Of a DNA stretch of 64,000 nt, positions 1 through 64,000 are shown piece by piece. Made by a program: the position numbers and the translations under genes. The number at the start of each line of letters is the position of its first letter. The stretch's first letter is position 1. Below the pieces are notes generated by a model, which was not told where the DNA came from, did not search any database, and was given only the letters and a program-made list of their open reading frames with translations. The stretch is from Owenia fusiformis (taxonomy: Eukaryota; Annelida; Polychaeta; Sabellida; Oweniidae): positions 10,977,375-11,041,374 of the forward strand of contig CAIIXF020000005.1 of NCBI GenBank assembly GCA_903813345.2, written 5' to 3'.

Positions 1-379
1 CCCCAGTTTTTTTCAACGCAATTTTGAAGTTTGAAATTCGCACTTGCCAGTATTCACAATGCAGATTGATCAAATAAACGTTCAAAAATTCCTGCATACC
101 CTACTTTATCTCTCTACCTACTCAGCTACTTATTTGACTACTTACTCAATTACTTTATTAGTTATTACTTACTTAGCAACTTACTCAGCTACTAACTCAG
201 GTACTTACTCAGCTACCTACTCAGCTTTTTACCCAGTTACTTACTCAACTACTTACTCAACTACTACTAAGGTACTTACTCAGCTAATTACTCAGTTACT
301 TACTCAGCTCTTTACTGATCTATCTAGGTCAAATAAATCTGGAGTCTTAAATTGAACTTGTTCAATTTCACAAATCTAG
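1..379 (+). repeat. Composite unit 1 (3' part only)
   Basis: Only the tail is in the window. It has a degenerate TACTCAGC/TACT minisatellite at about 110-320, then ATCTGGAGTCT, a hairpin at 349-368 with a TT loop, and CTAG at 376-379. Confidence 0.6.
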
Positions 380-3205
380 TTATTATTCTTCCTCCTTCCC
401 AGATTTCTCACCAACTAGAAGAGCTTACTTTAAGCTGTTTACATGACCAACTAAAGACTGAATCTGGCTTTCTGGGAAATTAGGTCAAATTTTTATCTAG
501 GTCAAAGGTCAAGAACTAGGTCAAATCTTGCATTTTCAACATTCTTTCAATTATCTTCGTCGTTATTTATTGAAACAACTTTGTCTTTTTTTCATCATGT
601 AGCTTAGAAACAGCTCTTTCAAAGATATGCCATCAGATTTTTAATTACTCGTACCGATTTTTAGATATGGCGTCCGGAAAGTAGGTCAGAACAAAAAGTT
701 CTCCGAATTCAACATATGAGCTATGGAATAAGCGTAGAATGATCTCAGGAATCCGAATCTGCAAACCAAATTTCGATCCGACTCCTGGTACGGAAGTTAT
801 GGCGTTTTGAAAGCTCAAAAATCGCTAAATTTGGTGCCCATGTTAAGTCAATGGGAAAAAAAATTTTTTTGAAGTGAAAAATACGAAATATAGACTGAGT
901 TCAGCTAAATATAATGAAAGCTTTTAAAAGAAGGGGACCTCATAAGTCATCTAGCTTCAAAATTTGGACACCAAAATGCCTAGGTCAAAATCTAGGTCAA
1001 ATTCAAAGTTTTTCCTTATTTTTGTGATTCTGACACTACAGATTAATTATATTCTTCGAAATTTTGTATACATGTAGCTAAGAGTCTGCTAATAGTGTAA
1101 GCCTTTTGCCGTCAGAAAGTATTTTGCCCCGTTTTTGAGATATGGTGTCCGAAAAGTAGGTCAAAATAAAAAATTCTCAAATTTTGACGTTTGAGTTATG
1201 AACTAAGTAAAGAATTTTCTCAGGAATCCGAATCTGCAAACCAAATTTCGATCCGACTTCCGGTTTGGAAGTTATGGCGTGTCCGAAAAGTAGGTCAAAA
1301 TAAAAAGTTTCCAAATTTAACGTATGAGCTATGAATTAAGGATAGAATTTTCTCTGGAATCCAAATCTGCAAACCAAATTTCGATCCGACTTCCGGTTCA
1401 GAAGTTATGGCGTTTTGAAAGCTCAAAAATCGCTAAATTTGGTGCCCCATGTTATGTCAATGGGAAAAAATATTTTTTGAAGTGTAAAATACGAGATATA
1501 GACTAAGTACAGCTAAACATAATGGAAGCCCATAAAAGAAGGGGACCTAAAAACCTTCTAATCTTGAAAATTTGGACAACAAAATGCCTAGGTCAAAATC
1601 TAGGTCAAATTCAAAGTTTTTCCTTATTTTTGCGATTCTGACACTACACTTTAATTATATTCTTCGAAATTGTGTATACATGTAGCCAAGAGTGTGCTAA
1701 TAGTGTTAGCCTTTTGCCGTCAAAAAGTATTTTGACCCACTTTTGAGATATGGTGGCCCAAAAGTAGGTCAAAATAAAAAAATCTTCAAATTTAACGTAT
1801 GAGTTATGAATAAGAGGTAAAATTTTGTCAGGAATCCGAATCTGCAAATCAAATTTTGATTCGACCTCCTGTTCGGAAGTTATTGCGTTTTGAAAGCTCA
1901 AAAATCGCTAAATTTGCTGCCCCATGTTATATCAATGGGAAAAAGATTTTTTTGAAGTGTAAAATACGAGATATAGACTGAGTACAGCTTAATATAATGA
2001 AAGCCTATTAAAGAAGGGGACCTCGAAGGCTACTTAGCTCCAAAATTTGGACACCAAAATGCCTAGGTCAAAATCTAGGTCAAATTTATAGTTTTCCCTT
2101 ATTTTTGCGATTTTGACACTATATTTAAATGATTTGCTTTAAAATTTTGTATACAGGTAGCAAAGAGTATGCTTATAGTGTTAGCGTTTTGCCGTCAGAA
2201 AGTATTTTGACCCACTTTTGAGATATGGTGTCCGAAAAGTAGGCCAAAGTAAAAAGTTTTCCAAATTTAACGTATGAGTTATGAATTAAGGGTAGAATTT
2301 TCTCAGAAATCTAGATCTGCAAACCAAATTTCGATCCGACTACTTGTTCTGAAGTTATGGCGTTTTGAAATCTCAAAAATGGCTAAATTTGGTGCCCCAT
2401 GTTAAATCAATGGGACCGAATAATTTTTTGAAGTGTAAAAATACGAGATATAGAATGAGTACAGCTAAACATAATGAAAGCCCATAGAAGGGGACCTCAA
2501 AAGCTACTTTCCTTCAAAGTTTGGACACCAAAATACCTAGTTCAAAATCTAGGTCAAATTCATAGTTTTTTTTTATTTTGCGATTCTGACACTACACTTC
2601 AATGATATCCTCCGAAATTTTGTATACTTGTAGCAAAGAGTGTGCTAATAATGTTAACATTTTGCCGTCAATAAGTTTTTTGACCCACTTTTGAGATATG
2701 GTGTCCGAAATGTAAGTCAAAATAAAAAGTTCGCCAATTTTAAATTATGAGTTATGAATTAGGGGTAGAATTTCCTCAGGAATCCGGATCTGAAATTAAA
2801 ATTGCAATCCGACGCCCGGTTTAGATTCTACGCCATTTTGAAGTTTGAAATTCGCACTTGCCAGTATTCACGATGCAGATTGATCAAATATACTTTCAAA
2901 AATTCCTGCATACCCTACTTTACCTCTCTACCTACTCAGCTACTTATTTGACTACTTACTCAATTACTTAATTAGTTATTACTTACTTAGCAACTTACTC
3001 AGCTACTAACCCAGGTACTTACTCAGCTACTTACTCAGCTACCTACTCAGCTTTTTACTCAGTTACTTACTCAGCTACTTACTCAACTACTACTAAGGTA
3101 CTTACTCAGCTAATTACTCAATTACTTACTCAGCTCTTTACTGATCTATCTAGGTCAAATAAATCTGGAGTCTTAAATTGAACTTGTTCAATTTCACAAA
3201 TCTAG
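380..3205 (+). repeat. Composite unit 2, four 475-bp monomers
   Basis: The head contains a perfect AGGTCA DR1 at 499-511. Four monomers follow, marked by CTAGGTCAAAATCTAGGTCA-type sequence near 989, 1587, 2061 and 2541. The interval between the first two is about 600 bp because a partial monomer of about 130 bp is inserted. The tail is a TACTCAGC minisatellite (about 2925-3145), with a hairpin at 3175-3194 (loop TT). From about 840 onward it is nearly identical to unit 3 at an offset of 2,844 bp. Confidence 0.6.
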
Positions 3206-6049
3206 TTATTATTATTCTTTCAGAATCTTCCTCCTTCCCAGATTTCTCACCAACTAAAAGAATTTACTTTAAGCTGCTTACATGATCAACTAGGGGCAGT
3301 ACCTGGGATGATGGGAAATTAGGTCAAATTTTTATCTAGGTCAAGGGTCAAGAACTAGGTCAAATCAAGGTCAAATCAACATTCTGTCAATTATCTTCGT
3401 TGTTGTTTGTCGTAACTACTTCATCTTAGTTTCTACATGTAGCTTAGAAAAAAACAAATCGAGAGTGTGCCATCCGTTTTTTGATTACTCTTAGCGATTT
3501 TGAGATATGGCGTCCTGAAAGTAGGTCAAAACCAAAAAGTTCTCCAGATTTAACATATGAGCTATGAAATAAGGGTAGAATTTTCTCAGGAATCCGAATC
3601 TGCAAACCAAATTTTGATCCGACTTCCCGTTCGGAAGTTATGGCGTTTTGAAAGCTCAAAAATCGCTAAATTTGGTGCCCCATGTAAAGTCAATGGGAAA
3701 AAAGATTTTTTTGAAGTGAAAAATACGAAACATAGACTGAGTTCAGCTAAATATAATGAAAGCTTTTAAAAGAAGGGGACCTCATAAGCCATCTAGCTTC
3801 AAAATTTGGACACCAAAATGCCTAGGTCAAAATCTAGGTCAATTTCAAAGTTTTTCCTTATTTTTGCGATTCTGACACAACAGATTAATTATATTCTTCG
3901 AAATTTTGTATACATGTAGCTAAGAGTCTGCTCATAGTGTTAGCCTTTTGCCGTCAGAAAGTATTTTGCCCCATTTTTGAGATATGGTGTCCGAAAAGTA
4001 GGTCAAAATAAAAAATTCTCAAAATTTGACGTTTGAGTTGTGAATTAAGTATAGAATTTTCTCAGGAATCCGAATCTGCAAAACAAATTTCGATCCGACT
4101 TCCGGTTTGGAAGTTATGGCGTGTCCGAAAAGTAGGTCAAAATAAAAAAATTCCAAATTTAACGTATGAGCTATGAATTAAGGATAGAATTTTCTCTGGA
4201 ATCCAAATCTGCAAACCAAATTTCGATCCGACTTCCGGTTCGGAAGTTATGGCGTTTTGAAAGCTCAAAAATCGCTAAATTTGGTGCCCCATGTTATGTC
4301 AATGGGAAAAAATATTTTTTTGAAGTGTAAAATACAAGATATAGACTAAGTACAGCTAACCATAATGGAAGCCCATAAAAGAAGGGGACCTCAAAACCTT
4401 CTAATCTTGAAAATTTGGACAACAAAATGCCTAGGTCAAAATCTAAGTCAAATTCAAAGCTTTTCCTTATTTTTGCGATTCTGACACTACACTTTAATTA
4501 TATTCTTCGAAATTGTGTATACATATAACCAAGAGTGTGCTAATAGTGTTAGCCTTTTGCCGTCAAAAAGTATTTTGACCCACTTTTGAGATATGGTGTC
4601 CCAAAAGTAGGTCAAAATAAAAAAATCTTCAAATGTAACGTATGAGTTATGAATAAGAGGTAAAATTTTGTCAGGAATCCGAATCTGCAAATCAAATTTT
4701 GATTCGACCTCCTGTTCGGAAGTTATTGCGTTTTGAAAGCTCAAAAATCGCTAAATTTGCTGCCCCATGTTATATCAATGGGAAAAAAGATTTTTTTGAA
4801 GTGTAAAATACGAGATATAGACTGAGTACAGCTTAATATAATGAAAGCCTATTAAAGAAGGGGACCTCGAAGGCTACTTAGCTCCAAAATTTGGACACCA
4901 AAATGCCTAGGTCAAAATCTAGGTCAAATTTATAGTTTTCCCTTATTTTTGCGATTTTGACACTATATTTAAATGATTTGCTTTAAAATTTTGTATACAG
5001 GTAGCAAAGAGTATGCTTATAGTGTTAGCGTTTTGCCGTCAGAAAGTATTTTGACCCACTTTTGAGATATGGTGTCCGAAAAGTAGGCCAAAGTAAAAAG
5101 TTTTCCAAATTTAACGTATGAGTTATGAATTAAGGGTAGAATTTTCTCAGAAATCTAGATCTGCAAACCAAATTTCGATCCGACTACTTGTTCTGAAGTT
5201 ATGGCGTTTTGAAATCTCAAAAATCGCTAAATTTGGTGCCCCATGTTAAATCAATGGGACCGAATAATTTTTTGAAGTGTAAAAATACGAGATATAGAAT
5301 GAGTACAGCTAAACATAATGAAAGCCCATAGAAGGGGACCTCAAAAGCTACTTTCCTTCAAAGTTTGGACACCAAAATACCTAGTTCAAAATCTAGGTCA
5401 AATTCATAGTTTTTTTTTATTTTGCGATTCTGACACTACACTTCAATGATATCCTCCGAAATTTTGTATACTTGTAGCAAAGAGTGTGCTAATAATGTTA
5501 ACATTTTGCCGTCAATAAGTTTTTTGACCCACTTTTGAGATATGGTGTCCGAAATGTAAGTCAAAATAAAAAGTTCGCCAATTTTAAATTATGAGTTATG
5601 AATTAGGGGTAGAATTTCCTCAGGAATCCGGATCTGAAATTAAAATTGCAATCCGACGCCCGGTTTAGATTCTACGCCATTTTGAAGTTTGAAATTCGCA
5701 CTTGCCAGTATTCACGATGCAGATTGATCAAATATACTTTCAAAAATTCCTGCATACCCTACTTTACCTCTCTACCTACTCAGCTACTTATTTGACTACT
5801 TACTCAATTACTTAATTAGTTATTACTTACTTAGCAACTTACTCAGCTACTAACCCAGGTACTTACTCAGCTACTTACTCAGCTACCTACTCAGCTTTTT
5901 ACTCAGTTACTTACTCAGCTACTTACTCAACTACTACTAAGGTACTTACTCAGCTAATTACTCAATTACTTACTCAGCTCTTTACTGATCTATCTAGGTC
6001 AAATAAATCTGGAGTCTTAAATTGAACTTGTTCAATTTCACAAATCTAG
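3206..6049 (+). repeat. Composite unit 3, four 475-bp monomers
   Basis: This unit is exactly 2,844 bp long and nearly identical to the 3' part of unit 2 and the 5' part of unit 4. Monomer markers lie near 3819, 4431, 4905 and 5383. The head DR1 is a variant (AGGTCAAGGGTCA). The tail is a TACTCAGC minisatellite (about 5770-5990), with a hairpin at 6019-6038 (loop TT). Confidence 0.6.
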
Positions 6050-9000
6050 TTATTATTATTCTTTCAGAATCTTCCTCCTTCCCAGATTTCTCACCAACTA
6101 AAAGAATTTACTTTAAGCTGCTTACATGATCAACTAGGGGCAGTACCTGGGATGATGGGAAATTAGGTCAAATTTTTATCTAGGTCAAGGGTCAAGAACT
6201 AGGTCAAATCAAGGTCAAATCAACATTCTGTCAATTATCTTCGTTGTTGTTTGTCGTAACTACTTCATCTTAGTTTCTACATGTAGCTTAGAAAAAAACA
6301 AATCGAGAGTGTGCCATCCGTTTTTTGATTACTCTTAGCGATTTTGAGATATGGCGTCCTGAAAGTAGGTCAAAACCAAAAAGTTCTCCAGATTTAACAT
6401 ATGAGCTATGAAATAAGGGTAGAATTTTCTCAGAAATCCGAATCTGCAAACCAAATTTTGATCCGACTTCCCGTTCGGAAGTTATGGCGTTTTGAAAGCT
6501 CAAAAATCGCTAAATTTGGTGCCCCATGTAAAGTCAATGGGAAAAAAGATTTTTTTGAAGTGAAAAATACGAAACATAGACTGAGTTCAGCTAAATATAA
6601 TGAAAGCTTTTAAAAGAAGGGGACCTCATAAGCCATCTAGCTTCAAAATTTGGACACCAAAATGCCTAGGTCAAAATCTAGGTCAAATTCAAAGTTTTTC
6701 CTTATTTTTGCGATTCTGACACAACAGATTAATTATATTCTTCGAAATTTTGTATACATGTAGCTAAGAGTCTGCTCATAGTGTTAGCCTTTTGCCGTCA
6801 GAAAGTATTTTGCCCCATTTTTGAGATATGGTGTCCGAAAAGTAGGTCAAAATAAAAAATTCTCAAAATTTGACGTTTGAGTTGTGAATTAAGTATAGAA
6901 TTTTCTCAGGAATCCGAATCTGCAAAACAAATTTCGATCCGACTTCCGGTTTGGAAGTTATGGCGTGTCCGAAAAGTAGGTCAAAATAAAAAAATTCCAA
7001 ATTTAACGTATGAGCTATGAATTAAGGATAGAATTTTCTCTGGAATCCAAATCTGCAAACCAAATTTCGATCCGACTTCCGGTTCGGAAGTTATGGCGTT
7101 TTGAAAGCTCAAAAATCGCTAAATTTGGTGCCCCATGTTATGTCAATGGGAAAAAATATTTTTTTGAAGTGTAAAATACAAGATATAGACTAAGTACAGC
7201 TAACCATAATGGAAGCCCATAAAAGAAGGGGACCTCAAAACCTTCTAATCTTGAAAATTTGGACAACAAAATGCCTAGGTCAAAATCTAAGTCAAATTCA
7301 AAGCTTTTCCTTATTTTTGCGATTCTGACACTACACTTTAATTATATTCTTCGAAATTGTGTATACATATAACCAAGAGTGTGCTAATAGTGTTAGCCTT
7401 TTGCCGTCAAAAAGTATTTTGACCCACTTTTGAGATATGGTGTCCCAAAAGTAGGTCAAAATAAAAAAATCTTCAAATGTAACGTATGAGTTATGAATAA
7501 TGGGTAGAATTTTATCAGGAATCCGAATCTGCAAATCAAATTTTGATTCGACCTCCTGTTCGGAAGTTATGGTGTTTTGAAAGCTCAAAAATCGCTAAAT
7601 CTGCTGCCCCATGTTATGTCAATGGGAAAAAAGATTTTTTTGAAGTGTAAAATACGAGATATAGACTGAATACAGCTTAATATAATGAAAGCCTATTAAA
7701 GAAGGGGACCTCGAAGGCTACTTAGCTCCAAAATTTGGACACCAAAATGCCTAGGTCAAAATCTAGGTCAAATTTATAGTTTTCCTTTATTTTTGCGATT
7801 CTGAGATTATATTTAAATGATTTGCTTTAAAATTTTGTATACAGGTAGCAAAGAGTATGCTAATAGTGTAAGCGTTTTGCCGTCAGAAAGTATTTTGACC
7901 CACTTTTGAGATATGGTGTCCCAAAAGTAGGTCAAAATAAAAAAATCTTCAAATTTAACGTATGAGTTATGAATAAGGGGTAGAATTTTATCAGGAGTCC
8001 GAATCTGCAAATTCAATTTTGATTCGACCTACTGTTCGGAAGTTATGGCGTTTTGAAAGCTCTAAAATCACTAAATTTGCTGCCCCATGTTATGTCAATG
8101 GGAAAAAAGATTTTTTTGAAGTGTAAAATACGAGATATAGACTGAGTACAGCTTAATATAATGAAAGCCTATTAAAGAAGGGGACCTCAAAGGCTACTTA
8201 GCTCCAAAATTTGGACACCAAAATGCCTAGGTCAAAATCTAGGTCAAATTTATAGTTTTCCCTTATTTTTGCGATTCTGACACTATATTTAAATTATTTG
8301 CTTTACAATTTTGTATACAGGTAGCAAAGAGTATGCTTATAGTGTTAGCGTTTTGCCGTCAGAAAGTATTTTGACCCACTTTTGAGATATGGTGTCCGAA
8401 AAGTAGGCCAAAGTTAAAAGTTTTCCAAATTTAACGTATGAGTTATGAATTAAGGGTAGAACTTTCTCAGAAATCTAGATCTGCAAACCAAATTTCGATC
8501 CGACTACTTGTTCTGAAGTTATGGCGTTTTGAAATCTCAAAAATCTCTAAAATTGGTGCCCCATGTTAAATCAATGGGACCGAATAATTTTTTGAAGTAT
8601 AAAAATAAGAGATATAGAATGAGTACAGCTAAACATAATGAAAGCCCATAGAAGAAGGGGACCTCAAAAGCTACTTTCCTTCAAAGTTTGGACACCAAAA
8701 TACCTAGTTCAAAATCTAGGTCAAATTCATAGTTTTTTTTATTTTGCGATTCTGACACTACACTTCAATGATATTCTCCGAAATTTTGTAAACTTGTAGC
8801 AAAGAGTGTGCTAATAATGTTAACATTTGCCGTCAATAAGTTTTTTGACCCACTTTGAGATATGGCGTCGGAAATGTAGGTCAAAATAAAAAGTTCTCCA
8901 ATTTTAAAGTATGAGTTATGAATTAGGGGTAGAATTTCCTCAGGAATCCGGATCTGAAATTAAAATTGCAATCCGACCCCCGGTTTAGATTCTATGCCAT

Positions 9001-9357
9001 TTTGAAGTTTGAAATTCGCACTTGCCAGTATTCACGATGCAGATTGATCAAATATACTTTCAAAAATTCCTGCATACCCTACTTTACCTCTCTACCTACT
9101 CAGCTACTTATTTGACTACTTACTCAATTACTTAATTAGTTATTACTTCCTTAGCAACTTACTCAGCTACTAACTCAGGTACTTACTCAGCTACTTACTC
9201 AGCTACCTACTCAGCTTTTTACTCAGCTACTTACTCAACTACTACTAAGGTACTTACTCAGCTAATTACTCAGTTACTTACTCAGCTCTTTACTGATCTA
9301 TCTAGGTCAAATAAATCTGGAGTCTTAAATTGAACTTGTTCAATTTCACAAATCTAG
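6050..9357 (+). repeat. Composite unit 4, five 475-bp monomers
   Basis: This is the longest unit. Its first 1.4 kb is almost the same as unit 3, then one extra monomer appears. Monomer markers lie near 6663, 7273, 7748, 8225 and 8699. The tail is a TACTCAGC minisatellite (about 9080-9295), with a hairpin at 9327-9346 (loop TT). The single extra monomer relative to unit 3 is consistent with unequal exchange between monomers. Confidence 0.6.
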
Positions 9358-10880
9358 TTATTAGACTCCAGATTTCATCTGGAGTCTATTGCTTTTGCCA
9401 GTTTTCTTATTATTAGACTCCAGATGTCAATCTGGAGTCTATTGTTTTTGCCAGTATTCTTTATTATTCTTCTTCTTATTATTATTATTCTTCTACCTAC
9501 GTTTTCTCACTAACTAGAAGACATTGAGTCAAGTCCTTTATACAGTCAAGTTAGGTTCAGTATCTAGTTTCTGGGAAATTGGGTCAATTTTTTATCTAGG
9601 TCAAAGGTCAAGAACTAGGTCAAATCTTACATTTTCAATATTCTATCAATTATCTTCGTCATTATTTATTGAAACATCCTTGTCTTTTTTTCATCATGTA
9701 GCCAAGAAACAGCCCTTTCATAAGTGTGCCATCCGTTTTTTGATTACTCTTACCGATTTTGAGATATGGCGTCCAGAAAGTAGGTCACACCAAAACGTGC
9801 TCCAAATTCAATGTATGAGTTATGAATTAGGGGTAGAATTATGTCAGGAATCCGAATCTGCAAACCAAATTTCGCTCCGACTTCCGGTTCGGAAGTTATG
9901 GCGTTTTGAAAACTCAAAAATCGCTAAATTTGGTGCCCATGTTAAGTCAATGGGAAAAAAGATTTTTTTGAAGTGAAAAATACGAAATATAGACTGAGTT
10001 CTGCTTCATATAATCAAAGCCTTTAAAAGAAGGTGACCTCAAAAGCCACAAAGCTTCAAAATTTGGACACCAAAATGCCTAGGTCAAAATCTAGGTCAAA
10101 TTCAAAGTTTTTTCTTATTTTTGCGATTCTGACACTACACTTTAATTATATTCTTCGAAATTGTGTATACATGTAACCAAGAGTGTGCTAATAGTGTTAG
10201 CCTTTTGCCGTCAGAAAGTATTTTGACCCACTTTTGAGATATGGTGTCCGAAAAGTAGGTCAAAATAAAAAGTTCTCCAAATTTAACGTATGAGTTATGA
10301 ATTAGGGGTAGAATTTTGTCAGGAGTCCGAATCTGCAAACCAAATTTCGATCCGACTTCCGGTTTGGAAGTTATGGCGTGTCCGAAAAGTAGGTCAAAAT
10401 AAAAAGTTTTCCAAATTTAACATATGAGTTATGAATTAGGGGTAGAATTTTGACAGGAATCCGAATCTGCAAATCAAATTTCGATCTGACTTCCGGTTCG
10501 GAAGTTATGGCGTTTTGAAATTTCAAGAAAAATTGATCTGATGGTATCCTGATAGAAAGTCAAGAGTAGAGAAGAAAATATTGAAAAATGCATCCATCCT
10601 TCCTTTCTGATCCTATCCTATCCTTCCCATCTACCCTTGCTTCGTATCCTCTCCTTCCTATTCTATCCCTTCTTCCTATTCTATCCTATCCTTCTTTCCT
10701 ATTCTATCCTATCGTTCCTTCCTATTCTATCCTATCCTTCCTTCCTTTTTCATCCATCCATCCTTCTTTTTCTTGATGACTTAGCTTATTTTGGATGACT
10801 TGGCTTATTCTGGATGACTCGGCTAAAAAAAGTCTAGATCTGGAGTCTGAAATTGAACTCGTTCAATTTCCAAAATCTAG
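9358..10880 (+). repeat. Composite unit 5, one 475-bp monomer with two palindromic leaders
   Basis: The unit begins with two copies of the AGACTCCAGAT palindrome. A head with a perfect DR1 near 9597 follows, then one monomer (marker near 10077) plus a partial repeat. The tail differs from units 1-4: a TCCTTCCTATCC-type minisatellite (10593-10760), then GGATGACT(C)GGCTTA repeats (about 10776-10825). The hairpin is at 10850-10869 with loop TC. Confidence 0.58.
9363..9440 (+). repeat. Two short palindromic leaders (possible 5' ends of the HINE)
   Basis: AGACTCCAGAT, a 3-4 nt loop and ATCTGGAGTCT occur at 9363-9387 and 9415-9440. Each is followed by ATTG(C/T)TTTTGCCAGT(A/T)TTCTT. The left arm is the inverted complement of the ATCTGGAGTCT that precedes every 3' hairpin in the array, which is the arrangement expected of the asymmetric inverted repeats of Helentron-type elements. 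Confidence 0.5.
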
Positions 10881-12383
10881 TTATTATTATTATTATTATT
10901 AGACTCCAGATGTCAATCTGGAGTCTATTGTTTTTGCCAGTATTCTTCTTCTTCTTATTATTTTTCTTTAAGAGTTTTTTCAATAACTATAAGGTATCCA
11001 GTAAAGATCATAATACAGTATATTTAGGTTCAGTATCTAGTTGGTGGGAAATTGGGTCAAATTTTTATCTAGGTCAAAGGTCAAGAACTAGGTCAAATCC
11101 AGTACTTTGTCACTTTTTTCGATTTTCTCAGTCGTCCTTCAATATTTTCGATCCGGGTTTTTTTCATTGTGTTCCTCATAAAAAAGTAGTATCAAGAAAC
11201 ACGATTTAGATTTTTGATATCTCGAACCGATTTCGAGATATCAGTGTCCGAAGACGAGGTCCAAAAAAAAATTCTCCGAATCAAATGTCCAGGATATTAG
11301 TCTTATAGGAAATTTTCTCAGGATTCCGAATCTGAAAACCAAATTTGGATTGGACTTCCGGTTCAGAAGTTATGGCGTTTTGAAAGCTCAAAAATCGCTA
11401 AATTTGGTGCCCATGTTAAGTCAATGGGAAAAAATATTTTTTCGAAGTGAAAAATACGAAATATAGACTGAGTTCAGCTTAATATAATGATAGCTTTTAA
11501 AAAAATGGGACCTCAAAAGCCATCTAGCTTCAAAATTTGGACCCCAAAATGCCTAGGTCAAAATCTAGGTCAAATTCAAGGTTTTTCCTTATTTTTGCGA
11601 TTCTGACACTACAGATCAATTATATTCTTTGAAATTTTGTATACATGTAGACAAGAGTGTGCTAATAGTGTTAGCCTTTTGCCGTCAGGAAGTATTTTGC
11701 CCCACTTTTGAGATATGGTGTCCAAAAAGTAGGTTAAAATAAAAAATTCTCCAAATTTAACGTTTGAGTTATGAAGTAAGTACAGAATTTTCTCAGGAAT
11801 CCGAATCTACAAACCAAATTTCGATCCGACTTCCGGTTCAGAAGTTATGGCGTGTCCGAAAAGTAGGTCAAAATAAAGATTTGCCAAATTTAACGTATGA
11901 GTTATGAATTAGGGGTAGAATTTTGTCAGGAATCCGAATCTTTAAATCAAATTTCGATTTGACTCCTGGTTCGGAAGTTATGGCGTTTTGAAATTTCGGA
12001 AAATCGATCTGATGGTATCCTGATAGAAAGTCAAGAGTAGAGAAGAAAATATTGAAAAATTCATCCATCCTTCCTATCTGATCTTACCCTATCCTATCCT
12101 ATCCTTCCTATCTATCCTTCCTTCGTATCATTTCCTTCCTATCCTTCCTATCCTCTCCTATCATATCCTTTCTTCCTATTCTGTTCTATACTATCCTTCT
12201 TTCTTATTCTATCCTATCGTTCCTTCCTATTCTATCCTATCCTACCTTCCTATTTTATCCATCCATCTTTTTCTGGATGACTCAGCTTATTTTGGATGAC
12301 TCGGCTTATTCTGGATGACTCGGCTAAAAAAAAGTCTAGATCTGGAGTCTGAAATTGAACTTCGTTCAATTTCCAAAGTCTAG
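10881..12383 (+). repeat. Composite unit 6, one 475-bp monomer with one palindromic leader
   Basis: The unit starts with a TTATTA run and one palindrome at 10901-10926, followed by a perfect DR1 near 11071. There is one monomer (marker near 11549) and a TCCTATCC minisatellite (about 12062-12260) with GGATGACTCAGC/GGCTTATT repeats (12273-12325). The hairpin is at 12352-12372 with loop TTC. Confidence 0.58.
10901..10926 (+). repeat. Short palindromic leader
   Basis: AGACTCCAGAT, loop GTCA, ATCTGGAGTCT. It lies 20 nt after the CTAG end of unit 5, behind a TTA run, and is followed by ATTGTTTTTGCCAGTATTC. Confidence 0.5.
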
Positions 12384-15056
12384 TTATTTTTCTTTCTTTC
12401 CGCGTTTTCTCAGCAACTAGAGGGACTTCCTAAAATCTGCTAACATAGTCAACTAGGTAATGAGTTCTAGTTTCTGGGAAATTAGGTCAAATGTTTATCT
12501 AGGTCAAAGGTCAAGAACTAGGTCAAATCGTCTCTTTTTGCTATTTCACAAGTTTTCTCAGTCGTCCTTTGGTATTTTCGCTCCGGGTTTTTTTCATCAT
12601 GTTCCTTAGAAAAAAAGCTAATTCCGTAAGGCAAACCGTTTTTTGATTACTCTTACCGATTTTGAGATATGGCGTCCGAAAAGTAGGTCAGAACATAAAA
12701 AATTCTCCAAATTCAACGTGTGAATTATCAAATAAGTGTAGAATTATCTCAGGAATCCGAATCTGCAAACAAAATTTTGATCCGACTTCCGGTTCGGAAG
12801 TTATAGCGTTTTGAAATCTCAAAAATCGCTAAATTTGGTGCCCATGTTAAGTCAATGGGAAAAAAGGCTTTTTCGAAGTGTAAAATACAAGATATAGACT
12901 GAGTTCAGCTTAACATATTCAATGCCTATAAAAGAAGGGGACCTCAAAAGCTACATAGCTTCGAAATTTGGACACCAGAATGCCTAGGTCAAAATCTAGG
13001 TCAAATTCATAGTTTTTCCTTATTTTTGCGATTCTGGCACTACACTTTTAGGATTTGCTTCAAAATTTTGTATACAGGTAGCAAAGAGTGTGCTAATAGT
13101 GTTAGCCTTTTGCCGTCAGAAAGTATTTTGACCCACTTTTGAGATATGGTGTCCGTAAAGTAGGTCAAAATAAAAATTTCTCATAATTTAACTTATGAGT
13201 TATGAATTAAGGGTAGAATTTTCTCAGGAATCCGAATCTGCAAACCAAATTTCAATCCGACTTTTCGTTGGGAAGTTATGGCGTTTTGAAAGCTCAAAAA
13301 TCGCTAATTTTGGTGCCCCATGTTATGTCAATGAGAAAAAAGATTTTTTTGAAGTGTAAAATACCAGATAAAGACTGAGTACAGCTTAAGATTCTGAAAG
13401 TCTATAAAAGAAGGGGACCTCGAAGGCTAACTAGCTTTAAAATTTGGACACCAAAATCCCTAGGTCAAAATCTAGGTCAAATACATAGTTTTTCCTTATT
13501 TTTGCGATTCTGGCACTACACTTTTAGGATTTGCTTCGAAATTTTGTATACAGGTAGCAAAGAGTGAGCTTATAGTGTTAGCCTTTTGCCGTCAGAGAGT
13601 ATTTTGACCCACTTTTGAGATATGGTGTCCGAAAAGTAGGTCAAAATAAAAAATTCTCCAAATTTTACGTATGAGTTATGAATTAAGAGTAGAATTTTCT
13701 CAGGAATCCGAATCTGCAAACCAAATGTCAATCCGACTTCCAGTTCCAAAGTTATGGCGTGTCCTAAAAGTAGGTCAAAATAAAAATTCGCCAAATTTAA
13801 CGTATGAGTTATGAATAAGGGGTAGAATTTTGTCAGGAATCCGAATCTTTAAATCAAATTTCGATCCGACTTCCGGTTTGAAAGTTATGGCGTTTTGAAA
13901 TTTCGAGAAAAATCGATCTGATGTTATCCTGATAGAAAGTCAAGCAAAAAAGATTTTTTTGAAGTGTAAAATACGAGATATAGATTGAGTACAGCTTAAG
14001 ATAATGAATTCCTATAAAAGAAGGGGACCTCAAAAGCTACCTAGTTTCAATATTTGGACACCAAAATGCCTAGGTCAAAATCTAGGTCAAATTCATAGTT
14101 TTTCCTTATTTTTGCGATTCTGGCACTACACTTTTAGGATTTGCTTCAAAATTTTGTATACAGGTAGCAAAGAGTGTGCTAATAGTGTTAGCCTTTTGCC
14201 GTCAGAGAGTATTTTGACCCACTTTTGAGATATGGTGTCCGAAAAGTAGGTCAAAATAAAAATTCTCCGAATTTAGCATATGAGTTATGAAATAAGGATA
14301 GAGTTTTCTGAGGAATCTGAATCTGCAAACCAAATTTCGATCCGACTTTCTGTTTGAAAGTTATAGCGTTTGAAAGCTCAAAAATTGCTAAATTTGGTGC
14401 CCCATGTTATGTCAATAGGGAAAAAGATTTTTTTGAAGTCTAAAATACCAGATATAGACTGAGTACAGCTTAACATTCTGAAAGCCTTTAAAAGAAGGGG
14501 ACCTCGAAGGCTATCTAGCTTTAAAATTTGGACACCAAAATGCCAAGGTCAAAATCTAGGGCAAATTCATAATTTTCCTTATTTTTGCGATTCTGACATT
14601 ACACTTTAATGATTTGCTTCGAAATTTTGTATACAGGTAGCAAAGAGTGTGCTTATAGTGATAGCCTTTTGCCGTCAGAAAGTATTTTGACCCACTTTTG
14701 AGATATGGTGTCCAAAAAGTAGGTCAAAATAAAAAAATCTCCAAATTTAATGTATGAGTTATGAATTAAGGGTAGAATTTTCTCAGGAGTCCGAATCTTT
14801 AAACCAAAATACAATCTAACTTCTGGTTAGATAGTTATAGCGGTTTGAAGTCTCGAAAAGTCGATATGATGATATCCCCATGTTAAGCCAATGGAGTCGA
14901 AGATAAAAAATGGAGAGTTGTCTAAATGTCTAAATTCTAGCTGACTCGATCAGCTTATTCTGGATGACTCAGCTTACAAGTATTCTGGATGACTCAGCTT
15001 AAAAAAAGAATTAAATCTGGAGTCTTAAATTGAACTTGTTCAATTTACATGTCTAG
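12384..15056 (+). repeat. Composite unit 7, four 475-bp monomers
   Basis: Head DR1 near 12501. Monomer markers lie near 12984, 13460, 14067 and 14542; the 607-bp interval again reflects an inserted partial monomer. The tail holds a few GGATGACTCAGCTTA repeats (about 14938-15000). The hairpin is at 15027-15046 (loop TT) and is followed by ACATGT and CTAG. Confidence 0.58.
12940..13415 (+). repeat. Representative copy of the 475-bp internal monomer
   Basis: One monomer is given as an example of about 32 in the array. Its recognisable blocks are an AAGGGGACCTC block, TTTGGACACCAAAATGCCTAGG, a DR6 pair of AGGTCA half-sites, TTGCCGTCAGAAAGTATTTTG, GAGATATGGTGTCCG with a further AGGTCA, and GGAATCCGAATCTGCAAACC ending in GAAGTTATGGCG. 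Spacing between consecutive copies is usually 472-480 bp and sometimes about 606 bp. Both strands carry open frames of 60-90 codons that recur in every copy; they have no recognisable domains and I treat them as non-coding. Confidence 0.6.
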
Positions 15057-16987
15057 TTATTATTAGACTCCAGATGAAAATCTGGAGTCTATTGCTTTTG
15101 CCAGTTTTCTTATTATTATTATTAGACTCCAGATTTCATCTGGAGTCTATTGCTTTTGCCAGTTTTCTTATTATTATTAGACTCCAGATTGAAAATCTGG
15201 AGTCTATTGCTTTTGCCAGTTTTCTTATTATTATTCTTTCTTTCTTTCTTTCCGTACACGTTTTCTCAGCAACTAGAAGAGCTTACTTTAACCTACTTAC
15301 ATGGCTAACATAGCCCATCGACCTAGTTTCTGGGAAATTAGGTCAACTTTTTATCTAGGTCAAAGGTTAAGAACTAGGTCAAATCTTACATTTTTAACAT
15401 TCTGTCAATTATCTTCGTCATTATTTATCGAAACACCTGGATGTACATCTCATTGTGTAGCTTAGAAAAAAACAAATCGAGAGTGTGCCATCCGTTTTTT
15501 GATTACTCTTACCGATTTTGAGATATGGCGTCCGGAAAGTAGGTCAAACTAAAAAGTTAACCAAATTTATTATATGAGCTATGAAATAAGTGTAGAATTT
15601 TCTCAGGAATCTGAATCTGCAAACCAAATTCCGATCCGACTTCCGGTTCGGAAGTTATGGGGTTTTGAAAACTCAAAAATCGCTAAATTTGGTGCCCATG
15701 TTAAGTCAATGGGAAAAAAGATTTTTTTGAAGTGAAAAATACGGAATATAGACTGAGTTCAGCTTCACATTATCAAAGCCTTTAAAAGAAGGGGACCTCA
15801 AAAGCCATCTAGCTTCAAAATTTGAAAACCCATATGCCTAGGTCAAAATCTAGGTCAAATTCATAGGTTTCCCTTATTTTTTCGATTCTGACACTACACT
15901 TTAATTATATTCTTCGAAATTGTGTATATATGTAGCCAAGAGTGTGCTAATAGCGTTAGCCTTTTGCCGTCAGAAAGTATTTTGACCCACTTTTGAGATA
16001 TGGTGTCCAAAAAGTAGGTCAAAATAAAAAGTTCTCCAAATTTAACGTTTGAGTTATGAATTAAGAGTAGAATTTTCTCAGAAATCCGAATCTGCAAACC
16101 AAATTTCGATCCGACTTCCGGTTCCGAAGTTATGGCGTGTCCAAAAAGTAGGTCAAAATAAAAATTCGCCAAATTTAACGTATGAGTTATGAATTGGGGA
16201 TAGAATTTTGTCAGGAATCAGAATCTTTAAATCAAATTTAAATCCGACTTCCGATTCGGAAGTTATGGCGTTTTGAAATTTCGGAAAATCGATCTGATGG
16301 TATCCTGATAGAATGTCAAGGAAAAAAGATTTTTTTTGAAGTGTAAAATACGAGATATAGATTGAGTACAGCTTAAGATAATGAATCCCTATAAAAGAAG
16401 GGGACCTCAAAAGCTACCTAGTTTCAATATTTGGACACCAAAATGCCTAGGTCAAAATCTAGGTCAAATTCATAGTTTTTCCTTATTTTTGCGATTCTGG
16501 CACTACATTTTTAGGATTTGCTTCAAAATTTTGTATACAGGTAGCAAAGAGTGTGCTAATAGTGAGAGCCTTTTGCCGTCAGAAAGTATTTTGACCCACT
16601 TTTGAGATATGGTGTCCGTAAAGTAGGTCAAAATAAAAAGTTCTCATAATTCAACTTATGAGTTATGAATTAAGAGTAGAATTTTCTCAGGAATCCGAAT
16701 CTGCAAACCAAATTTCAATCCGACTTCCGGTCAAAAATTCCTACTTACCTACCTACTTACCTACTCGGCTACCTACTCAGCTACCTACTCAGCTACTTAC
16801 TCAGCTACCTACTCAGCTACTTACTCAGCTACCTGCTCAGCTGCTTACTCAGCTACCTACTCAGCTATTTACTCAATTACTTAATCATCTACTTACTCAG
16901 CTTCCTACTCAGTTACTTACTCAGCTCTTTACTCAAGTAAATCAATCTGGAGTCTTAAATTGAACTTTGTTCAATTTACCAATCTAG
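15057..16987 (+). repeat. Composite unit 8, two 475-bp monomers with three palindromic leaders
   Basis: The unit begins with three palindromic leaders (15065-15205) and a TTTC run. The head DR1 is degraded (second half AGGTTA, near 15357). Monomer markers lie near 15838 and 16446. The tail is a clean TACTCAGC/TACC minisatellite (16735-16935). The hairpin is at 16957-16977 with loop TTT. Confidence 0.58.
15065..15205 (+). repeat. Three short palindromic leaders in tandem
   Basis: Palindromes lie at 15065-15090 (loop GAAA), 15124-15148 (loop TTC) and 15179-15205. They are spaced about 55-59 bp apart and each is followed by ATTGCTTTTGCCAGTTTTC and a TTATTA run. They look like successive abortive or solo 5' ends placed next to the CTAG end of unit 7. 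Confidence 0.5.
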
Positions 16988-19536
16988 TTATTATTATTTT
17001 TCTTTCCGAACCAGTTTTCTCAGCAACTAGAAGGACTTACTTAAATCTGCTAACACAGTCAACTGGGTAATGAGACCTAGTTTCTGGGAAATTAGGTCAA
17101 ATGTTTATCTAGGTCAAACGTCAAAATCTAGGTCAAATCGTTAGTTTTCACTATTTTACAAGTTTTCTCAGTCGTCCTTCGGTATTTTGGCTCCGGGTTT
17201 TTTTCATCTTGTAGCTTAGATAAAAAGCTAATTCCGAAAGGCAAATCGTTTTTTGATTACTCTTACCGATTTTGAGAAATGACGTCCGAAAAGTAGGTCA
17301 GAACATAAAAAGTCCTCCAAATTCAACGTGTGAATTATCAAATAGGTGTAGAATGATCTCAGGAATCCAAATCTGCAAACAAAATTTCAATCCGACTTCC
17401 GGTTCGGAAGTTACAGCGTTTTGAAATCTCAAAATAGCTAAATTTGGCGCCCCATGTTAAGTCAATGGGGAAAAAGACTTCTTCGAAGTGTTAAATACGA
17501 GATATAGACTGAGTACAGCTTAACATAATGAAAGCCTATTAAAGAAGAGGACCTCGAAGGCTATCTAGCTTTAAAATTTGGACAGCAAAATGCCTAGGTC
17601 AAAATCTAGGTCAAATTTATAGTATTTTCTTATTTTTGCGATTCTGACACTACACTTTAATAATTTGCTTCAAAATTTTGCACACATGTAGCAGAGAGTG
17701 TGCTAATAGTGTTAGCCTTTTGCCGTCAAAAAGTATTTTGACCCACTTTTGAGATATGGTGTCCGAAAAGTAGGTCAAAATAAAATGCTCTCAAAATTTA
17801 ACATATGAGCTATGAATTAAGGGTAGAATTTTCCCAGGAATCCGAATCTGCAAACTAAATTTCAATCCGACTTTCGGTTCGGAAGTTATGGCGTTTTGAA
17901 AGCTCAAAAATCGCTAAATTTGGTGCCCCATGTTATGTCAATGAGAAAAAAGATTTTTTTGAAGTGTAAAATACCAGATATAAACTGAGTACAGCTTAAC
18001 ATTCTGAAAGCCTATAAAAGAAGGGGACCTCGAAAGCTATCTAGCTTTAAAATTTGGACACCAAAATGCCTAGGTCAAAATCTAGGTCAAATTCATAGTT
18101 TTTCCTTATTTTTGCGATTCTGGCACTACACTTTTAGGATTTGCTTCAAAATTTTGTATACAGGTAGGAAAGAGTGTGCTAATAGTGAGAGCCTTTTGCC
18201 GTCAGAAAGTATTTTGACCCACTTTTGAGATATGGTGTCCGGAAAGTAGGTCAAAATAAAAATTTCTCATAATTTAACTTATGAGTTATGAATTAAGGGT
18301 AGAATTTTCTCAGGAATCCGAATCTGCAAACCAAATTTCAATTCGACTTTTTGTTGGGAAGTTATGGCGTTCTGAAAGCTCAAAAATCGCTAATTTTGGT
18401 GCCCCATGTAATGTCAATGAGAAAAAAGATTTTTTTGAAGTGTAAAATACCAGATAAAGACTGAGTACAGCTTAAGATTCTGAAAGTCTATAAAAGAAGG
18501 GGACCTCGAAGGCTATCTAGCTTTAAAATTTGGACACCAAAATCCCTAGGTCAAAATCTAGGTCAAATACATAGTTTTTCCTTATTTTTGCGATTCTGGC
18601 ACTACACTTTTAGGATTTGCTTCAAAATTTTGTATACAGGTAGCAAAGAGTGGGCTAATAGTGTTAACCTTTTGCCGTCAGAGAGTATTTTGACCCACTT
18701 TTGAGATATGGTGTCCGAAATGTAGGTCAAAATAAAAAATTCTCCAAATTTTACATATGAGTTATGAATTAAGAGTAGAATTTTGTCAGGAATCCGAATC
18801 TTTAAATCAAATTTCGATCCGACTTCCGGTTTGAAAGTTATGGCGTTTTGAAATTTCGAGAAAAATCGATCTGATGTTATCCTGATAGAAAGTCAAAGAA
18901 AAAAGATTTTTTTGAAGTGTAAAATACGAGATATAGATTGAGTACAGCTTAAGATAATGAATTCCTATAAAAGAAAGGGACCTCAAAAGCTAACTAGTTT
19001 CAATATTTGGACACCAAAATGCCTAGGTCAAAATCGAGGTCAAATTCATAGTTTTTCCTTATTTTTGCGATTCTGGCACTACACTTTTAGGATTTGCTTC
19101 AAAATTTTGTATACAGGTAGCAAAGAGTGTGCTAATAGTGTTAGCCTTTTGCCGTCAGAGAGTATTTTGACCCACTTTTGAGATATGGTGTCCGTAAAGT
19201 AGGTCAAAATAAAATGAGTTATGAATTAAGGGTAGAATTTTCTCAGGAATCCGAATCTATAAACTGATTCTCGATCAAACTTCTGGTTAGATAGTTATAG
19301 CGGTTTGAAGTCTCGAAAAGTCGATATGAAGTTATCCCCATGTCATGCATATGGAGTCAAAGATAACATTCTTAAGAGTTGTCAAAATGTCTATATTCTA
19401 GCTGACTCAGCTTATAGTGAATGACTCAGCTTACAAGTAATTGGATGACTCAGCTTACAAGTAATTGGATGACTCAGCTTAAAACAAGTCTTAAATCTGG
19501 AGTCTTAAATTGAACTTGTTCAATTTACATGTCTAG
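16988..19536 (+). repeat. Composite unit 9, four 475-bp monomers
   Basis: The head DR1 is degraded (second half ACGTCA). Monomer markers lie near 17595, 18067, 18545 and 19019. The tail has three or four GATGACTCAGCTTA-type repeats (about 19400-19480). The hairpin is at 19507-19526 (loop TT). Confidence 0.58.
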
Positions 19537-21248
19537 TTATTATTCATTCTTTCTTTCTTTCTTTCCGAACACTTTTTCTCAGCAACTAGAAGAACTGACT
19601 TTAACCTACTTACATGGCTAACATAGCCCATCAACCTAGTTTCTGGGAAATTAGGTCAAATTTTTATCTAGGTCAAAGGTCAAGAACTAGGTCAAATTTA
19701 GGTAAAATTAACATTCTGTCAATTATCTTCGTTGTTACTTGAGGTAACTCCTTCATCTTTTTTTCAACATGTAGCTTAGAAAAAAACAAATCGAGAGTGT
19801 GCCATCCGTTTTTTGATAACTCTTAGCGATTTTGAGATATGGCGTCCGGAAAGTAGGTCAAACTAAAAAAGTTCTCCAAATTTAGCATATGAGCTATGAA
19901 ATAAGGGTAGAATTTTCTCAGGAATCCGAATCTGCAAACCAAATTTCGATCCGACCTCCCGTTCGGATGTTATGGCGATTTGAAAGCTCAAAAATCGCTA
20001 AATTTGGTGCCCCATGTTAAGTCAATGGGAAAAAAGACTTTTTTTAATTGTAAAATATGAGATATAGACAGAGTGCAGCTTAACATAATGAATTCCTATA
20101 AAGGAAGGGTACCCAAAAGCTACCTAGCTTCAAAATTTGGACACCAAAATCCCAAGGTCAAAATCTAGGTCAAATTGATAGTTTTTCCTAATTTTTACGA
20201 TTCTGACACTACACTTAAATGATTTGCTTCTAAATTTTGTATACAGGTAGCAAAGAGTGTGCTAATAATGTTAGCTTTTTGCCGTCAGAAAGTATTTTGA
20301 CCCACTTTTGAGATATGGTGTCCGAAAAGTAGGTCAAAATAAAAAGTTCTCCAAATTTAACATATGAGCTATGAAATAAGGGTAGAATTTTCTCAGGAAT
20401 CCGAATCTGCAAACCAAATTTTGATTCGACTTCCAAATCGGAAGTTATGGCATTTTGAAAGCTCAGAAATTGCTAAATTTGGCCCCATGTTATATCAATA
20501 GGGAAAAATATCTTTTTGAAGTGTAAAATACCAGGTATAGACTGAGTACAGCTCAACATAATAAAAGTCTATAAAAGAAGGGGACCTCAAAGGCTACCTA
20601 GTTTCAAAATGTGGACACCAAAATGCCAAGGTCAAAATCTAGGTCAAATTCATAGCTTTTCCTTATTTTTGCGATTCTGACATTACACTTTAATAATTTG
20701 CTTCAAAATTTTGTATACATGTAACAAAGAGTGTGCTAATAGTGTTAGCCTTTTGCCGTCAGAAAGTATTTTGACCCACTTTTGAGATATGGTGTCTGAA
20801 AAGTAGGTCAAAATAAAAAGTTCTCCAAATTTAACTTATGAGTTATGAATTAAGGGTAGAATTTTCTAAGGAATCCAAATCTGCAAATCAACTTTCAATC
20901 CGACTCCCAGTTTAGATTCTATGCCATTTTAAAATTCACATTTGTTTAAAATTCACATTTGCCAGTATCCACAATGCAGATCCATCAAATATACTTTCAA
21001 CAATTTCTACTTACCTACCTACCTACATACCTACTCGGCTACCTACTTAGCTACCTACTTCTCAGCTACCTACTCAGCTACTTACTCAGCTACCTACTCA
21101 GCTACTTACTCAGCTACCTTTTCAGCTACCTACTCAGCTACTTACTCAATTACTTAATCATCTACGTACTCAGCTTCCTACTCAGCTCTTTACTCAAGTA
21201 AATCAATCTGGAGTCTTAAATTGAACTATGTTCAATTTACCAATCTAG
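19537..21248 (+). repeat. Composite unit 10, two 475-bp monomers
   Basis: Perfect DR1 in the head near 19670. Monomer markers lie near 20151 and 20627. The tail is a TACTCAGC/TACC minisatellite (21005-21190). The hairpin is at 21218-21238 with loop TAT. Confidence 0.58.
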
Positions 21249-23263
21249 TTATTCTTCCTCCTCACCAAATTTCTCGTCAACTATAACAGCTTACTTAATC
21301 CAACTTACATGGTTAACTAAAGACTGAAACCGGCTTTCTGGGAAATTAGGTCAAATTTTTATCTAGGTCAAAGGTCAAGAACTAGGTCAAATCTTACATT
21401 TTCAACATTCTTCATCATATCTTCGTCAATATTCTTCGTAACTCCTTCATCTTTTTTTCATCGTGTAGCTTAGAAAAAGGCGAATCAAAGATATGACATC
21501 AGAATTTTGATTACTCTTACCGATTTTGAGATATGGCGTCCGAAATGTAGGTCACGCCAAAACATGCTCCAAATCGAATGTGTGAGCTATGAAAAAGATG
21601 TAGAATTTTCTCAGGAATCCAAATCTGCAAACCAAATTTGGATCCGACTCCCGGTTCGGAAGTTATGGTGTTTAGAAAACTCAAAAATCGCTAAATTTGG
21701 TGCCTATGTTAAGTCAATGGGAAAAAAGACTTTTTCGAAGTGTAAAATACAGGATATAGACTGAGTACAGCTTAACATAATGAATGCTTATAAAAGAAGG
21801 GGACCTCAAAAGCTACATAGCTTCAAAATTTGGACACCAAAATGCCTAGGTCAAAATCTAGGTCAAATTCATAGTTTTTCCTTATTTTTACGATTCTGAC
21901 ACTACACTTTAATAATTTACTTCAAAATTTTGTATACAGGTAGCAAAGAGTGTGCTAATAGTGTTAGCCTTTTGCCGTCAGAAAGTATTTTGACCCACTT
22001 TTGAGATATGGTGTCCGAAAAGTAGGTCAAAATAAAAAGTTCTCCAGATTCAACGTATGAGTTATGAATTAAGGGTAGAATTTTCTCAGGAATCCGAATC
22101 TGCAAACTAAATTTCGATTCGACTTCCGGTTCGGAAGTTATGGCGTGTCCAAAAAGTAGGTCAAAATAAAAAAATTCCAAATTTAACGTATGAGTTATGA
22201 ATTAGGGGTAGAATTTTGTCAGGAATCCGAATCTGCAAACCAAATTTCGATCCGACTCCAGTTCCGAAAGTTATGGCGTTTTGAAAGCTCAAAAATCGCT
22301 AAATTTGGTGCCCCATGTTATGTCAATGAGAAAAAGGATTTTTTGAAGTGTAAAATACCAGATATAGACTGAGTACAGCTTAATATTCTGAAAGCCTATA
22401 AAAGGAGGGGACCTCGAAGGCTATCTAGCTTTAAAATTTGGACGCAAAAATGCCTTGGTCAAAATCTAGGTCAAATTCATAGTTTTTCCTTATTTTTGCG
22501 ATTCTGACATTACACTTTAAGGATTTGCTTCAAAATTTTGTATACAGGTAGCAAAGGGTGTGCTAATAGTGTTAGCCTTTTGCCGTCAGAAAGTATTTTG
22601 ACCCACTTTTGAGATATAGTGTCCGAAAAGTAGGTCAACATGAAAGTTTCTCCAAATTTAACGTATGAGTTATGAATTAAGGGTAGAATTTTCTCAGGAA
22701 TCCGAATCTGCAAATCAAATTTCAATCCGACACCTGGTTTGGAAGAAATGGCGTTTTGAAAAATTAAAAAATTGGTATTTTGATATCCCATGTTATGTCA
22801 ATTATCTTTGTCACTATTCGTCGTTATTCCTTTATCTTTTTTCAGCATGTAGCTTAAAGACAGTCCTTTCATTATTGTAACTGTCTTTTTTGATTACTCT
22901 TACCGATTTTGAGGAATGGCGTCCGGAAAGTAGGTCAACATAAAAAGTTCTCAAAATTTAATGTATGAGTTATGACATAAACGTAGAATTTTCTCAGAAA
23001 TTCGAATCTGCAAACCAAATTTCGACCCAAATTCTGGTTAGATAGTTATAGCTGTTTGAAGTCTCGAAAAGTCGATATTATGATATCCCCATGTTAAGCC
23101 AATGTAGACGAAGATAAGCTACTTACGAGTTGTCTAAATGTCTGTATTCTAGATGACTCAGCTTATTCTGAATGGCTCAGCTTACAGTATTTTGGATGAC
23201 TCAGCTTAAAAAAAGTTTTAAATCTGGAGTCTTAAATTGAACTTGTTCAATTTACATGTCTAG
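21249..23263 (+). repeat. Composite unit 11, two 475-bp monomers
   Basis: Perfect DR1 in the head near 21364. Monomer markers lie near 21846 and 22452. The 3' part jumps from a monomer into sequence resembling a second head (about 22795-22900), which suggests recombination between units. The tail has about three GGATGACTCAGCTTA-like repeats (23150-23210). The hairpin is at 23234-23253 (loop TT). Confidence 0.55.
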
Positions 23264-25328
23264 TTATTATTATTCTTTCCGAACCAGTTTTCTCAGCAAC
23301 TAGAAGGGCTTACTTAAATCTGCTAACATAGTCAACTAGGTAATGATACCTAGTTTCTGGGAAATTATGTCAAATGATTATCTAGGTCAAAGGTCAAGAA
23401 CTAGGTCAAATCGTGGGTTTTCACTATTTTACAAGTTTTCTCAGTCGTCCTTCGGTATTTTTGCTCCTGGTTTTTTTCATCATGTTCCTTAGATAAAAAG
23501 CTAATTCCGTAAGGCAAATCGTTTTTTGATAACTCTTACCGATTTTGAGAAATGACGTCCGAAAAGTAGGTCAGAACATAAAAAGTTCTCCAAATTCAAC
23601 GTGTGAATCATCAAATAAGTGTAGAATTATCTCAGGAATCCGAATCTGCAAACCAAATTTCGATCCGACTTCCGGTTCGGAAGTAATAGCGTTTCGAAAT
23701 CTCAAAAATCGCTAAATTTGGTGCCCATGTTAAGTCAATGGGAAAAAAGATTTTTTTGAAGTGATAAATACGAAATATAGACTTAGCTCAGCTTAATATA
23801 ATGAATGCCTATAAAAGAAGGGGACCTCAAAAGTTATATAGCTTCAAAATTTGGACACCAAAATGCCTAGGTCAAAATCTAGGTCAAATTTATAGTTTTT
23901 CCTTATTTTTACGATTCTGACACTACACTTTAATAATTTGCTTCAAAATTTTGCATACATGTGCAAAGAGTGTGCTAATAGTGTTAGCCTTTTGCCGTCA
24001 GAAAGTATTTTGACCCACTTTTGAGATATGGTGTCCAAAATGTAGGTCAAAATAAAAAGTTCTCAAAATTTAGCGTATGAGTTATGAATTAAGGGTAGAA
24101 TTTTCTCAGGAATCCAAATCTGCAAACCAAATTTCAATCCGACTATTGGTTCGGAAGTTATGGCGTTTTGAAAGCTAAAAAATCGCTAAATTTGGTGCCC
24201 CATGTTATGGCAATGGGAAAAAAGATTTTTTTGAAGTGTAAAATACGAGATATAGACTGAGTACAGCTTCACACAATGAAAGCCTACAAAAGAAACGGAC
24301 CTCAAAAGCTATCTAGCTTCAAAATTTGGACACCAAAATGCCTAGGGTCAATATCTAGGTCATATTCATAGTTTTATCTTATTTTTGCGATTCTGACATT
24401 ACACTTTAATGATTTGCTTTGAAATTTTGTATACATGTAGCAAAGAGTGTGCTAATAGTGTTAGCCTTTTGCCGTCAGGAAGTATTTTGACCCACTTTTG
24501 AGATATGGTGTCCGTAAAGTAGGTCTAAATTGAAATTTCTCATAATTTAACTTATGAGTTATGAATTAAGGGTAGAATTTTCTCAGGAATCCGAATCTGC
24601 AAACCAAATTTCAATCCGACTTTTCGTTGGGAAGTTATGGCGTTTTGAAAGCTCAAAAATCGCTAATTTTGGTGCCCAATGTTATGTCAATGAGAAAAAA
24701 GATTTTTTTGAAGTGTATAATTCCAGATAAAGACTGAGTACAGCTTAAGATTCTGAAAGTCTATAAAAGAAGGGGACCTCGAAGGCTATCTAGCTTTAAA
24801 ATTTGGACACCAAAATCCCTAGGTCAAAATCTAGGTCAAATACATAGTTTTTCCTTATTTTTGCGATTCTGGCACTACACTTTTAGGATTTGCTTCAAAA
24901 TTTTGTATACAGGTAGCAAAGAGTGGGCTAATAGTGTTAGCCTTTTGCCGTCAGAGAGTATTTTGACCCACTTTTGAGATATGGTGTCCGAAAAGTAGGT
25001 AAAAATAAAAAATTCTCCAAATTTTACATATGAGTTATGAATTAAGAGTAGAATTTTCTCAGGAATCCGAATCTGCAAACCAATTTTCGATCAAACTTCT
25101 GGTTAGATAGTAATAGCGGTTTGAAGTCTCGAAAAGTCGATATGATGATATCCCCATGTCATGCATATGGAGTCGAAGATAACATTCTTAAGAGTTGTCT
25201 AAATGTCTATATTCTAGCTGACTCAGCTTATAGTGAATGACTCAGCTTACAAGTAATTGGATGACTCAGCTTAAAACAAGTCTTAAATCTGGAGTCTTAA
25301 ATTGAACTTGTTCAATTTACATGTCTAG
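23264..25328 (+). repeat. Composite unit 12, three 475-bp monomers, end of array
   Basis: Perfect DR1 in the head near 23384. Monomer markers lie near 23870, 24343 and 24820. The tail has GACTCAGCTTA repeats (25215-25272). The hairpin is at 25299-25318 (loop TT). CTAG at 25325-25328 is followed by TTATTCATAGG and non-repeat DNA, so this is the 3' boundary of the whole array. Confidence 0.6.
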
Positions 25329-26581
25329 TTATTCATAGGTCATAAAGGTTATGGTGGTAATGCATATTGCAATGTTATGCCTATGTTTATTTAGTAACCA
25401 GTTATCCGGTTGTGTCACACACTCTCCCAGGTGAAGGTATTGTTACAGAATTACTTGTGTGTATTTAAAGTGAGTTCCATGAACATGAGCTAATTAATGT
25501 AAAGTTATAACATAAGAGTCTTAGTAGACAAGTTACATGTTTCAGTATTAAATGTGATATTAAATGCTGTATATTATGTGACCATGAAGCAAGGATATTA
25601 GTTCAGTAGTTACTTTAGATTCATCTTTGTGAGTGTTGTTTGAATGCATGTACTCATTGCTATTTAGTAACAATGTACTACTATTATTCAGGATATTATT
25701 CAGGTAGATGGATAATATGTCTATCATTCAAGTAAATAACACTGTACCATTCAGTGTATATTATTCAGGTATATTATGCATATATCATTCAGGTATCACA
25801 ACATCAAAGGTATTTTTCATATATGTTTTCCACTATGTGTGGCTTTGTTTGCACACTTTGTGTGCCTCACTGTATTGCCATTTTGTTCAGTTGTTAATAA
25901 ACCTTTAATCTTTTAGTTATATATTTAATTTAACTCATCTGTTTTGTCAGTTAAAGTGTATGTTTTATGTTGCAGCGCGACATATTCCGTCCCTTTGTCA
26001 TTTTATAAGTCATGTCTGAGGACCCTTGAGAGTATTAACAGGCACAACACGAACCCGGGATTTTAATGCTAACGATTCTTTCACCTCACTTAGCCCTTCC
26101 CCTTATTCACGCTACCACTTCTGTTTGCTCTGCACCGCCGTGCGGAGAGAGGGGCGGTGAGGGTCGTTACACATGTAAGAGCGTTTGGGTTGGACACCGT
26201 GTTATTGTTTGAAAGCTATTTTATAGAACGCAGATCAGTTATCATGATTTAATCAGTATTCGATCGTCAAGGGGTAAGGTATGTAGGTAGCATAGCGTAT
26301 CTTACTTTATTGATAAAGCAAAGGTGCATTGTCCTTCTAAATATAAGCATTCAGAGGGGAAATTGATTGTAGCATAATATCGCACCCTTTCATTATGCTA
26401 CGGATAATGACCTATTGGGAGTATTATCATATCTATTGGGTTTCTATTTTTTATGGTTCTGTCGTGCTGTATCTTGGTTTGCGATATGCAGATACTGTTA
26501 TTACAGAGATATTATGAATGACTGTTACCTAAATCAACAGTCGTCAAAGACCAGGCACAAAATATATAAATCACATATTTA
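25329..26581. other. Non-coding stretch between the array and the first DNA transposon
   Basis: No gene is seen. The stretch holds the ATTATTCAGGT minisatellite, an AATAAA at about 25896, and a more GC-rich patch at 26040-26170 (ACCGCCGTGCGG, GGGGCGGTGAGGG). The GC-rich patch may be the relic of an LTR end, but no direct-repeat partner or TSD could be matched. Confidence 0.5.
25684..25800 (+). repeat. Degenerate ATTATTCAGGT minisatellite
   Basis: Five or six imperfect copies of a motif near ATATTATTCAGGT(A) occur in this stretch, spaced about 13-30 bp apart. There is no sign of coding. Confidence 0.4.
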
Positions 26582-26587
26582 TGTAAT

Positions 26588-28567
26588 CACTGGGGAGTAT
26601 CGTGATGCAACAACACCGTGTTGTTGCATCAAGATGGCCAGACTTCCGGTGATAGATTTTCGTACGATATTTTGTTTCCCCAATTAAACCCATTTCTAGG
26701 ACGAGTTGCTCAATAACCATACACGTGCAATTAGCGCACGATCTATATTTAAAGAAACTGTCATTAGTATACATGTACCATCACCAAGAAGCAATAAGTT
26801 CACGGTTTTAGTTCCTCACTATTGATGCAACAACACCAAACCGAAGATGCAACAACGCCCCTCTAGATTTGAGCAATGATGCAGCAACACCAATTAATAT
26901 TATAATTTCAGAAGACCATAAATCTCGAGAAGAACAGATTTTTAAATGCTACGATTGCAACACCGTTACCCATTACCCATATTTGCGTTCTTCTCAAGGC
27001 ATTCAAAATACACGTCCTGCGGGCGAAGATCCTATATGCATTTTCAAAAATTTATACTTTTAAATATTATAATGTACTGGACGTTGTTCTATAACATAGT
27101 TCAATCGCCTTTAACATGGCAAACTTTAGTAACCCAATCTATTTTCATAAACCACTATTCCATAGCTTGATGACCCTGACTCCAGTTAATATCATTCAAA
27201 ATTGTGGACAAATATCTTTCGTTCTCGGTAAACATGATGAGCTATTGGAAATTATCTGTCATCCATCTGTGGAACAGTGATAAACTAGTAGATGTACGTT
27301 ACCACTGTTTATCAAATTATAACTAAAACAGTTTAACTGTGACATTTGTGAGCTTATGTTGATGGGATGATTGCTTAATCTATGATATAATATGATATGA
27401 TTCTTTATTTCCTCCAATTTGGAGAGCCAACGTGTAAAAACGTCTAATTGACTTTATTAGAGAGGCCGTTTAGTTACACGTTTAATGGAAATCTTGCACG
27501 ACGCACATGTAGAATTATTGCTCTCTTTGGATTCCTTCTCTCCGACTGAGTAAAAAGGTAAACAAAAGTGATAAGATAAAGGGCCCAAAAAGGTAAATTG
27601 ATAGGTGTGCAGTTATCCCAGATATCTCGGGCCCTCGGGAAATATCATATTGTCTCTTGGAATAAAACCAATATTGAATCCCTCTCAGTAAATAACCTTT
27701 ATATAATAGCATTGTATAACTGCAATATCATTAAACCAACACTCCTCCTATACAACTCTTGAGAACGATGCACAACTCCTGGATAGCGTAAACTCCTGAG
27801 CAGCTTATACAACTCTTCAACTTGATATAATGACATCATACTTTGGGTGGGATAACAAAGGATATACAATACATTTTGTTGACCGCTCATCAACCAATAA
27901 GAATTGAGTATTTCAATTGAGGTACTAACAACACAATATGACTGATATCTGTTGTCTTTCCAAAATTATATTAGTTATTTGTAAGCAATTTCCATACGGT
28001 AAATCAAGAGCATTTAATTTAGAAAATGTATAATCTTTATTATTCGGATACAATATCAATGAGATTGCCTCCCGGGGATTCTGTACATGTACTTTATTTA
28101 GTTTGCCTTGTTTATCCTTTTAACTTTGATATAGACAAAGAAACCAAACAAAATACGTTTCGTTCATGGACCACTGACTCACGCGTTTTATTCATGTCCC
28201 GACCTACACCTGTAAACAGAACATAAAACAGTTTCTCTTGTTGTTCAATGATACATTATATTGGCGTTTTTGCATCATCACATTGGTGTTGTTGCATCAT
28301 CGATAAGAAACAGAGTGGTGTTGTTGCATCAATAGTGAGGAATTAAAACCACGAATTTATCGCTTCTTGATGATGCTACATGTATACCAATGACAGTTCT
28401 TTAAATAATAGATCATGCGCTAACTGCATGTGTATGATTATTGAGCAACTCGTCCTAGAAATGGGTGTAAATTGGGAAAACAAAACATCGTACGAAAATC
28501 TATCACCGGAAGTCTGGCCATCTTGATGCAACAACACGGTGTTGTTGCATCACGATACCCCCCAGTG
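26588..28567. mobile_element. 1,980-bp non-autonomous DNA transposon with long TIRs, TSD TGTAAT
   Basis: The ends are CACTGGGG...CCCCAGTG and are flanked by exact 6-bp direct repeats TGTAAT (26582-26587 and 28568-28573). The inverted arms are about 300 bp each (26588 to about 26895, and about 28260 to 28567) and only modestly diverged. Just inside each end is a perfect 27-nt palindrome made of GATGCAACAACAC, a single base and the complementary arm. Single GATGCAACAACACC motifs recur at the inner ends of the arms. The middle 1.3 kb contains no transposase-like frame. The superfamily is uncertain: CAC ends with a 6-bp duplication do not settle it (hAT6-like or Dada-like are possible). Confidence 0.75.
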
Positions 28568-28573
28568 TGTAAT

Positions 28574-31500
28574 GTCATTAGTTTATGTTTTAACACATTG
28601 TTGGTAATCAAGCTTAGTTTTACATTAAGAGTATATATCTCTCGACCAATCAAATCGAGGCTATCTGTATCACGATCTCACTTAGGGATAACACAAGCAA
28701 ATGCTATACATCGTCTTTTAAAGAAAACAACGATTTGCGTGGACATGTTTTGCTATCATGCCATCATACCCCAGTATGGCCTGTCAGTCAAAAGGCTTTG
28801 AATCGAAACTCCCCACGAAAATCAAAAGATCTCACCTGTTGAAGACGCCATCTATAGAAAATGTCAAAAATTGTCATTCTGAATTTTACAGATAGAGTCA
28901 GGTCAAAAAGGTCACATTTTCTAAAGAAAATGTATCTTAATCACATCAAATCATGTGTTAGAGTTGGTCCATACAAACCTTTTCATTCATGTACTGTCCA
29001 ACCACTGTCGATACTAATGTAATTACAATAATGGGACTATATTCCTGTTTTTGAAATGCCGTATTCCCACTCCGGCAGAGGGATCAATCGGATGTTTGTC
29101 CCGTTACGGAATATGTTATACTCACCTGTATGGCATTAAGTCAACTGTTGTGTATTCATTGAAATCAACGTATCGCATAATCACTGCAGAATATGCCATT
29201 CACCCTTGTGGAATATGGTCCGCAGATGAGTATGCCATATTCCGTGTAACAGCACCATTGACCATTTGCATTTTTATCTAATCTGATGAAAGGGGAAAAT
29301 GTTCTGAAAATATAAAAAATTAGTGCTTTTCACTCTTTACACAATGATCACCTTAGTCTCCTTAAAAAGTCAATCTGACATTTTTGGACTGATTTGATAT
29401 GATGGCATCTACAATTTTCCAAGGTAAACGTGGGTAAACGAACTGAAACCTTACCAATTAGAATTACCTGGTTAATTATCCTTAAACAGAACACTGGTAC
29501 TTCGGAAGATAATTTGTTCCATATATAGCGGGGAAGAAATGCTTTAGTTTCTGCAGCAGAAAGAATAATGGGCACTAACGAGTGTGAGGAGCCAACATGG
29601 GTGTAATTAAAACGAGTCAACGTTGTAACTAGGTACTTCGATATACATTTAGCATAATTGAATTCGTCACTATACCATATAGTTCAAGACACTTAGTCTA
29701 ATACGAGATATTGAGAGTTTGATTGATGAAGATAATTTTAAAATTAGAGGTTTCTAACAGATTTGGGAATTGGGTTAATGGACACAAAGGCTATACATGT
29801 ACATTTATTTTGACACAATGTCTGATTTTGAGCAAAAAGAAGATGTAAAATGGGCTGCTGTAAAAACGTAACAAGGGCGCAAATATATTATGACCCAACC
29901 AAATCACACATTTTTACGGTACGCCTTAAATCATTTCTAAAGTAACGAAATAGTTGACATTTCTTAAAAGTTTAAATTGGCTCCCATGACAGAGCATGCT
30001 CGAAACCTAATCATATGTACATGAAATGTTTTTAAAACTAGGCGTGAACATTTTTGTTTGTAGACTAGGTTTTAAGCATTTGGTTTTCAAAATGGACGAC
30101 AAAAAGGAATATGTATCTGTGTTGACAGCCACTCGAACATTGAACTTGATGACCATATCAGATTGAAAATGAATTTTATAAGAAAATATGGACTTTTCTT
30201 TTAGTACAAGTACAATTCATTATCGAGAACCGTCAATATACACATTACGTATGACAAATGAAGCGTGATAATTGAACATTCATCTTAAGTAAAAGTCTTA
30301 AAAATAACAATTTGTGCCTTGACAACTGAAACTATATCCTCTCTATGGATACTTCCTCAATCACTTACACGACAGACGCTGTTGATAATAGCTACGGTAC
30401 GTAACACTCAATAAATGTCACAAGACAAAATCGTGTTTAATAATTTGCAATAAACTGCTTATTACCATCTTACTCGGTGCTTAGTTGTCGCTATCCTTGA
30501 TTATTGATACACTTATTTGGAAGGTTACTTCTGCTTACCCCTAGGTATTGATACACGTATCCGTGGTTTTTAGGCCCGAATACCGAGGTTTATCTTTTTA
30601 ATTATCGTGTCTTATTCTATTGCATTAATATGTTGTTAACTTTAGAACTACGCGCGTGATATGATAGGCCTACATTCTGACATTTATTTGAATATGCTAC
30701 ATGTGTATGCTTGGTTTTTGGACTGATAACGAGTAGTAAGTATCGATGTGTTTAGCTAAATAGAAGCGTGATAATCCATAAAGCTAGATAAGGACAATTC
30801 GTTTAAAAGAAAGCTACACTTTATAAATATATTAATAAAAATGTAATATTCTAAGAAAAACAGGTTTTTAGATTTACCAGACGCCAGCAAGGTGTTGTGG
30901 TTTACGATATTAATTGAAGTTGCAGATTAAATATTCTTATTTAAAGACGTCTTTATGCAAAAAGTCTGATCTATTTAAGACATCAGTATTCTCAGAAATT
31001 GGTTATCCGAAGCGGATACCAAGTTCTGACCAGCAGACGAACAATTGGAGACATAGGTTATGTTTGTTTATTTAACGGTCAGACTTGTTGACTTGCCGAT
31101 CCGTATTTTCAACTTTGTGCGAACACGTTCTGTTTATTATTCCTTTATACTTTGTATTTGCTGAGCAATGACTGATTTGATAGTTTTATTCAAAAATTTT
31201 ATTGTCCATTTTTTATATTTTTTATTAAGTGATGGTGTAATTCTTTGTGGTAAATCATAAGATTGATTATGTCTAACCATGAGATAATGAAATGACTGAG
31301 GTAAGATATAAGCATTTGTTATGGAAGACATATTATCAATATATCAGGTATATCACATAAATACAGCGTTGTTGCAAATTGAGCAATTGTTTTAATAATA
31401 TAATAAACGGGGCCGTTGGAAGAAACATTACAACATATTGATATTGAGCGTCATGTGTTGTTTGAACTGTCTTGTCGCTCATAATTACATCAGCCAGTTG

Positions 31501-32036
31501 TCCATAATCCGGCGTTTCTCAGTCTGGTATGCTTTACTGATTTTAGGAATGGTTGCAAAACGGCAAGATTTCCCATGTTATGTCCTTTTAATGGCCATTT
31601 TGTATGCCTTTTATTTCCACACCATGTTTTGATTTTGCCTTGATGCTATTGTGTCATAGTGTTTTTGCTTTAAAAAAGCAAGAAATATCAACTTTTTAAT
31701 TAAAGAAATGTTGGTTAATCTCTTGTTGTAAATCACATTGTTGATGACGTTAACGGACCATGAGATAACATATTGTGAGGGGAAAGATATCAATAATATA
31801 AAATAAATATTATAGATATTAATTGTTTGCACTGAAGTAATGTGACTATTCTAGCGAATCAGGTAGATATTTCTACGGTTTTCCGGTTTTTCCGTAATGA
31901 AAGCATTTATTTTTCGTTTCCATTAATTTGACTAGTAGGGTCGTTGATAAACACATTAAAACTGCAAAAGTATTTATTGGAAGTACTTGTTTTAACTGTC
32001 TTGTCGCCTCTCTTTTTGACTCTCAAAGTCAAATGG
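28574..32036. other. Non-coding stretch
   Basis: No gene or RNA is recognised. It holds the small inverted repeat at 29098-29254. A diverged direct duplication is also present: sequence at about 31160-31480 resembles about 31620-32010, with shared blocks ACCATGAGATAA at 31277 and 31759, and ACTGTCTTGTCGC at 31466 and 31996. Confidence 0.45.
29098..29254. repeat. Short diverged inverted repeat
   Basis: Arms of about 30 bp at 29098-29130 and 29222-29254 share GTTACGGAATATG and its complement CATATTCCGTGTAAC, and ACTCACCTG and its diverged complement. This is probably a relic of a small MITE; no TSD was found. Confidence 0.35.
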
Positions 32037-32257
32037 TATAGCCGTAGCCAGGGGGGGGGGGGGGGGTGCGATGCATAACCAATAAAATAGAACCATGAAA
32101 TAGAAGAAGAGAAAGAAGCTTCTAGCTCAATTTTGAAGGAAGTTGCATCTTTTGGCCTGCTTTTGCCACGATTGCACCCCTCTCCCGAATGAAAACCGAG
32201 ATTGTTTTTCTTGGCGATCGTATCCCCCCCCCTGACTGAAAGTTGGCTATGCCCCTG
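32037..32257. mobile_element. Short G-run MITE, copy A (hAT5-like family)
   Basis: The left end is a diverged TIR ending in GCCGTAGCC followed by a run of G. The right end is a C-run, CTGACTGAAAGTT and GGCTATGCCCCTG. The interior shares AGCTTCTAGCTCAATTT and GAAGTTGCATCT with copy B. The flanks are only loosely similar (AAATGG / AACATGG), so no clean TSD is claimed for this copy. Confidence 0.5.
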
Positions 32258-35200
32258 AACATGGATAATAGGGGCACTATTACCATGCGTACAGAGTCTA
32301 GTTATAAACTATAAGAAGACGAAACTCTCTTTTTCATACACATGTCTGCATAACAATCGGAGACAGAAGTTTTAACATTGTCCAACAAAAATAATAAGAA
32401 TCTAACATTTAATGATAACAAAAGGATTAATTGCTATATAGTCTTTGTTTTTTAACTGCGGACGTATACCAACATCACCTTGATTACAGAAAAGATTATC
32501 TAACAGTCTAGAATTGCTCCTGGGTTTTAATTACAGTTTATGAATAGAGTTATTTTTGCCTCTATTCTCATTTTTAAACCGGTCTCTGTTTGCTTATCCA
32601 TTATTTGTGATAAATTATTTCAGTTAGAGTCGAAATCAAACACCAAATAAACCGGATTAAAATAAGCCAGTCTGATTGCGAATTTGCAAATCCTGTAAAA
32701 GTAACTTAAAGCCGCCTTTTAATTAGAGAAAACAATAAGCTTATCCATCTGATTAAGAAGAAATCAATGCTATTTGAATCGTGCATTATCTTCAAGCAAG
32801 CCAGTAAGACAATCAACGATCTGGCGTTTTGTTTAATCCCCGCCAGTTTAAATTCAATATTGACCAATGCATGACTTAATATTTTCATTCTACAAACATT
32901 GCAGTGTTTTAATGATTGTATAAACCACATTGTTACCATCCCCGATGCACCATCAGGCCTGTCTCTCAACCCAAAGTTGTATATCTGTAATTTGGGGGGG
33001 GGGGCAACGTTCATGTAGAAATATACAATAATTATGTCCGTGTAAAAGCTAAAATTATAAAAAATCTAATTTCAAAGTCATTCTATTCATGGAAGCGTCA
33101 AGTTATGAAAAACAATGCTAAACACTAAAATAAACAAATCGACTAGATTACTTTTGAAAACTTCCTGAGAGGAAATGGACAAATGTATTTTCCTAACTCA
33201 TTAGAACGTCTGTCTGATTGAAATACTATTTTTCTAAATACAATATAAATGAATAAATCTTGGTTGCAAAATAATGCTGAGCCTAATAAAAAATTCAAAT
33301 ACTTTCTTTTGCAAATTCCTGAAGAAACTAAAGGATTACAGGTTTGGTTAGAATAAACTGCTTAAATTGTACATTTTAAAACTATTAGTGTGATTTGAAA
33401 CCCGGGATTTGAAACAAGTTTGTATTGAAGGTCTGTTACAGAGGGGCATACAATGTCCCATTTACTCACCCCTCATCTCCCATACCCGATCTTATTTATG
33501 TCTCCAGTTTGTTTCTTGTATATTAATATTTGAAATCAAGTCATTAAGAATGCCAGGGGCCAGTTTGGGGGTTTGATTCTAGTTATTTTCCTTTAGTCAT
33601 AGTCTGACTTATTTGAAAATATGGAAATTCGGAAGATACCAATTACCTATTTCAAATGGCAACATAGTGAAATTTTAGCACAAGAGCACGAATCAATAGT
33701 TTAAAGCAAAAGCATTTGAATATTGTAATTTAAAGCGTTTAAACTTTCATGAGATTATACTTTTGGTTCCCATGATTTGACATCTTTGATCACCTGCAGT
33801 TAAGTATCTAGAAAAACATTGCTACTGTAATTAACTGTTAGACGCAGACGATCTTTTTTCCTTCACACAATATACATGTACATATTCACAAAAGGCATTC
33901 CCAGCTAAATCACACGAATTGGTGTGATTGTGTAATTGATGTGTTATAATCTCTTTTTTATTGAATAAACCTTAAACTTTTCTTCAAACTTAACACATTG
34001 CCCTTGGTATATAACCAATATCCCCCGGAACCCCTCTCAATAAATACCCTGTATGATTAAATCGAGTTACAAGCCCTCCTGACAGTTGTTAAAGTGGATT
34101 GTACAGGGTCTTGAATAACTAGTATGATTTACATGTAAAACAAAATGGTAATCGCGCATTTGTTGGTGAATGCTCAAGATTTGCTGCACAATCATTCCCC
34201 GATTCAACAGTGGTGCAAAAAGCCATCCTTTGATCATTTGTTTAATCTAAAGTTCATGTAATGAGGATTAGAAAAATAATGAAGTCTTAAATAATAATCT
34301 CTGCTGAAAATGATACCCTTATACTTGCAAAATCAAACCCTGACTCGACATATTTCTAGTGATGCAATGAACGACCTGCGATTTTTAACAAACGCCAAAT
34401 CCCAACCGCCGAACGTTAACACTTAATGCTGAATATTAACACATTAAAAAGTGACAAGAAACAAAAGGATTGTCTTCAAAATGCCAAACAGCCCCTGGAA
34501 ACAGTCACATGTTTATTTCTATGCTACCGTATATCGATGGAAAATATGTTAAAACTAACTTTAAACAATATCAAGTTGGTCTATTTTTAAAATTAATAAT
34601 CTTGCATATAAGTGGCTTATCAGATCAATGATCAATCACTTATTCCATTTTAATCCTACAGGTCGGGAGGGAGCTGTGGGGGGTTACATATAATGAAATT
34701 TCTACATGCAAGATCATTTTCACATGTGCAGATACATGTATGATTAATAAAGTCGATGCCATGAGATTTGTGATTGGGTTTTATCGAAAAGAATATCACC
34801 AAAATATTTTATCATCGTGTAGAAAGTCCAATCTAAAATCTGGTAAATGTGTTGCATTTATTGAAGCAATAACACTGTTATTAATACCACTGTAAAACTA
34901 TATTGCAAATGTTTGATATGAAATTCGATTGTCAGGAGTACGAAATACACATCAATACTTTTACATAATATCCAGTGTATTATAATAAGATGTTATGACA
35001 AAGTCAATTGAAAAACTTCAGTTTCAGTAAAACTAGTTGTAAAACTCCCTAAATCTGTTAAAGGGAAGCCCCGGGGGAATCCTTCATTCAAGCACTGACG
35101 TTTAAGTTTATGTTTAAGAGGAAGAATTCAGTATCCCGTGTGTTCACTACCCCCCTCCCAACCCAAATTATTTAACTTCATGTATGCTCCAATGTGTTTC

Positions 35201-35640
35201 ATTTCTGTGATTGATAAATGTAATCAATATGATAGCTCTATATTACTCAATTCTTAAGTCGCCAGGAGGCGTTACTTAAAAGTGCCTCTTCGAATCTCAG
35301 CCTGAAAAACAATTCCTAGCCGATCTCCTGTAATCAAGTTAAACATTCCCAGTTATGAAAACAATGAAATTGATATCACTGATTGATTGGACAAGTATTA
35401 GAAATTTGTCTCCAATTGTAATACATACAGATGTATCGTATTTTGAAATCCTGGGGATATGCATTAAGTGAAGCAAAGCTGAAAAGTTTCATCTTAAACA
35501 TAACCAAAATTAAGCACAGAGCTACATTTTGCACTTTGGAACTTTCAACGTGTATCTAGTTTTTTGAAGCTCCGGCCACCGTACGCCCCCCGTAGAGAAA
35601 ATGTGCGCAAGGTTTAATTTTAATCTTATTGAATTATGTT
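32258..35640. other. Non-coding stretch with old duplicated segments
   Basis: No gene is seen. Segments at about 32440-32690 and 33050-33250 resemble segments at about 37990-38150 and 37250-37440, sharing TGCCTCTNTTC...AAACCGG and GAAGCGTCAAG...TAAACACTAA. A G-run at 32994-33004 may be another broken G-run element. Confidence 0.4.
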
Positions 35641-35935
35641 AATTAGTTGCTTGGATGGTAGATTGTTTGTTTGCTTGCTTATCTGCACGATTGATTGCTT
35701 GATTGACCGTTTACTTGCTTACATTCTTTCTTTGTTGCTTAGTTGCTTCCTTGGTTTCTTTGCTGGATTTGAGTTTGATTAGTTACTTGATTGGTTGGTT
35801 TGTCGGTTGTTTGCTTGCTTTATTTGTAAGTTGCATGTTTTTTTTACTTGCTTAGTTTCCTGCTTGCTTTGATGGTCGTTTGCTTGCTTGCTTGGTTGCT
35901 TGCGTGGTTGGTTGCTAGGTTATTTATTTGAAACT
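35641..35935 (+). repeat. Degenerate TTGC/TTGG tetranucleotide microsatellite
   Basis: About 295 bp consists largely of TTGC, TTGG, TTGA and CTTG words with many substitutions. It ends 13 bp before G-run MITE copy B. Confidence 0.65.
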
Positions 35936-35947
35936 TGTCTAAATATC

Positions 35948-36227
35948 CATAGGCTTAGCCAGGGGGGGGGGGTTGCGAATAAGAATAAGACCCTGAAAAA
36001 GAGGAGAAAAAGAACTTTAAAGCTTTTTATTTGAAGCTTCTAGCTCAATTTGGAATGAAGTTGCATCTAATTTTGTAAAATTCAATATAAAAATCATTTT
36101 TTGGCTGGTTTATGTCACAATCGCACCGCCCGATTATGTCACAATCGCACCCCCCCCCCCGACTGAAACCCGAAATCTTTTTGGCGATCGCACCCCCCCC
36201 CCTGACTGAAAGCTGGCTACGCCCCTG
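35948..36227. mobile_element. Short G-run MITE, copy B (hAT5-like family), TSD ATATC
   Basis: The left TIR CATAGGCTTAGCC is followed by a G-run. The right end is a C-run, CTGACTGAAAGCT and GGCTACGCCCCTG, whose complement is CAGGGGCGTAGCC (10 of 13 bases match the left). Flanking 5-bp direct repeats ATATC lie at 35943-35947 and 36228-36232. An internal duplication of ATTATGTCACAATCGCACC is present. CAG ends and 5-bp TSDs fit the hAT5 group; this is inference. Confidence 0.6.
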
Positions 36228-38814
36228 ATATCTGTTATTGGCCATAAATAAAACTATATTTATATTGTGAGCATTTATGGGTTTTGATAATAATTGGCTT
36301 TATACATGTATAATTAATCAAATGTCATATTGTATCATGTTGGCTAAATCGTTTCAAGTGAAATATTTAGAACTGAAATCGGGGTTCGCTTAGTTTGAGT
36401 CAGGGAACAATCACACAGACGGATTAATTAATATTTGTTTTGATACATGAGTATTATAGGTTATAGGTAGTATCATGAGAACCAAGTAAACGTGTATAGG
36501 ATTATTTTTTGTTTATTCGGAATTGAGTGAACCATCTGTAGTTTTAATTAAGGATCAATAAATACATCTAATCAAGATCAAATATTAGAAATCTATTTTT
36601 GACTGGATAAATTTTTGTTCGAATGTCAAACAGAACCTTCACGTTCTTTATTCATTTGGAACTTTGGTTTGAATTATTTCAATCAAATGTGTGTTGATAC
36701 CCCGGGCCAATGCCATTAATTGATGTTGCAATACATCGCACGCTCGGTCTTAACTGTGTTCATCGACGGGAGCCGAGTGAACGAAGATGGTTGCAATAGG
36801 GGGGGGGGGCATTATTGTCTTTATTACAAATTACTTTTACACATTATAACATACATAGTAAACGCGACCTGAACGGGGAAGGGATTGGGGTTGTGCACAA
36901 TTTGCTATCTCTTTATACATGTTTTATTGCCAAATTAATATGAAAACAAGCTGGAGTAACATAAATATTTATTTAGTATTTTGTTACCACACATCAAAAG
37001 GCGCATTTGAAGTTCAGAAAATGCAAGAAGACTTGGCTAGATATTATGTACTTATATATTTATATGTTACGTATTTATTTTGTATTCAATTCCAATTCTC
37101 GCACTCCTTGAACCACCCCACCCCTTGGCTACGGGTATAAGTACATTCGGCACACGGAGAGAATAATATTAGACTTCTGCAATGCAACTTATAAGAGAGA
37201 CCTAAAATGAAAATAATGTAACAAGTGCTCTACTTTGGTGATAAAAATAACTGTTCCTGTAAAAATATACAATTGTAGTCCATCACAAGGTTCATTTATT
37301 TCATGAAAGCGTCAAGGGACAATGCATCTAAACACTAAGATAAACAATTAATTAACTTCTGAAGAAACATCCTGTAGTGGAAAAAAACAAATGGCCTTTC
37401 ATAACGGATTAGAATAGCCAGTCTGTCTGATTGTATAATATATTAGATACATTTTAAATTCCTTGGGAAATGAAAAATAGTTTTTTCTGGCTGTTTAATG
37501 AAAACATAAAAATAAAAAGATGAAAATTTCCCATTCATTAACATCTACATACCCCTAGTGGTATGGGCCGTGTGATTGCTACAAATGGACATGCATAATA
37601 GATGATGTATTTGAAAGGTGGCTTTGCCTCGATGTATTGGTTAATGAATGATATTATAAACTTTATTGATCGTGAATTCACCTTTCCAAATTCAAATCCC
37701 AAATAAATAAAGCACACAATTCAAGCGTGACACAAAAAGAGCAAAACTGAAAACCCTTTAACCTATAGTGCCCGACATTATGTTAATAAATAATTTCTAC
37801 ATGTTGAAATATATTGCTATTTGATTGAGTTCAAGACAAAACTTTTTGGAATTGTTTCACATAATGTAATATTCCTCGGATTTGGTGCATACAGATGTTT
37901 TACAATCAGAGACAAGGGTCTTATACGGGGTATTATATTTGGCAAACCAATCAATAAGTAGTATTAAATTATCACAAGGTAAATAACTTAATCCCTTTTA
38001 AAATTGCGGTTAAGTAGCATCTTAATTACAGTAAAGAAAGATCATCTAGGAATTATTTCTGCCTCTCATTCCTTAAACCGGCTTCGTTAAACAGTGTCAA
38101 GATATTTAAGTCAGAGCCAAAAACAAGACTATTTTTATATTTAAATCCCCTCACCTTGTCAATGTTTATGTCTGCATCTGGTTTTTCCTACCTTTTGGAG
38201 GGAGACAATATACACATAGATTAATTACTGGCCATGGACAGGGGGCACAGAAACGAACATTCCGGGATCATTAGGGATAATTGGGGAAGGGGGATGGGTG
38301 GTGTTGAATAGAAAAGTCCGGGAGTGAAGTTAAGGGGTCCTGAAATCTTTCTTTTGATATTCAGTGCTTGAATGGAGACTTGTTTCCACTCCCCGCACTC
38401 TAGTAGAATTTAAATATTTGATCCAAAGGAGTTATTTTTAATCAAAAATCAAAAATGATTAAATGCTTGCTGCATGCAAACATACTACACTTAAATTGGA
38501 ATGCTTTACTTAGTTAATTAACGCAGTAGTCACATGACACACGGATAAGACGTACCTGGGCCGAGGATAAGCAATATTTATCTCTCAATAGGTATGATAA
38601 GTGTGAACTTTTTATTCCTGAGAATTAGTAGTTAGTAGTGCTTATTACTTATGGATAAGACATTAAGTATTCTTTCTTAGTAGTGCTTAGAAAATAGTGT
38701 TTCACGTTGTGTGTTGAACTATATATCAACGTTATGTTAAAGAATTTATCCCATACTTGGACGTGTTACGGGTACATAAAGCTGGTTTGTAAAAACTTAT
38801 ATTTTCATCAGCGG

Positions 38815-38872
38815 GCAGATATAGCTTTACGTCCCGCTCCGAGCGGGCAGATATAGTATATCCGCCCGCTAC
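38815..38872. repeat. Small palindrome built on AGCGGGCAGATATAG
   Basis: GCGGGCAGATATAG occurs twice in direct order (from 38815 and about 38847), and the second copy runs into its near complement TATATCCGCCCGCT to make an imperfect hairpin. It is much more GC-rich than the surroundings. No function is recognised. Confidence 0.4.
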
Positions 38873-39159
38873 GTCATAATCGGCGCTCGCATATTTGTTC
38901 ATAATTTGTAACGTTCACGTAATGACTGTAAACTACAATGGAGAAAACACAGACAATCGGGATCTGTTTGATGGTTTAAAAAAGGGAAAGAGCATCCACT
39001 TAATCAATCAAAAATTCGAGAAAATAAATGTGGGAATATTTGAGAGAACAGGAAAATCCGCCGACGGCCAAGAAAACAAAACTGGACATGAATATTCTAA
39101 AATATTTCCACGATTGAACAATGTGAACCAGATGACCAAGATTGGTATGGGATAAACAT

Positions 39160-39301
39160 ATTATCCTATAGTCGGTTCAGGATATTGGGATTATCCCTTG
39201 GCCAATATAATATATTTTCCCTCGGGACCTGCGGCCCTCGGGCAAATATATTATATTTTCCTCGGGATAATCCCAATATCCTGAACCTCATATAGGATAA
39301 T
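39160..39301. repeat. 142-bp near-perfect hairpin
   Basis: Two arms of about 68-70 bp pair almost completely. The outer ends are ATTATCCTATA/TATAGGATAAT, the middle is GGTTCAGGATATTGGGATTATCC and its complement, and the inner part is rich in CCCTCGGG. The loop is only a few bases. It is probably a foldback element or transposon end; no clear TSD was seen. Confidence 0.55.
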
Positions 39302-40880
39302 CTCTATATACACCACTTATCATTGTGACGTTTTGTTTTTCTGAAGGTATGATCTACACAAAGAAGGCTAGATTTTCATCCTAAGACAGATTACATTATA
39401 GCGTCCATAATGAACTTCATTTAATACGTCAACCTAATTCGTTACCTTTAGATCTTTTGGAATAAAGCGCTGGCTTTGTTTAAAAACTTCTTGGCTCGGC
39501 GTGTGCAGGATAATCGGCAATGTTCCAGAAATGACAGGTCCAAACATCTCAACAAAGTGAATGCTGTCACAAATGAGTGATTAATTCGAACGTAATTACT
39601 TTGGTTGGATTAAAAGCCTTCTACTTTTTTAGAAATATTTATCTACGGATAACACAGTCCATGTTAAACAACATCATTACCCACGAGATCGCTTTAATCC
39701 TGTTATTCTTGCTGACGTATGTGATCTTTAAGATAATTTCAATTTCATGATGACATTTTAATATGTCATCATGACTTGGGTTGACTTGGCATTTCATGTT
39801 ATAAACACCTATATATCAAAGCATTCGTAAATTGTGGATTAATTCGATTTTATTTTAATTTGTTCTCCAGAATACTAATAAAAACTATGAAACCTTTTAT
39901 TGGGTTATATAGTTATTACTGCTTTCCTACATTTGACAAAGCACGTCACTCTGTCAAAGCAATACGTGTTTTATTTAACCTATATTTGGGACACTTGAAA
40001 ATTGACCTTTGATAGTTTAACCAACTTGTATGCATCCGCTTGCTTTGGCATTTTACATTCTGTTGATCATGTTTCATGAAAATACTGCAAAAATACATGC
40101 ACACGGTTTTTTTAAATTGTTATATGGCATGTCAAAAAGTTTATTGTTAATGAGAAATGCAGTCCCGTTCTCATTTCGTTCTTTTGATTAAAAGGCAAGC
40201 AATTGAGAATGACCATGAGCGAGGTAATTAACATTGCAAAATGGCAGAGGAGGCCCCAGAGGATAAAGTAAATAGTACAAATCTGCAATGTTCTCGTTTT
40301 TCAAAAATGCTCGACAATATTATTCTGACATGGCGACGTGGCCCTCTTTGGTACGATATGTTTAGTGTCATTCTGATACCCATCACAGCGTTCTGCCTTC
40401 AACTATAGCTAGAAATATGCTTCTCGAGAGAAGCTAAATAGAAGGTCTTGATTTATCATGATGGTTAAATATCCGGTACGAATGTCTGTCTCAAAGTCTG
40501 TATCATTAGTCATTTCTTGCGTAATTGATGCTGTGTTGAACAAGTGATATTTTGGTGATATGCATGCACTGTTAAATGTTAGTGAACGGTCATGTACCGC
40601 ATTTGTTATGGATATCACGTAGTCAACTTTATAAATAAATGTTTATCCTTTATCGTTCCTTGGTTAAAAGAAAAAATCGACATTTCCTTCAAAACATGTT
40701 TTTCTTGGTATGATTATTGTTATATTATTATATTATTATTATTATTATTATGAGCTTTATTATACTTGTATCCCACATTTGGGCAAAGTGTACAGCTTAA
40801 ACAGAAGAAAATGAAAAAGCTTAACTAATTATCTATATAGTATATTAACTAATCAAAGGGTGCTTGATCATTGCAAGATT

Positions 40881-43800
40881 TTATTGGATGCATTTCGTGT
40901 TTTTTTCTCTCTCGATAAAAATATTGGATATATATTTTGCTAGTATATTTAATATTATTCCCTCTGAATTAAATAGAAACATTAATTTATGTTCCACGTT
41001 ATTCATGTTTTCTAAATTTTGACAGTGTTTTTTTATTTTATCCATATAACTTGACCGAACATCTTTTAACGTATTGCATTCTAATAGGAAATGGCATTCT
41101 GAACCAGTTTTCTTGTTACACATTAAATATTTTCTTTCTTCAATAGGGGTAATTGGTTTTGTGTAACGACCTGTTTCGATTTCTAATTTATGTGCGCTAA
41201 TTCTTAGCTTTGTCAAGTTATTTCTGTCTAATTCATTTTTGATTAAATCCAAGTAGGGTTCCTTGTTCCATTTTGCTTTTATTATCTTATAAAACCTCAA
41301 TTTACCATTATTTGAATTTATTTTAGTTTCCCAAAATTGTATGTATCTATTTTCCAGTAATTTCTTAATTTCTCTTGGTTTTAAGTTTAAATAGTTTGGT
41401 GAAGTACCATTGTAAATATATTTAAGTACATCATTGATGTGCGTGAGCCATGATTGTTTATTCATATCTGTCAGTTGTTTATTTACCTCAAGGGCTTCAC
41501 GTAGAAGTGAGTCGGTTCCTTTATTGTTAATATGATTAAGATATTTCATTTGTTGATAAAACAAAGAAATAAATAGTGGAAACCTACCTAAATCGCCTCG
41601 TGTAGCGTCATTACTGGCCTTTCTGTTAACACCGAGTATCGATTTCATAAATGATATATGAAGAGATTCAAATGTTATTCCATCATATCCCTTTTCTAAT
41701 GCCCATTGTGGGTCTTTTTTAATTTTTCTCGAGTTTAAGATACTCGTACCCCATATATCAGATCCATAGAGGCATATGGGCTTTATGAGTTGATCAAATA
41801 GTTTTAAGCATAATGATGGTTTCATATTACCATTAGAAATTAGACTTAATAATTTAAATTTTGCCTTTTCAGCTTTGTCTTTGACATGCTGGGCTGCAGG
41901 TCTCATTGACCCACTTATGCTTAATTCCATTCCCAGGTAAATGTATCGTGAAACAGATTCTATTTTGTAATTTCCTATAAAGAAGTGATTATCAATAAGT
42001 CTACCATTTTTATTCATTACCATAATTTTGGTTTTATCAGTGTTGATATTTAAGTGCCATTCTTCACAGTATTTTTCTAATTTGTCCAATTTGGTTTGCA
42101 TTTCATCTTTTGAGGATGCGATAATTACTAAGTCATCGGCAAAAAGGAGGCTTCCAATTCGCGTATTATTTAATAAAGGGTCTGTTTTGAGATCTAATGT
42201 TTTAATAATGTCATTTATATATATATTAAATAGAAGAGGACTTAGGGGGTCCCCCTGTTTTATTCCCTTGTTACAGTCAAATTCATTGGTAAATAAACCC
42301 TCATTATCTAGTCTGACTCTTGCTTTTGATTGTGAATATATATGTTTTATCATTTTATAGAATAAACCGTTTACCCCCGATTGCAAAAGTTTCAAAAATA
42401 ATCCATCATGCCATACCGTATCGAAAGCTTTCCTCAAATCAACAAAACACATATATATATTCCCTTTTTCACTTAGTACATATTTATCCACGAGGGTTCG
42501 TATTATGAACATGTGGTCAGTTGTTCGTGCTTTCTTTGTGAAACCGGCTTGATTTTCCGATATTATTTTTCGGTCATGTGCAAAGGCGTAAAGTCTGTTG
42601 TACAAAATTATTGAAAATAATTTGCCAAAGCAATCAGAAATAAAAATACCTCTGTAATTGCCAGGGTCTTTTGTCGTTCCTTTCTTAAATAACGTAACGA
42701 TTGATGAAATATTCCATTTCTCAGGGAAAACTGTTTTGCTTAGTAATATGTTAAACATTTTACAGATAACATTATTTAAAACTGAGTATGACGCTTTAAT
42801 CATTTCATAGCTAATGCCGTTAAAACCCGAACTCTTGTTGTTCTTTAATTGCTTAACTGCCTTGTAAACCTCGTTTTCTGTTATTCTGAAGCTAAGTTCG
42901 TCAAAATGATTGTCATTTTCTATTGATTTAACAATTTCGTTGACTTTTTTGTTGATTTCGGTATTTTTATCCTTTTCAAATAATTTGGAAAAATGTTCAT
43001 GCCATTTCTCTGGTGTTATATACGCGGACTTATTGTTTCCGTCTTTGTGCCTTAGTTGCTCAAGTAGGGACCAATATTCTTTAGGGTCATTGTCATAAAG
43101 TTCTTCTAATTTATTTATCATATTAGTTTTAAATTTCCTCTGTTTTATCTTACAGCATTTCCTATATTCCTTTAGCAACTTGAAGTAATTACCTCTAATC
43201 ATATTATCATTTGGTGATTTTATTAGTTTTGCTCCAATTGACTTAACCTTTCTTTTCAGTATACTGCAATCATTATCAAACCATTTTTGAGATATCGAGT
43301 CCCCTTTCTTTTTACAGAGTAACTTTTTTCGTAGTGTTCTTTTTGCTGTGTTAATTATAATTTTTTCGAGCTTGTCAATACAATCATCAATATCATAGGT
43401 GTCGTTTAGCTCGTCATTGAGTTCATTTATATCATTTCGTGTTTTTAAATTATTGGAGAGGTCCGTTTTAAATTGTACCTCGCGACGGGCGTCCCATTTA
43501 TATTTGATTGGTTTCATTTTGATAGTATGCCCATTGTTTTTAGTCCGATTGTTACCGTGGTCGTTTGGTATTCGTACTTGCATTAATAGAGAAATCTTGC
43601 AATGATCAGAGAGCACACAAAGGTTATCATGAACCTTGAAGTACATAATATCTGGAAGCATATTTTCATGAATAATACAATAGTCAACTACACTGCTTCC
43701 GTTCCATTTATGGCAGGTGAATCTACCGGGCGAATCCCCAAGTACTCTGCCATTTATAATTCGTAAATTAGATGACCTGCATAGGTCTAGTAGCTTCTTA

Positions 43801-44444
43801 CCCGAAGCATCAACAACTGAATCCATGCTGGAACGTTCATTGATGGTGACATCGTTGGGACAAAGCAGAATGTTTGGGATATGATCATCATAACCGTGAT
43901 TATTTTCAAAATCGCGTACTTCACCTGTTCTTGAATTAAGATCTCCCATAATCATAACATCACCTATATTAGAATATTTATTTATTTCTTTTGTCAAAAT
44001 CTCGTATGGGTCATCCCCTGAGTTGAATTTACCTTTTGGGTTATAGTTTGCAGGTGAAAAATACGTTATACATAAGTAAATGTCATTATTTGTATTAAAG
44101 AACTTTTTTGAAAGTTTAACCCACAGGATATCTGGTGTCTTCGTTTTGATTATTGTCGTTCCTGCTATATATGTATTTCTTATAAGTACAGCTAATCCGC
44201 CATGACGTTTCCTGCCAGATTTAGCTCTATTTACCGAAAATGATGTGAAGCCCTTAACTCTATCAAAACATATCGGGTCTTTTTCATCACCATGTGTTTC
44301 GGTTAGACAGACTATATCATGTGTTATTAATTCTTTGATAAAATCATTATCGTGCAATTTGTTCCTTACTTTGCTTTCAATTCCCTGAACGTTCCAGCAA
44401 GCGATATTTAAATGTGTGGTAATGGTCGTATTTTTATATATCAT
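40881..44444 (-). CDS. LINE ORF2: AP-like endonuclease and reverse transcriptase (1187 aa)
   Basis: This is the protein that nicks target DNA and reverse-transcribes the LINE RNA from the nick. Residues about 12-285 form an endonuclease/exonuclease/phosphatase domain with the expected catalytic positions: N18 (CWNVQG), E49 (LTETH), D168 and N170 (MGDLNSR), D254 (VVDYC) and S279-D280-H281. The reverse transcriptase spans about 520-830, with D669 in FVDLRKAFD and D770/D771 in FADD, plus GIKQGDPLSPLLFN. A C-terminal Cys/His cluster (C1109, C1117, H1118, C1123) resembles the short zinc-knuckle end of such proteins. No RNase H is visible. The frame has no internal stop or frameshift, so the copy could encode an active enzyme. 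The start codon is the first ATG, a few residues before the endonuclease core. There is a 669-bp spacer from ORF1. Confidence 0.93.
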   Translation of the reverse strand: MIYKNTTITTHLNIACWNVQGIESKVRNKLHDNDFIKELITHDIVCLTETHGDEKDPICFDRVKGFTSFSVNRAKSGRKRHGGLAVLIRNTYIAGTTIIKTKTPDILWVKLSKKFFNTNNDIYLCITYFSPANYNPKGKFNSGDDPYEILTKEINKYSNIGDVMIMGDLNSRTGEVRDFENNHGYDDHIPNILLCPNDVTINERSSMDSVVDASGKKLLDLCRSSNLRIINGRVLGDSPGRFTCHKWNGSSVVDYCIIHENMLPDIMYFKVHDNLCVLSDHCKISLLMQVRIPNDHGNNRTKNNGHTIKMKPIKYKWDARREVQFKTDLSNNLKTRNDINELNDELNDTYDIDDCIDKLEKIIINTAKRTLRKKLLCKKKGDSISQKWFDNDCSILKRKVKSIGAKLIKSPNDNMIRGNYFKLLKEYRKCCKIKQRKFKTNMINKLEELYDNDPKEYWSLLEQLRHKDGNNKSAYITPEKWHEHFSKLFEKDKNTEINKKVNEIVKSIENDNHFDELSFRITENEVYKAVKQLKNNKSSGFNGISYEMIKASYSVLNNVICKMFNILLSKTVFPEKWNISSIVTLFKKGTTKDPGNYRGIFISDCFGKLFSIILYNRLYAFAHDRKIISENQAGFTKKARTTDHMFIIRTLVDKYVLSEKGNIYMCFVDLRKAFDTVWHDGLFLKLLQSGVNGLFYKMIKHIYSQSKARVRLDNEGLFTNEFDCNKGIKQGDPLSPLLFNIYINDIIKTLDLKTDPLLNNTRIGSLLFADDLVIIASSKDEMQTKLDKLEKYCEEWHLNINTDKTKIMVMNKNGRLIDNHFFIGNYKIESVSRYIYLGMELSISGSMRPAAQHVKDKAEKAKFKLLSLISNGNMKPSLCLKLFDQLIKPICLYGSDIWGTSILNSRKIKKDPQWALEKGYDGITFESLHISFMKSILGVNRKASNDATRGDLGRFPLFISLFYQQMKYLNHINNKGTDSLLREALEVNKQLTDMNKQSWLTHINDVLKYIYNGTSPNYLNLKPREIKKLLENRYIQFWETKINSNNGKLRFYKIIKAKWNKEPYLDLIKNELDRNNLTKLRISAHKLEIETGRYTKPITPIEERKYLMCNKKTGSECHFLLECNTLKDVRSSYMDKIKKHCQNLENMNNVEHKLMFLFNSEGIILNILAKYISNIFIEREKNTKCIQ

Positions 44445-45113
44445 TATAATACGTAAATATGTTAATTAACATTCAACATCTTACATCTTACATCCCGACA
44501 TACTGAAAATATAATGTAATGATTGCATATAGTGTACTTCTGCTGATAACGTCTTAAATGCGTAGAAGTATTATACATTCTTACTTGAATTTATAATATA
44601 ATTAAACGTCTTATATAACTTATTTAGTCACTGATCCGTCTAAATTATACAGTCATTTTATCTGACTGAAGTGTCTTTGAAACTGTGACCTACATGTATA
44701 TCCTGGCTTTAAACCATTCTGGAGTATATTGATTACATATCGAATACATATCGGAAACTACTACTACATTATACTACAATACAATATAGTACAACACAAT
44801 ATAATACTACATTATACTACAATACAATAATATCGCTGGTCTTGAGTGAGTAGAAGTTAACAATCCGTTTATGGTTGTAAATTTGCTGACCAGTCTAGAA
44901 TACAAACAGTTCCTTTATCGATAGTATCTTTGATAATATGCCCTACATGTATGTCTTGACTTAAAACCGTAAACGGAATGAATGAGTAAAATTCGTGATT
45001 ACATTCTTAATTACCATAGTTTTACAAAATAATGAAACATCTTAACTAAATAACGTTTAATTCGTCTAGTGTAGTCACTGATGATCAGTTTAGATTACCA
45101 CCAGGCCCCTAAT
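44445..45113 (-). other. Spacer between LINE ORF1 and ORF2
   Basis: 669 bp, AT-rich and without a long frame. It contains repeats: a direct repeat of CTACATTATACTACAATACAATA near 44765 and 44808, paired CCTACATGTAT blocks near 44690 and 44943, and paired TAGTCACTGAT blocks near 44625 and 45072. The paired blocks suggest internal duplication of the spacer. Confidence 0.5.
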
Positions 45114-46010
45114 CTAGTATATTTGATACTGTTGCCTATATCTTGGTCGAGATCCATAAAAGTTATTGTTGCTGGTCATGTTATTGTTGTTGCGATGTGC
45201 TGGTTGGGAGAGATTACAAAACTTTCTAATCGTGCGAAGTATATTCCCGCAGAGCATTCTAGTTCCTTGTTCGTTAATATGTACGTTATCTCTGTAGAGA
45301 TGGGGTTTCGGTTGGCCATTCAGTCCTAGATTGTCATTGGGGCAGCATGTGACATTGTCGTTATCGTGGAATAGAACTTCCAATTGGCTAGCTATAGATT
45401 TCTGACGGAGGTTCCATTTTGGGTTGTCTTTTCTCGGTGGTGGTAAGGACACTATAATCTTCGAGTTCGGAGCCTTTGTTTCGTTGAGTTTGACCAGTTC
45501 TTCCATCGATTTGATGATCCTTTCATCTGATTGTACTGATTTGACATCATTACTTAACACCTGGAACACTGTTATGTCTGGTTTTGAAGTTGAACCATTT
45601 ACGTAATCTTTAGCCTGTTGAATTGTATAGGCCTGTTCAACTGACACGTTAAGTCCGCTCATCCTCTTGCCATCCACATGGGACAAAATGCTTGATCCGA
45701 TTAGCTTAACAGTTGGTTCCTTCTCGCTATTCTCATCGTTTGTTATTTCTATTAGATTGTCAGATTTCCTGGTTACCACTGTGTAAGGCGTGTCGTCTTT
45801 CTTCTCGTGTGCTAATTTTTTGCACTGGAGTTTGAGTTCAAAAATTTCCTCTTCCTTATCTTCTAAATACTGGTTTTTATTTTTTATTCTTTGTTGTAGC
45901 TCTTCCATTTCATTCTTATTTGATCTGATAACTGAATCCTGTTTCTCCACTTTCTTCCTCAGTGTGTTAAGATCGTGAAGTTCATCATCTTGTTTGGATA
46001 TTACTTGCAT
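45114..46010 (-). CDS. LINE ORF1: coiled coil plus SGNH-hydrolase-like domain (298 aa from the first Met)
   Basis: Residues 1-72 are rich in Glu, Lys, Gln and Leu with heptad-like spacing, predicting a coiled coil for self-association. Residues about 100-280 resemble the SGNH esterase fold found in ORF1 of CR1-type LINEs: block I reads LIGSSIL (S107 at the nucleophile position, the usual GDS changed to GSS), block III reads LSND (N154, D155), and block V reads D241-N-V-H244. The basic, Asn-rich end may bind RNA. The frame stays open for 90 codons upstream of this Met, with more coiled-coil-like sequence and several Cys, but contains no other Met. The true start is therefore either lost by 5' truncation or supplied from upstream. 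Catalytic activity is not certain because block I is altered. Confidence 0.75.
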   Translation of the reverse strand: MQVISKQDDELHDLNTLRKKVEKQDSVIRSNKNEMEELQQRIKNKNQYLEDKEEEIFELKLQCKKLAHEKKDDTPYTVVTRKSDNLIEITNDENSEKEPTVKLIGSSILSHVDGKRMSGLNVSVEQAYTIQQAKDYVNGSTSKPDITVFQVLSNDVKSVQSDERIIKSMEELVKLNETKAPNSKIIVSLPPPRKDNPKWNLRQKSIASQLEVLFHDNDNVTCCPNDNLGLNGQPKPHLYRDNVHINEQGTRMLCGNILRTIRKFCNLSQPAHRNNNNMTSNNNFYGSRPRYRQQYQIY

Positions 46011-46562
46011 CTTTGATTGAATCTTTTCATTTAGTTCTTCGATTTCCCTGTTTTTTGAACTTATAATTGTTTGTTGGTGATCAATTTCACTTTGATACGC
46101 CTTTATTTTTCTGGCTTGGTCTGTAACAAAATCAGCTTGTTCTTTTCTTATCTTTCTAACTCTGCGTAATTCTGTATCATGCTCGCAAGTCGATTCTTCT
46201 CCTGAGCATCGCGTATATGAACCATTGTTCTGTCTGCCCCTACAAGTGGTATAGATTAGATAAAAAGTTACATTTGAACGTCAACAAAAAAATTGACCGA
46301 ACTAAAGCGTGGTGAAATTCAAAATGGCCGCCTCATGAACATGGGACTAAGTGTACATCTTTCTTTAATATTATTAATAAATTTCTGTATGTACATATCT
46401 ATCACGTAAAATTTATGAACTAGTATTGTTGGTGTATTTGTGACAAGCAATACACATGGCAGGAATGAGCAAAATAATTTTGCTAATTAGAAACCATTTA
46501 TTAAATGTAGATAGATATACGACGAGTAATATAATGACATAGGGTTTCGACATTTCGAAAAT

Positions 46563-47309
46563 CACCCTTGGTATACGCAGCTAACGAAAATTGACCGGTA
46601 CGGGTCAAAAGCTGGACCGGTACGGGTTAACGGTATTATTTGAATTTAAAATAGCCATAACTTGCTCAATATTGACTTCCTCGTGTCTAATTTGAAATAT
46701 ATGATGCCTCCCGATGCTTTTAAGTACCCCAATTTTTTACAGATTTTTAAACGGACCAAAACTCTCTAAATGCGCATTTATGCTCTTTTCTCTCGAGAAC
46801 GACTGTCTCATTTTCACGATAACTTTTATTTAGTACTTCTAACATATAAGATCTATTTTTCCCCATCAAGGTATGATGTAAATGACATGCTATTTACATC
46901 TTGTGAGTTTCAATGACGCGCGTTTGATTTTATAAAAAATGCCAAACTTTGTGACAAAGAATTTCATCCTGCTTGCAGCGAGAAGACGGACCGGTTCGGG
47001 GCAATCTGCTTGTAGCGAGAAGACGGACCGGTTCGGGGCAATAGCTGATGAAATTCGTTGTCACAAAGTTCGTTCTCGAGAGAAAAGAGCATAAATGCAC
47101 ATTTAGAGAGTTTTGGTCCGTTTAAAAATCCGTAAAAAATTGGGGAACTTAAAAGCATCGGGAGGCATCATATATTTCAAATTAGACACGAGGAAGTCAA
47201 TATTGAGCAAGTTATGGCTGTTTTAAATTCAAATAAAACCGTTAACCCGTACCGGTCCAGCTTTTGACCCGTACCGGTCAATTTCCGTTAGCTGCGTATA
47301 CCAAGGGTG
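46563..47309. mobile_element. 747-bp foldback DNA element, TSD AAAAT
   Basis: The arms are about 240 bp and nearly identical (46563-46802 and 47071-47309), beginning CACCCTTGGTATACGC. They contain two copies of ACCGGTACGGGT and a GCATTTATGCTCTTTTCTC block. Flanking 5-bp direct repeats AAAAT lie at 46558-46562 and 47310-47314. A second, inner inverted pair (CTTTGTGACAA...ATTTCATC, near 46950 and 47048) brackets two direct copies of GCGAGAAGACGGACCGG. The left arm is separated from the inner pair by about 140 bp of unrelated sequence. No protein is encoded; the superfamily is uncertain (CAC ends with 5-bp TSD recall Transib, inference only). Confidence 0.78.
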
Positions 47310-47437
47310 AAAATGCTGAAATACTGGATTAGACCTATGATAGACCTAACATCAAGAGAAGGAGAGACAAGCTATAGTTCATAGATGAACCTTTTTGCTA
47401 CTACTTTGTTTGACACAAGATTTCCACTATTATCTAA

Positions 47438-47844
47438 GGGGAGGCATCAAAAGATCAATGTCTGATAGAAAAATAAATAAATCTAGTTTGGGGGAGGGGG
47501 TCAAAGCTATTTCAGTTTGCTATCTGACAAATTTCAACATTTAATTTTTTGGCAATTTCGACTCAAAATGCCTCGGAATGGTTTAAAAATGAAAACTTTA
47601 CCAGATGCCTTCTTCACCAAGATGCATGCAACATGGAATATTATGCCTATTGTTGTTGTTTTAAGAATCATAAATAAGTTATAGTACTGCCCCCCCCTGA
47701 AAGTCCAAATCGAGTCGCTAAAACATGTGAAAAGTCCGCGATCAACTTTCATTGTATTTAGTTTTGAGGGGGAGGGGGGGGGGTCGAACTCAAAAATAGA
47801 TATATTTAATTAGTTTCCAGACATTGAACTTTTGATGCCTCCCC
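47438..47844. mobile_element. 407-bp Harbinger-like MITE, TSD TAA
   Basis: TIRs start GGGGAGGCATCAAAAG(A/T)TCAATG and extend to about 30 bp at both ends. The flanking 3-bp direct repeats TAA lie at 47435-47437 and 47845-47847. A TWA target and G-rich TIRs fit PIF/Harbinger. The interior has G-runs/C-runs at 47492-47500, 47690-47698 and 47767-47784 and no coding frame. Confidence 0.6.
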
Positions 47845-47847
47845 TAA

Positions 47848-49760
47848 AGTACTACGCAGCAATGTAATATAGTTTAATTGACATAATCATATTCCTTACA
47901 GCTTCCTATATCTTGATCCCGGATCTTAATGTTAAATAACAAGTTATAATTTTGCTTAATTACGACAGAATCTAACATTGTCCTGTTCGTAGCGTGTTTA
48001 AAAAATTGTGGAGCGCAATTTTGTTTCTGTTAGTCACGTGGTCAATATATTCCATTTTGACCAATACATGACTCGACTCGACTATTTTAGTTGTAGAACC
48101 TCCCTACATGAAGATATAGCCTTTGCACGCTGGGAGCTTATTCCATACTTTTCCTATCATCATATCATAATTGTAGGACATTTCTTTGGTTTATAAACTA
48201 GTGATATAGATGTCAGTAACCATTTTTCTTTTCTTTCTCAGTGGAACACTGAAAAATCAGCACAAAATTTTGAAACCCCATGAAAATTTTGTTTTATATT
48301 GCAGCCAATGGACATGTTAATGTGTGAAATATTCGGTTGACATTTCATTGTTTTGATTTACTCTATAATGCCATACAGTACTTTGTAAACACAACTTATT
48401 AATTGTCGTGATTTTTATTTTTCTGTTTACGTTTTATGTAATTGTTAACGTTTCTATATAAGAACCTAATTGATCATACTAATACTCGTACATGTACGAG
48501 TTTGAAACTATTACTTGGTACATATTAAACAATATGATGTAGAACCTATGGCCTGAAAGTCTCGGAGCCACCGTGATTAATGCATCCCTATGTACTTAAT
48601 AAATGGTATGTATTTTCCGAAAAACTCCCTATCACTAAATCGAGTACTGTCTTGAATAAGAATCTTTTTCTCACCGAAGAGGTCCATTTGGAATTGTTGG
48701 GTAGGTTAATTATCAAACTAAAAAACTAATTAATTTTCCCTACACTACTCACTTCTCTATAATGTTATAATTCTAATTGCTGACGTTCAAGTGCATGGCA
48801 ATGAAATAACAAAACTTGCAAATGACAAAATAGGACATATCTCATTATCTTTATATATTTTACATTGAGTAATGAACTTTTTCATAAATGTCTGACCAGA
48901 ATTAAACATGATCTCATTTTGCCAATAAGCAATTTATGGGCTAATAATCTTCACCATATTTCTTAAATTAATATAGAGTCCGATATATCATACGACTTAT
49001 AATGTTGCCCTTGTTTAGCAATTGACGGATGAACATTGTTTAAATATAGCAGGAAATTTGTATTTGTTGCTTGTAAGTGTATATAAACATTCATTGGTCA
49101 AACTATTACATTTCCAATCTTTTTCCATTATAAAGAATATGTAACTCCTATTCATAAGAGTTTCGGATATCATGAAGTTTGGATCTTGTATATCATATCA
49201 AGACACCGTTTTAACCAAAATTTTATTTATATTTGGACTCTAAAATGCTTTTCTGGTCAAGGTGAAATCTAAGTGCAATGATTAGTCGTATTTGTAATGG
49301 CACTGCCAATTCTGATAAATTGTTATTCTATTCATAAAGGTCGCCTATCTGAAAAGTACATTAAACTAGCTTTTATCAGCTACTTTGGGTAAAGGCGGAT
49401 TAGAATTCAATCAATCTTTAGTTTGATCATTTTGAATCTCATAGCTGAAGATTATGCTGTTTTTGTCACATGGGCCAGTAGCATCATCAAATCGACGCAC
49501 GACTTGTTTTGTTGTGTTGCTAAATAGCGTAAATGCCAAAATGGAAATACAAAAACGTATGGCAAAGCACCGTATAAAAATCCAAGAGCATAACAGCGTA
49601 ACGAGTCAGTAAAACAAATCACCAGTATCTAAAAAGCGTCCTATTGTAGAAGAAAGCCATGTTTAGCATCCACCTTTCTGCAGGTTTCAGGAACCATTAC
49701 ACAATGAAAATTAAATTCGTATCATTGGGTTTCATTATTATTTGTAAAGCTATTTGCGCA
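47848..49760. other. Non-coding stretch
   Basis: AT-rich unique-looking sequence between two transposons. I see no gene, RNA or repeat that I can support here. Confidence 0.4.
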
Positions 49761-51049
49761 AAGGTCACTGGTACTCACCTAGTTACGCTGACGATACGTC
49801 AGCGAAACAAGATGGACAAACTTCCGGGCTTCGTTTTCGGTGAGATATTTTTATTTCTCGATTTTACACCATTTATAAGTCAAGTTGTGGACAATAATTT
49901 GGCTCAAAGTTAAAGAAAGTGGTCTAGTTTGAGAATATTCTGGCGGTTCTATGTTTGATATATCAACGAAGACGCAATTCACATATTTAGTCCCTCGCTT
50001 TTGTTACGTTGACGTAAGATCAATGTAACGTTGACGAACGTGTGACTTGGAGCTGTTGTTACTTTGACGAACCATATTAACATTGGCGTATATTGGGCAA
50101 CAATCTTGAATACATAGTTCGACTATTTCAGAGAGTCTTGGAAGTCCTAAAATCACGAGGGTGAGGAACTGGGCGTTCAGAGACAGGTACTCGACGAGAA
50201 ATGAGGATCCTATATTTACAGATCCCATCACTTTGGTGAGAAATGCAGTAAGGTTAAAACTTGCAAAATGAGGGACATCGAATACAAATTGATTCGAACT
50301 TAAAGTTGTACTCAAACCATTTTTACTCGATTTAGTTATGCCATCTTACCGTATGAAGGCCGCGCTTTATGATAGTGAACCATCAATAATTCCAAAAGTT
50401 CATTTTATCATGATATTGGTGATAAAAAGTCAGCACATGTCTGTTTTCGTGGCAAAACTGATTTCATTTTCAGAGCGGGATTTTACGTCACGTGACAATG
50501 ACGTGCGTGATTGAAACATTTTAATCAATTCCTTGTATATGTTATGAATGATATTGCAGTGCTCTTTCCGAAAGAAATTCTTTTTGTGAAGGTCAATCAA
50601 TTAACAATATTTATTTGGCACTTGACATGCGTGCGAATGTTGAACTAATATATTTCTTTTTTAGTTCAGCCTTCGTAATAGTTTGCAACAGCAACTTTTC
50701 GACTCAGCGCCAGAATAACTTGGCACACGGTAGATCAAAACTGTCATACAAGTAGTCAGGTGACATCAAAAAGTGAGTAAAAATAACAACATTTCAGAGG
50801 CATTTCAGAGGTTGACGGTCTTGTCTTAATAAATCTTTTTGTGGGGAAATATCACAAGCTTTGTAGTCAAAATAACAAAATGGATGTTTTTGTTTTAGAA
50901 CAAGATAATAAGAGATTCCTAAATTGGTTTTAGTACAACTTTTAACTTAAAAATAAAAAATGCAGCGATGACACAATTTCGTTTTTTGTCTCCACCAAAA
51001 GTGATATAGGCTCCACATTTTTGTTGACGATGTTTGAAATATTTTTGTC

Positions 51050-51118
51050 ATAGCATAGCATTGCACTGCATTTTATTGCATTATATTGCACTGCATTGTA
51101 TTGCATCGTATTCCATAT
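51050..51118 (+). repeat. Imperfect ATTGCA/CTGCA microsatellite
   Basis: About eight to ten variants of CATTGCA, TATTGCA and ACTGCA follow one another inside the 49766-52084 transposon. Confidence 0.5.
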
Positions 51119-51489
51119 TTACCATTTCAGTTACAGTTTTACTACATAAAATGTTATTTATAAGATTATAATTTTCAATGTTTTATACAATATCACTTAA
51201 AAGATATGAAATGGCCCAAAATAATATATTTTCAACGGAACCCTTTGCAAGGGTCATTTCTGTTTGTGTCAGTCGGTAATATGGATTGTCACCCCTACAT
51301 AGCACGTAGCTTGTTAATATTCCCTGAATGATACTGGAAGTTTACTCAAATATGAAATTATCCGTTTATCACTTCGAAAAAGGCAACATTCATTAGGTTC
51401 AATGTTGTCTAGTATGAGTTAGTGTTCTGATTTGACTAGATATGCGTGAATTATTTTTTAGTCAATAATATAATTTCATAAGCCGGGAA

Positions 51490-51730
51490 GGGGGGTCTTT
51501 TTATTTATTGTAAACAATAAATTACTCATAGCAAATCGACACTTGCTAACTTTTGTTATGTGAGAGAGGGAAGAAATTGGACCATTTAGAAAATATCTTC
51601 GCATTTCCACAACTGTTGATGACTGGATCTCATAAAAAATTAAAATGCTTCCCCACGTTTCGAACCCGTGCATAACAGGAGGTCCTTAGGCCAAGGCAAC
51701 GCTCTACCAATAAAGCTATCAGATCATCCA
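51490..51730 (-). mobile_element. Candidate tRNA-derived SINE
   Basis: On the minus strand a tRNA-like head starts near 51730. The A box TAGCTTTATTGGTAGAGC (51701-51718) matches 15 of 18 bases of the common tRNA sequence with TAGCTCAGTTGG, and the B box is GGGTTCGAAAC (51657-51667). About 140 bp of unrelated body follows, then an A/T-rich end with AATAAATAAAA near 51497. The head is too diverged for a working tRNA, since the anticodon and T stems are imperfect. A simple tRNA pseudogene is the alternative. Confidence 0.5.
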
Positions 51731-52089
51731 CAGTTATTTGAGCCTCCAATGAATTAAATTGTGAATAGTATAGGATGTCAGTTTTGTATCAATATTGGAA
51801 TGGAATGGAATGCACATATTATAAGAATATATATGAGAATAATTACAAGATTTTGATTCATTATCTCAGCTTTAGCCCCGGACACATGCCACAAATCTAT
51901 GAGCCTGGATCTGGAGCTTCTGATACCCCATGACATTCCAAAGATCAACATTTTTCATTCGGCAACGTAACAAAGTGTCTTCGTCAACGTCTCATTGGCA
52001 ATATTCATGCAGATCGTCAAGCCCGGAAGTTCTTCTATTTTGTTACGCTGACGTATCGTCAGCGTAACTAGGTGAGTACCAGTGAAGGT

Positions 52090-53490
52090 GGGTGTGAAGT
52101 ATTCGGGAAATTTCAGGCTGGCAAATCATTAAGGCACGTTAATTACATTCAAAATGGACATATCAATTACATTACTTTAAGCTACGATCTGAGATAAAGA
52201 GGCTCTTGATTATTTACTCAATATAGCAGTGAAAACGATCATTTATGACTCCTGAATTTCCAAGGATCCCTGAGACATTTCGTGAGGTTTTGTACTGGCT
52301 GTCACAAATGTGCAAGCTGTATTATCTATTAAAGGATTTAAGGCTAGGGGTCAATGAATTAATCTTTAATCAAGAATGTCGTCTTGTATCAAGGCGTTTA
52401 CGGCCCCTTGTCCCCGGTGACTTCGTCCCATCCAACGATTTATGAATTATGCAGAAGTTCCAAAATTCTATATCAATATTTCAATTCAATCAATTATTTC
52501 AATATCAAATTATATTTGGACAATTTTGTCCACGTCTGTAGGTAGAGTTAAGGACAAGATTGGGATCGTTCGAATTCATTAATTTTATCCGACTTTATCA
52601 GGATATATGTCATCATGGGCCATTAGTGTGGCGATTTATCAGTTTCCCCCAGGATTGGGATTGCTATTATGCGTACGATTCCACATCCTCTTTGAGTTAT
52701 AATACACCCGGATTATACAGTCACGTACAACGCCATTCCATGTCTTTCAAGTTACAGTTCAGCTGATAAGTATCAGTCCTCATTGGCTATGTCCAAGACG
52801 CCTTATGTGATATGTAACATACTTCAAAAGTAAAATAACATATTCTATATATTCTATTATCATTTTTCTGATATGACAATCTGGGATGTCCGACGACGAC
52901 CCTATTTGACACCTATCAGCACCAGTAGACCCATTTCCCATGGCGTCAAATTCAATTAGCTTGATATTCATTGTTTTACCCGAACCACAATCTCACGTTT
53001 TTCTCATTCCATTGCAACGTGGGACCTTAATTTCCAGATCTAACTAGGTTTAAGATGCCACAAAGATTACCCAAGGATGGTCAGCTAGCCCACTCAACCT
53101 CTTCATCGACCCTTTTCCTCGTATGCTTTCCAACAAGAAAATTCGATTGTCTTTGTTTTTATTCGATTGATATTATCGTTAAATCTTTACCACTCCCCTT
53201 GACCCAATTTTGACGACACAGCACATCCGGTCATCATTTTATCACCTGATACTTTTTAATAACATTTATATTTGGCTCTTGCACAATAGATGTTACTGTT
53301 AACACCTTTAAATGTCAACGTAGGCATATTGTATTTCAATGTAAGATTAGAAGAATGGGTAGAAAACTTAATTTACGAGAGTGGCACCTTGTAATTTAGT
53401 TAGTATTTTTCTTTGTTCTGATATCATTGAAACAGACTCATAAAGTGGCTAAGTACTCATTGCATCAAAGAGTTCTTGCTGCAACTGCAA
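52090..53490. other. Non-coding stretch
   Basis: No gene, RNA or repeat that I can support. Short open frames here lack domains and codon bias. Confidence 0.4.
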
Positions 53491-53494
53491 TCAT

Positions 53495-54116
53495 TATGGG
53501 CATTAGGATCTGGGGTGTATCTTAATTCACTTGATGTGTCCTTTTCTGTATCATTGTAACGATCCTTAATATGTCAAATAAAACGCTTGAACGAGTTTTT
53601 CACAATATCAATGGCAAGAATCGAAGATCAGAGAAGAACGTGAAAGAATCCTAAATGTAAGCTCTCCAGTTGACATTACTTCTTCATATACTTTTTTAAC
53701 GATTCGGCCTGTTCTTGAAAAAGACCGACCACCAACCAGCAGTCGATCTCCACCACGTGAAACCACACGGAAACGACATGGTCAGATGGTGACCGGTATT
53801 CTACTCGATCAACGGTGGATGGATGCAAAATTAGAGAAAGAAAATAAAACTAGACTAAAATAAAAAATAAAATGACAACAGATCCGTAGGATCTTCGTTT
53901 CAACTATTTTAATATAATTAAAAACAACAAAATGGGTAGAATTTTGAACCCGTTTTCATCTTACTCTGTTTTGAGGCTACTTGTGGAAAACACAGACCGG
54001 TTGATGGTTGGTGGGGTCGGTCTTTTTCAATCTTGAAAAACTCGTTCGCCCCATTAAAGATTAATTGCTTCTGAGGGACGAGCTCAATACATACCTTTTG
54101 GTGCTAATGCCCATTT
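53495..54116. repeat. Degraded inverted-repeat element
   Basis: The left side carries ATGGGCATTAGG (53496), GAACGAGTTTTTC (about 53588) and CTTGAAAAAGACCGACCACC (53714). The right side carries the complements in the mirrored order (GGTCGGTCTTTTTCAA, GAAAAACTCGTTC, CTAATGCCCAT). The left arm holds about 110 extra bases between blocks. It is an old DNA transposon relic; no TSD was found. Confidence 0.45.
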
Positions 54117-55139
54117 CTAGGTAACCAAGAGTTTGCTTGGGAATTAGTTAATTAAGACATCAAGTTTTTATGCCTTTACCATTCATTGATACTGTAAGTT
54201 ACGGGTTGCTACGATTTTATAACTATTTGATTTAGAGAGTTATTTAGAGGTTGAAACACTCAAGGGCGAATCTCATCTTTCTTTGAAGATCGCGTCTGGT
54301 GTTAACTCCAATAGCTATAAAACATTAGTTATATAAAACAATCTATCAACCGAGCTCTGACATAATTAGAATTACTAACAATGAAGAGTACATTTCTATT
54401 CCACGTGACGGAACTATTAAGAACAATGCCAATATTAGAAACAGACAGATCTAACCAACGTAGCATGCATATTCTATAAATATAACTTCTCGTTAGTGTT
54501 TGGTATTTAATTCCCATAGATCTTAGACAACTTACTACTATGTTATTTGCGGGATTAATTAAATTGCAGTCTGGGCTAAGAGATGTATTTCAACTTGATC
54601 CGTTTGAAATAAGAGAAAACAGAATCTCTAGCAGGTTCAATGAATTGTAAACACACAGGATATCCAGTATTAAACATTCGAGATTTCAAGAGCAGCAGAG
54701 TGCATTTTTACACTTCGTTCAAAAAGTTTTGCAACCGGATGTTTCCTTGTACCACAAGTTACAAAACCTATGTATGTCTGGATATTTGAACAAATTCATC
54801 AAAGTACAAATCCAACCTATTATAACTGAGGATTAACAATCTAAAATTCAAACATAAGAACGTTATACAACGGTTTTCGATTGTTAAACCTCCGCAATCT
54901 TCACATTCATTACCTAAACATTTAATGGGGGTTTTGAGGTCCCGTAAATGACTAAATTTGCTCAAATGGTCCTAGGTTAAGAAACAGTGTGTCCTAATTT
55001 TTTGACGCAAGACCTAAAATTCCCCCGGTGAACTTGGAAAGGCTCACCCTTTGGCATTCTATAGAACCATATATTGCAACAGATGATACTTGTGTTGTCT
55101 GTCTGTTGAATTAGGACTGTTAGGTGACGTACAATGTAA
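54117..55139. other. Non-coding stretch
   Basis: AT-rich sequence with no gene, RNA or repeat that I can support. Confidence 0.35.
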
Positions 55140-55824
55140 GTCATTCCAAGGGGTCAAAAACGTAGATATTTTCAATTTTTATTAGTTTTTGTGCATTATT
55201 ATACGGGTCAAATAGTGAAACGGATCAAATGTATGTGTTGGATTGATTACTATTTTATACATGTTAATTTTGACTAAAAACTCAAACATTTTTAAAATAA
55301 AGCAATATTGTTGTACCACTCGATTCAATGAGAACTAAAATTTTAAAATGCTTTTTCTCTGAACCACTTTTCTGCGCTTATTTTCTTCATTTTTTCAACA
55401 CAAAATTTGATAGGGTTTATTTTATGCTTTGGTGAATTGTTGCTCAACAATGAATGTGCATGACAACTAAACTTTTGTTTGAAATAACTTCACAGTTAGT
55501 TTTTCGAACAAATCAATTTTTGAAATTAAAGTTTCACATACCCCAATTTGATAACATTGGGTGAGACTATAAGATAAGCCAAAGTGGATTTAACTTGATA
55601 TGGGGCTTTTGAAATAATGTATGTGTTAAAGCACATCTAGAAAATTTAGATAAGCTGAATGAATTATTGATATGTTATTTTACAGTGTCTTAAATCTTGA
55701 AAGTAATACTTATCAAAGTATTCTTGTGATTCTAGAAAGAGAGTCTTCAATTATTTAAATGCCATTTTATGTCTCATTAATCAGAAGTAAATATTTTCAA
55801 AAGTTTTTGACCCCTGCTAATGAC
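55140..55824. mobile_element. Candidate MITE of about 685 bp
   Basis: Terminal inverted repeats share GTCATT, three variable bases and AGGGGTCAAAAAC, then diverged T/A-rich sequence (GATATTTTCAA against GAAAATATTT). The interior is AT-rich and non-coding. No matching TSD was found, so the exact ends are uncertain. Confidence 0.4.
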
Positions 55825-58507
55825 AGGCAAAATTTGGCCGGGAGTATATTGACCAATCATGATTTGTGCAGGGTTCACGACCAATTAAGAAAACATAAGT
55901 ACGACAACTAAACATTAAGCTACATGTAGGCAATATATACGCCCACTAGGCTACTCTTTTTCCAAGTTGGCAGTTGTAATTTCGAACCGAAGGTTAAGAA
56001 CATGTAAATATGGGAGCGTTGTTGTGTGTTATCAGCTCTTTGTTGGTCTTAGAAAAATTCATACCTTGGAGTAAATCACGGTCTATCAAACACAAATAAA
56101 CCGAAAAATGAACTAAGCAGCCAAATAAGAATGATGTTTTTATTATCAAATTGTTACATTCACTGACAGTATTACGAGTTATCAGGAGTTGTTGATATTC
56201 TAACCCAGCTCCTCGAGACTGATTTTACAATAAATTAACTGCATATCGATCAACTCCCGCAATTGTCATTGTATATTGCACCGAACTAGGGCATATAGAT
56301 TTTACAAATCTTGTTTGTGATGAAACTGATCCAGTTAGCTATATTTCACCCAATATTAATAAGCCTGATAAATTGCTTCATTAGACATTGATTGTTCTAC
56401 TATTTGTTTAGTAAAACTTTCCAATCTGTGTCTCCCAGAAAAAAAGATTGACGAGAGGTTTGCGCCAAAAGCAAGTCGAAGTATTGGTACACATTCGGAC
56501 AGGATAACTTTAAATGCCAGTAAAACTGGTGATATTCTAGCTACTATGTAAATACGAAAATAAATGATGAAATAAATTTACTGCTGTCATATTTTTTCAA
56601 TAAATTACCTAGACTAAATACACGTCAGCTGATTAACAGCAAACGTAGCTTATTGTGCACGTCTTAGTAGGGAGGGCAAGCTACACGTTTTATGAGAACT
56701 TTTACATGACATTATTATGGCCCCTGGAACTAAATTGTCTTGGCCGCTCTCTGTTGGTTTTCAAATTACAACTGGTTTGAGAGTAAACCTACTCAATCGG
56801 AAAGGTAAATACTACACGGGATACAAATATAATCACCCCAGAGGATAATAATTTTACCTGTTACGTTAAGTTCTTTTAAAAACGTGTAGCTTGACCTCCC
56901 TATCATCTCGTCTTCTGAGGTGTCATTACACGTGTTTACAACTTTATAATTGTATTTATTTAACTGGATAAACAATCTCTTAAAGTAGAGGCTCAAACAT
57001 AAGAGATACTTTGAAGGCGCTTTACACCATGCCTGCTATTGATATACAGGTTGTCCCCAAAAAATACTGAAACAGGAAGAACTATTGTTTTCTTCATCAA
57101 AACTCTGAACTTTGCAAATTCATTTTCCAATTTTTTGGGAGAGGAGGGGCGTTATGGAAAAATAATTGATGGTACTAAAACAGGTTCTTCTCCAAACCCA
57201 AATTAAGTAACTTATCTTGTTTATGATAATTAATTTGTCTATCAGATGACTTTTGAAGAATATTCCTTCATCCCTCAGACTTTTCCATGTTTTTATTCGG
57301 GTACAATGTATTAGCCATCTTGTACATCGAAGCACTTTGACAATAAACACGCAAGAATAGCAGTATGATAAGCAAGTGATCTGAGGTATTTTTTCAAGCT
57401 TTTTTTTGTCTGGGTGTATCCGTAATTGTTGGAGATTTTGTTTCAAATAAATACATCGATTCAATATCACTAGAGCATGAGCCCCTAGTTAAATTGTGAA
57501 TAACAAGTAGAATATATGAGCGCAAATGCCAAAGGGAATGGTGACTAACAACTTTAAAGAAACCCAACAAGAAAAGCAAACTGTACTCGAAAAGAAGACC
57601 CTAATTTTCTTTTAAAATGATTTTTACATTTTCCGTACTTCAAATGGGATATGAATAATGTGGAAACCTCGCTGAAAGTCATCCTAACACAGCGTCACAT
57701 TTTTACATGCCTTAATAAAGTGGAATCGTTATTCTCCCATAGAAGACCAATGTTTCACTGACAAAAAACTAATGTCTGATAACAAAATGTCCGATAAATC
57801 CAGACCAGCAAAAAAACAGATCATCCTAAAGGTATATGTAGATTAATCTACTCTTAATCGTGTGCCTATCGCAACGTTATGGGTCACATAGATCTGAACT
57901 GTATGCTTATAGCCCTGTATAATTTGTATATAAATCTTTATGAGATTCTCATAGAGAGACAGGTTAATGAATACGCCACTCTTATTAAGAGGGCGACGTT
58001 TTACAACTCAAAAGTAAATTGAGAAGCCGACATTCACGTTGTTGCAAATACGTTCAGCGCAATGATAAAATCAAAATGTCGTATGTAAATGTACAAATAT
58101 ATTGGAAAGATCTACGTTTCATCAAATTACGTCACAGTTAGCAAAAGTATTTCAATGTACCTTTAATAAAAGGCTTAACTACCATAGAGGATCAGGACTC
58201 GCCTACTGATTGAATTTAATTCAGACTTTTATCGGAACAGATTGAAAGCACAACGGTTCTCTTAATGTCAATAATGTTTTTGTTCACAAATAACGACAGA
58301 ACAAGAAAGAGTCTATGTATACTTTATCATGCAATTACGATAATCGATTAAATCCTGAATGTACCTTACGATATTTCCCAATTTCGTTTTATCACCATAT
58401 TCAGCAACTGCATAACTGGTGATTTATCTTAGTTAATGAGTCTAAACCTGTAATGTCCTAATCCTCAGAGGCACTCACGACATTACTGACTTCATTACGA
58501 TATTCAA
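55825..58507. other. Non-coding stretch downstream of the receptor gene
   Basis: It holds the 3' flank of the receptor gene, whose poly(A) site I could not identify. A transposon-end-like segment near 57043-57200 starts TACAGGTTGTCCCCAAAAAA and is followed by CTCTGAACTTTGCAAATTCA. It resembles ends of Tc1/IS630-type repeats common in marine invertebrates, and the match is from memory only. No gene is recognised. Confidence 0.35.
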
Positions 58508-59941
58508 TCAAAGATGAATAGCCGATTCTCGGTCTCTATTAGAAAACTGGCCGAAAGTCAATTTCCAAAAGGAGTAACGAAAATCTTTGTTGTAAAAGGC
58601 ATAGATACATGGATTAATAACGCTGTTACAATAGCCCAACCATGTGATCAATACCTCGATAACAGGATGTATAGAGCAATGTTTGCAGAAGGGCATAGTG
58701 ACGTACATAATGAAAAAAGGTAGCCAACAAAAAGTGAATGCACCAACGACGATCGCCAACGTTTTAGCCGCCTTTTTCTCTTTTAATAAATGAAATCGTT
58801 CACGTCGTTTGTCATCTTTTTTGCTTGATTTAAACTTAAATAATGGCGTCCTTCCGTTACTTAGGTGACCACCGTCTCTATAAAAGCTAGGACGGTTGCG
58901 AGAAAATATTGGTGTTTGAGCACCGTTATTTTTCTCCGTGGTATTTTGTAATGCAACTAAACTGTTTTTTCGTGGACAAGATAACCTTGTTCCGATGATT
59001 TGTTCGGAAGATGGGGGATTATTGTTTCTCTTCCATAAGCTATTAGTTCTAAGATGGGATTTCAAGTCTTCACTTTCGTACTCCTGGGAGTTGTCTTCTG
59101 TTGAGCTAGAGGTGTTCACGTCTGCAGATTTTTGCCGACTCAACATAATGCTCCGTCGGTATGGCCTCAAGCGTTTTTCTCGCTCTCGCGTGACTTTAAA
59201 TATGCGAGAATAAACAAATAACATAATTGCCATCGGTACCCAAAACGACCCCATAGAGGAATAAATAATATAGCCGGGGTTTGACGTTAACATACAGACT
59301 GCCTCATTGTTTCCTCTCCCTTGTTCTTGCCAGCCAAATATTGGAGGTAGGGTAATGAGAACAGAGAGAATCCACACGACTCCTATCATTACAAGGGCAA
59401 GTCTTTTACTTCGTTTACTTGCATACGCAAGAGGTCGAGTGATCGCAAAATAACGATCGACGCTAATGCAACATAAATTTAATATAGATGATGTACACAG
59501 CATCACGTCTAAAGTAATCCACATTTCGCAGACGTAGAATCCTAAGTACCATTTGTCTGTGATGATGACACTTATACTTAGTGGCATGACTAGAATGGAA
59601 ACTAGCAAATCAGAAATGGCAAGTGATACAATGAAGTAGTTTGTTATAGTTCTTAATCTGATGTTTGTCGTGACTGCTAAAACGACGAGTATATTGCCTA
59701 AAAACGAGCACAATACAATTAGGCCCATGGAAATACCTATTCCAACTGCCTTAGAAACGTCAATGCTATTATCCGTGTCTATTGTATTAGTGACGTTATC
59801 AGGCGAATGAATAACTGTGTCATTTCCTCCCGTCTTATTGGACATATTAAGATATTTCACCAGATTGTGAATTCCCGTATTTCCCTTAAATCCTTCATCT
59901 TTCATCATTTGCATTGTAGATGCACTGTCGACATATCCCAT
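58508..59941 (-). CDS. Class A aminergic G-protein-coupled receptor, octopamine/adrenergic/dopamine type (477 aa)
   Basis: A plasma-membrane receptor for a biogenic amine. The N-terminus (1-64) has NxS/T glycosylation sites at N32, N35, N40 and N49. Seven TM segments follow: N83 (1.50), D111 (2.50), and the C138-C216 disulfide pair. D145 (3.32) should bind the amine. D162-R163-Y164 is the DRY motif, with W190 (4.50). S228, S229 and S232 (5.42, 5.43, 5.46) suit catechol or phenol ligands. CWLPFF (405-410) and N443-P444-xx-Y447 (NPxxY) complete the core. The third intracellular loop (about 250-390) is long, basic and Ser-rich, and the C-tail is short and lacks a palmitoylation Cys. The coding region has no intron; the start has G at -3 and G at +4. 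TM5-TM7 wording (KAAKTLAIVVG, WLGYCNS) is nearest to alpha1-like octopamine/adrenergic receptors; the exact ligand is unknown. Confidence 0.93.
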   Translation of the reverse strand: MGYVDSASTMQMMKDEGFKGNTGIHNLVKYLNMSNKTGGNDTVIHSPDNVTNTIDTDNSIDVSKAVGIGISMGLIVLCSFLGNILVVLAVTTNIRLRTITNYFIVSLAISDLLVSILVMPLSISVIITDKWYLGFYVCEMWITLDVMLCTSSILNLCCISVDRYFAITRPLAYASKRSKRLALVMIGVVWILSVLITLPPIFGWQEQGRGNNEAVCMLTSNPGYIIYSSMGSFWVPMAIMLFVYSRIFKVTREREKRLRPYRRSIMLSRQKSADVNTSSSTEDNSQEYESEDLKSHLRTNSLWKRNNNPPSSEQIIGTRLSCPRKNSLVALQNTTEKNNGAQTPIFSRNRPSFYRDGGHLSNGRTPLFKFKSSKKDDKRRERFHLLKEKKAAKTLAIVVGAFTFCWLPFFIMYVTMPFCKHCSIHPVIEVLITWLGYCNSVINPCIYAFYNKDFRYSFWKLTFGQFSNRDRESAIHL

Positions 59942-62900
59942 TTCTGAGACTAGTTAATCGCCTTCCATTTATACACATACAAGATCCCGTTTTCTCTTAT
60001 CATTGTTATGTTAAATAGTGTATTCATTAACAACGATAAGTACTATCCAATTTAAATCATACTAAATCCTGATGAAAAGCATACGTAAACGTCTATTGTT
60101 AGAGTATAACATACTCAATCAATACGCCATTTACTTGTTTCAAGAGTACAATCTGTAAGCTCGTCGATCACATATCATCTTTCAATGAAAATCCTAAAAA
60201 TGGATAAGAGAAGTGGTCTTACGTGTAAAGCAAATATCTCGAACAATGCACCCATGTCAATAGAACGCTTCCTCGAACTGTTCCATTCACCCAAACGAGC
60301 CGCGCGAATACATCATACAGTAAAGGAACAATCAAAATTGAATAGCAGTAATTAATAAAACTAATTATAAGATGTACCCTTCCGAAAGCTGCTTAATAAG
60401 TTAGTCTATTGTTACCGACATCATCTGTGTCTATTTGCAATAATCCAATTGGTTCCTAATTTTCCTGCTCTAACATCACGAAATCCGTGTTTCGACCACG
60501 AGAGCTTTTCATTCACTACTGTTCATCGGCAAGTCTTCCTAATATTAAGCGAAACAATATGTCCCATCGGACAGTACTAGATTCCAATTATTTTCCAAAT
60601 GGTAGGTGTAATGCATTCCAAACATAGCCATTAAAAATACTATTAATAAAGTCTGTCCATTTCCACCGTGTGTTAGGCACCATAAAGGAAGTCATAGTTG
60701 TCATCCCCGATTAATGCTTTAATTTATAATTCCTTTGCTTCAACTTGTTTTCCTTGGAGCAGTTGGTGCAGAGTCGTGGAAATCTGTAAGTAAAATGAAG
60801 AGTTCTATAGTTGTATACACTGCCACATTAGGCCATATTAAGTTAACCCCTGCGCTTATCGTGCTGGCACTGAGGGCAACTACTCCTCAAATTCACCCGT
60901 AGATTAACTCTACTCTACTAGGCTATATTTCAAAACAGCCTGACAGTCGGATACTAATAAGTAAAGGTATAGATACATCTTAGTTTTTTACAAGAGGATA
61001 GCAATAAAGTATAATGCAGTATACTAGAGCGCACATGAAGTATAGCTAATTAAACAATTACTGGCGTCGGAGTGATATTTATTGATCTGTGATTACGTCG
61101 AGTACCTCAAAAAACACAATCGTCTTTGGTACTTCAACTTTTTTATAGCCACAAACCCTATTCTGTTATTTATCTAGATCTGTTTAAAGTGAGTAACAGA
61201 TTAAAGGTAAATAGTAGCCGACTAGCATTCTTTCGTTGTCACAAAGGATGTTTCTTATATAAACCCACATTAGGCACTTATTTCAGTTCAATGTTAAGAA
61301 CCTTCTTTTGTTTCCGAAACAACTCATACTCTACAAGCCAGATGTATAACAGGAGATTTCTATAATGGTCTTAGAAAACACCTAGATTAAATACCAATTA
61401 AATGTGATACTCTAGATCTTCATTTTAAGAAATAATCGAAAACACCTATATTTTACACAGGTAGGGTTTGTTACAGAAGATGTTTTTGATGTATTTGTGT
61501 TACAGTAGATAATCAATTTGAAAATATTTTGACATCGCCGGTATTAAGTACCAAATTTTGTTACAATTTGTAATTAAATAAAATGAATCCACAAGCAAGT
61601 TATCACCTGATATTTAGCCCATATTTAGCTATTATGGGTATGGACCCATTTTTAATTTTATACGGGAAAGTCCAAGAAGAAGATTAAAAGTGAAAAGTTC
61701 AATTGAACAGCTGATAGCACACAAGTTAATTATCGATCATGGGTATACAAAGGCAATTATATCTTAATAGGGAATGTGGCGATAGATACTGTACTTAGAC
61801 GATACCTTATCATTCGCACATTCGAAACTAGTCTTCCCAAGTATTAAATTATGACCCCCGCGAGCTTGATAAATTTTCTCGAATTCCAGTGTAATCCTGT
61901 TGAGATTACATGAAAAATCAATCTGAACGAAGATCCCTCACCTCAGATTCCCCATAGATTTGGAGATGTGGGCCAATAAAACATTTCTTATCTTCCTTAG
62001 AAGCGTACTTAAAGGTAAACAAACGTTTTTTCAACATTGAGAGGACACATCAGAAGGGGAGAATTCGAACGGAGAGCTAAAACGACTGCATACTGACACC
62101 CCTTTTATGACACAAGATCAATGCTGAATTCATTAAAAAATAAACATTAAAGAGGTACCAAAGCAACTATTTTAGTCCGGCCATGGAACACATTCTAAAC
62201 ACCAGCATGTTGAGATGTTATTTTTTGGTTTTATGAGAAATATGTCAGAATGTAAAATATCTTTTTAAAAAATATTGCACGTCAAATGTCAAGAGGAATA
62301 CATAAGATTATTTTTATAAGAATTAAGATTTGTTGCAATGGCAAAATAGTGTTATATTTAAGATTTTGGAATGGGGTATATGCTATTTTTTTATTTAAAA
62401 ATTCTTAATTTCATTGGCATTTTAGACAAGAGTCGATTGTATTTTTAGGTTAGAGTTGATTACTTGAAAATCTCTTTAAAAGCGATACCAGGGTAGAGTA
62501 AATAAGCGACTAGGTTCTTGAGTACCAGTTACCCAAGTAACAAAATATTCCCCGTGGGTGTCACAGATCTAGAATTTCCAAAGGTTAGCGAAAATTCAGG
62601 ACGAGAGTATTGACAAATCTTTCAAATAATACACCCCTACATTCTCTTGTAGAACAGGAATCCCTTTAAGGCTGTCACTGAAATCATTTCTGTCTATACT
62701 ACAATATGAGAGGAAAGCATAGTCCACCTGCAGGTCCTTGTACACAATTGGTACTTGACTTTTATATAGTTCAGTGTCCTATATGATTATCATGGGAATA
62801 CACAAATATTCAAATGGGTAGAATTTCCGGGAGAATGAGATGAGCTTTTAATTTTTTCTAAAAACTAACATATCCAAACATATCATCCTGATAATAACTA

Positions 62901-63313
62901 TTTACAATAAATTTGAATATTACAGTAGATTCTTAAATACTTAAATTTCAAACACTCAAGATATTACGTTTTATTAACACCGTTGTACAATGGGGTTCAA
63001 TTTTTGGTCTTCATTTGTTTTTAATATTAATATACCACCCCGGCGGTTTATCATTTGGATTTCATAATCTCATTTTATAAATCATCTTATGCTGTTTATT
63101 CCTTCTAAGATTCTACAATTAGGTTTAACATATAGCTTAGTTGCAAACAAGAGCCGTCTTTTTAATTTTTTAATATCTTTTGTTCCTGGATACGTATCTT
63201 GAAACTTTGAATCGAAAGCAACAGGTCTATTTAAATCTCTAATAGGATTAGCCATATAATTTGTTTATAAGAAATAAACAACTACCAGGTAGCTAATTAG
63301 CTTTTCCACAGAG
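59942..63313. other. Non-coding upstream flank of the receptor gene
   Basis: No second gene is seen. Any 5' UTR exon or promoter of the receptor would lie here; TAGTCTCAG just before the ATG could be a weak splice acceptor but lacks a clear pyrimidine tract. There are no recognisable repeats apart from AT-rich tracts. Confidence 0.4.
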
Positions 63314-63567
63314 CATGGACATATCCAGGATGTGCGATTGCCCCCACCCCCTCCCAACACACACAAAATAAAATCTAGCAATTTTGTAAAATTGGTTGAA
63401 AAAACACTAACAATTTAAAGAAATTATAGTTTGAAATGCTTAGAATGTACCGCATACAATGTAAATTTTGAAATTTTACCCCTGTGACCCCTTCTCGAGG
63501 CTCGCTTCGCTGGCAGCGATGCAAACCCAAAAATAACATCCCTTGACAATTGCTGGCTACGCCCCTG
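63314..63567. mobile_element. Short G-run MITE, copy C (hAT5-like family), TSD CAGAG
   Basis: The left end CATGGACATATCC is a diverged TIR, followed by GATGTGCGATTGCCCCC. The right end is GGCTACGCCCCTG. Flanking 5-bp direct repeats CAGAG lie at 63309-63313 and 63568-63572. The right end is identical to that of copy B, while the interior differs. Confidence 0.55.
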
Positions 63568-64000
63568 CAGAGTGCATAATTCTTATCGATTTCGATTTCT
63601 CCCTTTTCATCATATTTTTTTATACATCATATAATTCAATCTCATAATGGCTTTTTTACATTGTTTGATTCCATTCCATTTAAACGCTCTTGTCTTTCTC
63701 TGACAATTGCAAATAAACACTTGATTAATGGATTCAGGACAATCTGTAATAAATATCTAACTACTGAACAGCGCAACCAGTATTTCTTCGCAGGCTAGAT
63801 ACTGCCCGTACAAAATGAGTTCCGGTTTTCGGTGCTACCTCAACGCTCAAACGTCTCCCTGTTTAGAGCTACTTCAGGAAAGCTTTCTTCGACAGACATT
63901 TTTGCAGTTTTAGAATAGTAATGCTTAAACAAAAGTGCCGAGTAGAACTTACGCTAAACATAAATTAACTTGCAGGGGCAATAACTCGCGTTTCTTTCAC
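63568..64000. other. Non-coding end of the window
   Basis: AT-rich sequence to the window edge. I see no gene or repeat. Confidence 0.35.

What the first reader, a model, noticed from the sequence alone, without database searches (positions are those of the whole stretch)
1..25328. A 25-kb head-to-tail array of Helentron-like elements behaving like a satellite
Seen: twelve units each end in ATCTGGAGTCT, a hairpin, then CTAG|TTATT, and each next unit starts directly after. Internal monomers vary from one to five per unit. Known: Helitron2/Helentron HINEs have 3' hairpins, asymmetric inverted repeats and internal minisatellites, and rolling-circle elements can form tandem arrays. Inference: this array grew by tandem rolling-circle insertion at the same junction plus unequal exchange. 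Composite units with both 475-bp monomers and three different minisatellite tails may be an undescribed family.
Basis: partly seen in the sequence, partly recalled or inferred. Interest (0 to 1): 0.78.

Follow-up and report, generated by a model that had tools for sequence, protein, structure and literature searches.

The report
Tandem stack of hitchhiking jumping genes
At one animal locus about a dozen copies of a gene-less jumping element sit nose to tail; they fall into four related types, and one recent copying accident between neighbours can be read directly in the sequence.

Summary
Bases 1-25,328 carry 12 complete 3' ends (ATCTGGAGTCT, hairpin, CTAG), each followed at once by TTATT: 11 complete units and one cut by the window start. 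The layout matches HINEs (non-autonomous Helentrons).

Growth was mixed. U2 is a clean crossover product: its left half matches right neighbour U3 (2 differences in 1,430 bases), its right half left neighbour U1 (1 in 1,392), the order that unequal crossing-over gives when it adds a unit. Elsewhere neighbours are no more alike than distant units, the 3' ends form four types, and subTIR, hairpin arms and CTAG are invariant although monomer 1 differs by 12% on average. I infer that different HINE sub-families entered at the T-rich CTAG|TTATT junction and were later reshuffled. A single rolling-circle concatemer is not supported. The host genome is not held, so dispersed copies, empty sites and an autonomous partner could not be tested. 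Probably a new member of a known kind.

The parts
1..379 (+). U0: 3' part of a unit cut by the window start; 12-mer tail, 3' end type a
380..3205 (+). U1: unit without 5' module, 4 monomers, 12-mer tail, 3' type a; left neighbour of the mosaic U2
3206..6049 (+). U2: mosaic unit without 5' module, 4 monomers; left half like U3, right half like U1
4635..4657 (+). Interval holding the crossover in U2 (unit positions 1430-1452)
6050..9357 (+). U3: unit without 5' module, 5 monomers, 12-mer tail, 3' type a
9358..10880 (+). U4: unit with two 5' modules, 1 monomer, ATCCT + 19-mer tail, 3' type b
9363..9406 (+). U4 first 5' module: subTIR AGACTCCAGAT, loop TTC, IR ATCTGGAGTCT, ATTGCTTTTGCCAGTTTTC (identical to U7's second module)
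9415..9459 (+). U4 second 5' module: loop GTCA, ATTGTTTTTGCCAGTATTC (identical to the U5 module)
10881..12383 (+). U5: unit with one 5' module, 1 monomer, ATCCT + 19-mer tail, 3' type b; the simplest complete HINE here
10901..10945 (+). U5 5' module (subTIR + IR hairpin, loop GTCA)
12384..15056 (+). U6: unit without 5' module, 4 monomers, 19/24-mer-type tail, 3' type c
15057..16987 (+). U7: unit with three 5' modules, 2 monomers, 12-mer tail, 3' type d
15065..15224 (+). U7 5' modules, three copies (from 15065, 15124, 15179), separated by TTATT tracts
16988..19536 (+). U8: unit without 5' module, 4 monomers, 24-mer tail, 3' type c
19537..21248 (+). U9: unit without 5' module, 2 monomers, 12-mer tail, 3' type d
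21249..23263 (+). U10: unit without 5' module, 2 monomers, 19-mer tail, 3' type c
23264..25328 (+). U11: last unit, no 5' module, 3 monomers, 24-mer-type tail, 3' type c
25287..25328 (+). Example 3' end: subTIR ATCTGGAGTCT, hairpin, variable spacer, TCTAG; the same order at all 12 ends
25329..25333 (+). TTATT directly after the last CTAG; the sequence beyond has no array homology in the window

Best explanation
Each unit is a HINE, a gene-less element that would be moved by a Helentron Rep/helicase. SHOWN in the sequence: HINE anatomy (3' subTIR, hairpin and CTAG in all 12; 5' subTIR + inverted repeat + T-rich microsatellite in U4, U5, U7); four 3'-end types in the order a a a a b b c d c d c c; U2 with the structure of one recent crossover between misaligned neighbours; monomers whose nearest relatives lie in other units, as if multiplied before the units split. 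INFERRED: members of several sub-families, which diverged while still under selection for usable 3' ends, inserted one after another at the same T-rich spot just behind an existing element's CTAG (T-rich or TT targets are the published HINE preference), so units abut exactly. Exchange or slippage between the TTATT tracts on both sides of the 5' module then deleted it from eight units (at least three losses on the head tree) and stacked it in U4 and U7. Unequal crossing-over inside the monomers added U2, and an earlier exchange changed the head of U1 or U3.
For: Exact junctions, 12 of 12. Layout of published HINEs. U2 positions 1-1430: 2 substitutions from U3 and 96 from U1; positions 1452-2844: 1 from U1 and 29 from U3, gaps not counted; informative substitutions 95:1 against 1:29, Fisher p = 3e-26. 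U2 has the right neighbour's left half and the left neighbour's right half, as unequal duplication predicts, and like U1 lacks the 476-bp extra monomer of U3. Constraint: 39 of 49 aligned terminal columns are invariant in all 12 ends (subTIR 11, arms 9 + 9, TCTAGTTATT 10); the 10 variable ones are the base after the subTIR, the loop and the spacer; among the 11 complete units 39% of monomer-1 columns and 71% of head columns vary, gaps counted as variation. With a monomer-1 tree length of 0.71 substitutions per site about 28 changes would be expected in 39 columns; none is seen. No neighbour effect: Mantel r 0.07 (heads, all 11 units), -0.01 (heads without U2) and 0.02 (monomer 1 without U2), p 0.27-0.48, against a mean of 0.55 in 500 simulated arrays of 10 units grown by single-unit local duplication. 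Nearest relative of a monomer lies in another unit for 28 of 28 (U2's four dropped).
Against: No dispersed copy, empty site or Rep/helicase could be shown; successive insertion is inferred from the mixing of types. Eight of 11 units lack the 5' module, and in Helraiser the 5' end is the one that is required, so those units may never have moved in their present form. Invariant stretches as long as the single 3' blocks also occur in the bodies: fully invariant 11-column windows in heads and monomer 1, and up to 25 of 29 columns in monomer 1, so only the four blocks together are unusual; homogenisation of ends by gene conversion is not excluded. 3' types show a weak tendency to sit beside their own kind (5 adjacent pairs, 2.3 expected, p = 0.053; 3 against 1.8, p = 0.24, with U1-U3 collapsed). 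The Mantel tests have only 9-11 units, mosaics inflate tree lengths, and my simulation lacks multi-unit duplication and shuffling. The 5' subTIR here lies 5, 8 or 20 bases behind CTAG, against 2-4 from the 5' end in the mite HINEs.
Confidence: 0.6

Rival explanations
1. Rolling-circle concatemer: one transposition event missed the 3' terminator repeatedly and laid down a tandem array, which then diverged.
For: Tandem Helitron arrays in bat and silkworm are explained this way in print; Helraiser circles join the 5' end directly to CTAG; junctions here are exact.
Against: Neighbours often belong to different 3' types and are no more alike than distant units. Divergence in place would not be expected to spare subTIR, hairpin arms and CTAG while loop and spacer change. 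The only near-identical neighbours, U1-U3, are explained by a crossover inside a unit, not at the junction.
Confidence: 0.12
2. Plain satellite dynamics: a few ancestral units expanded and diverged by repeated unequal crossing-over of one or several units; transposition plays no part after the start.
For: One such event is shown (U2). A head difference between U1 and U3 that ends near unit position 385 and monomers shared by U6, U7 and U8 show more exchange. The alternation c d c d could be a duplicated dimer; 3' types have a weak excess of like neighbours (p = 0.053).
Against: No decay of similarity with distance (simulated single-unit duplication gives r about 0.55); invariant functional 3' blocks among otherwise diverged units.
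Confidence: 0.2
3. The near-identical U1-U3 block is partly an assembly artefact in a repeat.
For: U2 has only 1 private substitution and is otherwise a patchwork of its two neighbours.
Against: The switch is single and falls within 22 bases, and U1 and U3 differ by 17% in the first 384 bases and 2-3% after; the rest of the array does not depend on it.
Confidence: 0.08

Closest known systems
Cg_HINE elements of Crassostrea gigas (PMC7492417; outline and abstract, sections 7 and 9, section 10 part 1, and passages read)
   Same: 5' subTIR of 11-12 bp, complementary IR 1-12 bp away, microsatellite, satellite-like central monomers in a fixed orientation, 3' subTIR followed by a palindrome; some elements with two repeat arrays; T-rich targets, no TSD.
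   Different: Monomers there are mostly 140-180 bp, here about 475 bp plus tail minisatellites; the parts I read describe dispersed elements, not a 25-kb stack joined end to start.
HINEs of mite, Culex and Drosophila (Thomas et al. 2014, PMC4067079; outline and abstract, section 4 part 1 of 3, sections 8 and 15, and passages read)
   Same: subTIRs, 3' palindrome, T-rich/TT target, variable number of terminal Ts, tandem repeats in some copies; clusters and tandem arrays discussed.
   Different: In the mite the subTIR lies 38-60 bp from the 3' end and 2-4 from the 5' end; here 31-33 and, behind the preceding CTAG, 5-20. A 3' CTAG is named there as a Helitron-like feature of a Phytophthora intermediate. 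Eight of 11 units here lack the 5' subTIR.
Centromeric Helitron arrays of plants (Xiong et al. 2016; seen only as described in PMC12628747, section 6 part 1, and PMC8268682 passages)
   Same: Tandem arrays of truncated rolling-circle elements.
   Different: Many of those arrays have several 5' ends and a single 3' end; here 12 3' ends and 5' modules in 3 of 11 units.
Helitron-2-derived 154-bp repeats of Drosophila virilis (PMC3833285 passages) and DINE-TR1 (Dias et al. 2015; known only from citations)
   Same: Helitron-related elements as a source of tandem repeats.
   Different: There internal or central repeats are what is tandem; here the whole element is the repeat unit.

Membership tests
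HINE (non-autonomous Helentron) | 3' subTIR followed by a palindrome near the 3' end | tested here: met
   12 of 12 ends: ATCTGGAGTCT, complementary 9-base arms, CTAG; three of 12 folded
HINE (non-autonomous Helentron) | 5' subTIR that is the inverse complement of the 3' one, with nearby IR, then microsatellite | tested here: inconclusive
   Met in 3 of 11 complete units (U4, U5, U7); absent, even with 2 substitutions, within 300 bases of the junction in 8 of 11
HINE (non-autonomous Helentron) | No coding capacity; internal tandem repeats allowed | tested here: met
   Only two stop-to-stop ORFs of 120 aa or more in the array, neither with a Pfam match above cut-off; monomers and minisatellites
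HINE (non-autonomous Helentron) | Insertion in T-rich/TT sequence without target-site duplication | tested here: inconclusive
   TTATT follows every CTAG, including at the array's right edge; the left edge lies outside the window and no empty site is available
HINE (non-autonomous Helentron) | Dispersed copies and an autonomous Rep/helicase/endonuclease partner with shared ends | not testable with these tools
   No genome held; no copy in 25,341-64,000; no Rep or helicase among the 15 of 35 ORFs of 75 aa or more right of the array that were scanned in Pfam
Canonical Helitron | 5' TC end, CTRR 3' end, insertion between A and T | tested here: not met
   3' CTAG fits, but T follows it and units begin TTATT, not TC. 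The definition is recalled, apart from TC and CTAG
Plant-type truncated Helitron array (Xiong et al., as described) | Multiple 5' ends, single 3' end | tested here: not met
   12 3' ends; 5' modules in 3 of 11 units

The most novel reading that the evidence does not exclude
The CTAG|TTATT junction itself is the mobile boundary: a Helentron Rep nicks at the CTAG of the unit upstream and at the unit's own CTAG, so units without any 5' end are still excised as circles and re-inserted at the same junction. The array would then be a self-feeding landing pad that needs only 3' ends.
Probability: 0.1. Interest if true: 0.7.

Novelty: new member of a known kind. Interest (0 to 1): 0.4.

Why it matters
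How whole transposons become satellite-like arrays is argued between rolling-circle concatemers, repeated insertion at one site and unequal crossing-over (the models are reviewed in PMC12628747). This locus records one unequal crossover with both parent units still beside the product, and mixes types at one exact junction, so the models can be told apart by sequence. If dispersed copies of types a-d exist, it would be a clear case of same-site stacking by Helentron relatives. The end pattern, reversed from that described for many plant arrays (3' ends kept, 5' ends mostly lost), is a concrete difference to test.

Tried and rejected
Tried without result: unit U6 in the phage collection (no match); two patterns in viral contigs (none); the 3' end pattern in bacterial and archaeal genomes (two stretches of bacterial MAGs; what follows the match has neither the second hairpin arm nor CTAG at its place, so I take them as chance); Rfam at gathering thresholds (none).

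Rejected: monomer numbers by slippage inside each unit as the main process (0 of 28 nearest monomers in the same unit; U3 may be an exception, since its m3 and m4 are 96.0% alike and each 96.4-96.6% like U1's m3). The six 5' modules as separate mini-elements: they match the published HINE left end and carry no 3' hairpin or CTAG. A loose regular expression for the second half of the monomer matched everywhere and its output was not used. U2 was dropped from the nearest-neighbour count and from most Mantel tests, as stated, because it duplicates its neighbours; with U2 the head test gives r 0.07, p 0.27, and without both U1 and U2 it gives 0.04, p 0.36 (heads) and -0.07, p 0.59 (monomer 1).
Full report
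WHAT IS THERE. The first 25,328 bases hold 12 copies of one 3' end: ATCTGGAGTCT, one variable base, the arm AAATTGAAC, 2-3 loop bases, the arm GTTCAATTT, a variable spacer of 5-6 bases, TCTAG, and then TTATT. I number the units U0 (cut by the window start) to U11. The 11 complete units measure 1,503 to 3,308 bp. Each has a head of about 275-460 bp (5' modules included), one to five monomers of 473-477 bp (608-610 bp where about 134 bp are doubled), and a tail minisatellite of one of three kinds. The 3' ends fall into four types by spacer: a (U0-U3), b (U4, U5), c (U6, U8, U10, U11), d (U7, U9). Three of the 12 ends were folded as single DNA strands and form the hairpin (z -2.6 to -4.0). The base after the subTIR and the first spacer base could extend the stem: G and C in type b, T and A in types c and d, but T and C, which do not pair, in type a.

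After CTAG, units U4, U5 and U7 continue TTATT(ATT)n, AGACTCCAGAT, 3-5 bases, ATCTGGAGTCT, then ATTG(C/T)TTTTGCCAGT(T/A)TTC and a T-rich tract, in 2, 1 and 3 copies. The other eight complete units have no such module within 300 bases, even with two substitutions. This is the left end of the oyster HINEs: 5' subTIR, complementary IR, microsatellite; their right end is 3' subTIR and palindrome (PMC7492417 section 7). HINEs prefer T-rich or TT sites, show no target-site modification and have variable numbers of terminal Ts (PMC4067079). U4's first module is identical to U7's second, and U4's second to U5's, so modules seem to have moved between units at the TTATT tracts.

ONE CROSSOVER CAN BE READ. 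Aligned to its neighbours, U2 differs from U3 at 2 and from U1 at 96 positions over its first 1,430 bases, and from U1 at 1 and from U3 at 29 over its last 1,392 or so (gaps not counted). Informative substitutions switch once, between unit positions 1430 and 1452 (window 4635-4657), with one stray site in each part (Fisher p = 3e-26; the single site at which U2 alone differs was left out). A misaligned crossover between U1 and U3 that adds a unit must give exactly this: right neighbour's left half joined to left neighbour's right half. U1 and U3 themselves differ by 17% in the first 384 bases but by 2-3% after, which suggests an earlier exchange near the end of the head.

HOW THE REST CAME TOGETHER. 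The monomer tree groups monomers across units rather than within them: for 28 of 28 monomers (U2's four dropped) the nearest relative is in another unit. So the multi-monomer element looks like the thing that was copied. Without U2, similarity does not fall with distance along the array (Mantel r -0.01, p 0.48 for heads; 0.02, p 0.43 for monomer 1), whereas 500 simulated arrays of 10 units grown by duplicating single units in place give a mean r of 0.55 and none at or below 0.05. The simulation is simple: no multi-unit steps, no shuffling. From U3 to U11 adjacent units differ by 9-17% in monomer 1. The 3' types show a weak excess of like neighbours (5 against 2.3, p 0.053; with U1-U3 collapsed 3 against 1.8, p 0.24).

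CONSTRAINT. Across 12 ends, 39 of 49 aligned columns are invariant: the subTIR, both arms and TCTAGTTATT; what varies is the base after the subTIR, the loop and the spacer. Among the 11 complete units 39% of monomer-1 columns and 71% of head columns vary, gaps counted as variation. With a monomer-1 tree length of 0.71 per site, about 28 changes would be expected in 39 neutral columns. Against this: fully invariant windows of 11 columns also occur in heads and monomer 1, and one 29-column window of monomer 1 has 25 invariant columns, so it is the four blocks together that stand out; they were noticed first and then matched to the published layout; and mosaicism inflates tree lengths. I take it as good but not exact evidence that the types diverged while their 3' ends were still in use, that is, as mobile sub-families, before or between arrivals here.

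MECHANISM. I therefore favour successive arrivals of HINE sub-families at the T-rich site behind an existing CTAG, with later exchange. Loss of the 5' module is explained by deletion between the TTATT tracts that flank it, needing at least three losses on the head tree (midpoint-rooted, no support values used). A concatemer from missed termination, the explanation in print for bat and silkworm arrays, predicts like neighbours. The plant model (terminator lost from a circle) predicts many 5' and few 3' ends; this is the reverse. In Helraiser the 5' end is required and the 3' end is not strictly so, which sharpens the puzzle of why 3' ends are the intact ones here, and leaves room for the bolder reading that CTAG|TTATT junctions alone suffice.

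LIMITS. No genome is held for the window. The left edge is outside it. No Rep/helicase was found in the right 38.7 kb, but only 15 of 35 ORFs of 75 aa or more there were scanned. The TTATT at the right edge may be host target, element or chance. Anchors for the monomers were set by pattern with two adjustments by hand. Literature was searched in one open-licence library. Papers were seen as outlines, named sections or passages as stated under Closest known systems; of PMC4778049, PMC8268682, PMC2374699 and PMC9659126 I saw passages only. Three further papers are not held, so I make no claim that such arrays are unpublished.

Noticed in passing
40881-46280, - strand: A non-LTR retrotransposon: a 1,194-aa ORF with endonuclease and reverse transcriptase domains (Pfam) and, upstream of it, a 388-aa ORF with only a weak Pfam match below cut-off.
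   Followed up: partly
58511-59953, - strand: A 481-aa open frame of the rhodopsin receptor family (Pfam); the best matches among solved structures are 5-HT1A serotonin receptors. I infer that the host is an animal.
   Followed up: partly
46562-46802 and 47070-47310: A 241-bp inverted repeat, 97.5% identical, around a 37-bp tandem repeat at 46969-47042: possibly a short DNA transposon.
   Followed up: no
26588-26838 and 28316-28567: A 253-bp inverted repeat, 92.5% identical; the first arm contains a short GATGCAACAACAC palindrome.
   Followed up: no
39160-39301: An imperfect palindrome of about 144 aligned bases, 83% self-complementary.
   Followed up: no
units U1-U7 and U10: A duplication of about 134 bp with the GTTATGGCGTGTCC-type joint (found with up to 4 substitutions) in eight units, at different monomer positions: a shared marker of ancestry that could order the exchanges.
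   Followed up: partly
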